Assembly (NCBI GenBank): GCA_022605405.1
Contig: JABYQQ010000023.1
Coordinates: 558,001-622,000, forward strand
Reading direction: 5' to 3'
From: Earliella scabrosa
Taxonomy: Eukaryota; Basidiomycota; Agaricomycetes; Polyporales; Polyporaceae
DNA: 64,000 nt
In this document: positions 1-64,000 of the stretch, piece by piece
Layout of the letters: every line of letters begins with the position of its first letter
Numbering within the stretch: the stretch's first letter is position 1
Made by a program: the position numbers and the translations under genes
Notes under the pieces: generated by a model
What the model was told of the DNA's origin: nothing
The model's input: only the letters and a program-made list of their open reading frames with translations
Databases searched by the model: none

Positions 1-363
1 GAACAGAGATGCGGCTGCAGGTCACGCAGCAACGGTTCACCATATTGCTTGTCTATGACGCTCACCACAGGAGATCCTTAGGTACCGCCTCTCCGTCATC
101 TTACATCTCGACTTCTACGGTTCGGAACGTCACTGGCAGAATGCACTACCTGACGTGGTGAACCTCTGACAGTACAATTATTGTCCAATGCCATTAACCC
201 GGATGTTGCAAGGTCGGCGCGTAACATCAATAGATCATGGCTGATCGTGCCAAATACCTTGATAGCGAGATGCGCGATGCCATCATCAACGTGATGACTT
301 TCCCCGAGTACCGGCTGTGGCGGAGAATCTGCTGGACGCTGTACAACGAGGTCATGGAGGTCC

Positions 364-2214
364 TCAGACATCACCGTGCTTCATCCGTTCTTTGACGACT
401 CCTTTCTCCAACGCCTCACCGAGCACGGCACGGTGGTGGGCGGTGTCCCTGCCCTGTTCTTCATCCTGCAGGATGTGTCGGTGCGGTGACTTGCAACAAA
501 CGTTTACAACGAAGCATTCTCGGCTGCACTCATCAAGTGCTGGTGCTGAAGCAATTGCAATAAGCGAATGCACACCTATGAAATGAAATACGCCGACCTC
601 CGTCTTGATCTCCTGGTTGCGGGTATGTAAACCACGCAGAACCTCGACTTGGTGAAAGAGTATAGTCTACTTGAGTGCAAAGCCAATGGTGCGATGTTGG
701 TCAGTGAAGTGGGCATTTTGATGCAGCTAACTCGGCTCTACATACCCCCATGGATTTGGCTTCCATCTCACGATATGTAGAAATGCGCTCCATCTCCACG
801 GGTTGCAAACCAGCGAGGCGAACCTGATCCTCCAGCCACAGTATGTATTCTTCGAGACTCTCAAGATACGTGCGCTTTCTTTCGTGTGCTGAGATACGAT
901 CCCTATCAGCTAGTGTGAGAATGAACAAGGCTGGGCAATGCAGCAGGCACTTACGGATCTGTGACGGGAAAACCTGCGTTCACCGACAGTGACCGAAACC
1001 ATTTCTTCCGTGCGCGGGTCGGAGTGTCATCCTCGCATGCTCGTTTGCGCTTCTTCATTCCTGTGGAGCCGCAGCCTTTTGGAGCAGCACCAGCTAGGGG
1101 TATAGAAGCGCGGGGATCGCTGCTAATCAATGGCGGTGAAGCACGCCCCGCCGCCGCAGTAAAGGACGCTAGCTGATCTCCCCCTTCCGACGCAGCTGGC
1201 CCCATCGACTCGGATGCGGAGGACACGTCCTCAGTTGCAGAACTGAAATCCACTGATGACGATGCATGCGATTGCGTGGACGGGTGAGGCTCGCCAAGCG
1301 GGTCCTGAGCTGCAGAGCTCGGTTCGAGAAGGTCTGTATAACCGTTGTCGGCAGCAGCGTCATCGGATGAGAAGGATTGAGCATTCGTAACCGAGGAGCA
1401 GATGACTGCAGCGCTAGGGAAGCAGGCGGAGTATAGGTCGAACGTTGTGGGAAGTGCAGCGACGGCATCCACAGCGGTTCCTTCGTCGTGATGCTTCGGT
1501 GTCTCACCCCTTCCCAGCATCAACTCGCAAAGACGGCTTGTATCATCGGGTAGGGAGTTTCTCCCGGATGGTAGCCAAGACGAGCTCTGCGCGCCCCACC
1601 TCATTGCCCCGGGGCTCTCCAACAGACACTCTGTCATGCCGGACAGGTGGGATGAAGACGGTGGAGCGGAGAGGAAGGGAACGAAATCCTCCACCACGTG
1701 TGCAGTGTCCGCTGCGGTCACCTTTAACGTGATCTCCGTGTAATCCACAGTCGGAGACAGCGCATCTGTCAACGAGCTGTACGTGGATTGTGGAGCTGAG
1801 CCACAGATACCGATCATGTCCGGGTGGGATTTCCAGTGCTGTTGCTCGAGGGGGTCGTACCCAACCCCTTGGGCAAGTGGAGGAAAACGGACATATTGGG
1901 AGGGCGTGGAGTGTGTGGTAGAACAAAGCTGCAATTCAGCGATAGCTCCCGGGGGCAGCCCAGTGGTGGCAGAACGATCTTCAAGGTGCAGAAGGCTGAG
2001 GGACGAAGGTCGCATAGTGGGGTCCTCATTGGTACATAACTGTGAGTTTACTGTATGTCCCGATGGCGGCGCAGCGGTCAGGCAAAGAGACTAGTGGGAG
2101 ACATCGGAATGCTCAGGTCTCAGATGTATGTCCAGATCTGTTCATGAACTCACTGACCTCAGCAGACATTGGCAAGTCTCGAATGGAATACGGGTTGTAT
2201 TGAGGGTACTCCAT
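364..2214 (-). CDS. Putative bZIP/bHLH-like DNA-binding protein, 4-exon model
   Basis: Model: exons 2214-2158, 2039-955, 902-746 and 612-364, all frames agreeing (about 515 aa); the last exon is the weakest. The start is an ATG opening MEYPQYNPY. Residues 20-380 are Ser/Pro-rich and probably disordered. They end in a basic stretch (KKRKRACEDD, RARKKWFRSL), and splicing then gives TDPDRISAHERKRTYLESLEEYILWLEDQ, a basic region followed by heptad-spaced hydrophobics (described here in overlapping parts: TDPDRISAHERKRT and YLESLEEYILWLEDQ). That layout suggests a dimerising DNA-binding region like a bZIP or bHLH. I recall similar anonymous proteins in Agaricomycetes but no named family. The second splice (GTAAGT at 954, acceptor AG at 904-903) is required to join the basic region and fits well. 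The function is inferred from composition only. Confidence 0.5.
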
Positions 2215-3162
2215 GGTGGAAAGCAGGACGGCGGCGCTAGACAATAAACACGGACGATAGTCCCGATCTTCCATTTCAAGGGTCGCCGCATGCAGCACTC
2301 CCCCCTGTCACCGCTCACGGACCATGACAAGATCGGCGTTCCTTCGAGAGGACCAACGTGCTCAAGTTCACCTCTAATCTGATCCGCACAACAATACAGC
2401 ATGTACATAATCATACGTCTCCACGCGCTTCAAGTTGTTACATGAAAGAGGCGGACACAGACACCTACCTACTCAGGGTGCCGTATGCTTCCCGGATCAG
2501 AACACCCCCCGCGTCGATGTTACCTTACTCAATCCAAGTCACAAACTGCAATTGACCTCGCACATCGTACCACAGCGAAACTTTGACCTTCGCTACCTCC
2601 ATCATCTCTCATGGATAGTGCACGGTTCGATGTACTCCTGACTAGAGGAAATGGCGCACATCGCGGCGGAGAAGTACGCGGCCTCCGTGACAGCTGACAC
2701 TATCTGATCGCGAGCTGTCGAGCGTAGGTCCCCACGGTCTAGCTTCTGTACGTGAACTCCACACCTCCATCGGCAGACGGCGGAGGCCCGTCAATAAGGT
2801 ATCCATCACGAAGCGTTAGCAGCGGCGCGCGCACCGTTCATAACAAGCCAGCACGGCGCTATCCCCCGGCTCCTCCGCCACCACAACTCGCTCGTCCTCT
2901 CCACGGTCTGTCACATTCACAACCCGTGCAAAAGCATGCAGTTCAACGCACCGTACGCTGCTCATGGTGGCGAGCTTCTGGAGGAATCGACAGGGACATT
3001 GCAGACGGCCGCGTGTTACCCGCCCCCCGCTTCACGGGTCGGTTGGGGCTGGATGACTGCTGTGGCGGAATGCATGCAAGTCGGTGACGCTGTTGTGCCA
3101 AACGACATCCACAATTACAGCAATTACATGGGCACGGCAGCCCGCCTTTCCGTCGACAGGCC
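2215..3162. other. Intergenic region, no supported gene
   Basis: Only short overlapping open frames on both strands and no recognisable domain. It probably holds the divergent promoters of the minus gene ending at 2214 and the plus gene starting near 3163, and possibly unrecognised 5' exons of the latter (open frame 2752-3087). Confidence 0.4.
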
Positions 3163-4059
3163 ATGCCTGCAGAACCAGGTTCGCGCACGATCACAATCAG
3201 TCTGTTAGCTACCTCTGACGCTCTCCAGCCTGCCGCCCAAGCGATGCAAGGGGAACCTATCTCCGTCAACCGTATCCCAACCGCACGCGAAGATCCCACA
3301 CTCTTGAAATGCAGGGAAGAGGGAATGTGCTTGACCCACGGAGAACGACGCAGCGAGGCCACGGCGACATCATCGGCTATCGCGACACTCTACCGCTACC
3401 AGCCGCACCTGGAAGAGGTGAACAACGACAGCGCTGACGGCAGAGGACAGATTCGTGCTATCGGTGGACCGTCGAAGAAAACCTCCCGCCCCGCACGGAC
3501 CCACAAGGAGTCCGTCAACCGTCGAGCACTCGGTCCGACAGTAGCGTTGAAGAAACGTAAGGTATGGTATCACGCGCTCGAGAACCGACTCTTCAACGCC
3601 CACGAGATGTAAGCAAATAATTGAAGGCACATCCTAACTGATGTGTTGACATCACTGTCTTCCTGTCCTGGAGCGGTTATTTAGGTGCCCCTCATCGACG
3701 TACACTCTACACGGCTTCATTGGAAGGACACATCGACCGCCTACACAACCAACTGCTACGACGATCTCTATTTCCTGCTCCTCCAGATGCCCTAGTCTGT
3801 TACCGCGGCCTTGATCCGAAGTTAGCAAAGGTGCGTTCCACTCGTAAGTACCATGCTCAGCGTTAGCTTCACTGCGCGCGTAGGTGATGATGGCGGGACT
3901 TCAATATGACATTACCAACATGCGTCTGGAAATACGCGAACGAGAACGCAGTGTACGTACCACGGTTCACCACATATATTCTGATGAATCTGACATTGTA
4001 ACCAGATCAACGACCTCACTGAACTGTTGAACAAGCACAACGGACGAGACCGTCGTTGA
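3163..4059 (+). CDS. Small coiled-coil protein of a fungal lineage-specific family
   Basis: Four-exon model: 3163-3608, 3674-3830, 3884-3952 and 4006-4059, giving 241 aa with all phases consistent. The second exon was chosen with the acceptor AG at 3672-3673, because only that one keeps frame and yields the continuous string GYLGAPHRRTLYTASLEGHI. This is followed by RLHNQLLRRSLFPAPP and, over two further exons, a Leu/Arg/Glu-rich helix (VMMAGLQYDITNMRLEIRER, then INDLTELLNK). The layout APHRRT(L/I)YxASLExHIDxLHxQLL is one I remember from many anonymous Agaricomycete proteins; no function is known to me. The C-terminal 60 residues look like an amphipathic coiled coil. The true start could lie further upstream. 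Confidence 0.55.
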
Positions 4060-5632
4060 AACGAGATGCGAGCTCTCACAGGCGGTTAAAAGACCTTGCA
4101 GTGGCAGAGGACTCGGAAGGCCACTTGGACTATCCCAGAGTACACATACAATGTGACAGCAAGCAATCTCGAGCTGATGCATGCCGACCTTCATAGCTCG
4201 AATACCAGCATCGCTCCAAGCTGGAATACGCCGAGCAGCTCACCATCGTGCTTTCTCGAACGCCCGTCGACGATCTCGAAGCCCGCCCTCCAGAGCATCG
4301 GAGCTATCGGCCTCGCCAGCACACCTAACCCGTCGACTAACATCGCCGAGAGGTCGAGGGTGCGATGGGGCCCATCACCCTCTGCCGCCAGTTACTCTGC
4401 GAGCGCGACGGTCAGCAGACCTTGAACTCCGACCGGTATCCTGCCCAGCTCTGCCTCGTGCGGAACCGTGAACGTCGAGCACGATGGCTCCTCCCGTGCA
4501 CACTCGGCGCATGTCAGTGTACGTGCTCGACGCTTCGAAGCATGTGTCGACGTCTGCAACGGTAAAGCTACGGAAGCTCGAGCGGCTGCCGTATGTAAGA
4601 GAACTCGGTACCGTCGTCCACGGCATATCACATCTACTCGTCTTCATTTATCTCCCTATCCCCACCTCCCGTTCGTGCCGCTGGTCCCATTGTGCGATGC
4701 ACTCAAGTCGTCTGCGCCCCCCTCCCTGGCATGCATCTCATCATATCTCTCTTCCGCCTTGCAATTACTTGACTTCGTTGTGCACCTCGCTGCTCTTCAT
4801 CCCTCAGGGTCTCAGTACCCTTCTGCCCTTCGCCGTACATATGGTTTCTGTGCAGTACAGAAACCGGCCTTCGGCGCGCGACGCGTGGGCGGGCGCAGTA
4901 TCTACACGCGCATGTAATATTGCAATCGAGTTATTCATATAAGAATCTGCAGGTGAGCAGCTCTGGGAGAATGTTGAGTTGCCCACAACGCTACAGATAG
5001 TAAGGTCGCCACATGGTTGTGCTGGGGCGGATCCCGTGGACCCGTTCAGATATGAGACCAGATATGTACCATGCACGTCAAGCATTCATGCGACAAAGTC
5101 GGTGTCGGCCTCCACCAAGTCCCTTCCTCAACAGTGCTCTCCGCCCGCTCGCCCCCCTTGCTCGTCCGCACGCGCCGGAGTGGCCGCTGTCGCTAGGAGC
5201 TCGGTGAAGTCGAGCGGGAATAGCGTGGGCGTGGCGGCCGAGCTTGAGGGATAGCAGACGGCCCGGAGGACGTCGCCGGTCTGGATGTACGCGAGGTTGT
5301 AAGGAGCAGCAGGAGCGCGCTCGTGAGTGCTCTCTCAGGCGAAGAGGATGCGCTGGGCGGCGGCGGGGAGCTGCGAGTGGGAGAGCAACGCGAGAAAGAG
5401 GAAGAGGGAAGGGCGTAGGGGAGGCGAGGACGATTGCTGCGGTTATCGTGGAAGAGTGGTGGGAGAGGTGGGATGAGTGGAGGAAGACGAGCGGAGGAGG
5501 CTGTGAACGCGAGAGGTACGGACAGCGCATGTAGGCACATTTTCGGAGATCATCTGTTGAACATGCGAGCCCATGACCTACGGAGACACACAATGAGAGA
5601 ACAGCGTGACTAACCGTGCCCATCCAACGCTT
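4060..5632. other. No convincing gene
   Basis: GC-rich DNA with open frames on both strands. On the minus strand around 5,140-5,330 one frame reads plausible protein (AAPYNLAYIQTGDVLRAVCY, then PLDFTELLATAATPA), but it is preceded by an in-frame TGA and has no clear splice sites. It may be an exon or a decayed gene fragment. I do not recognise it. Confidence 0.3.
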
Positions 5633-6200
5633 TCACCACCCTAGAGAACAACACCCTTTCGGATACCCAACACCGAGCAGACCGCTACCCTTCGTAGGGT
5701 GCCGGCCATCCTCGTACATCTGCTTGCAAATCTCCGTGACGATATGCAGCTCCTGTGAGGTAGCCTCATACTGACGAAGCTGCTGAAGGAGATACTTGTA
5801 GACTGGATGGTAGGCGTCTTCAGTGAATGGAACGGGAGCATCGTCACGAAGCGGATGGTATGAGTCAAAGCGGCGTTCATATGGTCCGGAGGGTATCCTG
5901 CACGTACTCGCAGTCAGCAGCACACCGGCATAACAACAGGACCCGCCCCCCAACTCACGTCGGATCTAAGCAGCAAGAGCCACTCTCCCTTAGTCCCGCC
6001 TTTCCCACCCAGGGACGGCCCTCCACAACGCCGAACATCTCGACGAATTCCGGATAAGCAGGTTTGAAGGGAGGCGTGAAAACATCGCCATCTGCGCCTG
6101 CAGCTCCTCGATCTGCCTCGCAATGAGGTGCACCTCTTTAGTCGGAATCGTCGTCCCGTAGAGTGCGCTACTAGCGGACACGCGCGCCGGTGAGGGTCAC
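5633..6200 (-). pseudogene. DUF6532-like C-terminal gene fragment
   Basis: Two exons can be joined: one ending near 5,967 (frame VFTPPFKPAYPEFVEMFG, donor GTGAGT) and one from about 5,899 down to 5,633. The second encodes PFTEDAYHPVYKYLLQQLRQ, then YEATSQELHIVTEICKQMYE. That string is repeated in degraded form at 12,601-12,730, where it follows a CVIDEWNDGTFSK motif typical of the C-terminus of DUF6532 proteins. It is therefore probably the tail of such a gene. No N-terminal DUF6532 half is present here, so this is probably a fragment or chimera. Confidence 0.4.
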
Positions 6201-6439
6201 TATCTGGGTGCGGGAATGTCCTAAAGGGCAAGGATAGCTCTCCGGAGGCGCGGTTGGGACCGACAGTGGCGAATGAGTGGCTTGATGGGAAGATGGGGAG
6301 AAGAAGTTCGTGCTGAGCGGGTGGGAGAAGGATGATAGCAGGCGGGAAACTGGCGACGCACTAAGGGCGAGGGAGTGACTGCAACGAGTAGGAGAGACTA
6401 GCCCGGTGCGCGGTGGAATGGATCGTTTGAGGATATAGG

Positions 6440-7095
6440 TCATTAACGACGATGGGCGGGCATGCAGAAACGTCGAGAATGCGATGGTATCGGTACGTCG
6501 CCGTGTGGCGAGAGAGCTACGGAGCTTCTGCGCTCGCTCCCGTACTGTGGGCGCACTGAGGAAGGGGCACCGAGGATGGGAGATGGTGACACTCACGATG
6601 ACCATTCGTTGCCACAGATCCGTTCATGGCGCTCAACGTCTTCCTCACCGCGCTCCCTGCGCGCCCCGGCGGGCGCCGCCTCGCGCTGCACCTCCTGACC
6701 GTCGTCAAGCGGTTCGTGGGGCTTGCGCCATGCGAGTCACGCCGCGCACTCGTGTGCCAGCCGACAGAAATTCTTGGCGCGATTGTGGGGCACATCGAGC
6801 GCAGGAGCGATCATGTAGGCGGATGCACATAATTGTAGTCCCGAGGCACTTTGACTACAGGCAAGCGTGAGTGATCTCGGAGTGCACCGCGCGTTGGCAC
6901 GGAACGTGCGGCGGCTGAAGGTTCTGGACGAGCGAGGGGGGGAGGGCGAGGTTCGTGTGCCGAAGGGAGTCAGTGTGACGGCGACGGATATAGACCTGCA
7001 TTTGACAGACGAAGAGCTGCTGCACTCGCTCACGTACTGTGGGCACGCTGAGGAAGGGAGCGGTGAATGCGAGACGGTGGTGCTCACCAGATTTC
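6440..7095. repeat. Diverged direct duplication (about 6,440-6,605 and 6,925-7,095)
   Basis: Two blocks share words such as gcgctcgctcccgtactgtg and gcactcgctcacgtactgtg, each followed by GGC(A/G)C(A)CTGAGGAAGGG. The minus-strand readings share a PTVRERxQ motif. No protein family is recognised. Probably an old local duplication. Confidence 0.45.
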
Positions 7096-7930
7096 CTGCA
7101 CCCGCTGTCACGGCCCTTGAGCTTCGCTCTCATGAGTTATGTGGGGTCGCCGATGGGGCCTTCTCGGCGGACGCTATGTGGGTGTCTTGATCTATCATAT
7201 TATACTGGTCCTGTCATTCATAAGTAGGACAGAAGGCTGAGCAAGATGCGAGCGAAGCCGGATGAGTATCTGTCAGTGTGATTTGCGATGTATCGTCGTA
7301 CGCACTGTTGTCGAAGACAATCCTCGCAGTGGACCAGGCGTTGCTTTTCGCAGTTCTGGCACCCAATGCACGAACCGCAGATCGCCGTTTCCGCACCATG
7401 GGATGAAGCCGAGCTTGTTGAACATGTTCTGTGCACTATCCACTAAGGTAAGTGTTCCGTTCAGGATTTTAGGGAGAAGACAAGTGGACGGCATCGCGCA
7501 GTTATTGATCATGATGAGTTCTGAGACTCGAGCTGAAGCACGAACCGCACGGACGGACGTGCTGTGACCGAATAAACGCACCAGCACACTCTGGAAGTGC
7601 ATGCACCAGACAGATGCGAGATGAACTCACCTTCATGAACACAAGATCCGCCGCCGCCAGTATTGCAATCTTGTGCGCTAGCTGCCTCCTTCGGCAAGGA
7701 ACCTTGCTTGCATCCATGGTAAGGGTCTTGAAAGAATCGGGCAAAGGGTCGAGATAAGGGAGCCGTGAACAAGCGGGCGTAGGCGGTCTCAGAAAGAAGA
7801 AAGTCGAGGAGTTGAACAGCGTGCGTCGTCACGTGGGGCCTGGTGACGCGTCCTCCTCAATTGGCTCTCTCACTGGTTCCTTCCTGCTTGCACCAAACGC
7901 GCTTGCGGCTTGCTTGCAGCTGATCTGCAA
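7096..7930. other. No supported gene
   Basis: Short open frames on both strands and no domain recognised. The 3' part probably contains the promoter of the plus-strand gene at 7,945. Confidence 0.3.
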
Positions 7931-7944
7931 TAGTGTCTCATCTC

Positions 7945-8944
7945 ATGTCTGAAGACCTGCATTCTGATTCTGACAAGGAGGAAGAGGCATCTCTTCAGAT
8001 GGCCCTCAAAAGGCACATCATTAGAGGTGAGTCCATGGTTGACCGGTGATGATCATGATGCATGACTGACTGCTCATGCCAAGTGCGAGAATCGGCCGCT
8101 GGTCTTTGCCCCCAAATACCAATTCTTGGTGTGTTTGCGTTTGGGGAGCGTCAGGGAGCGTCGCGACTGGAGCTTGCAGCTCCACATGGGGCTTGACGGA
8201 GAAAACATGTTGTTTGAATCCACTAGGGTATGTGCGAACGGCCGCTGGCTTTAGGTTGGCTGCTCACATTCTGCAGCGCGTCATGTCAAGGCTTTGGTAC
8301 TCGTGTTTCCAAGCGGATCGTCCCTATCATGCTCAATCGCCTGAAAATGAGACGATGTTCCTTTCCCGAGTAAGTCTTTTGTCGCATTTTGATCTTGGGT
8401 GGACCTCAACCCTCTCATTCCTCAAGGTCTTAAAATCTCTGCCATGGCTAAGCGAGTGTTACGTGGAAGCATGGCCCGTGCTTCAGTACGCACAGCCGCG
8501 TTTTGAGTCCCGATTGGTCACCCAACTTGTCAAGAACGGTACGTTTCCCTGCTCTTCTGCCACTGTTCTACCTTACAGATGCATTCATGACCTCAAGACC
8601 CTAGTGATGGACAGTCTGCGTCCCTTGTGAGCCTTGATGGCATGAACCATGGGATAGGCGAGCGGCGCGAGAACGACATGAGTCGTAATGGAGGTGAGCG
8701 GGGCGACCATGACCTGGACGTGTTTCCTTGGCAAGATGAGATGCATCTATACAATTTCCTTCAGTCTCTTGGAGACATGGCGCTCAGTACGTTCCCAGTT
8801 TGGTGCCAGCTCGGGTACTCTCAAGATGATGATTTCGGTGAATTGGACGATATGACATCGCACATGTGGAATATGTGGATTCTATGCATTCACAAAGAAG
8901 GTCATATCACCGAAGGCGAGTTAGTCGCTCTTCGTTGCTCCTAG
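7945..8944 (+). CDS. Unrecognised spliced gene, possibly decayed
   Basis: An ATG at 7,945 opens a short acidic exon (MSEDLHSDSDKEEE) ending at a GTGAGT donor. Downstream exons read well in pieces: PLVFAPKYQFLVCLRLGSVR, LHMGLDGENMLFES, RVMSRLWYSCFQADRPYHAQ, VLKSLPWLSECYVEAW, then an acidic last exon with DHDLDVFPWQDEMHLYNFLQ. Introns at about 8,227-8,276 and 8,371-8,425 fit in frame. Two other joins (after exon 1 and near 8,540-8,610) need a frame change. The gene may carry frameshifts or my exon borders may be wrong. No family is recognised. Confidence 0.35.
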
Positions 8945-8967
8945 TAGATCTGACGACGCATCCCTAG

Positions 8968-9515
8968 TTGCATTGCCATGTAGCCATGTATTCTCAATGT
9001 TCGAGAGGTCTGGCGAATGGAACATCGTACATCGCATCTAGTGAAGTCGTCGGGGTTTGTCTCTTCGCGCGAGTCCATCCTTCCTTGACTACTCAACATC
9101 GCTTCCCAACTGTCCCGTTTCCCTGCCTCATCCGCCTGTGTGCATCCCGTGTGGCAGGGGGCATGGTAGCCGCCGCCTGCGAAGAGACCCCACAGCGGTC
9201 GCCGATTCGGTGATTCTCACTTTTCAATTTGCTACACCGTAACTCACTAGGTCTATGCAGACTCTCAACTCTCCGCATCCCGTCGACCTTTCCAACGGCC
9301 ATGCGTTCGAACACTCTCCGCAGATCACCGTACACTCCTCCGCCGCAGTCCAAGTCCTCCACCCTCATCCGCATTACCACCAGTACCCCCACGACATAGA
9401 TTCTTGGCATGTGAATCCCAATCAGCATGGTCATCGTCGCATCGGACGCTCTCCCTCCCGCAGCCGTTCTGCGTCACCAATGTGTTGCTCCTCCTCCTCT
9501 GCGCATGCTCTCTAG
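8968..9515 (+). CDS. Hypothetical His/Pro/Ser-rich protein
   Basis: Two-exon model 8968-9209 and 9251-9515 (168 aa). The phase-2 intron with GTGATT/CACTAG joins the frames correctly. The second exon is rich in His, Pro and Ser (VLHPHPHYHQYPHD, then SPSRSRSASP), a composition common in fungal regulators, but no DNA-binding domain is visible. The open frame on the opposite strand is comparable in length, so the strand is not certain. Confidence 0.3.
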
Positions 9516-9911
9516 GACACCTACGTTCTAAACTGCTCGCCGACCGCCGGACGCTGTCCACGCTCGATAGCGCGCACTGTGCGTACGAGAACGGCCTGCT
9601 CTACACGCTCACCTTCTTCGGGCTCACCTCCGAGCGGTCGGCGGGACGTGTCCCGGGGAGCGAGGGAGGAAATACATAGCAATGGCCCTCCGGGCGGACC
9701 TGGACACTTCTCAGGACTCGGGTTACAGTAAGACGATCGAGGTTCGGGTCGAGTGGCAGTGCGATCCGTCAGCATCATGGTAACAACATAAGTAGAAAGT
9801 ATACGAGCACCGTGGTGGGGAGATGGGGTGAGAACGGGCTTTCGAATCTAATATCAACTGCACTACTAGAGCCTGCGATCATGGCACCTTGGGTAGTGCA
9901 TGATGTTGCGA

Positions 9912-10706
9912 TCACAGGTCTCCAACTACAGACCCTTCGCCTGCGACTGACCCGTCTTCCGAGCCATGTTCGTCTCCGCTTGCAGGGGGTGACAAGGACA
10001 GGCGGAGGAGCATCGCGATCGCGTGATTCACGACCTTCCGCGTCGGGGTGGGGAGGAGGGCGACATCGCGCTTGAATCCTTCGTGATTGGCGATATCCCT
10101 CCAGGAGACACCGTCACGATCATCGTCGTCATGAAGATGGGTAATCATACACTCCAAGCAATCACTTTCATCGTTGTCATGCATGTGAGGACATGGCGAT
10201 AGGATCGCCAAATTGGTCGGCTGTGCACTCCTCGTTTCCCAAAGCGCGCCAGCAGGAATAACGAGCAAGTGCGCGTGGCGTGCATACTCGTACGACAAGC
10301 ACGTCGGACGAGACGAGTAACCCTTTGATACAAGAGCTATACGAAGTTGTCAGTAAGCTCACGAGGGCAAGAACGCTTAAGATCGTAGAGTATAACACGC
10401 ACTTGTGTGCCAGCTACACTGGACGCCGTCTCGCATAAAGCACGGGAAGCATTTCCACGTACTCAAGTTTGTGGCGCCACAACGCAGACCACTCCGAACA
10501 CACTCATCGCATCGTCGCTTACGCGTGTCTTCCAGACTCTTGAACAAGCCGATGGTGGCGTGAGCGGGGTTGAGCAGGGCAGGGAAGACAGGCACGATTT
10601 GTCCCGTGCGGCGAATCTGCCGAACGACTTCGCGGACGGGGGGAAGGAGTGATTGCATGGGCGCATCTGCCAGGAAACGAGAGCGTGCAGATGATTGGGT
10701 GGGCAT
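9912..10706 (-). CDS. Cysteine-cluster (putative zinc-binding) protein
   Basis: Two exons, 10706-10403 and 10336-9912, joined by a clean GTGCGT..TAG intron in phase 1 (242 aa). Exon 1 ends with a cysteine cluster: CDECVRSGLRC, nine residues, CFPCFMRDGVQCSW. The pattern CxxCx6C...CxxCx6C resembles a fungal binuclear cluster but has the spacing seen in many anonymous basidiomycete proteins rather than classical Gal4. Exon 2 has a second CxxC (DCLECMITH) amid Asp/His-rich sequence (HLHDDDDRD) and a possible short helix. Probably a nuclear zinc-binding protein; no target can be inferred. Confidence 0.5.
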
Positions 10707-12600
10707 GGTGGGGTCCGCTCAAATGGTGCTCGCGGGACGGCGTGATGGTGGCAAGCGATGAGCGCAGCTCCGATGTATACATCAGGAAACGCTCGAGTCG
10801 CAATACGGCGCTACATAGCCTACAGTGGCTCTAGCGCACCATATATAGTGACCACTCCACAGTATAGCGAAGCCCAGAGAGCCCATAAATGCTCCTTCGG
10901 GCTACTACGCTATGCGTCGGACACCCAGATGGCACACCATGATGATATAGAACACCGATGATATTCGACGTGGCACATAAATGCGTACATGAGACTACGG
11001 AGGGCAACATACACTACCAACGTCTACAATAGGGAGAGAACATATAGGCGCACCTTGGCTTTCTCAAGTCACTCTCAACATCGCACCTACATACGGATGC
11101 GTGCGGAGGCATCCTAGCGGGGGTTACTCGACCATCAGAAGGCTGCTGCGGTAGTGGAGTAGATGTAGATGCAATGGGATGTGTCACCGCTGCGATGTAC
11201 AACACAGGTGAGCCTTGGGCAGAGGAAGAGAAAGGACGACGCACCGCACTTGAGCATCAACTTGATCGGCTTGCTGGGGCGCAATGAGCCCTTATAGGTC
11301 TTGCATGGGCGATGGGTGGTGCGAGGATGACGCACGGCGTGAGTGTTCATGATACTAAGTGAGATTAGACTCAACAGCGCCTGTACAGCAGGGGTGCCCT
11401 CACCAGAGAGACGACAACATTGAGGATGCAGACGACTAGTTGAACGGGAAAGAGCTGTCGCTGTTGAACAATGAGCAGCTGTCAACGAAAGGGACAAGGT
11501 TGTGGACCAGCGGCAAAGACACACCTATCTTTGACCAAGACCATCATGCGACGACGAAAGAGGGGATGTGGGCGGAACGAGGGATGAGACGTGATGCGAA
11601 GTGCTGAAGCGTGCGGATGGTTGAACATGATGGTGGGCTGTTAATGTAAGAAGAGACGCGTTGGACAGAGCCTACCAACGCGGCTGCGCGAGCAAGGCAA
11701 GAGAGACAACGTGTCTGCTGCTCGAGACAACGGCCCACGCAGTCAAACTCCTGGATATACCCACAAGAACGAATGCCCAAGCATAGCCAACCAGAACAGA
11801 TGTAGAACGGAAGAACCGGGATGGTGGAAGGAAGGGAGGTGAAAAATCGACAAAATTGAACATGGGCCGCTCTTGAGGGCAGATTAAAGCGGAGTCTGAA
11901 GGGCCGGAGATGCCCGTAAATGCTTCAGGGTCTAGAAGGGTCTAGAAGCGCTCACACGAACGCAGAACCATCTTGCATTCCACGGTGGGATATGCGAGGA
12001 GAGACTGGAGAGTCTTAAGTACGATCAATCACTGCGTTTGCCCGGCTCCTAGCAAGGCCGCCGCGAGACGGGCTCGTAGGACTTAGCGAAGGTCGGTCCG
12101 AGCCTGGCTCGCTGAGATGGCAGTTACTTCTAGGTGCGTTACTCCGCCAAGGCTAGCGCGGGGCACCGCGAGATGAGGACGCAAGGGGCAGGGCGAGCTG
12201 CCCTGTAGTGCGCCATTGCAAGCCATAGTCGCTTCGGCTGTTCAATATTGTAATCTATAACATTCCATAGTAGATGGTATATGCACTACTTGTTCTGCAG
12301 ATTCCCAGACTTTCATCAACGATGATCACGACAGACGGTAGCGAGGACTCAAGTTCATGATGCATTGGAGATACATACTGGACTACCGCAATCACAGCTA
12401 CTAGGCAGACTGATAGCTATTAGCCAGCATCCGAGTGGTCATGACGGCCTTGACGGCGCTTGAAGTCTTTGATTCCCTTCAGGTGGGGACCAAGTGTATG
12501 CTGAGAGAGTCTCGTCCGGACCAACCTTGGCATAGATGCTACGGGAGACGGTCTCCAGTTAGTCTTGACATAAGAGATGTACGTCATATCCAGCATGCCG
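10707..12600. other. Long gene-poor stretch
   Basis: Frames are short and frequently interrupted on both strands, with AT-richer patches (10,840-11,050; 12,240-12,420). I see no domain, tRNA box pair or clear repeat. The minus frame 11,135-11,524 is the longest open run but looks non-coding. Confidence 0.45.
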
Positions 12601-13935
12601 GCCATCCTCGTAGATCTGCTTGCACATCTCCGTGACGATATGCAGCTCCTGAGGCAGCCTCATACTGACGAAGCGGCTGAAGGAGATACTAGTAGACTAG
12701 ACGGTAGGCGCCTTCAGTCAATGGAACCTTGCTGAAGGTACCATCATTCCATTCGTCTATGACGCATTCAATCTGTAGCAAACACATTAGAGGCCGAGCA
12801 TGCAGACGCAGCTCAGTAGCATCATGATAACAGATACGCACGGCAGCGAGTGCGAACCACTTGTTGCTGGGTCGGGTACCGTCGTCGTTTCGGTTTTTGA
12901 AGTACATGCCGCCATTTGCTGAATGATCTCTGCTTGATATAAGTCCTCGTGATCGTCGACGGTCTTGCCCCGTTTCTGGCTCGAGCGCAACTGGTCGTTA
13001 ACATGATCTGGGGCAGGTTACGATGATGCAACTGTGCACTGACACGGTACGCAAAAGCATCGTCTTGACGCAAACGCGCGGCACGCCCTCGGCTACTCAG
13101 CTGAATCAAGCTTGCTCTTGCTACTGACGCGAACTATGAACAGAACCACAAGCAGCTGTTAGTCGCGGTCGAGATGAGATGATGGACTAATAATCTTAAT
13201 TGTCTCTTGATCGGGCGCGAGGCTAATGTCGAGCTGTCTGGCAGCTTGCTTCTACGCCTGCTTGGCCCACGCCATCTCTGTGAGTTTGTTTGGGTAGGCG
13301 GAGATCGTGCTGACAGACGCCTGAATGTTGGAATGGCGCGGGCAATGACTTGTTGTACCTCGGGTTCATAGTCGGAGGCACAGCGGCGTTTGCCTTCAAC
13401 TTGGTCCCGAAGCCGTCTAGCCTTCCTGACACCTGCTCGGTCGTAGTCGTCCTCGACCTCTTCAAGACGGCGTCGTTTGGCTAGTGTGTCGCTATCGTAC
13501 TCATCCTGATCGATGAGTGGTCCCCCTTCAAGTTCATCTTCGTCTGCTTCAATTCGGCGAGGAATAGCTGCGCATTTAGCTGGGTCACCGTCGTCGAAAG
13601 CTTCGTTGTCGTCGGCGTTCGCGTCAGCATCAACATCATCGTCCAACTTTGCAACTGCTCCGGGGCAGATGGTCACCATTTTCATGGAGCGTCTTCATTG
13701 TGGTCATCTTGTAGATGCATGCACAAGAGTCGGATGGAATATCACGGACGAACATTGAGGTGTTATTGGTCACGCGTAACTTGCTCGCATGCTGAGGTGC
13801 GTCGTCTGCATCTCCGTGAAGGTCTTCTGCATGACAGCGGAGGTACAATTCGGCGGCTTGTTGGACGTGTTGGCGAAGGTTGGAGGGAATGCGGAACTCA
13901 CGAGTGATATAAGTTTCCTCCTCCGGCTCGTGCAA
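12601..13935 (-). pseudogene. DUF6532-like protein, pseudogene
   Basis: Reading 5'-3' on the minus strand: an acidic leader (DDDVDADANADDNEAF), then LAKRRRLEEVEDDYDRAG and CASDYEPEVQQVIARAIPTF. This is the start of the domain I know as DUF6532. The sequence then shifts frame and continues as SVSTISAYPNKLTEMAWAKQ, followed by an in-frame TAG where Trp is expected and QAARQLDISLAPDQE. Further down come NDQLRSSQKRGKTVDDHEDL, FKNRNDDG and CVIDEWNDGTFSKVPLTEG, then the C-terminal exon with another stop and frameshift (12,601-12,730). The order of motifs matches the family; the lesions make it non-functional. A related C-terminal exon lies at 5,633-5,960. Confidence 0.6.
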
Positions 13936-15289
13936 GTCTGGACGTGATGCGGTTGGAAGAGACGATGATCTATAATAAGATGCACGTACACGATCGCGCT
14001 CGAGAGCGCATGGGCGGAAGCTGTAATACTCGCAGGACGTTTATGGCAACGTGTTCTCGTTGTTAAGAACGTTCTTCGTGACTTGCATAATGGTCTCGTT
14101 AAGAGTCATGTGATGTACATGGCGAATGGATAGCAGTCAGGACGCGCAAGCGATTTATTCAAGTCTGAACTACGAAGAACGTACCTGGCTCATGGTGCTG
14201 TGTAGCCGCTGACATGCGACCAGCTTGAATGTGGCCCACACCATGCGGATGTGTTGATCCATGGGTGCGATCCATGTGGTGCGACACGCTTCTGGGTTGC
14301 AGTCTCGTAGGAGGGCAGACATGCAGCCTGATGTGCTAACGCCTGGGGCGACCGTTGTACGCAGCATCGACGGGTGAGCGACGGGATAATGAAGGGGCTA
14401 CAGGGAGACCAGAGCTAGCGATAGGGCGAAACTCAGCAAATTTGAAAACACTGACGTCCAGGCGAGTCACATCTTCCTGTTGGAACGCTGTTGAAGGGGT
14501 TACGCAACTCAGCCAAGTGAGCAGCCGGTTCCTTAGACAGCTTGCTGAAGCTCTGAAAAGATATATGTGTAAGCTCAAATATATGGCTGAATGGCAGCTT
14601 GATGACGCACTAGAGGCAGCGCTGTTGTCCGCCAATCAGATGCGCAGAGGGTGTCTTGGGGAAGGGGCGTCGAAGCTTGATGCGCTTTGAAATTGACTCC
14701 GGTTGCGTTCTGACCGATCTACTTTGAACTGAGCGTATACGGCCGTTCACAAATGGGCAAATATCAGCGACGAGGGCAAGATGATGCTGCATACCTCGGA
14801 CTGGACACGTTGGGCGGGGGGCAGATTCTCGTTGATGCGTTTGGGTTTGGGGTGCTTCTGTGAAAGGACCTCTACGCCGAGGGGTTCAACCTCTCCTAGA
14901 AAATTTGCTAGCCACATCACATCGAGGCTTCCTTGAAGGTGGGTGGATTGGTGGGCTCACCAGTGCTTTCCTTGGCTCTCGTACTGGGCTTGACGGAACG
15001 CCCGCTGCGGGTCTGCGGGTGAGGAGGTTGAGGCATGGCAATGAGGCAGACGGGAGGTGGACTTGTCCGTTCGAGGAAGAGACTCGGAGGCCCGTCAGCG
15101 ACAGGATTCTTAATCTCCATATCGCAGCCTCACTTTGTTGATCGCAATTCTACGAGGCTGAATTGACTCCAGACTCAGCTGAGCCCTCGAACCTCCGACA
15201 CGATCCCCTGCCCGCCTCAGCCGTCCTGAGATCCGTCTAGATGATCCTATCCACGTCGCTTTTGCCGCATCGTCCCGCAAGCTCATGAC
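13936..15289. other. No supported gene
   Basis: Overlapping open frames on both strands (plus 14,355-14,690; minus 14,336-14,635; plus 14,860-15,141) with no domain. The Pro/Ser-rich minus frame at 14,917-15,120 could be a 5' exon of the DUF6532-like pseudogene. Undecided. Confidence 0.3.
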
Positions 15290-16420
15290 GTCAAATCGGC
15301 AACTGGAGCTTCAAGAATAAGCACGCATTCCTGAAGAAGATCGATAACTTACCTGGCACTGCGACCTAGTCATCGTAACTGGAGATCTCCTTGTTCCGAA
15401 CGGGAGGGCGCTGTCGGCAAAATTGGAACTATGGCGTCGTGATATCGTCCAGTGCATCGCTGACCTGATTGGGAATACCGCTTTTCGGAAGCAAATTGTT
15501 TATGAGCCTGTCAGGATCAAGCGTGACGGTCAGCGGTACTACGGTGAGATGTGCACGGCAGACTGATGGTGCAACGTACGGGTCAGTTCGTTGGGTTGTC
15601 GTGTAGATGCATCGGGTCTTACTTACGACGGAATGTCAGAGCCGCCTTCCAGCAGGATCCTCGCGTCCGACAGGACCTGCATGTCGGTCCTCAGTGGAGA
15701 CAAAACCGCGTGGCCTGTGTATCTGACCCTGGGCAATATCGACAAGGAAATATGTAGTCAGCCATCCTCTCATGCCTCCGTCCTCATTGGGGACATACCG
15801 GTAGCCAAGCTGGACTGCATTCATGAGTCCGCGCGCTCAGATGCCCTACAGCTCTTTCATCATTGCATGTTGATCTCCTTGCCCCTCTCATCCGCCCCGG
15901 CCAAGATAGGGTGCTAATGACTTGCGTCGACGATATCATCCGTCGTGTCTTTCCGATACTCTTTGAATATGTGGCCGATCATCCTGAGCAGTGTCTCATC
16001 ACTTGCTGCATGGATAATCGCTGCCCGCACTGTCTTGTACCGCGCTTGAAACGCCATATCCCGCATGAGCGCGCCGTCGATATCCTACAACGCTCAACCA
16101 ACGGCGAGGACGTACCTAAGTTCGTCAACGGACATCGCCCTGTTCCCAACCCGTTCTATACTAACTTACCGCACACCGACATCTTCTCCACTATCCCTCC
16201 GGACGTCCTACATCAGCTTCACAAGGGGTGTTCGAGGAACACTCTTCCAATGGCTCACGAAGCTCGTCGGAAAGGAGGAGCTCGACAGACGTTCCCGGGC
16301 CATCCCTTGTGCTCATGTTGCCCGGTATCATGTTCTCTGAGTCGTCGCAGAATACACCGATGAATACGTTCCAGGCTCACAATTGTATGAACGAGCTCCT
16401 GTTCCCCGTGTAAGTCTCCG
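15290..16420 (+). pseudogene. Plavaka-type transposase, broken
   Basis: Consecutive pieces of a Plavaka transposase in the correct order: LSAKLELWRRDIVQCIADLI, then YYGEMCTAD followed by TGA where Trp is expected, then SGDKTAWPVYLTLGNIDKE, IPVAKLDCIHESARS, CVDDIIRRVFPILFEYVADH, PEQCLITCCMDNRCPHC, NPFYTNLPHTDIFSTIPPDV and LHQLHKG. These sit in at least three frames. The reading after 16,230 is again shifted, and nothing of the C-terminal half of the transposase follows. The CxxxxxCPxC and LHQLHKG motifs are family hallmarks. Non-functional remnant; no inverted repeats were found around it. Confidence 0.75.
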
Positions 16421-18957
16421 ACGCTTTCCTTTGAATGCCGTGTTGTGCGAACACCTTCCTGCTATCCCATGACAGCGAGCTCAACCCCGGTCTTGAATCA
16501 GTCTCAGACCCGACGTCTTGAGAAGCTCAGACCGTCAGCCTTTCCAATCAGACCTCAGCGAGTGTTACGAAGGGGGAGACGAGTATTTAACAGACAACGA
16601 GGAGCACGATTCACATGGGCCCCGCCCATTCACACCAAGCAGGAGTCTCGACGAGCTACGCACCTCCCCAATCCCAGTCCCATGTAACCCCTCGACCAAC
16701 TCTAGTCCATGCAGTCGCCCGCCGTGACTCCCAGCCCAGTCCGGCGATTTTGTGCGATGTTTGAGGGACGTAATGACAATGGAAATCGACTCACGGCATC
16801 GCCGCCGGCCGTATTGAAGGAGTCCATTGCATAGCGGTGTGCTGTAGTATACGACGAGTAACGGCGCGGTCAGAATGCGATTATATCACCTCACAAACTG
16901 AACCGTACCAAGGCTATTGTCTTGCTGGCCCTATATTGTGGAATGCTAAGGAAAGCGGTGAATGTGTCTGGGGCGGTCTCCCCACCGGAGAGGGGCAGTC
17001 ATCCCAGGAGGAGCCATGAGAGGAAAGTACTTACATGCAGTGTGTGCGCTGTGAGACTCGAGTGTTGAACACGGCCGTGAGAAGTTGAACGTGATCGGGA
17101 GTGGTCACGTGCCCAACCGGCGCGTTGGCTCTCGAGTCTTTGCTCGAGTCTCGATCGAGTCGACCATCTCTGACCTGATGCGCTCATTCCCGCTCATCCT
17201 CTCTCTCACCCCTTGGCCCTCGCTTCTGTTCTCTATATTACTCTCTGTTTCCGTTGAGCTTGCCTTACGATGGTCGTCTCGCTCGCGGGGCTTTCTGTGG
17301 TAGCCTCTGTTGACTGCCACCCGTCTGGATCTTGTCTTCAGCACGCGTACAGCCTCGTATGACTTCGAACGGATTGCCGTCACAAGCCTAGTGATATTGG
17401 TAGGGGCTCGCACAGGGGAAGAACTGGAGAAGAGGGCAAGCCGATGTGTTGTTGGTGTGCACAGACATCGTCTGGGAGTCGCAGGATTTCTCTGAACAGG
17501 AGGTGTGTACTACCTGCCGCCATCCTAGCAAACTCAAACGAGACGTTTGCGACTTGTCCTTGTCAGACTACTCGCTGTGGTATCTCTGCTAGGTTTCCGA
17601 TGTTCTGCAACGCGTTCGAAGGACAAGGATGCCCGCTTTGGCCCAGAGGGCTTCATTCTCACGATTGACAGTCTACGATGCATCCTCGTACGAGGCATAA
17701 GTAGTGAGTCAAGCATCATTCATTGTGTGCGGGCACAAGCTGACACGTCCACGGACGTAGCGGCGCTCATGGTTCTGTGCCGATGTCTCAATATGCAGGC
17801 ACCATGGGCGCTCATCTCTAGAAAACGCAAGCGTACGGTGCAAAGTATGTCCCTCGCCCCTACCATCTGTATTCACTCATCCACGCTTGTGTAGCAGGAG
17901 GAGGTATGTTTGGGCCAGCCAGCCGAAGACCCGTGGTCGAGATCACTGCCTTAGTTGTCGTCCATCTGGGGCTACCACTTGCTGGTATGTCCGTCCTGTG
18001 GTTGCCGTCAACGACTGCAGGACGAACATTCCAGGTCTCGCGGTTGCTCTATGGGTATACACTTTGCTTTACCGAATTTGCTCCTCGTCGACGCTTCCTC
18101 CGCGCAAGGCAGGTGGAGCTAGCTGGACTAGGTGCGGACATGCGAGCATGCACGCAGGTTGGAGTGGAGGGGGGGGAGGAATCTGAGGCATAGCCGGATG
18201 GAAACAGGTGCGTGGACGGTCGCTGCACCAGGCAATCTCGACTAGTCAGTGTCTGGGGATCTTATACATGGTATTGGGTACATTGTGCTACTACCTAGTG
18301 TGCGTATAAAGTGTATTGAAGTCAAGATAGGCGTTTGTAAAGAAGTCGTCAGCTATATCAAGAACGGAGGAGGGTATCCACTCAGGATCAGTGTCTTCAG
18401 AACCAAAGCAATGGAGATGACACGGGCGTAGCAGAGATGTGGTGGAGACTATGGCATATCAATGTTGTTGATGTTGTGTGGATCGAGACGTCACGTAGGG
18501 GCCGCTGCACAGACTTGACCGGCGCATAGTCCTGACCAAAGCATCATGCGAGTCAATGCTTGGGTCAGTGAGTAATAGTAGCACCCCTCCCTTCGCCCAT
18601 GCAGAGGTCCCGATCAACGATGAAGAGGGAGATCAGGGATCAATGACCCAATTAATGTCGGGATTGCAACCGTGAGAAGTCCGGAGCAGAGTCGGCACAA
18701 CAGACGAGGGACATAAGTACAATGTATAGACATACCGAGTTCTGGATGTGTGGGCAGCCGCGAACAAAATGTGCATTCAGTATGCAAACCGACACCTGGG
18801 CGGAACCGTTTCGTACGTTGAAATTGTATGTTCAGGTGTTGCCATGCGAAGTGGTCCCGCACCACAATGACATGTTGCTTTGGATTGCGTGCAGCAATTG
18901 CGCCCACTATCGACATTCTGTGGGGAGCTCCTGACATATGGTTTCCCGCTCCGTAGG
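16421..18957. other. No supported gene
   Basis: Several plus-strand open frames (17,310-17,495; 17,547-17,894; 17,906-18,193) could be exons of one gene, but no splice chain or domain convinces. The minus frame 17,105-17,413 is an Arg/Glu/Thr-rich shadow. Between 18,200 and 18,950 nothing is seen. Confidence 0.35.
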
Positions 18958-19099
18958 CGTTCTGCGTTCCGCATCTTAGCTGTCATATTGACTTGTGCGA
19001 AACACTTCAGTAACGGTCCGCCGAGCTGCGGAACTCTCCGAGTACTTTGCGTTCCGTATGCTATCTGTGGTATTGGATGGTGCTAAACCCTTCAGTAAC
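18958..19099. repeat. Degenerate tandem pair next to the minisatellite
   Basis: Two imperfect copies, each starting TGCGTTCCG(C/T)AT and ending AAAC(A/C)CTTCAGTAAC. The first runs about 18,962-19,015, the second about 19,047-19,099. Confidence 0.55.
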
Positions 19100-19126
19100 T
19101 CGGTAATTAACAACACCAATGAGAAT

Positions 19127-19855
19127 ATGCGGAGCCCTTCCGCGTCTTAAGAACGCGATTGGAATTATGCGGAGCCCTTCGGCGCCTTAAGAACGCCATT
19201 GGATTTATGCGGAGCCCCTCCGCTCCTTACGAACTCCATTGGAATTATGCGGAGCCCTTCTGCTGCTCAACAACGCCATTGGAATTATGCGGAGCCCCTC
19301 CGCTCTTTACGAACGCGATTGGATGTATGCGGAGCCCTTCGGCGCCTTAAGAACGCCATTGGATTTATGCGGAGCCCCTCCGCTCCTTACGAACGCGATT
19401 GGAATTATGCGGAGCCCTTCTGCTGCTCAACAACGCCGATGAAACTATGCGGAGCCCCTCCGCTCCTTACGATCGCGATTGGAATTATGCGGAGCCCTTC
19501 TGCTGCTCAACAACGTCGATTAAACTATGCGGAGCCCCTCCGCTCCTTACGAACGCCATTGGATTTATGCGGAGCCCTTCTGCTGCTCAACAACGCCGAT
19601 GAAACTATGCGGAGCCCCTCCGCTCCTTACGATCGCGATTGGAATTATGCGGAGCCCTTCTGCTGCTCAACAACGTCGATTAAACTATGCGGAGCCCCTC
19701 CGCTCCTTACGAACGCCATTGGATTTATGCGGAGCCCTTCTGCTGCTCAACAACGCCGATGAAACTATGCGGAGCCCCTCCGCTCCTTACGAACGCCAAC
19801 ATTGGATTTATGCGGAGCCCTTCCGCTCCTCAACAACGACCACGCATTTATGCGA
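19127..19855. repeat. 40-bp minisatellite, about 18 units
   Basis: The word ATGCGGAGCCC recurs every 40 bp from 19,127 to 19,767 (17 starts), then at 19,810 after a 3-bp insertion; a last partial unit starts near 19,850. Units alternate between types (CGCTCCTTACGAACGC; TGCTGCTCAACAACGCC). A 160-bp higher-order block is exactly duplicated (19,441-19,600 equals 19,601-19,760). Since 40 is not a multiple of three, each frame cycles through all three phases with a 40-aa period, and all three forward frames are open through most of the array. No promoter or splice context suggests translation, so I treat it as a satellite. Confidence 0.95.
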
Positions 19856-19922
19856 TCGTTGCTTGTGTCACGTATTACAGTTGTACAGTTTGTAAATGTT
19901 ACGTAAGCACTGTGACGCCGAT

Positions 19923-19955
19923 CCGCCGGACGTCCGCCGGACGTCCGCCGGACGC
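19923..19955. repeat. 11-bp triplicate
   Basis: CCGCCGGACGT is repeated twice and followed by CCGCCGGACGC, three units in direct tandem. Confidence 0.85.
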
Positions 19956-20159
19956 TGGACCATAGTTCTCATGTTCTCGCGCGACTCCGTACGTCCTCCA
20001 TGTTCGACTCTCCTCGAACACCTCGCGCGTGCGAGCGCTATGGTGTCATATGCAAGATGTGGTGGCAACGTCTCCAAAATCGAGGAGGGCGTTGCCGTCA
20101 TATCATCTGCAGAAGAATTGGGGCCGCCGTACCGGTATGTGTTCGCACCAGCCCGCACC

Positions 20160-20686
20160 ACGAGGATACATCTCACTGGACGACCGCAAGATCAACTTCG
20201 ATACGTCGTACTGCAGTCGCTCGCGGGGAGCCCACAGCGACGAGTGATTGCAGCGATTATCGCGTGTGGGTGTACTACTTGTATGCGTCTGGTCACTTAG
20301 CTGAAGCTACTAAATATAGTTTTGCAGCGTCAGCAGACCTATCACGCACGCATGGAGGCTCGGCCATGCACCCTCACTCAGTGGTGAAGTCGGGTCGACC
20401 GGAGCCAGGCGGGTGCTGGCGACAGCACAGCTACACGTAGCATGTCGAACGGGCCCCATCTGCTTGTCGACTTGCCCACCAGCTGCCGCTCGCTCGAGCA
20501 CAGCCCATTCCATCGCACGACGGCCACGATTCGCGACGCCCCAGAGACAACCCGCAGACCGCGCACTCGGACCGTCATCGCCGTCTGCAGTATGCTCCGT
20601 CTCCATGTCAGATCGCTCAAGATATGGCTGACAGCGAGCAAATGCACGCCAGGGAGACGCCAGCGCCGCCATCGCTCGGGACACTG
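20160..20686 (+). repeat. Segmental duplication copy A, left arm
   Basis: Aligned by eye to about 59,310-59,838 of copy B: shared words include CGATACGTCGT, GGGAGCCCAC, TTGTATGCGTCTG, ACCGGAGCCA and TGACAGCGAGC, all in the same order. The homology runs up to the transposon border at 20,686 and resumes at 42,066. Confidence 0.75.
20679..20686. repeat. Target-site duplication, left copy
   Basis: GGACACTG immediately outside the left end of the KDZ element, identical to 42,066-42,073. A preceding G is also shared, so a 9-bp duplication is possible. Confidence 0.85.
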
Positions 20687-20757
20687 CACCCCAGGCAGGG
20701 GGTCGGACCATCCGTTAGGTGGGTTCCTTGGCCATGGGAAACCTACCTGAGGGATGG
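20687..20757 (+). repeat. Left terminal inverted repeat with palindrome
   Basis: Begins CACCCCAGGCAGGG. An imperfect palindrome occupies 20,708-20,757: arms CCATCCGTTAGGTGGGTTCC and GGAAACCTACCTGAGGGATGG (read as 20+1 bases) around TTGGCCATG. The core AGGTGGGTTYC-N8/9-GGGAAACSTACCT recurs in inverted orientation at 41,986-42,030. Likely transposase-binding end structure. Confidence 0.8.
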
Positions 20758-20814
20758 TCTACCCGCGAGAGTCCTCTCCCCCAAATTCCGCAATGAGCAC
20801 AGGCGCTTTCAGCT

Positions 20815-21110
20815 GTCCCCCGTCCGCAGACGAGTGATGTACCTGTGCAGCCAGCCCGAGGAGCTCCTCGTGTGTGTTCACGATGGGCACTTACAGCCGG
20901 TCCCCCGTCTGCGGACGAGTGATGTACCTGTGCAGCCAGCCCGAAGAGCTCCCCGTGTGTGTTCACCATGGACGCTGCGTAGTATGTACCTATGGAGGGT
21001 TCATGCGCACGTTCTCAAGCACCCTCCGAGAGATGTCTAGCAGATAGCTATATGGTACGTACGCATAGAGGATCATGCACACGTCTTTTGGCACCCTCCG
21101 AGGGATGTCT
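20815..21110. repeat. Left subterminal tandem repeats (85-bp pair, 71-bp pair)
   Basis: GTCCCCCGTC(C/T)GC(A/G)GACGAGTGATGTACCTGTGCAG starts at 20,815 and again at 20,900 (85-bp period, about 71 bp matching). A second pair, GG(T/A)TCATGC(G/A)CACGT..CACCCTCCGAG(A/G)GATGTCTA, starts near 20,998 and 21,069. Such subterminal repeats are common transposase-binding arrays. Confidence 0.75.
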
Positions 21111-21580
21111 ATCATGAGTGGTTGACGGACCTCCTCACGTACTAGTACTGTATGTTAGGTCCCTCGCGTTATGTTACTATATGATATCTGTTGTCGTCAT
21201 ATCAATTCTGCAAGACCAATATCACGTCGGAAGGCCGGTAGAAATTGCAACCTAGGATGATGTGATCGGGCATAACTTGAAGTCGTCCGCTCAGTTCACG
21301 TTCTGTGTACTCGAAGTACGATGGCACACGTAGAAGATGCACAGATGATTCACGTTAGATCTGCTACTAATCGTACAGAGGTTGTCATCAGGACGGAGAG
21401 GCACAAGCTTGTGGTACACGGAGGATACAGATACGGCGGCTACAGCAACACTCCTGGGAGTCCGACGTAATACGATGCGATATACAACGGGGCGAGGGCA
21501 AAAGCGAACACTATCCTTTTACGAAACGAAAGTTCAAGACATACGGCAGAGGGCGCTCCGGGGACCGGCGTCCCGACTTC

Positions 21581-24500
21581 TCAACGACTGTCCGGCGGCG
21601 GTTCAGTTTGCGGTTGCGTCCGCGGCCCTTGTCCCTGCTGCTGCGAGGCCAGACCTGGGCCAAACTGCTGGACTTGCGGCTGGTATGGCTGCATATGGGA
21701 TGCCTGGCGGAAGGCGGGCGGCATGTGTTGTGCTGTGTAGGGAGGCATCCCGCCGGACATATGATATTGGGGGTACGTTCCCGGTGGGTTGCCGTACGGC
21801 GGCGCTGGATAGTACGGTGTACCGAGGGCGGGATATCCGTACGGGCCGGGGTATTGACCATACGGCGGAGGGTCGTACATCCTGTACGGCGCGCCTCCCG
21901 CTGCGTTTGGCTGACGTTGAAGGTCGTAAGGAGCCTGAGGCGGTGCTTGAAGGGAAAGCTGCTGCCGGACATCCTGCGGGGCCTGCAGGGGGACATCTCT
22001 GCGGACTTCCTCGTTGACGTGCTCGTGAGCCTTCTCGGGAACGTGCTGAGGGAGCTGCTGAGGGACGTGCTGAGGGAGCTGCTGAGGGACGTGCTCGCGG
22101 AGCTGCTGAGGGACCTGCTGAGGGACGTGCTCGCGGAGCTGCTGAGGGACCTGCTGAGGGACCTGCTGAGGAACCTGCTCGCGGAGCGGCTGAGGGACCT
22201 GCTCGCGGAGCTGCTGAGGGACCTGCTGAGGGACTTGCTGAGGAACCTGCTCGCGGAGCGGCTGAGGGACCTGCTCGCGGAGCTGCTGAGGGACCTGCTC
22301 GCGGACCTGCTCGCGGACCTGCCCGCGGACCTGCTGAGGGACCTGCTCGCGGAGTGGCTGAGGAACCTGCTCACGGACCTGCTGAGAGACGTGCTGGGGA
22401 ACGCGGGAGGGGACGTGCTCGCGGACATGCTGGGGCACCTCAGGCTGCTGGGAGACGTCCTTGCTGCGCTGCATCGGGCTTTCCTCGTCGACCTGCATAG
22501 GCACATCCTCTCGGACCTCCTCGATGACTCGCGGATGTGGCCTCTCGCGGAGTTGTGATGCCGCGTCCTCGCCGTCGTTCGTGCGTACGTTCTCCTCGAC
22601 CAGCGCATGTACGTCTCCACCGACCGTCGTGCGTGCGTCCTCGTGATGTTGCTCGACGACTTCCGGCGAGGCTGTCTCCTGGTGAACCCTTCGAGGATCC
22701 TTCTCCGGAGGATCGTGTGAGAGCTTCGAGGATGGCTTGCGAGGCTATGTCGTATGAGTGGTGAGCTCAAGATCATTGTCGAAAGAGCGACATACCTTAG
22801 GAACCGGCTTTGGGGGATCTTTGTTGTCGCGGACGGCGAGCTGCCCGTTCTCAGCGTCCGGTTTGTCTAGTCGGCGGCGCTTCGTCGGAAGTTGACTCCC
22901 AGAGCCTTCAGCCTTGAGATGAGGTGCAGAGTAGTATTTGAGTGAAACAAACTGGATTGGACGCTATGCTAGAGCTCACCTCTTCGTCGTCATCCTGACG
23001 GCGACTCTTCCCTGCGGCTGCCTTGCCGGATTTCGCCTCAGGCTTCGGCGCGGTCTCGGGCTCCTTGCGCTTGGTCGCGGTGGGGTGACCGGCTTTCCTG
23101 GGGTGCGTGGGAGAAGGACTATCTGCGAAAGGGTCCGCCTGGTACGCGGCCGAGTCTGACTCGTCCGAGCTCAGTTCGATCCAGTCCTTACTACGGTGCA
23201 GGGTGGGAGGAGCGACCTCCCTCCGAGGCGTGTCGTGGATGTGGACTGGCACGGAGCGGAAGCGTACAGTCGCTGTCGCACGCTGAGGGGGCTTTGAAGG
23301 ACCGGGAGTCGGCGGGGTTACCGCACGCGCTACTCCAGTAGTTCGGGTAGATGGGGCGGGGCGGGTGGTGCGGGACGACGCGCGGGCAGGGCGGCCGACG
23401 TTTGCATCCTTGTTGTCGCCGCGGTGGTCGCCCTCATTCTCGTCGTCCTCGCCGTCCCCATCGTTCTCGCTGTCACCATCGGACTCGGCGGAGCTGCGGG
23501 CCTTCTTCGTTTCGGCAGGCGATTCGTCGTCGGTAGCCTCGGAAGGGAGGCCGGCGTGGTCGATGCGGCCGTTAGCGAATTGACGCACTCCGCACGGATC
23601 TTTGGCACCGCCTGGCGGGGGAGCGCCATAGACAACCGGGTGCAAGGACTTCGTCAGGTCTGGAACACAATTAGTTCAACTGTTGGTAGCAAAGCGTGAC
23701 TTGACGGATACTCACCGGACTTGGGCCCTTGGTGCAGCACGAAGCGGAGAGGGTGCGGGTTCTCTCGGTCAACGATAGCTTGAACTATCGCAGTCAACGC
23801 CGCGCCACCTAAGCCCTGGAAACCCTTCGACTTTTTCTTCTTGGTCTCCTTGGTCGGATCAGGTAGCGTGAGCGGGTAGGGGAGACCGTGGAGTTGGATG
23901 CCGAGATTTGCGAGGACCGTCGTCAGCTGCTTGCAGGGGAAATTGGACGAGTCCCACAATGGCTTAGCACAGTCTCCGAGCATTCCTATCGAGGAATGGG
24001 GATGATGAGTGAGATATTGAGACAGTCGCAAGTGGTAACTCACTAGCCAATGTGCGGAGATGAGTGATGATAAACTTCGACCGTCCGGCTGCGGTCGGAG
24101 GATCGATTTCTTCGGGAAGCACGTATGTCGCGACGGTATCGGTAGCCGGCTGTACGGTCTTTGACGCTCCTGCATGAGCCTTCGCAGCGGATGTAGCGCC
24201 AGTCTTGGTCATTGGCTGGCCTAGGTTCGCCGCAGTGACCCGCGCATATCTCTCCTCTGCGACCTCGGCGTTGTCCTCGTACAGCATATCGCCTAGTTCC
24301 TTATCGACGTTGTCGCTGCAGGTCGGCGATGAAAACATCAGCAGTGGTCCGGAGCGCAACGCGATAGCAGTAGCACCCACTAGATATGCGTCTTGAATCC
24401 TGCTAGCACGGCGTTGTCCTGGACACGGAGGCGATTAGGGAAAAACTTTACAATTCCTTGTCAGATTGCGCATGTAACGTCTGATATATGCAGACGTACG

Positions 24501-27500
24501 TCTGCTGCATTGGGTGTAGTGAACACCTTCGCCAGTCCGGTGTCGGAGTTGACGATATTGCCAGTGATAATCAAGGCCGCGCTGAAACTGTTCAGGATCT
24601 CGGCTTCCTCAAGCTATATGCGGTCAGGGTCAGCTATGCCGACGACGAAGATGCAGCGTCCGGCGTACTCACAATATGCGTGATCTTCCGGAACAACCCC
24701 GCAAACTCCTTCTTCCGGTTGCCGACCGTTGTGACGCTCGTGTTGTGGAGGTCTTCGTGCAGGCGAAACTTCTCCAGGATTTTCTTCGCGTCCTTGCCGT
24801 ACGCTCCCTTGAACTCCCTGTAGCAGACGCTGCGCAGGTTCTTGTCGGTTGTGACATCTGTCGCATATGAGACTCGTAAGCTTTATATCAGTGAATGGCT
24901 CGTCGCCGGAACTCACTTTCGCGAGCGTCTGCACAATCGGTGGCAGTAAGTATGACAGAAAACAACGTGACACGACCGACACGATACGCACCATCCGAAA
25001 GCCTCCCAATCTCTGCTAAGGTGTTCTTCTTGTAGAACCGAAGGTATAGATTCCACATATTCTTGATTAGGTGCTTACGCGAACGCGCTGCCGACCACTG
25101 ATCGAACACTTGGCCGACAGCAAGGTTTGTGGCCGCAGCGACCTTCTTCGCGATCTCGATGACCTCCTGGAAGCCCTGCTGAAGTAGACGACGATTCTCG
25201 TTGGAGACTCGCCCAGGTGCCCTCGGACCCTTGTCCTCCCATTCGTCATCGGAGAAATCGAAGATATTGTCATCGTTGTCGAAGATGTCGCCGAACAAGT
25301 CGAAGTCCTCCTCGCCGTCAGGGTCCGGGTCCGTGTCCTGCGCCTATGATCAAGCTATGTTAGCAAGAAACGCGCTGGTTGGCATGATTTGCGAACATAC
25401 ACGAGCCTTTCCCTTGTTAGCCGACGTGTTTGACTGCGTCCGAGCGTCCAAAGGTTCCTCCGGGGTCTTGTTAGATTTGGTCCTTGAGGACGTCGCAGCC
25501 GCGGGGCCGGGGATGTCAGAGGTAGCCGTCGGAAGGTCTTCGGGCCCCTCCCGCGGAACGTCGACAAGTAGGTCCACGCCACGGCGCACGGAGGAGTGCT
25601 TGGGATGGTGCGTGGAGAGGTCTGCGAGCGGTGCCGAGGGAGGATGTGCCGGAGGATGTCCGAGGGGATGCGAGGATGGGTGTGCAGGAGGCTCCGCAGT
25701 AGGGCGCGCTGGAGGTTTCGCGGGAGGCTCCGCGGGCGGGCGCACAGGCGGGTGCGCAGGCGGGTGTGCGCGCGGGTGCGCGCGGGGGTCGGGAGGAGGG
25801 TGAGCGCGCGGGTTTCCGAGGGTCTCTGGTGGAGGGCCGGCGAGTGGGTCGGCGAGTGGGTCGGCGAGAGGGTCCATGGGAGGGTGCTCGAGAGCATGTT
25901 CGGGAGGATGCTCGGGAGGGTGCTGGGGAGGGTGCTGGGGAGGGTGCTGGGGAGGGTGCTGGGGAGGGTGCTGGGGAGGGTGCTGGGGAGGGTACTCGGG
26001 AGGGTGCTGGGGAGGGTGCTGAAGGAGACGGGAGGAGCCATCAGCTCTGTACGTCTGGCGGTCGTTGTACCCGCCGTGCAGTAGATCGAGGCTCTGGTGG
26101 TGAGGATTGACGTGAGGTTGATATGAGGACCCGCTCCCGCTTCCGTGCACAGCGAAGTCGTTGGAGAAGTGGTAAGGATCGTAACTGAAGGCGCCGGTGA
26201 TATTGGGCTGCGCGTGCGCGAAATTGTGGGATCCTGGTTGGAGGGTACCCCACGACGACTGCAATCCGTTGAAATCTGGATGGGAAAAGGCATATCAGTG
26301 CGATCGTCAACGTACCAGCTGCAGTCACGCTTACCTTGCTGCCAATGTCCGTGAAAGCCCCCATTTTGATCGACATCCATGGGCTCCCAGCCTTGAGCTC
26401 GGGCCACCCGTTGAACCTCTCGAGCCAGCATCTCCGCGCCATTCCCTCCGAAATCTGAATGATAGGGGTTGGGAGGCTGCGCGAAGAGCTGCTGGTGTGG
26501 GACATTGTTTTGATGCTGGCTCCGGCCGGGATGAACGTCATCCGGTACGGAGGGGGCGGCGAGGAGATTTCCGGATGTAGACGATGTGGGCCTGCCCGCG
26601 CCGTTGCCGGGAAGGTCTATGATGGGCTGGCGAGCCGGAGGTGGGTCTTCGGAGAGCTGTTGAGGCGCGTCGGGGCGGACATCGGGGTTGCTGACCGGCT
26701 GGGGGGCATCGGAGGGGACGTAGGGAGGACGGGTTGCACTTGCGAAGACCTCGCGAGGGACCTGCCCGCCATGGGCGCTCCGTCCAGCAGCAGCCTGGCG
26801 CTCCGCCTCGTCGCTCATGGCGATGTCGTCGGGCACGTCCCGCAGGACATGATGTGGAGGAAGGCTACTGCGGTCTTGGGCTGCAGTGTTCCCTCCGACA
26901 TTCCCGACGCCCTCCGGAGGCAGGTCAAAGGGGACATCGTCGAGGGCGACTGCCTTTCCCTTGCCCTTGTCCCGTCGGGGTACGTGGGCGCCGACGTCTG
27001 CTGGTTCCGAGGCAAGACGCTCCTGGCGCCTGAGAGACACGGCCTCGACATTCATGACGACCTCCCCGGGTACCTCTATGGGTAGGTCCACGGGAGCGTC
27101 GTGGACCTTCTCGCCGGGGTCTACACCGAGGTCCCCACTCAGATGACCAGCGTCTCCTCTCGGAGTGTGATACGGGCGGGGCGCGGAGGACTCGGATTGC
27201 ACGTCAGTGCGCTGACGATTACCGACATATATCGCGGACACAACCTGCACGGACGCTTCGACATTGCCGAGCTCAGCCTCCCCAGCCTGTATCCCTTTAC
27301 CACCTTCAGCGGGCACGGCGTTGGTGGGCGTAGACTCGCGCAGATCCGCCGCGGCAGGCGCGCGCTCCGAAGCTACGATCGCGAACCGTTAGAGACCGAC
27401 GAGGATGTAATGTAAGAGTGGGACTACACTCACGGCTTCGGCTACCTCCCACTGGGCTCGTTGGACGAGGGACTCTTGATGGAGCTGCGGTGGCCGTGTT

Positions 27501-28360
27501 TCCTGACCGTTGACTCTGCTATTAACCTCTGTCTTCATGTACATAGACAGACGGACTTACCGATCTGATTTTGCGTAGCTTCAGCCTTCGTACGAGAGCG
27601 GGTTGTGCGTGTATGGGTATAGGGTTTGCCCGTCGAGGCTTGCGCCTTGGTACTTTTGGGTTTCTTCGACGCTGCTGCGCCCTTGGCGACGACTGGCGTG
27701 TCAGCAGGAGGCGGCGGAGGTGAAGCCTCGGTTTGCTGCAAGGTCGACGCGTCCGTTGCGAGGGGTAAGGCCATCACGCCGGTAGACGTGCTCGACGCGG
27801 GTGGGGCAGCGATCGACACGCTCTGGTTGGCGGGAGATGCGGCATGGGCAGGGACAGCGACGGACGCGTCGGCGATGGGCGTGGACGCGTCGAGACGGGA
27901 CGCTGAGCCGGAAACCGTTGGCGGTACGACCGTCGCGTCGTGCGCACTTGCAGACGCGCTGGGTGCATACGCAGATGTGTCGGAGGCGGTCGTCGACGTG
28001 TTGTGGGACTCCTGAGACGCGTCGGACTCGCTGCTTGACTGTTTCTTCCCAGCTATAGAACAAAGATGAGTCCTTCGCCGCAAGGTCGGCTGAAGTAGCG
28101 TGTCTGTGCATACCTTTGGCTTTTGAATGTTTCACGGAGGCGTTGGACGGCGGCGGCCGGGTTTGTGTCCGCGCGCGCATCGACTTGCGGGTGGGGGGAG
28201 GGCACTCGGCAGGGATGACATGTCGCAACGGTTTGGGGGTGGGGGTGCCCGATGGCTCACGTACAGACGCGTCCATTGACGCGTCCGTTGACGCGTCCAT
28301 CGACGCGTTTTTGCTCTTCTCCGGCGGTGGCTGGTGGTCATCAGTGTCAGCACTCATCAC
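21581..28360 (-). CDS. KDZ-element low-complexity protein with a conserved helical domain
   Basis: A 15-exon model (28360-28114, 28052-27561, 27502-27434, 27372-26335, 26275-25401, 25343-24992, a 12-nt micro-exon 24927-24916, 24857-24673, 24613-24500, 24445-24381, 24315-24044, 23985-23716, 23659-22980, 22912-22796, 22744-21581) stays in frame for 1,983 aa. The N-terminal third is Ser/Thr/Pro/Ala-rich with DAS repeats. Then comes a HPPQ tract, an acidic stretch, and the only globular-looking part: GRVSNENRRLLQQGFQEVIE through SRKHLIKNMWNLYLRFYKKN to CYREFKGAYGKDAKKILEKF and CAKPLWDSSNFPCKQLTTVL. I recall such domains in anonymous genes next to KDZ elements. After basic NLS-like stretches (TKRRRLDK) follows a (L/V)REQVPQQ repeat and a Pro/Tyr/Gly/Gln-rich, prion-like tail. 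Function unknown; a nuclear, condensate-type role is speculation. Confidence 0.65.
22025..22440 (-). repeat. Coding repeat LREQVPQQ
   Basis: In-frame repeat inside exon 15 of the low-complexity gene, reading mixtures of VPQQLREQ, VPQPLREQ and VPQQVPQQ, with HVPQQ variants near the end. Units are multiples of 12-30 bp; length variation between strains is expected. Confidence 0.85.
25885..26030 (-). repeat. Coding repeat HPPQ
   Basis: A 12-bp unit (GTGCTGGGGAGG on the plus strand) repeated about a dozen times, encoding HPPQ with HPPE variants inside exon 5 of the low-complexity gene. Confidence 0.9.
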
Positions 28361-28811
28361 AGTACGTCTGGACGCGTACCTTGGACATGGGAGGACGTGG
28401 ATGCTTGTGGCTGAGGATGCTGAGGTGCTGGAGGCGACGGTGGTGGTGGTGGTGGTGGTGGTGGAAGGAAGGATAGCGAGAGTGAAGAGGGTAGGAGCTG
28501 TCGGGGAGTGGGACGATTATCGGAATCGCCACACGCGTGGTGAACGCTTGGAAGCTGTTGTAATGGCAGCTTTTGCTCTACTGCGATGTGAGCGACGGCG
28601 GCGATATCTTTCTAGGGTAAATGAGAGATTAAATACGGCGAGAGGAGCTCTGTAGGAACCTCCTACCTGCCCAACATAGTAAGTACGCGGCATAAACGCA
28701 TTGCCATGACGTTGCGACGTGACGTTGACTCGAGCCTGGTGGGGATTATGACTGTTCAGCACTACGCCGTTTTTGTTATACGAGAGACATACATTTATGA
28801 GGAGCAGTAGT
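28361..28811. other. Intergenic region with GGT microsatellite
   Basis: Upstream of the low-complexity gene and downstream of the GPIGE gene. Contains an uninterrupted run of GGT/TGG triplets at about 28,439-28,465. No gene is supported; the plus frame 28,116-28,655 is a shadow. Confidence 0.6.
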
Positions 28812-30063
28812 CTAAGAACCATCGCCCGACTCTACTTCTTCGCTGTGCTCATGCCACACATACTGAAACAGTTCGCCGCGCGCGCCGATGATTGCGTTGT
28901 AGTTGACCCAATAGGGCGATCGCGATGCCACGAGCGACTCCGGCTCGATCGCAAGCAGATGATCCGCGCGGTGCAAGGAAAACAACTCATCGTCAAACTG
29001 AGTGAGTCGGCTCCTTGCTTTCTCACGTTCCCACTCAAGCCTTGCGCGCGCATCCTCACTGGGGACGGGGCTCGGAGACACCATGCCATGGGGGCAGGTG
29101 AACATGGTCGGGTAGTGAGGCTGCGGGGCCGTCATTTGCGCCGGTGGCAATGGGAGTTCCTCATCGGACCTCTCGCCTATCGGTTCGGTGTCGTCGGAGT
29201 CGAATACGTCTATCTCCCCCACCGGACCAATGGGAGAAGAGAAGGTGTCGTCGGGTCCATGCTCTCCTATCGGACCAATGAGAGGAGGGTCAGCACCAGG
29301 CCGGAGACGTCGGCAGCATCAGTCTCACCTCCTGAGCCTCCGGGAGACACAAACCGAACAACGCTGGCTACGTACTCCTCGTCGACAGAGTCTGCCGGCT
29401 GCTGTTGTCCCTCCCGATTTTTGTTCTTGGGTTCGGAGCTCCGTTCGTCAGAACTGTCCCACTCCCCGATAGGACCGCTGTCGGACGAATCATCGCGCGG
29501 AGAAGTCCCGCTGCCGGCAGCCCTGTCGGCATTTGTGGCGCCGACGGGATCCGGGGTACAGCCTGAGAGAGGCTGCTGAGTAGGTCCGAAGACGTCCGTC
29601 GGGTTAGGGCCGCCTGCAGGAGCGTCGGCGATAGACGCCATGCTAAGCTGAGCTGAGCCCAAAGGTGAAGACGAGCGTGCCTCTCCTATAGGCAGACCTG
29701 GGGAGAGCGGGCCTGGGGTTGGGGAGCGGACGCGGAGTCGATGTGCGCTCCGGTCTGTATTCTCACATATCAGACTTTTGGCGGGTTCTGCCCTGCCGCA
29801 CAACTGCTTACCTTCTTCCGAGGATGGCGAAGGGTCTCTCGGACGCTTTCCAATCATAGCAGGGCCTGAGGGAGATGCGAAGGATATTAGTACATCGTCT
29901 CGAATGAGTTCTTCGCAAGTACCTACAACTTGAATCTTGGTGAGATGTTAGAGCAACCGGAACGCCGGACAGCCTCTTGTACGCGCGTCCACGTGGCGTA
30001 GGCGCCCGTGATGCCGCCACACTTCAGCTCGTACTCTGCGTCAGCGTCATCGTGGGCCCCCAT
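28812..30063 (-). CDS. KDZ-element protein with GPIGE repeats
   Basis: Supported exons: about 29,867-29,814 (IGKRPRDPSPSSEE), then in phase to GPLSPGLPIGEARSSS down to about 29,329, then 29,263-28,812. The last two joins, GTAAGC at 29,813 and GTGAGA near 29,328, are phase-correct. The motif (S/G)PIG(E/P) recurs (GLPIGEA, SGPIGEW, SSPIGPVGE, TEPIGER). The C-terminal part, DARARLEWEREKARSRLTQF, is helical and possibly a coiled coil. A first exon from an ATG at 30,063 (MGAHDDADAEYELKCGG, then ITGAYATWTRVQEAVRR) vaguely resembles the viroplasmin/RNase HI N-terminal fold, but its splice to the next exon is not resolved. No function can be assigned. Confidence 0.45.
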
Positions 30064-30091
30064 CTAGACTCATTTGTTCTGCTTCCTTGTC
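30064..30091. promoter_or_regulatory. 28-bp divergent gap between start codons
   Basis: The candidate ATG of the minus gene (30,063) and the ATG of the plus gene (30,092) are 28 bp apart. If both are real, their promoters must overlap each other's 5' exons, or the true starts lie elsewhere. Based on gene models only. Confidence 0.35.
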
Positions 30092-33000
30092 ATGTCTCAA
30101 TCTCAGTCGGCATCCAATATTTCTAGGCGACAGCCGCCGACTCCTGAGGCTGTCGAAGAGGCCGTAGAATACTGCAGTGAACTCCATCATGCCTGGAGGG
30201 AGCGACCACCCCTGGAATCCGCCTCCCGTCGAAGCTGGAACATCCAGTTCACGCAGACTTGCAAGGCTCTCGGGAAGGTTCTCAAGCAGTACCACTTCAC
30301 GGCGCTCCCGCCCTTTATCATTGGCTGCATCTGGGAGTTCAACAACCACTACTACGGCAAGACAGCCTTCGTCGACGCCGAAGCCATACAGGAAGTCAAC
30401 GACGGCAGCCATCCGGCCTTCAATTTGGCTTTCACTCGAGCGTTGCGATATCAGCCGGCGATCGATGGCTTGGTTGTTATACGGCCGCGCGAGGAGGTGC
30501 GAAATGTATGGTGGGAGAGAATTGGTACGTTGAAGTGTTTGTCATGTCCCTATTCATCTCCAATCCCTTGATCAGACCCCGATGCCAACCAAACCCCCGA
30601 ACCAGCAAGTACTGTTCTTTCCAACATGGTACCCACCGTCGAGGGACATGCCAGTCCTCTCCCGGCAAACCCGACCGGCTTCCCGTCAGAGCAGGGGTTT
30701 CTGGAGGTCTCTGGTCAGCGTCCCCTCTCCCCGCGCCGTAGCACGCGCTCGCAAACACCGTCGCAACCTGCTATGTCCGTTGAACCCCGCTCTCAGCCTC
30801 TCCAAGGCAAGCGCAAGGCCTCGCGGTCCCCTCCCCCGGAAGACGACATCCAGCGCTCAGCGAAGTCCGGCCCGGAGGCCGCATCCGAATTGAACGATGT
30901 CGAGTCTGTCCCCGAAACATTGTCATTTGTAAGTTTGAATAGGCATTCTGCATAACATCCATTACTCAATAGCAGACAGCCGATAGGATGCGGGTGCGAA
31001 GGGTGCAGGAAGACTGGGGCTGTGTGCGAGGCAGACACGTTTGCTGGGACAGTCTGTAAACAGTGCCGGAAGATCAAGATAAAATGCAGCTTCATGCAAG
31101 TCCCCTCGAAGGCTCTGCGATGCTATCTTGTGTGGCGGTTTTGGAGGGCGTGCCATCGGCTCCATGAGAACCCCGACCCCAGCTTTGTACCACCGGAATA
31201 CGCGTCGGACTCAGCCTCGCCGCCCGACTGGTGGGTAGCGCGGACGCCCTCCGCTCGGGGCCGCAAGCGCGGACGGACCTCTGAACCTGTCGGCAAGCCC
31301 GCGCCGACATTATCGCAAGGCCGCTCCCGCTCCGGGATCGCACCTTCCGCTGCTAGCGAGAACGGCGAGGGTCCATCGCTCGTGGATGCCAGCGCGGTTC
31401 CGCCTGAGGCCCCCGATTCTCCGCATCTCCCTCCCCATCCATCCGTGGCACCATCCTCTGCGGGTGCCGGCGATCCGGTTCCCACTCCGAAGCCAGTATG
31501 GACCCGTCCACCCGCTCCTATCGTGCCTCCATCCTCCGCACGCAGGCTTCGCCCTCGACTCGGTGCTAAAGTTGGCCGGGGAACCGAGGAGGCTCCGGCC
31601 AATGCTTCTGCGCCTGAGCCCCGCGAGACATCCTCTCCAACTGAATTGCGGACGAAGTCCACATCCACAGTAATGCGCGCGCCTCCTTTGAAGGGTGTGT
31701 GAGTTCAACCGCATCAGGTCCTTTACTAATCCTGCCTGCGCATAGGTTCGTGGCGGGATCTGCCAACTCTGGCTCGGGTTCCCGCCCCCGCCCCCGCCCC
31801 CGCTCCCGCCCCCGCTCCTGCTCCTGCTCCCGCTCCCGCTCCTGCTCCCGCTCCCGCTCCCGCTCCCGCTCCCGCTCCCGCTCCCGCTCCCGCTCCCGAA
31901 CCCGTCCCTGACCCCGCCCCCGCCCCCGAACCTGAAGCTGAACGATCCCACTCCCCACCGGCACGGTACTATCTTCCGGACTCCTGGAGGCCTAGCGCTA
32001 GCGTCTCCGACTCCCAGCGACTTACCATTCCAAGTAGCGTGTACGCGCGTCCTCGTACTCCCCCGGCCCTGGCTTTCCAGCCTGGCATCAACACGATACA
32101 CTTGGTTGAAGAAGCCCAACGTCGGATTGCGTACATCCGGGACCTCCAAGGCGCTCTTGTGCGCGCGGGAGCCGAAGCCGAAGCGCTCGCCCATAATAGT
32201 CGCTTGCGATGCCTTGCCACACAGACAGACGTCCGGCAGCCGGAAGCGGCGCCGCAGGCACTCGCATTACTTGCGACTCAGCAGACGCAACTCGACGCCG
32301 ACAATCGGAGAGCTGCAGAGGTGCTCGGAAGAGTGTCCCGCACTCTGGCGTCTGTCTGCGCCGTGTTTGATCTTCTGCCCCCCATCCCCATGAACGATCA
32401 TGCGTTGTTGGAGATGCTGGAGCTAGTCCATCAGCTGCGCGAGCTGTACGGCACGATCCAAACGGCGTTTCTCTCGAGTCAGGAGAGTCTCCGCCCGGTG
32501 CAGGAAGAGCTACAGAGGGTTCGCGAAGAGCAGCAGGACATCATCGACCGGTTAGACCAAGTGCCTAACGACGTATCCACAGCTGTTTACCCCCTGCTTC
32601 GTCGCCTCTACGACCATGTCAACCAAACCTGCATAAACGCCTCACCCAACGTCGTCGCGGATCGAGAAGAACCTTCGCACGCGCGGAGCCTGACATCCCC
32701 CGACCCCGTTTCAACATCAAACACGGGACTCTGGACCGAAGTCTCCCTCCTCAGAGCGCGTATCGAAGCTCTGGAAGGCGCGCAGAGTTCGCGACCAAAC
32801 GACACAGCCACAGGATTCGTGAGCGAAGACTGTGCGCCTGTAGATCCCGGTCTTGCTGCGCCACAGAGCGAGGACTTTTTGTACAGGACGGTCGTTGACC
32901 TTGGTAGACGTGTGACGAGGCTTGAGGGCGCCCAAGACAGTAGTGTCGCCGTTCGTGAATATCTGGAAGGGCTTGGGTTGGACAGCGATAGCCTGCGCCG

Positions 33001-33097
33001 TCTCGCATCCATGACGCTTGCTCAGTCGACGTCTACACGTACGCATTCCCTGGTTGGTCATGGGGTTCTGGAAGTAGATAGAGCCCAAGTCAAGTAG
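30092..33097 (+). CDS. Cysteine-cluster, Ala-Pro linker, coiled-coil protein
   Basis: Four exons in frame: 30092-30524, 30576-30928, 30980-31694 and 31746-33097 (950 aa). The N-terminal 145 residues form a compact predicted domain (WNIQFTQTCKALGKVLKQYH, then FIIGCIWEFNNHYYGKTAFV). Exon 3 opens with a cysteine cluster: CGCEGCRKTGAVC, then VCKQCRKIKIKCSFM. The second half (CxxCRKIKxKC) is very like a fungal Zn2Cys6 half-site. A Ser/Pro-rich linker and an (Ala-Pro)n tract follow. The last 300 residues have long Leu/Glu/Arg heptads (LVHQLRELYGTIQ, VQEELQRVREEQQDIIDRLD) and probably dimerise. It lies 185 bp upstream of the TET/JBP gene on the same strand. A DNA-binding accessory factor of the element is a reasonable inference. 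Confidence 0.7.
31781..31897 (+). repeat. Ala-Pro codon repeat
   Basis: About 19 GC(T/C)-CC(C/T) dicodons encoding an uninterrupted (AP)n linker within exon 4 of the cysteine-cluster gene. All three frames are open, which produces SR- and PL-rich shadow frames. Confidence 0.9.
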
Positions 33098-33282
33098 TAC
33101 CATGTATGTCGTTTCCGAATGCAGTCGCTCATGCTCGGCAGTGACAGTGAATGATGCGACGCGTGCGCCATCAAGGGTCACCGGAGGCAAAATCAAGACC
33201 AACCGCCCGTGTTGCTTTGCTGGCATCCCCTGCTCTGAGCTGCGTCATTCGGCTTTCATTGCGCGACTTCCCTCACAAAACT
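33098..33282. promoter_or_regulatory. Short spacer upstream of the TET/JBP gene
   Basis: 185 bp between the stop of the coiled-coil gene and the chosen ATG at 33,283. An earlier in-frame ATG at 33,151 exists, but the peptide it would add looks non-coding. Confidence 0.4.
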
Positions 33283-34622
33283 ATGGCGGATCCAGTATAC
33301 GACATCACCATGGCTGAACGTCGTGCAGAAACTGCATCCTTCATCGTCTCCTTGTATAAAGTGTACAAGCAAGAGATCGCCGCCGGTCATGCCGCGGGTA
33401 CAACTAGCCCCCAGCTACCCAGCCCCCCAGTTCATATCAGCACTGTTCTTCGCGATGAGTGCTATGGTGTAGCCAAGATCCTCGCTGAGGCGGCAAGCAA
33501 CATCCGTGAGTACCTTCCAGCCTGTCAGTTCTCCACAACGCTGACAGCAGCTTTCACAGATACGCTGACCTGGGATGCCGCCCACTACGCCGCGTCCCTT
33601 CAGAGATCGACGGTCGGCAATGTAGAGTATGAGAATACTCTGCTGCGACAGTTTCCGCCCCTCGGACCCATTGCAGTGGCCATGGACGACACAAAACCGT
33701 TACCGGTGCTACCTGACCCGTGCGTTTTCTGCGATCGTGTTGGGCGACAGGTCTCCTGGAGCCTTCCGTCCGTCATGCCTGAACGACACCAGGTAAGTTG
33801 TTCTGTCTTGCAGGCTGCTTGGTAGCTGACCCAGTGGTTAGGCTATCGCTCTCGACGCCGTCCGTGCACTTCAAGCTCGTCTCACGCATGACCGCGCGGA
33901 GCAGGATGAGCCCACGAGCCGCAAATGGCGCACAGCCGAGTGCTACTTCAGCCCGGGCGGGAGTCTCAAGCCAGGTCAAGTCTTTCTTGGTCCGGCGTGG
34001 TTCGAACAGGGACATCTGGTAGGTCGCATGTAGGGTTGGATCGCTGTTCTGCCGCTGATAGATAGGATAGCCACCGAGGTATCCACCCATCGTCCTGTCA
34101 GCCACGAAAACTCCGGAGGCTTCGGCATGGATGACAGGCATGCAGGAAACCTGCCAAATTCTTGACGGGATCTTGGCCGTTACCCATCCTGCTCTCTATG
34201 CAGCTGGTCGGCGATTGATGCAGCGGCTCTATCAAAATGACGCCCGCGCGCGTGCCGTCGTTGAACAGTGGCCGTCGGTCTATCACGCGGTGCACATCAT
34301 TGTCAACCGCGAGACGATCTACCACCGCGATGTCAACGGACTTCCAGGATGGTACGACATGCTCTTGTCTGTCGGAGATTATGGAGAAGAGGCAGTGTTC
34401 TCTATGAGATCTCTTGGCGTCTGTGTTCCCTACGACAGCGGCAGCATTGTTATGGTCTGCTCCCGGATTGTGTTGCACGCTGTCCCACCCGTTCCAAATA
34501 CTCGGGTCTGTCTTGCGTGGCTTATGAGAGACATGGTCTTTGATTATCACAGTGTACATGGCGTTGAATGGTCCTATGTAGGCTCCGAGCTCTACGACGA
34601 TCCCGAGAACGCTCTCTTGTGA
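33283..34622 (+). CDS. TET/JBP-family 2-oxoglutarate/Fe(II) dioxygenase
   Basis: Exons 33283-33505, 33560-33792, 33842-34018 and 34146-34622; the first intron (54 nt) could also be retained in frame. Fungal TET/JBP enzymes oxidise 5-methylcytosine in DNA using 2-oxoglutarate, Fe(II) and O2. Visible landmarks: the iron-binding HxD in NRETIYHRDVNGLPGWYDML, the glycine-bearing SVGDYGEEAVFS, the distal His in IVLHAV, and the 2-oxoglutarate-binding Arg in TRVCLAWLMRDM. The upstream half (RKWRTAECYFSPGG, FLGPAWFEQGHL) also fits the KDZ-linked subfamily. A block of about 120 bp at 34,019-34,136 encodes family-like sequence, but on the opposite strand. Skipping it as an intron gives a 369-aa protein with all catalytic residues; activity without the missing 40 residues is uncertain. 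Confidence 0.8.
34019..34136 (-). other. Inverted coding block inside the TET/JBP gene
   Basis: Read on the minus strand the block gives PVIHAEASGVFVADRTMGGY followed by LGGYPIYQRQNSDPTLHATY. This is what the family has between FEQGHL and the MQETCQ helix of the plus-strand exons on either side. On the plus strand the same bases hold stops. Breakpoints are blurred by short palindromic matches (CATCTG at 34,013; ATGACAGGCATG at 34,131). The inversion turned ACCTAC into a GTAGGT donor at 34,019, and GCATGCAG at 34,138-34,145 serves as acceptor, in phase 0. Confidence 0.75.
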
Positions 34623-35398
34623 TAGATGTCTACTGAGGTTCTATGTAGTAGTCTGGCTTGCTCCGGAATAGAATGGAGCCATTTTTCCTGCACGTTGTCT
34701 TTTGACCTGATTTGTCCGAGCTTGATACCAGTGCTTCGGCGACCTACAGCCCCTCCCGAAGTTCGCGTCATGGTAGTCATGACCCAAGCGCCTGCCACCA
34801 CTTGTCAGACACGACTGAGACGGATTCCAACTTCCGAAGGACGGCGGAGCTTTTCGGAGCAAATTCAAACTAAAACTAAATGATTTTTGCAATGCAAGAG
34901 CAACCTCCGAAGTATCTGCCCCTGGGATTGCAGGCTCGAGGATGAGATTACCTTGGCCCGTTGCCTCAACCTGAACGTCCCCGGCGCTCCTGTCCGGCGC
35001 TCCGCCCCTTGTGCTGCTGACTGGGCCGAAGCTCATCGGAAATTCAAACAGTGGGTGTATAAGTGTGTAGAATTCAGCTGTGGTATGTAAAATGCTTATT
35101 AAGATAGTTTTTGCACTGTTCCGGACCAGAGAGCCATGCACGGAGTCTAGTGCAGTCGTGTCTTGTTCGATTTGGATGGAGACGCCAGCCGGAGGCAGCA
35201 TTATCCTCCACAGCTGTATGGAAACATTGTATACGCATCTCGGAGAACTTTTGAGACTTGTTCTAGATAACGCTATGCATATTACATTTGCTCCGGCAGC
35301 GTTTGAGGCTAGTTTCGAGCGGGGAGGGCTACTCCCGTCTTGTCCGATAGCAAAGGGAGCATCGCCCACAGGCGCCGACGCGCACTCCGCCTACCATC
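34623..35398. other. Spacer with long open frames on both strands
   Basis: The minus strand is open for 242 codons (34,641-35,369), and the plus strand for pieces at 34,626-34,880 and 35,080-35,484. Neither shows a domain or convincing splice sites. It may hold 5' exons of the plus gene at 35,399, an extra minus gene, or only regulatory DNA. Confidence 0.35.
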
Positions 35399-36209
35399 AT
35401 GACTGGCACCAGACCGCCAACGACCATCGCCATGTCGCTCATCGGGTCCCCCGAGCAGACTATATTTGTACAACATCCTGCTGAACCACTACCTCAGGTG
35501 CAATGGTCGGCCCGCCTTGAAATCCTCCTCAGCGTCTGGCGTATTGCGCAGGCATTCAGGGCCCTCCCACAGAGCCCTACGGAGTTGATATGGCGGCGGT
35601 GGGGGCACGGTATCGCGCGGGAGCTGGTACGTCAACGCTCTCTTTCCCCATCGCACCCTCGTCGACTCATGATCATGAACCGCTCATCGACAGTGGATCG
35701 CGATCTCAGCTACGGGTCTCGACAGCTGCACGACCGTAGCGTTGAGGGAGCCTCAAACCCGCCGATGCGGCGCTCTCGTTCTTCTGCTCCGGCACCTGGA
35801 GTGGCGAGCCAACAGGAGCCTGAAGTTTGACGCTAGCACATTCAATGTCGGAGGGTTTTTTGAAAAGATCGGTAACCTGGCGGACAATCCAGATCTCGCC
35901 TCCATGGATCTGGTCTGGAGCCATGCAAAGTGGTGGACGTGGCCTGACGCCGGTCCTAACGAAGGGACGCCTGTGTGGTGGGTTGATCCTAGCGCGTTTG
36001 TGGTGAGTACCTCCCTACGTCAAGTTCGAGCAGCTTCCCGACACTTGCAGCCTCATCCAATGCCCCTCCATTCGTCGGACCTTCAAGGCTTCCGCTATCA
36101 TGCCACCGCCGTCAGATCCGAGCTATCGGACATCTTGGAGGGGCATAAGGTCGCAGTAGAGCAGTTGAACACGCGTATCAGAGACCTTGAGCACGAGTTG
36201 TTCGAGTAA
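35399..36209 (+). CDS. Small KDZ-element protein of unknown function
   Basis: Three phase-0 exons, 35399-35626, 35694-36002 and 36051-36209, give 231 aa. Recognisable pieces: PQVQWSARLEILLSVWRIAQ, FDASTFNVGGFFEKIGNLAD, ASMDLVWSHAKWWTWPDAGP, and a C-terminal helix HKVAVEQLNTRIRDLEHELF that looks like a short coiled coil. It ends 148 bp from the 3' end of the convergent KDZ-Ulp1 gene. Not recognised as a known domain; the Trp-rich middle suggests a folded core. Intact frames and location inside the element suggest it is element cargo. Confidence 0.6.
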
Positions 36210-36357
36210 GCATCGTTGTCCTTGCGGGCGTTGATCTAGATGGTATTGAGAAGCGTCTGAGAGCACGGGATGGTGTCATGTAAAGTCTGTACGTTCGGAA
36301 TACATTTGCCCGCGTATGTATACTTCTAGTCCGAGTACAAGCGTAGCGACGGATAGA

Positions 36358-39300
36358 TCATGAAAGCGTCAAAGGCTGTGTCTTCGTCAACAATAGTGTC
36401 AGGAGACGAGAGCGGAACCGTCCAATCTCGGTCTCCGATATTGAAACGCATCGATAACCCCGCAGCAGGGCCGCGATGCACGCAAGAACCCAAACACCAC
36501 AATCGTAGCCATTCGTTTGTAGTCGCTTCTTCTACGACCGGCGGAAAATTATAAGCATGGCAACCATACCAATCAGTTCGGAGAACTCACCACCAGCCGG
36601 TGCGCGGACCAGTCGCCATCGAGGTTCGGGACGCGTTTGCGTCGTTCCGCCGCCAGACGTAGAAGGCGATGCACTAGAGCAAACACGGTCTAGACCACGA
36701 TGAGCCACTTCAACGTGACAGAGCCTGAGGGTCACCGGCCACCGCTTACCTGGACATCCACCTCCCAAGAGGACTCGTTAGCGAAGCTGTCGAAGTAAGC
36801 GATCTGACGCTCCTTGAGATACACTACGGCCAACTCCCAGTGATGCGCCCGCGGCTGGTGGATGGGGATGATCCAGACGTCGCTCTCCCAATACCGAGTT
36901 CGGTGGTTGACACGCCAGACTCCGTCATCGAGAGACTGGCCGTCGCGCTGCTGGGCCATAGCAAAGCTAGAGATGATTGTCGGATGCCCTCCGTCGACGT
37001 TGGTCATGCCGAAATGGAGGGCGAGAAGTTGGGCGCATCCATTGACGCAGTCGTCGTTGAGCCATGCGCAAGGGTCTCGGAGCCGAGCTATGTCCTCCGG
37101 TGAGAATGTGATCTCTCTACAGGTTGGATCGGGGTGCGGTAGCACAAGGGTCGTGTTTGGAGTCGTCGCGATGGGCCGAGGGAGCTTCGGGAGCGCTTGC
37201 GAGCAATCCATGGTCGCTCCATACTAAGAATACCGCACATCAGCACTGCGGTCAGCCGGTATATTCATCCGCTTACCGGATCCGCGTCAACGGCAAGCTG
37301 CAAGACTCGAACTAACATTGCGGCGTCGGGCTGAAATGAAGTATGAGTGTCGGAAGTAGACTCGTCGGAGAAGACGCCTGCAGAGCCTGGCCTGGGAAAC
37401 CCGATGGAGCTCCACGGGGAGGTCTGCAGCGAGGTACGTGATTGAGAGAAGCATGGTACCCCGGGGTTCGTGTTTGAACCGACGACTTCCGGAGATGCGC
37501 GTTCCACGATCGGAAAAGCCACATCTGTGAGCAGGTCGTCCTCGTCCCCGTCCTCGTCCTCCGCCTCGTCGGCGTCGTTGCCGACCAACTGGACAATGGT
37601 GTCTTGAGCAAGCACGGAGTCCGGGTCGCCGTAGTAATCTTCAAGCTCGGAGTGGTCTTCATTTTCGTGAGTGAAGGTCAGGTGGACCCATGTCAGCGGC
37701 TGGGGCTGAGAAGCACCCGAAAGGTGCTGAGCGATGCGCGCGGCCTCCTCGGTCTGCGACGTGAAGCGTAGCTCCGATGCCATAGGCGTCCGCCAGCGTG
37801 CCTGAAGCAACAGCAGCTCCGCTTTTCGCTGCTGTAGAAGGAATCCGATTGGCGAGTCTGGTTAAATTCAGCGGTTAGGCAGCGTGCATGATCCGAATGA
37901 CAAGGACGTTTGACTCACAGGATGAAGTGCGGAGGGCAAGCTCCACTGCAGCGAGCTCGTTGCCGTACCATCTACACAGATTGTCTGCTTCATCGCCTAG
38001 TCGTTTCCGCTCCTCAAGACATCGGTCTTTCGAGAGCATCGCGCGAATCCCACGGCGCACGTCAGGGTCCTCCAGCCAGCGAGGCGTCGGTGAGGTCAGA
38101 GGGGTCACCCACACATCTGTGAGAAGGCTGGGATCGTTCCGGAGGGCTCCGAGTTCCACCGGGAGATGCTTCGGTAAGGGAATCTTCCAGCTCTTCTTGT
38201 GTTGGCGCTTCAACGTGTCACAGTACGTGTTGAACTTCCGAATCGCCGTGAGCAGGGCGGGAGTCCGCTTTGAGATGGCCTTTCGGGTCTGCTGATGTAA
38301 TTTGGTCCCTACAACCAAAGTCGGTATTATTAGCCGTAGCCACCTGCGAGAACTGATACCTACCCAATGGCTGGTCTCGGCCACCGGCAGCCCGGTCGAG
38401 CTTATCCCACTCAAAGAAGCTTCCAATAGCGCGCTTCCGGATGTTGATCTTCAAGTCGCGGGCCATGATGAGCGTTTGGACAAAGGGTAGGGAAAGTCCC
38501 CGCACTTCGGGGAATTCTTCCGGAACGTTCAAGGAGGCGTAGAGTGCTTCAACTTGCTCGATCGTGCGCGCATGTGATTGTTGTAGGCTCCTGAGAAAAT
38601 GATGGGCCTGCGGGTTCGTATTTTCGACCCGGATGTGAGTCTCCATCGTGTTGACATATTTCTTGATGTCGTCCAGCTCAGCTTGTAGATTTAGGACGCT
38701 GTCCAGTTCTTTCTTCAAGCGTGCAGGTGCATCTGATATACCGCGATTAGTGTGCAACTTGAATGTAGTTAAGACACGTTGCGCCGCTTACGGTTCCTCA
38801 CGGAAAGCTGCGCGGCGCGCTGTGATTGCCACTGTTGTCGAAGTTCTGCGATTGGAATCTGAAGCTCGTTCAGTTCTTGATCGGCCTTGGTTGTGCGAGC
38901 TTCAACCCCGTTCTTCAGGCGAGATCGGAGCCAGTTACCCAAGTCTTCTCGGGCAGTTGCATTGACGGAATCGGCATGACGGTCTAGATACCAGATTCGA
39001 CGCGAACGCTAGATGCAATTCGGATCAGCGAGGGTGCGGCATGACTAGGATAGTACTCACACCGGACGTTCTGGTGATGCCTATGAGCTTGCGGAACTTG
39101 GACCAAACCCTTTCGGTTCCCTCCCCTTCTGTGAGACCGAGCCCTTCCCTGAGTCGGGGGTTGTATACGAGTTGACAGGACCACTGGTGACCGTAGGCGT
39201 GCATCACCGAAGTCGCAAATACGAGCCGCTCAACGGTGGATTGAGGGAGAATGTCGTACTGGGAGAAAGTCATACATCACTCATCTCCGACGGCATAGCA

Positions 39301-41769
39301 AGTGGAGGGAAGTGGACTTACCAAATGCAGACTGCGGTCAAGGACACAGCCAATGTCATAGAACACGGCGACGGTTGCTGTGCGAGGAAGGAGAGACATG
39401 AGATGTTCCACCAGAGCCACACCGTATTTCTGCTGCTCGCCCGGAGTATCGACGTTGGCTAGGAAGAGCACGATGTCATGGCGGCACACCAGAGCCATAA
39501 GGCCAGTGTCGTCGAACTTGACGCCGTGAGTCTTCGCTTTCTGCTCGTCCGCCGCTTCGAAGGACTTCTCACATTCGTCCAAGGCACCGTCTGGGACTTG
39601 GCTGGTATACGCACGCGGCGTACTCTTCCGGGCCTGGTCAATACGAGCTCCGACGGCGTCCACGGCGTCCTTGGAAATGAAGTACTTCGGTTCGTGGAAC
39701 CAGGGACTATCCCCTGCCGCAACGTTGTGACGCTGACCGAATGTCGCGTCGATTGCAACATGAACATCGCCGCCGTCCCTGCATCACAACAGAATGTCAG
39801 CAGAGCAACCATATGTCTGTCAATCGCCTACTTGTTGAAGTCGCGTCCAAATCTTGTGCCGCCGAAACATGCCGGACACCGTTTCTGCAAGAGCCGGTCA
39901 CAGCTACCTGCTCTGAGTCCAGCAATGTTCGGTTCGGGTATCCGGGGCTCTGAACTTGTCGGAGCGTGCGTACCCGCGGGTCGTGGAGGATTGGACAAGG
40001 GGCCAGTAGAGTGCTCTCTCGGACCTCCCTCACGATGTCCAACGGCACGCTCTCTCGGACCTCCTGCGGGGTGCGCGCTTGGACCCTCCCTCGGAGGTCC
40101 CATGGGATGTGCCTGCGTACCCTCCTGCGGAGGTCCCATGGGATGTCCCTGCACACCCTCCTGCGGAGGTCCCACCGAATATCCCTGCGCACCCTCCTGC
40201 GGACGTCCTGCAGAGGGTTCCAAGGGACTCTCGCCTCCCCGGAGACCTCTCCCCGGACGTTCCACCAGAGGTCTGTGGGGAGATTCGGCGGTCCCTCCTC
40301 GACGTGCCTGCGGTCCCTCCTGCGGAGGTCCTGCAGAGGGTCCCCAGGAACCCTCCCAAGTACCTACAGCAGGACGACCGTGAGTACCTACCGTCATCGG
40401 CCCTATCGGTCGTTCCGTTGTAGCTCCTCCGGAAGTTGGGTGTTCGGGTGCGCCCTGGTGTGCTTCTAGAACATGTCGGTTAGCAGCGGGAATACTTGTG
40501 AACTATGCAACGAACACAGGCAAGTCTTACCTGGGCGTTGCAACATTTCCTCAGATCCCGAACCTTTCGCGGCCTTGAACGACTTGATCGTGTGCAAACA
40601 ATCGTCGACGGCGGCCTCCACGAGGGAATCGACTCGGTTTCGGAGACAGTCATACCATTGTATGGCGTAACCTATTCCGCGGCGGAACGGGTCTTGAACA
40701 GGCTCTCCCTAGTGCAGAAAGATTGCCATGCGCAAGGACTCAGAACACACAAAGGCTCCGATCAGAAAGAATATGACTCGGACTTACCTTTTCGTTCAGG
40801 ACAGGGAAGCCGCGTCTCTGGTACAAAGTCTTGAGTGCTCCTGCAAGCGCAGTCACCGCGTCTGCCGACCGTTCGAATAGTGCGAAGTAAAAATCGAGGA
40901 GGTCTATCGAGACAGCAACGCGAGGCTGGGAGGGCGCTGTGGGGAATAGACCGCTCTTCACAAGCGTATGCGGTAGAGGCGAGCAGGAGCATGACTGTAC
41001 ATCGAACGTCGCTAGATCTAGAGAGAACGTCAATGGTAGGTGGAAGCGTCGACGAAAACGGCCTACAGTCAAAATAGAGACAGGTGACACTTGTCACCTC
41101 TAGCATGCACGACTCCGACTGAACGCAGAGACCGGGGTCGATTTTGCCAGAGCTCCCGCCGATCCGCCTTTGAGCTGCTTGTAGATATGTAAGATAGTTC
41201 GGAAGCAGGGTCGGAATCAGCGCGAGCCAGGCGGCGTATAGGCGATGCGCCCCCTCATCCGGATGGAGTCGTCGGGATCGTTGTGAAGCGGCCGTGTTCG
41301 CTGTAAACTCGACATGGTTGTCTTGCATCATCGCATCATCCACCGAAGGCGTGGTGTCGGGGATGTCCGAGTCGAGGATTGGTTCGCTCGTCATTTCCGA
41401 GTGGGTGAGGTCGTCCGCCGCGTCGTGAAGGGAGCTCGGATCCGAGTCTAACGGACCCGGGGCTGGTGCACCGGGAGGATGGAGAAGACCCGCGATTTCT
41501 TGAGCAAGTCGGTCTCTCAGAACGAGTGCGTTGGTTCGGGTGACAACTTCTGCATTCTTCCGAGGGGCGCGGCGTCCTTGAGGAGTGGTGAAATGCTGGC
41601 CGACAGGTTGCTCATCGCGACGTTGGGGTCGTCGCGGGGGCGTTTGGGGAGGCGGTAGCACATACCCAGAGTCCATACCGGACAGTAAGACGATGGTGGA
41701 GGTTTCAAGGCTGCAGAGGCCCCCGGCGGACGTCGGTGAAAGAAGCGCGCGGGCTCCGCGTGTTTTCAA
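36358..41769 (-). CDS. KDZ transposase fused to a Ulp1-type cysteine protease
   Basis: Thirteen exons join in frame: from ATG 41,676 (or 41,769) to 41067, then 41017-40788, 40708-40531, 40465-39832, 39778-39322, 39258-39061, 39008-38792, 38732-38364, 38308-37919, 37857-37277, 37223-36750, 36689-36591 and 36531-36358 (1,536 aa from 41,676). Parts: a Pro-rich N-terminus; a CxC-type cluster (SCMLEVTSVTC..CSCSPLPH); FRRGIGYAIQWYD; a CPACFGG knuckle; the RNase H-like core with candidate acidic residues in VAIDATFGQRH, VFYDIGCVLDRS and GEGTERVWS; GHQWSCQLVYNPRLREGLGL; a long helical region; and a C48 Ulp1 domain with LNDDCVNGCAQLL, catalytic HHWELAVVYL, YFDSFA and QTNGYDCGVWVLACI (His, Asp, Gln, Cys all present). 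No stop or frameshift. It should catalyse element transposition; the protease may process SUMO-like proteins. Confidence 0.85.
39990..40400 (-). repeat. GPPQEG repeat within the transposase
   Basis: Exon 4 of the transposase (40465-39832) contains tandem copies of about 45-48 bp, encoding GPPQEG(T/V/A)Q(A/G)HPMGPP-like strings. They lie between the CxC/RRG region and the CPACFGG knuckle. The nucleotide repeat is clearest at 40,080-40,210 (GAGGTCCCATGGGATGT words). Confidence 0.85.
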
Positions 41770-41985
41770 GTGTCATGTAGGATGAGTGATATGTTCGGTC
41801 ATATGATTGCCAAATACTACAAGGGGGAGCATCTCGTCTGAGGAGAGGTTCTCGCAGACGTCCCAGAGAGGATCCTATCGAATCTGAGGTCGCCAGTGAC
41901 GTCCCGGAGAGCGTCCAAGTGGTATATTACCAAAAGGGGGACGCTATTATTAGGAAGACAGCCTGGGAACGGGTACATTGGGGGT
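41770..41985. other. Right subterminal region
   Basis: Non-coding DNA between the transposase start and the right inverted end. Contains short repeats built on GACGTCCC(A/G)GAGAG (about 41,857 and 41,898). It probably holds the transposase promoter and end-binding sites. Confidence 0.5.
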
Positions 41986-42065
41986 CCTCTAAGGTACGTT
42001 TCCCACCTACAACGAAACCCACCTTAGAGGCTGGTCGTAGTCCTGGTCAGGCCCTGCCCTAGGTG
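41986..42065 (-). repeat. Right terminal inverted repeat with palindrome
   Basis: Reverse complement begins CACCTAGGGCAGGG and, further in, carries the palindrome 41,986-42,030 with perfect 10-bp arms CCTCTAAGGT/ACCTTAGAGG and inner GTTTC/GAAAC. The core matches the left-end palindrome in inverted orientation. Confidence 0.8.
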
Positions 42066-42073
42066 GGACACTG
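42066..42073. repeat. Target-site duplication, right copy
   Basis: GGACACTG, identical to 20,679-20,686. The following TTCGGCT continues the paralogous sequence seen unbroken at 59,839. Confidence 0.85.
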
Positions 42074-42639
42074 TTCGGCTCAGCCACAGATCGCGAGCGG
42101 GTGATCGTCGACTCGGTCTGTCCGTCACAATCGATCGCGCTCGCTCAGCGCTCCTTGCGCCCAACGAAGGCGGTCACCGGTCACCGACGGGGTCTTGGCA
42201 CCAAATCGCTGCTCGATGGGTGTGTGCAGCTCTCGCGCAGGCTTTGGCGTAACAGAGGATCACGGACGACGCATACGAAGACCACGTGGCTTCGCTCGCC
42301 GTCAGCCATCATCCGAGTGCCTTCCTCGACAGCCGATGGTGCGCCGGAGAATGTCGCCGTATCGGTCGGACGATAGCCAGCCAGTCAAGGCGGAAGCCGT
42401 GTGGGAGAGACGGGCGTCGAGTCCGCAGGTTTCGCTGGATGGACTCGAGTACGCAGCGTGGGTGTATGCAATACGCGGTGGCTGGTCGTCTAGGGGGTAC
42501 GTGTCCGGGACTCCGAGACGGAGGCGGCTAGCGTATGCGACAAGGCAGCGGCAGAACGGTGTCTGAAGAACAAGGTGCGCAATGACTTTGGCCCGACACT
42601 GGCACGCATCGGCACTCGATCAGGAACCCCCAACAGAAG

Positions 42640-42770
42640 AGGCAGAGCGACGTCGACGCTAGCGAGCTCGATCCGTGTTTCCAGGACACGTTCACACTCC
42701 TCCAGCGACGATCCCGCGCAAGTGCCCGCTCGTTCCTTCGGATCCGTGCAGAAGCCGCGGACCTCTCCAG
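42640..42770 (+). CDS. Conserved 131-bp exon-like segment, copy A
   Basis: Bounded by AG and GTGACT. Reads RQSDVDASELDPCFQDTFTL, then LQRRSRASARSFLRIRAEAA. Copy B at 60,419-60,549 has exactly the same length, frame and borders (MQSDVDTSELDLCVEDTFTL). Conservation of frame through otherwise diverged DNA suggests that it was or is an internal exon of an unrecognised gene. No start, stop or partner exons could be fixed. Confidence 0.4.
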
Positions 42771-43662
42771 GTGACTTGTTAGTCTGCGAACAACTCAGGT
42801 ATGCATACACACAGTATCAATGTGCCAGAAAGCACTCCACGGAGCGATGATGGCGTAGCCTCCTGATTGGATGGCTGCGAGCAGCGGGAACGCAGAAAGA
42901 GCCCGGCATGTACGAGGTCGACTCTGCACTTTGCAACGCTTCTGGAAGCTTTTGAGGCCTCGCCAGACCAGGACGGTTGGCGCAGCGCATGCGCTCAGAA
43001 CAGGACTCAAGAGCCAGCCGTGGCTCACCATTCCTTCGACACGGTGTACCGTACCAGACGATCGCGAGGTTTTTCGTTATCTCAAGGACGGATCAATACA
43101 AGCTCCACGAGCCCACTGTCGGCGAGTCCAGGCGGTGGTATAGACCCAATTGCGCGTGCGGAGGGATGGCGATCAGCAGTCGAGCTCACTAACTGACTTC
43201 CCAGATGACAGGTGCGTGGCTTGACGAATATGAGGTTCCCAAGCTGCAGTGATGCGTCCAAACACCGCGTGTACCGTACCTGCCACCCTCTCCGAACCCA
43301 TCGCGGCACCACATACCGCGGCATACACCAGCATTCAAGGATCAATGCGTACACCCCTCGAAAGCCGGTGTTCTTAAACCAACCAGTGCGCGACGGGTCG
43401 AGAAGGCGATGGAGGGACGGAACGCGCTTGCACGTCGCACCCGCGTCCATCCGACGACCCCGACCCGCGTGTCACTGAGGCTGGTCTTCCGCGTCAAGGA
43501 CGGTCTCGCCTTTTCGTCTCGAGACGGCTGACGCCCCGCACCCACTCCAGTTCATCTCGCCATGTCTTGTGGACATGCGCCTGTTCAGGACCCCCAGAAC
43601 AACAGGTGCGCCCCCGCCCGTAACTTTCCCTCGCACACACCTAACCGAGTCTCGAGAACCAG

Positions 43663-44133
43663 CTTGTCGCGGAGGCGGTCAACGCGCCCACGGGTTCGGA
43701 CTCGTGCTCGCTCACCGAGGACACCAACGGCGCGGGCCCGACGAAAGCGATCACCATGGGCGTCGACTTGAGCGAGGAGGTGGTCAACGTCGCCTCCGCT
43801 GCGCTCGAGAGGTGCAATATGGAGAAGAACATCGTAGCCCAGATTAGAACGGAGTTCGACAAGCGACACGGGCGCACTGGCACGTCCTCGTCGACAGGAA
43901 CTTTCGCTCCTGCGTTACTCATGGTACGTCCGACTCGTATCGCGCCTCACGACTTCCTCGCATTCCTGCAGACACAGTTGCGTCGTTGTGAGCACGACTC
44001 CGTGATTTCCTTCTCTCCTCATCCATTCATCTATCCATCCACCGTCACTGGCACCCAACGGCCGCGCTGATCTTTGCTATCAGAAACGAAAGAATTTATC
44101 TTCTACATCGGATCCCTCGCCATGCTGATCTAG
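43663..44133 (+). pseudogene. Dynein light chain LC8-like pseudogene, copy A
   Basis: LC8 is an 89-aa dimeric hub of dynein and other complexes. Here one exon (43,663-43,923) encodes MGVDLSEEVVNVASAALERC, then NMEKNIVAQIRTEFDKRHG. A single-base frameshift follows near 43,880, then HWHVLVDRNFRSCVTH in the next frame. The last exon (44,084-44,133) adds ETKEFIFYIGSLAML, matching the LC8 C-terminal strand. The normal Lys-Ser/Gly end is missing (early TAG). The N-terminal extension (GSDSCSLTEDTNGAGPTK) is unusual. The frameshift makes a working protein unlikely. Confidence 0.75.
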
Positions 44134-45143
44134 ACGTCATGAGTCGTCATAGCGCGCTCTCTTCCACTCATAGGGCTGCTGGAGGGGAGTCGGAAGGGCA
44201 ACGGATGAACGATTGAGGCGTTCGCGATTGGATCGCCATACCACGCTGGCCATGTAGCTATCCCCCTGTCTCTCTGACTCTTGCGCCGGACCGGATACCT
44301 CTCCTTGTACGTCTTGCTTTCCATCATAGTTTAATCATGCATCTCCGGTTTACTCTCGCGCCTGCTCCGAGTGTCGGTTTTCGGAGCGCCCACTACGCTC
44401 GCGCGACGAGGTGCAGTGCTCCGCGCGGGGCATGCACATCTCTTATCGCATCGGGACTTCCAGTAGGTCAGCAACCTATTCAATAATGCTCTATATCGCT
44501 CACCCAGCCAATTCCTAACTCGAAACAAGGTTTATGCGCTGCAACGATGATTCCACCGCACGGTCTGCTCTTGGATGTTGCTATTGAAGAAGCACGGCGA
44601 AACGATTGTGCAGTACTCTCATCACCTCGCTCTCAGTATATAGCTCCATGGATCTTGGGCCACGCGCGTTGCAATCTGGGTCACGCTCACAGCGGACGTT
44701 GTCCATAAGCATCTATCTACTAGAGATATGGAGTTGCTCAGGCTTTTGTGCATCGTACCTTATCCGAACGTCTGACGGGCGGGACTCCTCAATTAGGACC
44801 ACGGCACCCTCAGTCTCGTTGTCTCCCCATGTGGCTAACATATAAGTGATGGCTCAACTCTATTTGCAAGAAGTTGAAATATCATCAGATGAAACTCACC
44901 GGTGAGATGCCAATGCCCAGCCTGTCCACTGAGATTCCGGAACAGGATGCAGATGTCAATGAGTACTATGAGTACTGCCTTGAATGCATGAAGACCAGGG
45001 GGCACACAACCTCCCTGTGGACGACGCCTGGCATGATAACGTATCTGTGGATTGTGTCGCATGTCTTCAACAACCCACAGTCTTGCTAAGTATTCAGTAA
45101 GTGCGAATATTACTATAGCCTGCGACGGCAATACTACAAGTAC

Positions 45144-47643
45144 TTAGGGTGTAACCACCCAGATCGCACCAGTGAACACCTTGAATACATTGGTTGGAAT
45201 CCGATCAAATCTCTTCGCCGTCTCAATCATCTCCGCAGACTGCACCGATGTCGAGAGCCCCCGATGGTATGCACAATAATTGTACACATAGAGGGCCAGG
45301 GCTCTGACAGAATGCTTAGGTTCGTCAACTTTCTTTCCCCGCAGCTTCTCCCTCAGCCGGTCCAGTAAATCCCCATATACAAGCTTGCGTAGTTCCAGTA
45401 TCTCAGAGCTCTCTTCTAGCAGCTCCGGCATGTATTTCTCCGCATAATACAACCCAAGACGCATGCATCTGAGCGCGAGCGTCGCGTGCGCCTGGGCAGC
45501 ATCAACGTGGAACTCGGGCCGAGGAAGCGCCTTCGTCTTCTCGGGGTCGAGGAGAAAGTCGCGGAAGGTCGTGTGCATGAAACGAAATTCGGGCTCCCAG
45601 TCCGGATTGTAATCCTGTTGAACAATTTCAATCACAGCTCCGAGGGGGCGCAAGATGGACATAAACTCTTCGTGTGGGATGCCAATGAGTGTCGCCAGTG
45701 ATCTTGGTTCCCGGCCCTGGTCAACCCCTGTGTTGCAGACAGAAATGACTCCAAGAACTAGTGATATTCGATCCACTAGCTGTTTGTACATAGCGCTCAC
45801 TGGGAACGCGGTCTCGAGCACCGTGAGGTAGAGATTCTCAAGATGTGGTAGGTGGATGTGGCGGTCTGGGGACAGGAGGAGGGCGAGACGTTCATTCAGA
45901 GCATGGTCGCTGAGATCGCCTTGACGTAGAAACTCCACCGCGGTGCTTGCATACACGAATACACCCTCGGAGCGGTTGACAAGTTGCTCAATACAAGCAG
46001 GATTTGCGGTGGACCATGCAAGGCTGATTGGTTGCCTGGACAGCTTGTCGCGAATCACGGCTTCGATGTCGCGGTCAACAGTGTCCTGGTCGCCAATGTC
46101 ACGGAACGTCCGCCTGAGGATGGAGGGGTGGGCGTCCAAAATGTGGCGCACGGCGTCCGGTTCGGGGCGCGAAGTGAGCAAGATGCGAAGGGGTGAGGAG
46201 GGGGATTCGGTGCAGGAGAGGAGAAGCTTGAGCAGGGTGGGAACGGCGTCAATATCCTCCGCCGTGCACTCGTCCAGGGCATCGACGACGACGAAGATCG
46301 GAAAGTGAGGGTTCGTCTTCGACTCGGATAGCTGTCCAAGGGGTCCGCGCACCAAGTCTTTGCACGCATACTCCATCTGCTGTTGCTGCGAGCCGCCCCC
46401 TCTCTTCAGGTGCTCTCGGGCCGCGGACACGATGGCGTTGTGGAGAGCATCCGAGTCTAGGAGGGTAGCAAGCTGGAAGGCAATGGTATTAAAGAAGGAG
46501 AGTGCCGAGTTGGGTCCCTGAGGACCACGGGTAAAGAAGAAAGATGCTCCTAGGCGTTTCGAGTTGTCAAGTTGGCGACAGAGCTCGGACGCAATCGTGG
46601 ACTTGCCCATGCCGGCGTATCCGACCAGTACGAAGACCCGATCTTCGGCATCGACTCTGCTGCCTTGCTCCACCCAAGCGTTGAGTTCGCTAAAGACATT
46701 CTTTCGGGTGGCCTCAAGATATTGCGCCTTGCCCGCATTGTCGCCAGAGCGGTAAGATGCGCTGCCCAAGGGAGAGAGCTTCTCCAGCACCCTCTCGTCC
46801 GCTGTAAGATGAGGTCCCGAGTGAGAAGAGTACTCCACTGAAAAGACTTCACAACCCTGACCTTCTTTCTGGAAATGTTTCGTGAGTATGCATGCTGTAA
46901 TTCGCAGTTATGGATCTTACCGTGATCGCTCTCAGGGACTGTCGAGCTACAACCTCAATAGCAATTCCACCTTGAAGCTTCAAGCGGGTACGTCAGATAA
47001 TGTGTAAGTTACAGTTGAGCAGAACGGACGTACTTGGAAGTTCTGACGTGCATTATTGATCTTCTCTCTCATCCTGGTGATTGCGTCCGCATCCTGTTTG
47101 GTACGAAGAAAGCGGGTGAACCGAGGTTTATCCGCCAAAGTTCTCGCTTCCAAGAGCACTACGTCAAGCTGTCTACATACATTCAGCACACGATCCCAGT
47201 AGCATCATATCTACACAACGCACTTCTTTAAGCCGTCAATGCGGATATTTAGATCCAGGTTCTTAGCACTACTAAGGGCATTCTCTACAATTCCACGATC
47301 CGGCGAGTCGCGGGGTATGCCTTCGACTCTATGTCTGACTGTCTTTGCTACCCCTTCGATGTCGTTGCACAGGTTTGTAGCGTCCTCGCAGAGTCCCTTC
47401 ACGGCTTCCTTGTTAGCCTTAGTGGCCTGCAAACTGCCATGAGACAATCTCGTGACGCTTGCGGGAGCGTAGCAGGCGTACCTCGACCTTCTTCAACGTG
47501 CCGATGAGCACATCCAAGGCCTCCGTGAGCCCAGGGACACCGGCGAGTCCAACCAGGCCACGCCCGTTCTCCAGAGCTCCGATCGTGTTCGCAAGCGTGA
47601 CGTATCCTGCGTCGCTTCTGAAGAGTCGTTGGCGGGGCTTCAT
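45144..47643 (-). CDS. NACHT-domain NLR with helical (MLKL-like) N-terminus
   Basis: Five exons in frame: 47643-47482, 47426-47224, 47172-47034, 46977-46921 and 46832-45144 (749 aa). Residues 1-185 form a helical bundle (GLVGLAGVPGLTEALDVLIG, ATKANKEAVKGLCEDATNLC, FLRTKQDADAITRMREKINN) of the type I recall matching the MLKL-like N-terminal four-helix domain of fungal NLRs, implicated in membrane-directed cell death. The NACHT follows: Walker A GYAGMGKST, Walker B FVVVDALDEC, sensor LLTSRPEPD, and a winged-helix-like region ending MHTTFRDFLLDPEKTKALPR. No WD, ankyrin or TPR repeats follow; a helical tail (about 130 aa) ends the protein. Likely cytosolic signalling ATPase/GTPase in non-self recognition. 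The gene looks intact; a truncated paralogue lies at 62,973. Confidence 0.8.
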
Positions 47644-50640
47644 CGATGGGTACAGGACAGGATAGCAGGCAGTGGATCGAGGACAAGATGCTGGGTCAAG
47701 CCGTCGCGCAGATGAGGTGGAAGACGTTGAGAGAAACGGGGACGCTCCCGTGGGCAATGCAGCCAAAAGGCGGTTCAGCAACGCACGTGCCGCATGTCTA
47801 TGGCGCTGCGTGTGACAGAACACAGAACACTCGTAGAAAACCCCCGCGCGTTGACATCGAAGCCTCAGCGCAACAGCCCTGTGACCATCTCCCAGTCCGA
47901 CGCACCGCATGGTGGCCGCGCCATCGCTTCGTGCTTGATTGAAGCCCGCTCATTCGAATCCATCCACGAGGTCGTCGAAACTGGTCCGAATTCAGACACT
48001 GTAGACTGTGTTCAAGGTACAATGTTCATCGAGGCATCTTCGATCGCCGCGTCACCGCCGGGAGCTTAGGGAACGTTTGGCGCTAGCTACATACAGATCT
48101 AAATCGCGCTGGGATGCCATGAAGCCCGCATCCCGTGCGCTGCTACTTGTGAGAACCAAGAGCAAGCGGGGTATATCACCTTTGCGACGAATTTAGCAAT
48201 GTGTACGCTGCATAATACCATGCAAAAACCACTCACCACAACCAGAACGTCTACCGTTCGTGCTCCGTGTCCACTACAGCGACAGAGATCTCGACCGCAG
48301 CTGGTATGTCAGACACTGCCTAGTGCCTAGTGGAGGCGTCGGAATAGGATCCGTGGACGAGCACTTAGCCGTAGACGATGATACTCTGCCACCGGAAGAA
48401 CGGGCTGTGAGTGTTCGGCTCACCTCGGGCAATAGCCGTCGCGGACCCCCCCAATGAGCTTGGTCCGAGTCCACGGAGCTGTTCAATGGGTGAAGTGAAT
48501 GACGGGATTGACCACTGTTGCAACCCTGGGGAGTTCATCTTCGATGGAGACTCGAGCACATATCGCGCAGCCTGATTCACCGCCATCCTGAAGTCCACTG
48601 TGAGTACATCATTAGTATTTCGGGCGCAACGGAGGCGGCACCCAGACGCATGTCTCCCCGCGTGCTCCTCGAGCTTCCGAAGTTTGCGTAGAGAAATCAA
48701 TGATGCAGAGCCTGCTCAGTCGCCGCTCATTGATGCCCTGTACGTGCATTTCCGGTCGATACCGAGTGCGCAAGCATGAAAGTTAGGGCTCGCTTGAGAG
48801 GATAGAGCCATGCCTTGCATGGTCTTCGGACCGCAGGGGCCGCAGACAGAGAGCCCGATGAGTACGCGTACCAGAAAGTCCTCGATACAACACGCGCCTC
48901 GAGTGTCTCCTGGGAAGGCTGATATCAATGTCAGTAAAATAGATGCCACGTTTATTATCGCACTGACTGGCAGACTGCAACCAGGACAAGGAGGAGACGT
49001 GCGAGCGACAGCTGCTGAAGGAGACCTGTCGTCCATATCGCGCGTCTGCATATTGGGCGTCGGAAGAGCGTGCGTTGTGGTGGAGACGAAGCTTTCGGGC
49101 GTAATCGGCAGACGGCGACGTTGCACATGAGCTCACCTAATACGACTTGTGCAGCGTTCAGGTGAGATTGGGATGGCGCCGAGTATCGCCGGTCCAAGAG
49201 GTCACGATGAATCGTCGGAGTAGGACTGCTTGAGCGAGAGTCGACTGTCAAACTAATACTCGGACTAACCGCAAAATACAATTACCTAAAGCCATATAAT
49301 CCATGCCCAGCAGTGACGCGAGTTTTCCGGTTGTGCGAGCCTTGACATGACTTGGATGGGTACCAGGACGCGAGCGTGCTGGGGAAGAGAAGAGAAGAGC
49401 CGGAGCGTCATGGAGATGATGAGGAACAGTCGGATGAGGGTCAACACTACATAGGACGCGGCCCAAAGAGCAGGCTACGCTACACGCAGGGCAACGCAGG
49501 GCGACCGTACCGTTGAGAGTCTCAGCGAGAGAGCAGGAGACTCGAGCTCGAGCTCTGTACTGGGACTCGGACGAGCGGCCCGCCCCGCCGTGTGTCGCTT
49601 TGGGCGTCTCTATTTGTCGCGGTCCCACCAGTCTCCTCCTCCAGCCTTGCTCTCGACCACTCTGTACAATCTTGGCAGCTTTACGTGCGCGATGAGTCTG
49701 GCTAATGGATTGACATGCATCCTTCGAATGCGCAGAGATCCGCACGCACACCGGACTCGCACTCGCCGTTCGACCTCCCTGCTACCGTACCAGCCTCCCG
49801 CTCCAGGAATCCTTGTCGTAGAAGCGCAACGGTGCCCTTCACCGTCCTGCCCGTCCTGTGTTCGACAGCACGAGTCCCTAACGCGTCTCAGCTGTTTAGA
49901 GGCGTCCCCATATCCATCTGCTAGTGCATAGTCATGACACTCTGCAGGCCACCGCGATCAGTCTCGCTCGCGACCACTGCTCGTCCTTCAAGAACCGCAC
50001 GCTCTAGCCTCTCGCCCTTGGACCCTTGCAGACCGGTCTCCGAGCCTCAGAGCTGGCGACCTTTGAAGAAAGCGAGATGGAGACGGACGCGCATGAGGTG
50101 CTATGACCGCAGAGGATGCGGAGGAATGGTCAAGGCGGATGGACATCCTGAGGTACGTGATTCTGCATTTCTACGTCTGTGCCTCCTGAAACAAGGACTT
50201 AAATGCACCTGCGCACCTTGCTGGAAACACACGATCTCCGTACGGAACACGTAGAGTCGCACACGTATCAGATGAGACGTACGTTGAGCGGACTGCCTCC
50301 ATCGCATACCCATGGGCACCCACCCTCTCTCGCCCCCTCCCTCGCACTGTCCGCGACTACACCAGCGAGCGAACGACGGACATCCCAGATGAATATCTCA
50401 CGCTGTTGTACATCCTCTGGGGCCCATGAGTGTCAACCATCGTGTTCAAGCCTCCCAAGCCTCCCTGATAGACCTGTTACGCGCGCGCCGTCACCCCCAA
50501 ATGTCCATCTTCATCCCTATTCTCATCTGTTCCGAATTGCGCACGGCTACCCCACATGCGTCGAGCCCTCCGTCCTTCATCCAGACCCATCACTTTTCAC
50601 GCGCCGCGTCGAGCCCTGCGCCTCCCCCCTCACGAGTCGC
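47644..50640. other. Repeat-degraded region, no supported gene
   Basis: Open frames are short and lie on both strands. A plus-strand piece at 49,934-50,125 reads MTLQATAISLARDHCSSFKN, then, after a stop, GLRASELATFEESEMETDAH. This looks like decayed coding sequence. Neither family nor gene limits are known. Confidence 0.4.
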
Positions 50641-52810
50641 TCTTCTCGAGGTTCTGGCATGTCTGACATCCCCAAGCATTGACATATGCCCTCCCGTTCA
50701 GCGGGTACCAGTCGTCGCGCAAGCAGTACGTACCATGACCTCTTGCTTCTCGATCTCAAGCACGAGCTCGCCTGGACGCGGACCCTCAAGCCCTCGAGAA
50801 CTCGCATCGCATCCACCGTGCCATTCCCCGGACATCAACGCCTCGCCTATCTCGCGGGCGCGATGTCATCACATCGTGTCTTCTTCATTCCCTTAGCCAC
50901 GAGTCCAACGACATACACTCGACACCGTCGCAACCGAAGGACACAAGCTTCTACTAATCAAACGTCGCGCCCCTCATCTATGCACGCGACCTCCGCTCTA
51001 GTCTTGAGCAGCCCACAGGAGGTGTTCCTCTTCTCGCACATCAACGACCGATTGTCGAGACCAGGTACGACCCGCCCTCCGTCGTCAGTCTCGCAGTCCA
51101 TAAGAATGCTGACGCTCTCTGGTCTCGCAGCCGCATTCACCCCGTCCCGGGCTTGGCTCGGATGTGCGCCGTGGATCCGTACGTCGGTCGACAGTTCAAT
51201 GGGTAGCGGGTGCAGTTCCCGTGTTCACCGGCGCCTTCTCCATCAGCCGTAGTTGCAGCATCCGTTTGCGCTCTCCAATCTTCGCGAGGAATGCGCGTAG
51301 CTGCCAATCATCGTTTTAATCGTGTTCGCGAAGGCTGTAGCGTCGGCCAGTCCATGCGCGCAGCTCAGCCGTAGGGCGTGCGTATCAAGTCCACTTCGGA
51401 GGGAGCGAGGAACGGCTGAGGGACTGGCGCGCGCCGCAAGACTGAAACACAGGGCGATGGCCGGACAGTCGCGTGGACGGGCCTGCAGGTACATGTTGAA
51501 CTTGCGATCATCGACATCCTCCGACGAGGAGGTCGCGCTCTGGCATTTGCGGCTCAAGCCGTCACGATTCTCCCTGCTGTATAGCTTTGATGCTCAAGAC
51601 GACAGCCTGGTCCGCGGCTTAAGCCCAGAATCCGTACGTACATGTGCTCTTTCATACGGACGACCATCCCGAGACTGCTACTGATGTCCCTTCAGTTCTA
51701 CTACAGTTCGTCCGGGAGGATGGGACCGGGCAGTCCCAGTCCGAGGGAAGGACGAGAAGTTGGATCGAGGAGACGCTAGGGCGCTGTGGCGTGCGCCGTT
51801 CGCCCATCCGCGCTCGTAAGGAGGACACACCTACCGTGCGTACCACGTTCAGGACAGCGCCACTGCACGCAAGTTGAGACGCAGTCGACAGCAGGCTGAC
51901 GACGAAATGTCTGCTCTGTCTATGCTCAGGAGACCGTGCGTGGGTCCGCTCGCAGGAGAGGCCGCGGGGGAGCGATCGTCGATGCAGTTGCCGCGTGTGA
52001 GCATAGTCCTTCGCGGCCGACGGAGCCACTGCGCACGCTGCAGATTGGCCACACCCGATCCAGCGAGCGGACGCGCGTCGGTGGAGACATTCGCCTGTTA
52101 CCCCCGGGTCCTGTCCGGCTCTGGAGCAGAAGGACGATCGTCGACGCGAGGCTCGCCGTCGTGTCCGCAGCGCCCGCTCGCTGGTTTCTGCGCCGTGCAG
52201 TTACTCTGACGGGCCGTCGTCGGTGTTCGCGCTGGGCGGGCGTCGGGCGGCCTCGTGAACAAACAAAGGAACACTCCTCGCCATCTGCAGCCCACTCCAG
52301 ATCGGACACGGTGGCCAGCGCCTGCACGCACGACAGGGAGCACGTCAGCGCTGTCATCGATGACATCGCTCGAAGCCCTGGGATGTCCACGTCGGGCGTG
52401 TCGATGGGTGGTCTCCCGCGTGCGGGCTTGGATGCTGCACCATCCCCTCCTACCGACGTACCACATTGGCTTCCTCATCGATACGCCCTCGCTGCATCTA
52501 TAGGCTCTCCGACTCTCGCTCGTATCCCTGATTCCTCGGTCATCTCCGTCGACGCTTGTCTCCGCCAGTAGACCTTGTTCCGACATCCCTATACGACCGC
52601 AACGTCCTCCAAGTCAATCACGGCTCGAGCACCCTGGTCTCTTTCTCTGCTTCGTAATACCCTCTCCCGCATGCCTGCATCTCGGACATTCTTGAAGAGG
52701 ACCGCGACCCGGTCCTCCCTCACCTACGCCCTTCTCAAGCTCGTCTCCAGCCTGTATCATGCTCGTTCTATCCCTACGAACTCGGCCGCCTGCCCGGTAC
52801 CTCCGTTATA
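50640..52810 (+). repeat. Degraded duplicated module, copy C
   Basis: Collinear with copy D at 54,385-57,430. Matching pairs: TCTCAAGCACGA (50,754/54,398), CAGCCGCATTCAC/CAGACGCATTCAC (51,128/54,725), GAGACGCAGT..GACAGCAG (51,874/55,630), CGAGCGGACGCGCGTCGGTG (52,057/56,497), GCTCTCCGACTCTCGCTC (52,503/57,083). A frame near 52,670-52,800 reads SDILEEDRDPVLPHLRP then SFYPYELGRLPG, with a counterpart in D (LDILRQERDLVLSQIP, SFYPHGLDFLRF). Part of it also matches copies A and B around the KDZ target site. Probably ancient coding DNA; no intact gene remains. Confidence 0.65.
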
Positions 52811-54384
52811 ACTTATGAGCATCCCGGGCATGGGCTCACGTGTTTCGCAGTTCTGTAGTGACTGGCATCTACCATGTCGAGAGTGGGACGTACCTTGTTC
52901 TAACACACACGATCCGCGCCCCGCTGTTCTGTTATCAGCATATACTTACGCAAGCTCTCCTGTGCAATTTAAACGCGAGGGAAAAGGCGAGACAAGTGAA
53001 AGACGGGAGACACTTCCGCGGCACTAGTAGAGAGCGGGAGGGCAGATAGAAGACGTCGAAACATATCAAACTGAGAGAATTTGATACCGCAGAAAGGAGA
53101 CGAGCGACGCAAGAAGGAGCGAGCAGGGAGAGAGCCTCAGAGAGCTGGACCAGGACGAGGAGGCCGCAAAAACAGCCCAGCACACTGGCGGCCCACCTCG
53201 GCCCGGCCGGTCCCGGCGTCAGTCGGCTTGCAGTTGGCCTCCTTCGCAGCGTCGCTCCTCTGTCTCTACCTCTCGAATTGGCACACCCAGCAAGTTCAAC
53301 ACGCCTGCAATGCGCTCGATCCTTCGGTCGCGAAGCCATACCCTTGCTCTCCATCGCTGTCTATTGGACTGACTACTCTCCCTCTTCTGTCGTCGTAACA
53401 CGCTCCGCTACTCTCTCACTCTCTGACTTGTGTCGTAGACTCGTCCGCCCCCTCATCGCTGTCGTCAACTCGGTGTCGCCTCCGCCAGTCACCAACTTTG
53501 AGCCTACGGTACTCGCCTGAAACAGCCTGTCCATCCTGTTACGGCCACTCGGCTCGCAAGCGCGGCGCGCTCATGGATATTCACGATGGTCCAGGCGGCC
53601 ACCCGGTTGCAGTTCGGATTTCCGAGGGATCCTCGACTTGGGAGCAGATTGAGGTGAAGGAGGACGTGCGTACGGGGGCGTAGCGGGTGGGGAAGAGCGG
53701 TTGAGGTGATGCCGCGCTATCACGGCGCAGGTGTGTTTTTTCTTTGTCGCTGCACGTACCTCCCCTGACTAGGGACCGTTTCACCTCATGCGTGACAGCT
53801 GCACAAGCTGACAAGACCCTACTACATCCTTGACGCTTGCAATTGTCATGAGTGTTGCGTTCGCTTCTCGGAGGATATCGCTGCCAAGATGGACGTCTAA
53901 CCTCGTAACTACTACCCAGGTCCCACACCGTCCGTGCGTATCTATAATCTCTGCTCGTTCTCTCGCCGTACCGTGCTGACATTTGCGTTGTCAGTCTCCT
54001 GAGCTCTCATCTGGAGGGGGGACCTCGTCTGACCGTGTTGAGGAATATATTCTCTCCCGTTGTCCTCGACTCGTTCGTAGGACCACTTGCGACGACAAGG
54101 TAAGATTCATACAAGAGCCAGAGGTGGACGGGAGTCAGACGGAAGTGGCAATGTTGCAGGTGTACCCGGTCGTGCCTTCGCCTACCTTGCCTACACCCGC
54201 TTGCGCTCTCTCTCGTCAACCTACTCGAGACGACTGACAGCGCTCCCGCATGCATCAATCCCTGTGCCCTTCGTTGGATCCCTGGCTGCACGTCGCATAC
54301 TCTTCAGGAGACCCTGCCATGGTGCGTTATTCGCCTCCATTCCGACTCGCCCAAATATTGATGTTCTCGCGCCCATTTAGCAAT
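52811..54384. other. No supported gene
   Basis: Short frames only. The minus frame 52,935-53,354 and plus frame 53,278-53,520 overlap and show no domain. It separates copies C and D. Confidence 0.4.
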
Positions 54385-55349
54385 CGCTTCTGTGTATCGA
54401 CCTCAAGCACGAACCCAAAGCCTCAACAGCTCGCATCACATCCCCTATTCCCACTTTCCAGACATCCACGCCTATCTCGCGGGTGGATTGTTATCGCCGG
54501 AACGTTCTCTCCATTCCTGCCGCCCCGACATGCATCGTACATCTCCGCATCCGAGGCCACTCAACGTCCGGTCCGCTCGCTTCCTTTCCCCCATACAACC
54601 TCTGCTCGATTCGCGACCTGTCCAGTACGCTCTCCCTCCTCTAGATCAACCACAGATGGTCGAGCCCAGGTAACGCTCAACCTCTAGCTACATTCGGGAG
54701 AGTGCTGATGCTCCCTATTTTGGCAGACGCATTCACTCCGTGCAGAACATACACCCTGGAGCCGTCCGTCCGTCGATACTTGAGCGGGCCCCGTGTACAT
54801 CGGCGACCGCCCTCGAGCAGGAGCTGCAGTATTCCTTCGCATTATCCCAGCCCAGGAGGATCGCCGTGAAATACGCACCGCCGTTGTCATCGCGCTCGAG
54901 CGTCGGCTAATCAATGCGCCCCCGGACGCAGGGCGTGCAGCAGAGTCCGGCGCGTCGGGCCCATGTCGGAAGGTGCGAGGAGCGGTGAATGGCCGTACGT
55001 GCACCGCAAGACCCCGACTCCACTGTCTGCTCGGATGACCTGGCAGTCGCGCGGATCAGCCTCCAGATCGCCCTCGCCACAAGTTCAACCTATCGTCGAC
55101 ATCCCCACGGAGGCGGCTGGCGGTTGGCGCATGGATTTCCAGCTCGTACAGTTCCAGTCGCCGTAGTCCTGCTCACTGCATGCCTCGGAAGACCAAGGCC
55201 GAGGATAGGAACGACATTTGACCCGCGCCGGTATGTACCATGTGTACTTGTGTAGGGTCAATCGCCGTGACTATCGCTGATGGCTCTTCGGTTCTGCTTT
55301 CCAGGGATCAAACCGGCCATACAACGACGGTCTTCGGGGCGCGAGAAAG

Positions 55350-55590
55350 CGAACTCAGGGCGGACAGATAACACCGAAGTGGCGGACCAGCTGCGACGGC
55401 GAGCGTGCACTCGCCGCAGGATCGCGCGCTCTCGAAGATAGCGCGAGCGGTCCGTCTGCGTCGCCTTCAAGTCGGACGGATAATACGTAGAGTCGCAGAC
55501 AAGCTGCGACGGCGCGCGGCACTCGCCACTCGCGCGCCGTCGAAGATGAATCGATGACAGCGGACAGCGCGAACGGACCATTCGCGCCGC
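55350..55590. repeat. Tandem duplication of about 117 bp
   Basis: GG(C/A)GGACAGATAACACC..AGCTGCGACGGCG near 55,354 is echoed by TCGGACGGATAATACG..AGCTGCGACGGCG near 55,471, both followed by GCACTCGCC and GCG(C/T)GC.GTCGAAGAT. Confidence 0.6.
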
Positions 55591-55810
55591 ATCCAGGTAG
55601 CTAGGCCTAGGGACATCGGACAGCCCATGTCGAGACGCAGTTTTGACAGCAGACCGCCGCTGAGACACGTTTGTGCTGTCTCTGCTGCAGCGATCGCCAA
55701 TGCAGCTACGACGCGCGGCGCGTAGTCTCTCCCCGTGCTGTAGCCCGGCGCCCAGGGCCCCAGCTTGCACGCTCCCGCTGAGCAGACTGAGAGCAGCACA
55801 GACGGTCGCG

Positions 55811-56422
55811 TAGTCTCGTAACCAGCCGCTATAGGCTTACAGTCTCACCCGGTCCAAAAAAGGCAGGGGAAACGAGAAGACCGGGAGAGACTGGCCTATA
55901 ACGTCTGGTGACTTTCGTATAGACGGGTGTGGGATAGTCATTGTGACAGCCTCGTGACTCCTCCCCACCGGGATGGAAGGACTCCCTGCTCTGCCACACC
56001 ACCTCGCCGCTCGCCGCCCGCCGCCCGCCGCCCGCATACAGGCAGCTGCAGTCGTAAACAGAGCTGAAATTGCGGCGGCGCTGTAACTCACATTTCGCAT
56101 GGGTTAGCATGGGACGTGCGTCAGGCTCGGCACCGCCTTCTCTTGCATCCACGTCTCGCCGGCTGGAGGCGCATATAGTCACCTCCAACCCCCGTACTGG
56201 CAGGGGCGGGGGAGGGCGGGGGTCACAGACAGGGTGCAGAACGGGACGCTGTGACGAAGAGACCACTCCGTTTGGGGCTCGATGACGTGCTGAGTGCACG
56301 TGGGCGTGACTATCCACTACCCGCCTATACGAAATTCACCAGACGATTAGGGCCCGTCTCTTCCTTGGCTCGTTTCTCGTTGCCTCTTTTGGACGGGCCC
56401 TAATCGGCTGGTTACGAGACTA
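55811..56422. mobile_element. MITE with long inverted repeats, Mutator-like
   Basis: Ends are TAGTCTCGTAACCAGCCG and its exact reverse complement. The inverted similarity continues for about 125 bp on each side (shared GTCCAAAA, GAAACGAG, CGTCTGGTGA, TTTCGTATAG, GATAGTCA). Flanked by a perfect 9-bp direct repeat ACGGTCGCG at 55,802-55,810 and 56,423-56,431. Long inverted repeats plus 9-bp duplication fit a non-autonomous Mutator (MULE) element. Copy C at 51,990-52,030 (TTCGCGGCCGACGG) continues without it. No transposase coding capacity. Confidence 0.85.
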
Positions 56423-57430
56423 ACGGTCGCGGCCGACGGACGGGCACTGCGTACGCCTACCACACCACATCCAGGCCAGCGAGGGCAAGCCCGGCTCCCA
56501 GCGAGCGGACGCGCGTCGGTGGAGACATGTATCTGTCCCCGCTCGGGTTCTGTTCGGCTCTGGCAGCTGGAGTAGCGCACAAGGGCGCGATCGTCGGCGC
56601 GAGCCCCGAGCGGGCTGTCAACTGCGCCCGCTGATTGGCCGCTGCGCCGTTGCTCTGGTCGGTCGTCGTCGGGGTGTGCGTCGGGCTGGATCGCGCGCTG
56701 TCTTGCGAGCGGAGGACAACGCAGCGGGCCCTCCTCGTCCCCTGCAGCCAGCTCGGGATTGGACTTCGTCGACAGCGTCGGGATGCACGTTGGGGAAGAC
56801 GTCAGCGTCGTCGTCGCTCGGAACGACATCCCGGCTGTAGATTTAGCGCAGATCGCTGGGGAGAAGTCGTCGCTGCGACTCGGACGGTGGCTGTCGATGC
56901 TCGCAGCGCCCGTTGCTGCTGCCACTCGTGCCCCGGCGTACATGTCCCTTACAGCATCTTCGTCGGTGTCCACGTCGGGCGTGCGATTGAGCAGTCTCTT
57001 GCATGCATGCACGATATCAGCTTCTCCGATGCATCATTATTTCCACACGCGTGCCTCACGAGCGTGTTCATCTACGCGCTCGCTCTCCGACTCTCGCTCT
57101 CCTCCCGGACTGTGCTATACGTATACCCAGACCCATCCCCCAATCGCACTCGGTGTACCCGTCACCGACGCCTGATGGCTCAAATTGACCTTGGTTCATG
57201 CTCCCCTAGATCTGCGACCTCCGCGACCTCATCTGCAACATCACCACCCTCGTCTCTGTCCCTGTCCCGTACACGCCGCACTTGCCCTCTTCCACGGATG
57301 CTTGCTTCTTGGTTGGACATTCTCAGACAAGAACGCGACCTTGTTCTGTCTCAGATACCCTCCCCGCCGTCTGCACCCTCGTTCTATCCCCACGGACTCG
57401 ACTTTCTGCGCTTCCCTGCTGTACCTCCGT

Positions 57431-59309
57431 ACAGGCTCATGCGCCCCACCAGGTTGTAGTACATCTCTCGAATATTAATGACACATTCTCACGACGCATC
57501 CGTGCCAACGAGCAAGCTCGAACGCACGAACGCGTAACTGCACCTCAGCTGCCAGCTGCCTAAGCACGCCATTCTGCTCTCGTCCTCTCCCTCAGTCGCT
57601 CCCGCATCTAGACGGCGCGTGCCTCCGAGTCATTCGTGGATCAAGTACCCGACTCCCTCTTCCTTCGCGCACGCTCGCAATGGCTACGCACAGAGCTTGA
57701 GATCGACGGTAAGCAGTGTCAGTGTCAGTGCTGGCATTCGCGCGCGATACTCCTATCTGCTCTCTAATACCGCACCTCTCTCGTCGTGCTTAGGACAGAC
57801 CGAGTATCTTCGCGCTTCGCGATCGCGCTCGTGATTCGACCTCGTAGCCCGGATTTGCCATTGCACCGCTCGAAGCGCGATGGCGAACGACCCATCAGGC
57901 CTCCCTGGATCTGACATCGCGGCGTCAGCTTCACGTCCCAAGGCGAACGTTCCCTCAAGGTCCCACCTATCCGCAATGCATGCAGCGCATGTGAAACTCC
58001 GACGTCGCCCGTACGCGTAATTCGGAGCGCTTCCGACGCCTCGCCGCATGCAGATTGCCTAGAATCTCGAGGCGAAGGCGGGACCCCGCTGATGCCAGCT
58101 GCTGAAACCTTGTGAGTGCGACGCTCGAACTCATACGGGTCGCACTCTCACTCGGACTTCCCATCTGGGTGTCTGCACGCCGTGGGCTGGCCACCGCCCA
58201 ATACAAAGCCTCTAGCCAGGAGCCGGAAGTCAGCGCGCCACGGGCGCATGAGTCGAGAGCGCTCTGAACAGCCTCTCCCCACTCCTTCGTACTGGAAGTG
58301 CTGTCTCCCACATCCGTGCATGGATCGCGCACGGCGGATTCTGTATTTTGGCCTCACCGCTCGCCTCTCTCCACTCTCCATTGTCACTGTGTGCAGGCGA
58401 AGAGACACATCGGTCCATCCCGCGCACCCGTACTGTCAAGCGTACAATATCTTCGAGCCAGGAGAACGCCGCATCCATCTAGCCATGCCCCGTTCGTACG
58501 TTCAGCCCATAACTACCGAGACGACCTGCGCGCGGGAAAAGGGAGACGATGCCGTACCTGGATTGCAGGTGCGGGCAGCTATGCAGTGGTTTAGAATCTG
58601 AGTCGCTGAGACTGCCCCCCAGCTCGACAATATGCGCCGTCTTCGTGCTCGACACATTGCGTCCATCCGGATGAACATGCTTCCGGTTCCATGTGGTCTA
58701 CCGATGTCGTTCCACGTCCATGTACGCTGTTTTACTCTAGAACTCGGTTCCTCTGAAATGCGCTCTCATTATCCCGACCCCTCTTACAGAGCGTCGCACT
58801 TGCACGCACAGCATGTCACAGGTCCTGGTGGCCGCGGATTGAGTCGACGTGGACAGCATGAGGAAGATGTGATGAAAAACCTATCAAGTGGTCCCCACGG
58901 CGTGGTCTCGCCCATATCCTGACGCTACAGCGAGCGAGCGGAGGTCCTGCGACGAACGTCGAACCGGTCCGGGTCGGTCCGTGCACCTCATGAGCTCGAT
59001 GTCCTCCTCAATGTTCAACATGCGATTCCCTCCTCGGACACTTCGCGAGCGCGCGAGCGTGAGTGGTGTGCTGTGCAAATGCACGATGTTCCGGACACCT
59101 GGTCTGACGACTGCATGCAGGCTTACTCCGCGATTGTCCCCGACGATTTATCCTCAACACCGCATCGCTCCAGGAGATCGACTCGGCGAGGAGAAGGGTG
59201 CGCATTCAGGTGCAGTTGCAGAGGGCTGGGTTGGGGTTCGGATGAGATGGTTCCGCGGTATTAACAGGTATGTCCCTCTCTTCGACTCAGATTGCATCCC
59301 GACCGACGA
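57431..59309. other. No supported gene
   Basis: Several overlapping plus frames (58,116-58,601; 58,632-58,922; 58,888-59,412) without a domain or convincing splicing. Probably degraded duplicated DNA. Confidence 0.35.
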
Positions 59310-60418
59310 AGATCTCACTCGCGCGACGAACGCAGCGACAACACCGATACGTCGTGTTGCAGTCGCTCACAGGGAGCCCACGATTGCTAAGAAGGCGCGA
59401 TCAGCCTTGTGAGTCCTCGTGCTGTACACATTGTATGCGTCTGCTTTCTCAGCTGAGCTCATTCGACGTATTCTACGGTATCGGCAGGCCACGGGCATTC
59501 ATGCACGCCGCATACAGGAGCTTAGCGACGTACCCTCACTTAGTGGCGAAACCAGATCTACCGGAGCCATGCGGATGCGGGACACAGCCCGATTACACAC
59601 AGCACGTCGAACGGACCGCGTGTGGTTGTCCTCCACTCACCCACGCTCGCTCGAGCACGCTCCTGGCATCGCACGCCTCCCACTCGGACGCGCCAGATCC
59701 AACTCCGCGTCCAGCGCACTCGGACCGTCTTCGCCGCGTCCATCCTGCTCCGCGTCGACGTCGGCTTGCACATGGCTCGGTTGACAGCGAGCGGACGCAC
59801 GTCAGGAAGAAGCAGTGCGTCCATCGCCCGGGATTCTGTTCGGCTTAGCCACAGAACCCGAGGGGGCGATCGTCGACTCGAGTCTGACAGTCGCAATCGA
59901 TCGCGCTCGCTCAGCGCTCCTCCCGTTCGACGAAGGCGGTCCTTCGCGCAGTGAGGTAGGCGACGGATGGGGTCTTGGCGCGGAATGCCATCGCTGCAGG
60001 ATGGGTATATGCAGCTCTGGCGCGGGCTTCGGCGTAACAGAGGAAAGCGGACGACGCATATACGAAGACGACTTGGCTTCGCTCGCCGTCAGCCATCTTC
60101 CGAGTCCCTTCGTCGACGGCCGATGGTGCGCCGGAGAACGTCGCCGTATCGGTCGGACGATAGCCAGCCCTTCGAGACAGAGGCCCTGTACGTGGGACGG
60201 GCGTCGAGTCCAAGACGAACGGGTTTCGTTGGATGGACTATCCGTACGCAGCGTGGGTGTATGCGGCTTGCGGTGGCTGGTCGTCTAGAGGGTACGTGTC
60301 CGGGACTCCGAGACCTAGGTGGCTGCGTATGCGACAAGGCCAGCGGACGTCAGGCACGCGATGACATTGGTCCGACTCTGGCACGTTTCGGCAGTCGACC
60401 AGGAACCCCTGACAGAAG

Positions 60419-60549
60419 ATGCAGAGCGACGTCGACACCAGCGAGCTCGATCTGTGTGTCGAGGACACGTTCACGCTCGTCCAGCGACGATCCCGCGGAA
60501 GAGCCCGCTCGTTCCTCCGGATCCGTGCAGAACCCGCGGACCTCTTCAG
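60419..60549 (+). CDS. Conserved 131-bp exon-like segment, copy B
   Basis: AG..GTGAGT borders. Reads MQSDVDTSELDLCVEDTFTL, then VQRRSRGRARSFLRIRAEPA. Same length and frame as copy A at 42,640-42,770. A long overlapping frame of 298 codons (59,967-60,863) in another phase is Arg/Ser-rich and looks like a shadow. Confidence 0.4.
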
Positions 60550-61443
60550 GTGAGTCGTTAGTCTGCGAACAACCCACGTATGCATACACACGATGTGCGA
60601 GACAGCACTCTACCGAGCGACGATGGCGTAGCCTCCTAATCGGATGGCTGCGAGCAGCGGGAACGCAGACACAGCCCTGCACGTCGAGGTCGAGGACGCG
60701 GTTTGCGACGCTTCTGGAAGCGTTTGAGGCCTTGCCAGACCAAGATAGTTGGCACGGTGCATGCGCTCGGAATAGAACTCAGGAGCCAGCCGTAGCTCGC
60801 CATTCCTTCGACACAGTGGACCGTACCAGACGATCACTAGATTCTCCTTTATCTCAAGCCTAACTGACCGTTGCAATCTCGACGAGGGCACCGTCAGCGA
60901 GTCCAAGCCGCGGTTGGCCCTCTTGCGCATGATTGCGCATGATTGCGCATGACGAGGGACGGAGATCGACATTCGAGCTCACTAACTGACTTCCCATATC
61001 GCAGGTGCGTGGCTGGACGAACATGAGGCTTCCCAGGCTGCAGTCATGCATCCAAACAGCGCGCGTACGGTACCTGCGATACCAGTGACTCCGAACTCGC
61101 GGCACCGCACACCGCAACATCATGCACCAGCGGTCATGGATGCCGCTCGAAAGACGGCGTTCTGAGGCCAGCCAATGCGCGACGGGTCGAGGCGGCGATG
61201 GAGGGATGTGCACATCGCACCTGTGTCAATTCCGACCCGCATGTCATTGAGGCTGGTCCTCCGCATCAAGGAGGGTCTCGACGTTTCGTCTCGAGACGGC
61301 CGACGCCCCGCACCCACTCAAATCCATCGTGCGCTGTCTTGTTGACTTGCGCCTGTCCGGGACCGCCAGAACAACAGGTGCACCTCGGCTTCTCACCCTT
61401 AACTCCCGCGCTTGCACACACCTAACCGAAGCTCGAGAACCAA

Positions 61444-61932
61444 CTTGCCGCGGACGAGGTCAATGCGCCCATGGGCTCAGACTCGGGCTCGCTGGCCAAG
61501 GACACCAATGGCGCGGGACCGAAAGCGATCACCCCGAACGTCGACTTGAGCGAGGAGGTGGTCGAGTCAAGTCGACGTTGCCTCCGCCGCGCCCGAGCGG
61601 TACGACATAGAGCCTAATGATATCGCCGCGCAGATTAGAACGGAGTTCGACAAGCGACACGGGCCCACCTGACACGTCCTCGTCGACAGGAACTTTGGCT
61701 TTCACCTCACTGATGGTACGTCCGACTTGTATCTCCCTCACGATCTCCCCCGCATTCCTGCATGGGCACAGTTGCGTCGTTGCAAGTGCGACTACGCGAT
61801 CCCCTTCCCTCCCCACCCACCTATCCCCTGTGACTGGCACTCAACGGCCGTGCTGATCTTTGCTATCACAGACGAAACAGTTTATCTACTTCTACAACGG
61901 ATCCCTCGCCATCCTGATCAGAAAGTCATGAG
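61444..61932 (+). pseudogene. Dynein light chain LC8-like pseudogene, copy B
   Basis: Same layout as copy A but more lesions: KAITPNVDLSEEVV, then a frameshift, then IAAQIRTEFDKRHGPT followed by TGA at the conserved Trp, then HVLVDRNFG. The last exon (61,872-61,932) reads TKQFIYFYNGSLAILIRKS, which keeps the authentic LC8 end lost in copy A. The two copies are thus broken at different sites. Confidence 0.75.
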
Positions 61933-62972
61933 CCGTCCCAGTGCGCTCTCCTCCACTCATCGGCCTGCTGGAGGGTCAGAATGGTGGCAGATGAGCGATT
62001 GAGGCGTTCACAATTGGATCACCATACAACGGCCAAATAGCCATTCCCCGGTCTCCCTGACCCTCGCGCCGGACCCGATACATATCGTCGCATTTGCTGC
62101 TTTCCATCGCAGCGCAATCGTGCATGTCCGATTTGCTTTCGCGCCTGCTCCAAGTGTCGGTCCTCGGAACCCCGACTACTCTTGCGCGACGAGGTGCAGT
62201 GCTCCGCGCAGGGCATGCACATCTCTTGGGGCTGCGGGCATCGTGAACGCCGGTAGCCTGTCCGCAACCTATTCAATCATGCTCGACATCACTCGCTCAG
62301 CCAATTCCGACCTCGACAACAGAAGGCTTACGCGTTGCAGCGATGATCCCACTACCTGTTCTACTCTCGGATGTCTCATATCAAAAGCACGGCGAGACGA
62401 TTGCGGAGTATCGTTCTCATCAGGTCATTTACCTCACTCATAGTATATAGCTCCTTGGGCCTTGGGCCACGCGTGTTGTGATCGAGTTCACGCTCACAGT
62501 GGACGTTCTCCCTAGGCATCTATCTACTAGAGATGCGGGATAATGATTGCTCAGGCTTTGTGCATTGTACCTTATCTGAACGTCTGACGGGCGGGATCAA
62601 TCTCAATACAACGGCACCCGAGTCAATCTACTGTCTCATCGTTCGATTCCAATGTATCTAACAGGTCAGTGATGGCTCAAACACTTTTGTGAGAGATATT
62701 ATCAAATGAATATCGCTGTTGAAATGCCAGCACCGCGCAGCCTGTCCACTAAGAGTCCGGAACAGGATGCAAATGTCAACGAGTACTACGAGTACTGCCT
62801 TGAACGCATGAAGACCAGGGGGTGAACAATCTCCCTGGCTGGGCATGATCATGATCATGTATCGGTGGATCGTGTCGCATGCCTTTCACAAACCGCAGTC
62901 TTGCTACTCGTTCAGTAAGTGCAGATTATCCCTATAGCCTGCTAATGTACTACTCCACGCCAAATTACTGAC

Positions 62973-64000
62973 TCAACTCGCATGCCAGAAGGCCCAACAG
63001 AACGCCTTGAATACATCGATTGGAATCTGATCAAATCTCTCCGCCGTCTCAATCATCTCCGCAGACTGCACAGATGTTGAGAGCCCCCGATGGTATGCAC
63101 AATAAGCGCGCACATAGAAGCACAGGGCGTCGACAGAATGCTCAGGTTCGGCAACTTTCTTGCCCCGCAGCTTCTCCTCCAGCCGGTCCCATAAATCCTC
63201 ATCTTCAAGCTTGCGTAGTTCCAGCATCTCAGAGCTCTCTTCTAGCAGCTCTGGCATGTATTTCTCCACATAATACAACCCAAGACGCATGCATCCGAGG
63301 GCGAGCGTCGCGTGCGCCTGGGCAGCATCAACGTGGAACTCGGGCCGAGGGAGCGCCTTCGTCTTCTCGGGGTCGAGGAGAAAGTCGCGGAAGGTGGTGT
63401 GCATGATGCGAAACTCGTTGATATGACTGTCTGGGTCCTGTTCAATGACAGCTCGGAGCTGGTTCAGGATATTCCGGAAGTCTTCAGCGGAGATCCCGGT
63501 CAGGAGCTCAAGCCGCGGTGGGGATATCCATGGCCGTTGCCACACAGCTGCAAATCCGAGGACCAAGGGAATTCTATCGCGAAAGTCGGGAGACATTCTC
63601 TTCTCTGGGAAGGCGGTCTCCAGAACAGTGAGGTAAAGTGTGTCAAGTCGTTCGAGTGCAAGGCCCGTCCTGCTGTCATCCGACAGAAGTCGGTTCAGGC
63701 TCTCTTCAAGGGTTGTGGCTCCGAAGTCGCCTTGCCCGACGAGGAACTCCGCAGCTGTGCTCGCGTACACGAATATTCCCGCGGATTTTGTGATAAGCCG
63801 CTGGATGATGGACGGGTCCGCGTTAGACAACGCTTGAGTCGTAGGATCCTTGGACAATCTATCCCGAATCACCGCCTCGATGTCGCGGTCGATGGTCTCC
63901 CTCTCGCCGATATCCTCGAATGTTCGTCGGGAGACAAACTTGTGACGGTCCAGAATCTCTCGAACGGACTTCGGCTCAGGGCGTGAGGTGAGGAAAATGC
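62973..64000 (-). CDS. NACHT-domain NLR paralogue, 5' part beyond window
   Basis: One open frame from the window edge to the stop at 62,973. It starts in the sensor motif (LTSRPEPKSVREILD), so Walker A/B lie outside. The segment DIGERETIDRDIEAVIRDRL matches copy A well; the winged-helix part (PEKRMSPDFRDRIPLVLGFA) is strongly diverged. From MHTTFRDFLLDPEKTKALPR to the C-terminus the two are again almost identical in DNA and protein. The end differs (FKAFCWAFWHAS against FKVFTGAIWVVTP). No lesion is seen in the visible part. Confidence 0.75.
   Translation of the reverse strand, partial: IFLTSRPEPKSVREILDRHKFVSRRTFEDIGERETIDRDIEAVIRDRLSKDPTTQALSNADPSIIQRLITKSAGIFVYASTAAEFLVGQGDFGATTLEESLNRLLSDDSRTGLALERLDTLYLTVLETAFPEKRMSPDFRDRIPLVLGFAAVWQRPWISPPRLELLTGISAEDFRNILNQLRAVIEQDPDSHINEFRIMHTTFRDFLLDPEKTKALPRPEFHVDAAQAHATLALGCMRLGLYYVEKYMPELLEESSEMLELRKLEDEDLWDRLEEKLRGKKVAEPEHSVDALCFYVRAYCAYHRGLSTSVQSAEMIETAERFDQIPIDVFKAFCWAFWHAS

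What the first reader, a model, noticed from the sequence alone, without database searches (positions are those of the whole stretch)
20679..42073. Complete 21.4-kb KDZ transposon with exact ends, target duplication and paralogous empty sites
Both ends, an 8-bp (or 9-bp) direct repeat GGACACTG, and three uninterrupted paralogues of the target (near 59,831, 52,106 and 56,545) can be read in the same window. This fixes the element borders to the base. It packages six genes, including transposase-Ulp1 and TET/JBP, so the unit that moves is defined rather than inferred.
Basis: partly seen in the sequence, partly recalled or inferred. Interest (0 to 1): 0.9.

Follow-up and report, generated by a model that had tools for sequence, protein, structure and literature searches.

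The report
Six-gene KDZ transposon carrying TET
A wood-rot fungus carries a 21,379-base transposon whose two ends are fixed to the base and which holds six genes in an order kept by its sister copies, among them its transposase, an enzyme predicted to oxidise methylated DNA and a likely DNA-binding protein; relatives of that enzyme and of two companion genes also sit beside a very different transposase, so such elements have likely traded a kit that would protect them from silencing.

Summary
Window 20,687-42,065 is a complete 21,379-bp KDZ transposon between two copies of GGACACTG; a paralogous segment (59,325-60,843) reads through the same point without it. The genome (its proteins are named Earliella scabrosa, Polyporales) holds 11 further delimited insertions with related ends; 11 of the 12 have a perfect 8-bp target duplication, C34 does not. 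All 10 full-length copies keep the gene order E-B-Z-TET-G-transposase (B undetected in two). Against three copies all six genes show purifying selection (dN/dS 0.09-0.39). The transposase is KDZ-Ulp1, TET keeps its catalytic residues, Z has a conserved Zn2Cys6-like motif. The 8-bp duplication and short inverted ends differ from Kyakuja, the only TET-bearing transposon reported from Polyporales (Kojima 2025). New: relatives of Z, TET and G also surround a second, very different KDZ transposase (11 loci). Window TET is 60% identical to one of these, but the transposases only 25% over 126 residues; the three genes were probably exchanged between lineages (tree test borderline). Demethylation and its targeting are inferred; present activity is not shown.

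The parts
20687..42065 (.). whole element, 21,379 bp
   Evidence: homology of other copies ends at these bases; target duplication and comparison of 12 insertions
20679..20686 (.). left copy of the target duplication GGACACTG
42066..42073 (.). right copy of the target duplication GGACACTG
20687..20700 (+). left terminal repeat CACCCCAGGCAGGG
   Evidence: 11 of 14 bases as in the right end
42052..42065 (-). right terminal repeat, CACCTAGGGCAGGG read inward
20735..20741 (+). left subterminal motif TGGGAAA, base 49 of the element; possible transposase site (inferred)
   Evidence: TGGGRA at base 49 in 10 of 12 left ends
41999..42005 (-). right subterminal motif TGGGAAA, base 61 from the end; possible transposase site (inferred)
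   Evidence: base 61 in 6, base 50 in 5 of 12 right ends
36358..41676 (-). transposase, 13 exons, 1,536 aa: CxC1 (below cut-off), KDZ, Ulp1-type peptidase
   Evidence: models; Pfam; dN/dS 0.19-0.21
33283..34622 (+). TET/JBP dioxygenase gene, 3 exons, 412 aa
   Evidence: models; Pfam; CcTet match; dN/dS 0.09-0.10
30092..33097 (+). gene Z, 4 exons, 950 aa, Zn2Cys6-like cysteine motif in exon 3
   Evidence: dN/dS 0.28-0.31
35399..36209 (+). gene G, 2 exons, 247 aa, function unknown, accompanies TET in both KDZ lineages
   Evidence: dN/dS 0.20-0.27
28812..29857 (-). gene B, 2 exons, 327 aa, function unknown
   Evidence: dN/dS 0.25-0.35 on 205-314 of 328 codons
22908..27388 (-). gene E, about 8 exons, function unknown; its 5' end is not settled
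   Evidence: dN/dS 0.26-0.39 on 873-1,078 of 1,352 codons
59325..60843 (+). paralogue of the joined flanks without the element; target equivalent GGATTCTG at 59,831-59,838

Best explanation
This is a complete 21,379-bp KDZ DNA transposon, bounded by short inverted repeats and an 8-bp target duplication and carrying six genes in an order kept by its sister copies, that is predicted to move by cut-and-paste with its own KDZ-Ulp1 transposase while its TET/JBP protein, likely guided by the Zn2Cys6-like protein Z, would oxidise methylcytosine and so keep the element from being silenced. Shown by sequence: ends, duplication, one empty paralogue, eleven further delimited insertions, fixed gene order, purifying selection on six genes, catalytic residues of TET, the cysteine motif of Z, and relatives of Z, TET and G around a second KDZ transposase. 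Inferred: cut-and-paste movement, recognition of the subterminal TGGGAAA motif by the transposase, 5mC oxidation, targeting by Z, help from G, and exchange of the Z-TET-G set between the two KDZ lineages. My confidence is about 0.97 for the element and its borders, 0.6 for the exchange, and 0.4 for targeting of TET by Z; the figure below is for the account as a whole.
For: Borders. Target duplications in 11 of 12 insertions. Empty paralogue. KDZ (177.9 bits, cut-off 26.6) and Peptidase_C48 (44.3, cut-off 20.7) in one open spliced frame. TET/JBP over cut-off; CcTet match with HxD and the Gly331/Asp337 equivalents. Gene order in 10 of 10 full-length copies (B in 8 of 10). dN/dS 0.09-0.39 with bootstrap intervals below 0.5. 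Zn2Cys6-like motif in 11 of 11 sequences tested; the weak profile and fold matches include Leu3 and LAC9. Exchange.
Against: C34 has both ends and full length but no target duplication. Aligned copies show 0-2 in-frame stops per gene, and nothing here shows activity today. CpG is not depleted in these elements or in neighbouring transposons (o/e 1.04-1.25), so the sequence shows no mutational trace of methylation from which TET would protect. The match of Z to Zn2Cys6 proteins is significant in no database (Pfam below cut-off; PDB profile E 0.44; fold E 1.6). The tree that keeps all second-lineage TETs together is only marginally rejected (AU p 0.049, KH and SH p 0.065), and CcTet is a distant outgroup. 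The first-stage genome search scores only the best candidates, so counts are lower bounds.
Confidence: 0.6

Rival explanations
1. A small KDZ transposon picked up the other genes recently and only at this locus, so that most of the 21 kb is passing cargo.
For: The element is far longer than transposase plus TET would need; B was not detected in C16 and C21.
Against: E, Z, TET, G and transposase stand in the same order and relative orientation in 10 of 10 full-length copies, and all six genes are under purifying selection between copies.
Confidence: 0.03
2. The similarity of Z, TET and G between the two KDZ lineages comes from a common ancestor that already had them, and the transposases merely diverged faster; no exchange took place.
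For: In the TET trees the first-family sequences can stay together (support 61; split of first from second lineage 0.344); the test against this is only borderline (AU p 0.049; KH and SH p 0.065).
Against: Within the first family transposase and TET diverge about alike, 59-83% against 61-81%; yet window and the C24 second-lineage locus share 59.6% in TET and 25% over only 126 residues in transposase, while C24 and the C14 nested element share 48% in transposase and 35% in TET.
Confidence: 0.35
3. The copies are old relics that no longer move, and the TET genes survive as host genes or by chance.
For: The three copies aligned in full are only 77-79% identical to the window copy where aligned; nested insertions in C14 and C6; some stops.
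Against: All six spliced models of the window copy are open, its target duplication is perfect, and selection on the transposase is strong (dN/dS 0.19-0.21), which a relic would not show over the divergence measured.
Confidence: 0.35
4. The TET/JBP protein does something other than demethylation for silencing escape, for example 6mA oxidation or base hypermodification.
For: Kojima 2025 reports 6mA activity of CcTET and keeps other activities open; the residues linked to it are conserved here.
Against: CcTET, the closest protein with a solved structure, is described as oxidising 5mC as well.
Confidence: 0.25
5. An ordinary segmental duplication of the host genome with a chance octamer at both ends.
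For: The octamer alone is expected about three times in the window, and the site lies in a duplicated region.
Against: 11 of 12 insertions have an 8-bp duplication exactly at the same element ends, 11 different octamers.
Confidence: 0.01

Closest known systems
TET+ Kyakuja transposons of Agaricomycetes (Kojima 2025, PMC12730594, main text read)
   Same: KDZ transposon with an AG-type TET/JBP gene; CA..TG termini; reported from Polyporales
   Different: 8-bp instead of 7-bp target duplication; short terminal repeats where Kyakuja is said to have none; Ulp1 domain in the transposase; Z, G, E and B are not mentioned there (main text; supplements not seen)
Zisupton transposons, including TET+ Zisupton of Auriculariales and Agaricales (Kojima 2025; passages of PMC9297572)
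   Same: 8-bp target duplication, terminal inverted repeats, long many-exon transposase with KDZ domain
CxC2-KDZ elements of the same genome (C14 nested, C24, C9)
   Same: Carry relatives of Z, TET and G; order Z-TET-KDZ-G
   Different: Transposase only about 25% identical over 126 residues; 7-bp duplication in the one insertion read
CcTET of Coprinopsis cinerea (PDB 7vpn, 7w5p, 8jkk)
   Same: 2OG-Fe(II) oxygenase with HxD, Gly331 and Asp337 equivalents
   Different: About 30% identity to the window TET over the trimmed catalytic region
Starship giant transposons of Pezizomycotina (listing only)
   Same: Large multi-gene fungal transposons
   Different: KDZ transposase; fixed gene set; basidiomycete host
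Plant Vandal elements with an anti-silencing protein (as cited in Kojima 2025)
   Same: A transposon-encoded protein that counters silencing of its own family is the model proposed here
   Different: Unrelated proteins; sequence-specific action is only inferred here

Membership tests
KDZ DNA transposons | KDZ transposase domain (PF18758) over the curated cut-off | tested here: met
   177.9 bits, cut-off 26.6, profile 3-217 of 217
KDZ DNA transposons | cysteine cluster before the KDZ domain | tested here: inconclusive
   CxC1 24.6 bits, cut-off 26.9; CxC1 is annotated in relatives such as P0006 and P0022
Kyakuja (as in Kojima 2025) | 7-bp target duplication | tested here: not met
   8 bp in 11 of 12 insertions, none in the twelfth
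Kyakuja (as in Kojima 2025) | no terminal inverted repeats | tested here: not met
   11 of 14 outermost bases match, plus a subterminal motif at both ends
Kyakuja (as in Kojima 2025) | 5'-CA..TG-3' termini | tested here: met
   CACC..GGTG
Zisupton (as in Kojima 2025) | 8-bp target duplication | tested here: met
   11 of 12 insertions
Zisupton (as in Kojima 2025) | terminal inverted repeats | tested here: met
   short and imperfect
Zisupton or Kyakuja | placement of the transposase in a tree with named references | not testable with these tools
AG-type TET/JBP dioxygenases | Tet_JBP domain, HxD..H triad, Asp337 and Gly331 equivalents | tested here: met
   59.6 bits, cut-off 34.9; alignment to CcTet; HxD and downstream His in the window protein
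Zn2Cys6 zinc-cluster proteins (gene Z) | C-x2-C-x6-C-x5-16-C-x2-C-x6-8-C (consensus recalled) | tested here: met
   11 of 11 sequences; six invariant cysteines
Zn2Cys6 zinc-cluster proteins (gene Z) | match to Zn_clus (PF00172) over cut-off | tested here: not met
   16.2 bits, cut-off 21, exon 3 frame; not listed for the first 4 exons at E 0.01; so called Zn2Cys6-like, not a member
Starship | tyrosine-recombinase captain gene (recalled) | tested here: not met
   no such domain among the 20 open frames and 4 models of the element scanned; the rest of the element was not scanned

The most novel reading that the evidence does not exclude
KDZ transposons of mushrooms carry a three-gene anti-silencing kit - a TET oxygenase, a Zn2Cys6 protein that aims it, and a helper (G) - and two transposon lineages with different transposases, ends and duplication lengths have traded this kit as a unit, so that the kit rather than the transposase is the lasting evolutionary individual.
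Probability: 0.35. Interest if true: 0.82.

Novelty: new variant of a known kind. Interest (0 to 1): 0.6.

Why it matters

Tried and rejected
Two further paralogous empty sites (56.5 and 52.1 kb): one too weak, one short of the junction, not counted. Giant cargo elements: the 57.7-kb and 56.2-kb copies are elements of about 21 kb with insertions, a second TET-bearing KDZ element in C14 and three insertions in C6; C26 (42.4 kb) probably likewise, judged by coordinates only; C11 (29.5 kb) was not read. Two more frames, 21,584-22,744 and 27,535-28,516 (minus strand), are repetitive or poorly conserved and were left out of the six. Subterminal palindromes: they fold better than shuffles in both window ends, both C34 ends and the right end of C14 (z -1.9 to -2.6), but not in the left ends of C14 (z -0.7) and C11 (z 0.4), so not a family feature; the right end of C11 was given in the wrong orientation and is not counted. 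CpG depletion: none, also not in a nested LTR-containing insertion, so no test of TET. Structure of gene G exon 2: mean pLDDT 56, not used. Relatives of gene E in the protein collection: none at E 0.001 among 7,994 scored candidates. Iyer 2014 is not in the library. TET trees: of 29 loci over the cut-off (39 matches) 24 loci were given; one gave no match and three gave only 24 aligned residues and were dropped, leaving 20. Left ends were found with an exact pattern, so their uniformity is partly by construction; the right ends of C16, C17, C21 and C24 were found afterwards, by their duplication and terminal motif. The output was cut; its figures were replaced by those.
Full report
WHAT IS THERE. 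The window is contig C23:558,001-622,000 of a 51.7-Mb genome of 48 contigs. The element runs from 20,687 to 42,065 (21,379 bp). It starts CACCCCAGGCAGGG and, read inward from the other end, CACCTAGGGCAGGG (11 of 14 alike), between two copies of GGACACTG. The octamer alone would mean nothing; its weight comes from its position and from the other copies.

EMPTY SITE. Joining 1 kb of flank on either side, with one octamer, gives a single alignment to 59,325-60,843 (77%). Base by base the paralogue reads CATCGCCCGGGATTCTGTTCGGCTTAGCC where the joined flanks read CATCGCTCGGGACACTGTTCGGCTCAGCC, without a gap. It belongs to a duplicated segment (42,065-45,591 against 59,830-63,417, 79%) beside a NACHT/NPHP3_N-type gene (45,144-46,838, minus strand).

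OTHER INSERTIONS. Genome searches with each end and with the terminal motif led to eleven more insertions with both ends: C34 51,633-73,155 (21.5 kb), C14 247,893-305,555 (57.7), C6 1,990,261-1,934,098 (56.2, reverse), C26 336,203-378,640 (42.4), C11 448,244-477,781 (29.5), C17 608,025-629,102 (21.1), C16 195,871-174,689 (21.2, reverse), C21 49,803-26,306 (23.5, reverse), C24 542,817-566,798 (24.0), and two short ones, C6 2,206,405-2,212,246 (5.8) and C9 816,215-811,072 (5.1, reverse). With the window copy that is 12; 11 have a perfect 8-bp duplication, all 11 different; C34 has none. Counts are lower bounds, as the tool states. A further set of the six genes on C1 (5,173-5,221 kb) has no located ends, and single ends at C23:537,746 and C23:237,655 belong to incomplete copies. 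The motif TGGGRA lies at base 49 of 10 of 12 left ends (base 50 in one, absent in C9) and at base 50 (5) or 61 (6) of 12 right ends (absent in C26). The two right-hand distances differ by 11 bases, about one helical turn, which would suit a transposase binding site (inference).

GENES. Exon models were built from open frames conserved between copies and canonical introns. Six genes result: E(-), B(-), Z(+), TET(+), G(+), transposase(-); all six spliced models are open. The transposase (1,536 aa) has KDZ, Ulp1 and a sub-threshold CxC1 domain. Its family is large: 477 relatives among 7,994 scored candidates, of which 120 were listed, the named ones from mushroom-forming fungi. TET matches CcTet and keeps HxD and the Gly331 and Asp337 equivalents that Kojima 2025 discusses and the downstream His. 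Against C34, C14 and C6 all six genes have dN/dS between 0.09 (TET) and 0.39 (E against C6), with bootstrap intervals below 0.5; for B and E only part of the codons could be aligned. In-frame stops per gene and copy are 0 to 2, so not every copy need be functional. In all 10 full-length copies E, Z, TET, G and transposase are present in one order and relative orientation; B was found in 8 of 10, not in C16 and C21. Four of the ten were read in full (window, C34, C14, C6); the others are known by these matches and by their ends.

GENE Z. Its exon 3 holds C-x2-C-x6-C-x9-C-x2-C-x6-C, found in 11 of 11 sequences tested, five of them from the second KDZ lineage; the six cysteines are invariant. The pattern is that of fungal Zn2Cys6 clusters (consensus recalled). 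A profile search of solved structures lists Leu3 and LAC9 first (E 0.44 and 0.51) and an MS2 coat protein third (E 1.1), none significant; the predicted model of 93 residues (mean pLDDT 65) finds only three Leu3 chains, the best at E 1.6 and rmsd 1.8 over 32 columns. Pfam Zn_clus stays below its cut-off. I read Z as a likely DNA-binding protein.

EXCHANGE. Within the first family transposase and TET diverge about alike (window against C26 83/81%, C17 78/69%, C11 80/69%, C16 76/68%, C24 70/61%, C21 59/64%; best local alignments of unequal length). Between the window and the C24 second-lineage locus TET is 59.6% identical, but the transposases align only over 126 residues at 25%. Conversely C24 and the C14 nested element share transposases at 48% over 665 residues (C9 and C14 nested 50.5% over 764) but TETs at only 35%. 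Z behaves alike: the window protein is 46% and 47% identical (two stretches) to the second-lineage C24 locus and 42% to the first-family C24 element. G is less clear (34% and 47% against 41%). With CcTet as outgroup, the first family and the C24/C9/C11/C4 TETs form a clade with support 96; within it the first family has support 61. A tree that keeps all second-lineage TETs together is rejected only marginally (AU p 0.049; KH and SH p 0.065). I take exchange of the module as probable (about 0.6). Kojima 2025 saw no such transfer among AG-type TETs.

WHAT IT WORKS LIKE, AND WHAT IT IS. By ends and duplication it resembles Zisupton, not Kyakuja; by transposase placement I could not decide for want of named references. 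Kojima 2025 (outline, parts 1-5 of 7 of the text and the legends read, passages; supplements and the end of the reference list not seen) reports only TET-bearing Kyakuja from Polyporales. Searches for Zisupton/Kyakuja/Dileera, Earliella scabrosa with transposon, KDZ with transposase, Ulp1 and Basidiomycota, giant transposons in basidiomycetes, KDZ transpos*, and TET with KDZ and Zn2Cys6 listed no account of this element or of a Zn2Cys6 partner of TET; long lists were cut (40 of 68, 15 of 286, 10 of 12). Of other papers I saw listings, or passages only: PMC9297572 and PMC7641404, which reports that intact KDZ transposons of Pleurotus ostreatus are preceded by CxC2.

LIMITS. One genome, no strain comparison, no expression or methylation data. 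The 5' end of E is unsettled. CpG o/e is 1.0-1.25 in all stretches counted, so composition does not show that methylation harms these elements.

Noticed in passing
C14:267,169-303,343 (loci L025-L029): A TET-bearing CxC2-KDZ element of about 36.2 kb with a 7-bp duplication sits in a transposase intron of a TET-bearing element of the first family; C26 (TET at 351,233, KDZ at 348,205) looks like a second such nesting.
   Followed up: partly
C26:345-359 kb, C35:40-53 kb, C37:3-17 kb: Three loci give identical scores for TET, KDZ, Z and G matches, which suggests near-identical, recently moved copies of a second-lineage element; their sequences were not compared.
   Followed up: no
C6:1,947-1,968 kb (loci L031-L033): The insertion of 20.6 kb holds a pair of 1,005-bp direct repeats that are 100% identical (a recent LTR element) and a second pair of about 580 bp at 99.7% inside it.
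   Followed up: partly
C6:1,938-1,945 kb (loci L030, L031): The insertion of 6.7 kb begins CATCAGC and ends GCTGATG, as PlavakaB termini are described in Kojima 2025.
   Followed up: no
window 19,107-19,854: A tandem array with a period of about 80 bp, up to 95% alike between copies, stands some 830 bp left of the element.
   Followed up: no
window 42,065-46,838 and 59,830-63,417: A duplicated segment beside a NACHT/NPHP3_N-type gene; the element inserted at its edge.
   Followed up: partly
window 39,832-40,465 (minus strand): An exon of the transposase holds an imperfect repeat rich in G, P and E (EGPQ/GGPRE-like units) between the cysteine-cluster and KDZ parts; it aligns poorly between copies.
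   Followed up: no
P0001 (contig of the length of C26): A deposited gene model joins a TET fragment to the second exon of gene G, so deposited models may hide the catalytic end of TET.
   Followed up: no
C34:51,633-73,155 (loci L019-L021): Full-length copy with both ends but no target duplication (CGAGCGTT against TGTCTTCC); recombination or a later rearrangement is possible.
   Followed up: no
C23:237,655 and C23:537,746: Incomplete relatives on the same contig: a left end with gene E of the C16 type, and a right end with a KDZ fragment some 20 kb left of the window.
   Followed up: no
C13:1,519 kb, C28:49 kb, C24:647 kb, C35:282 kb: TET/JBP matches over the cut-off outside both gene arrangements; three of the four were compared and aligned over only 24 residues with the window TET, perhaps another TET type.
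   Followed up: no
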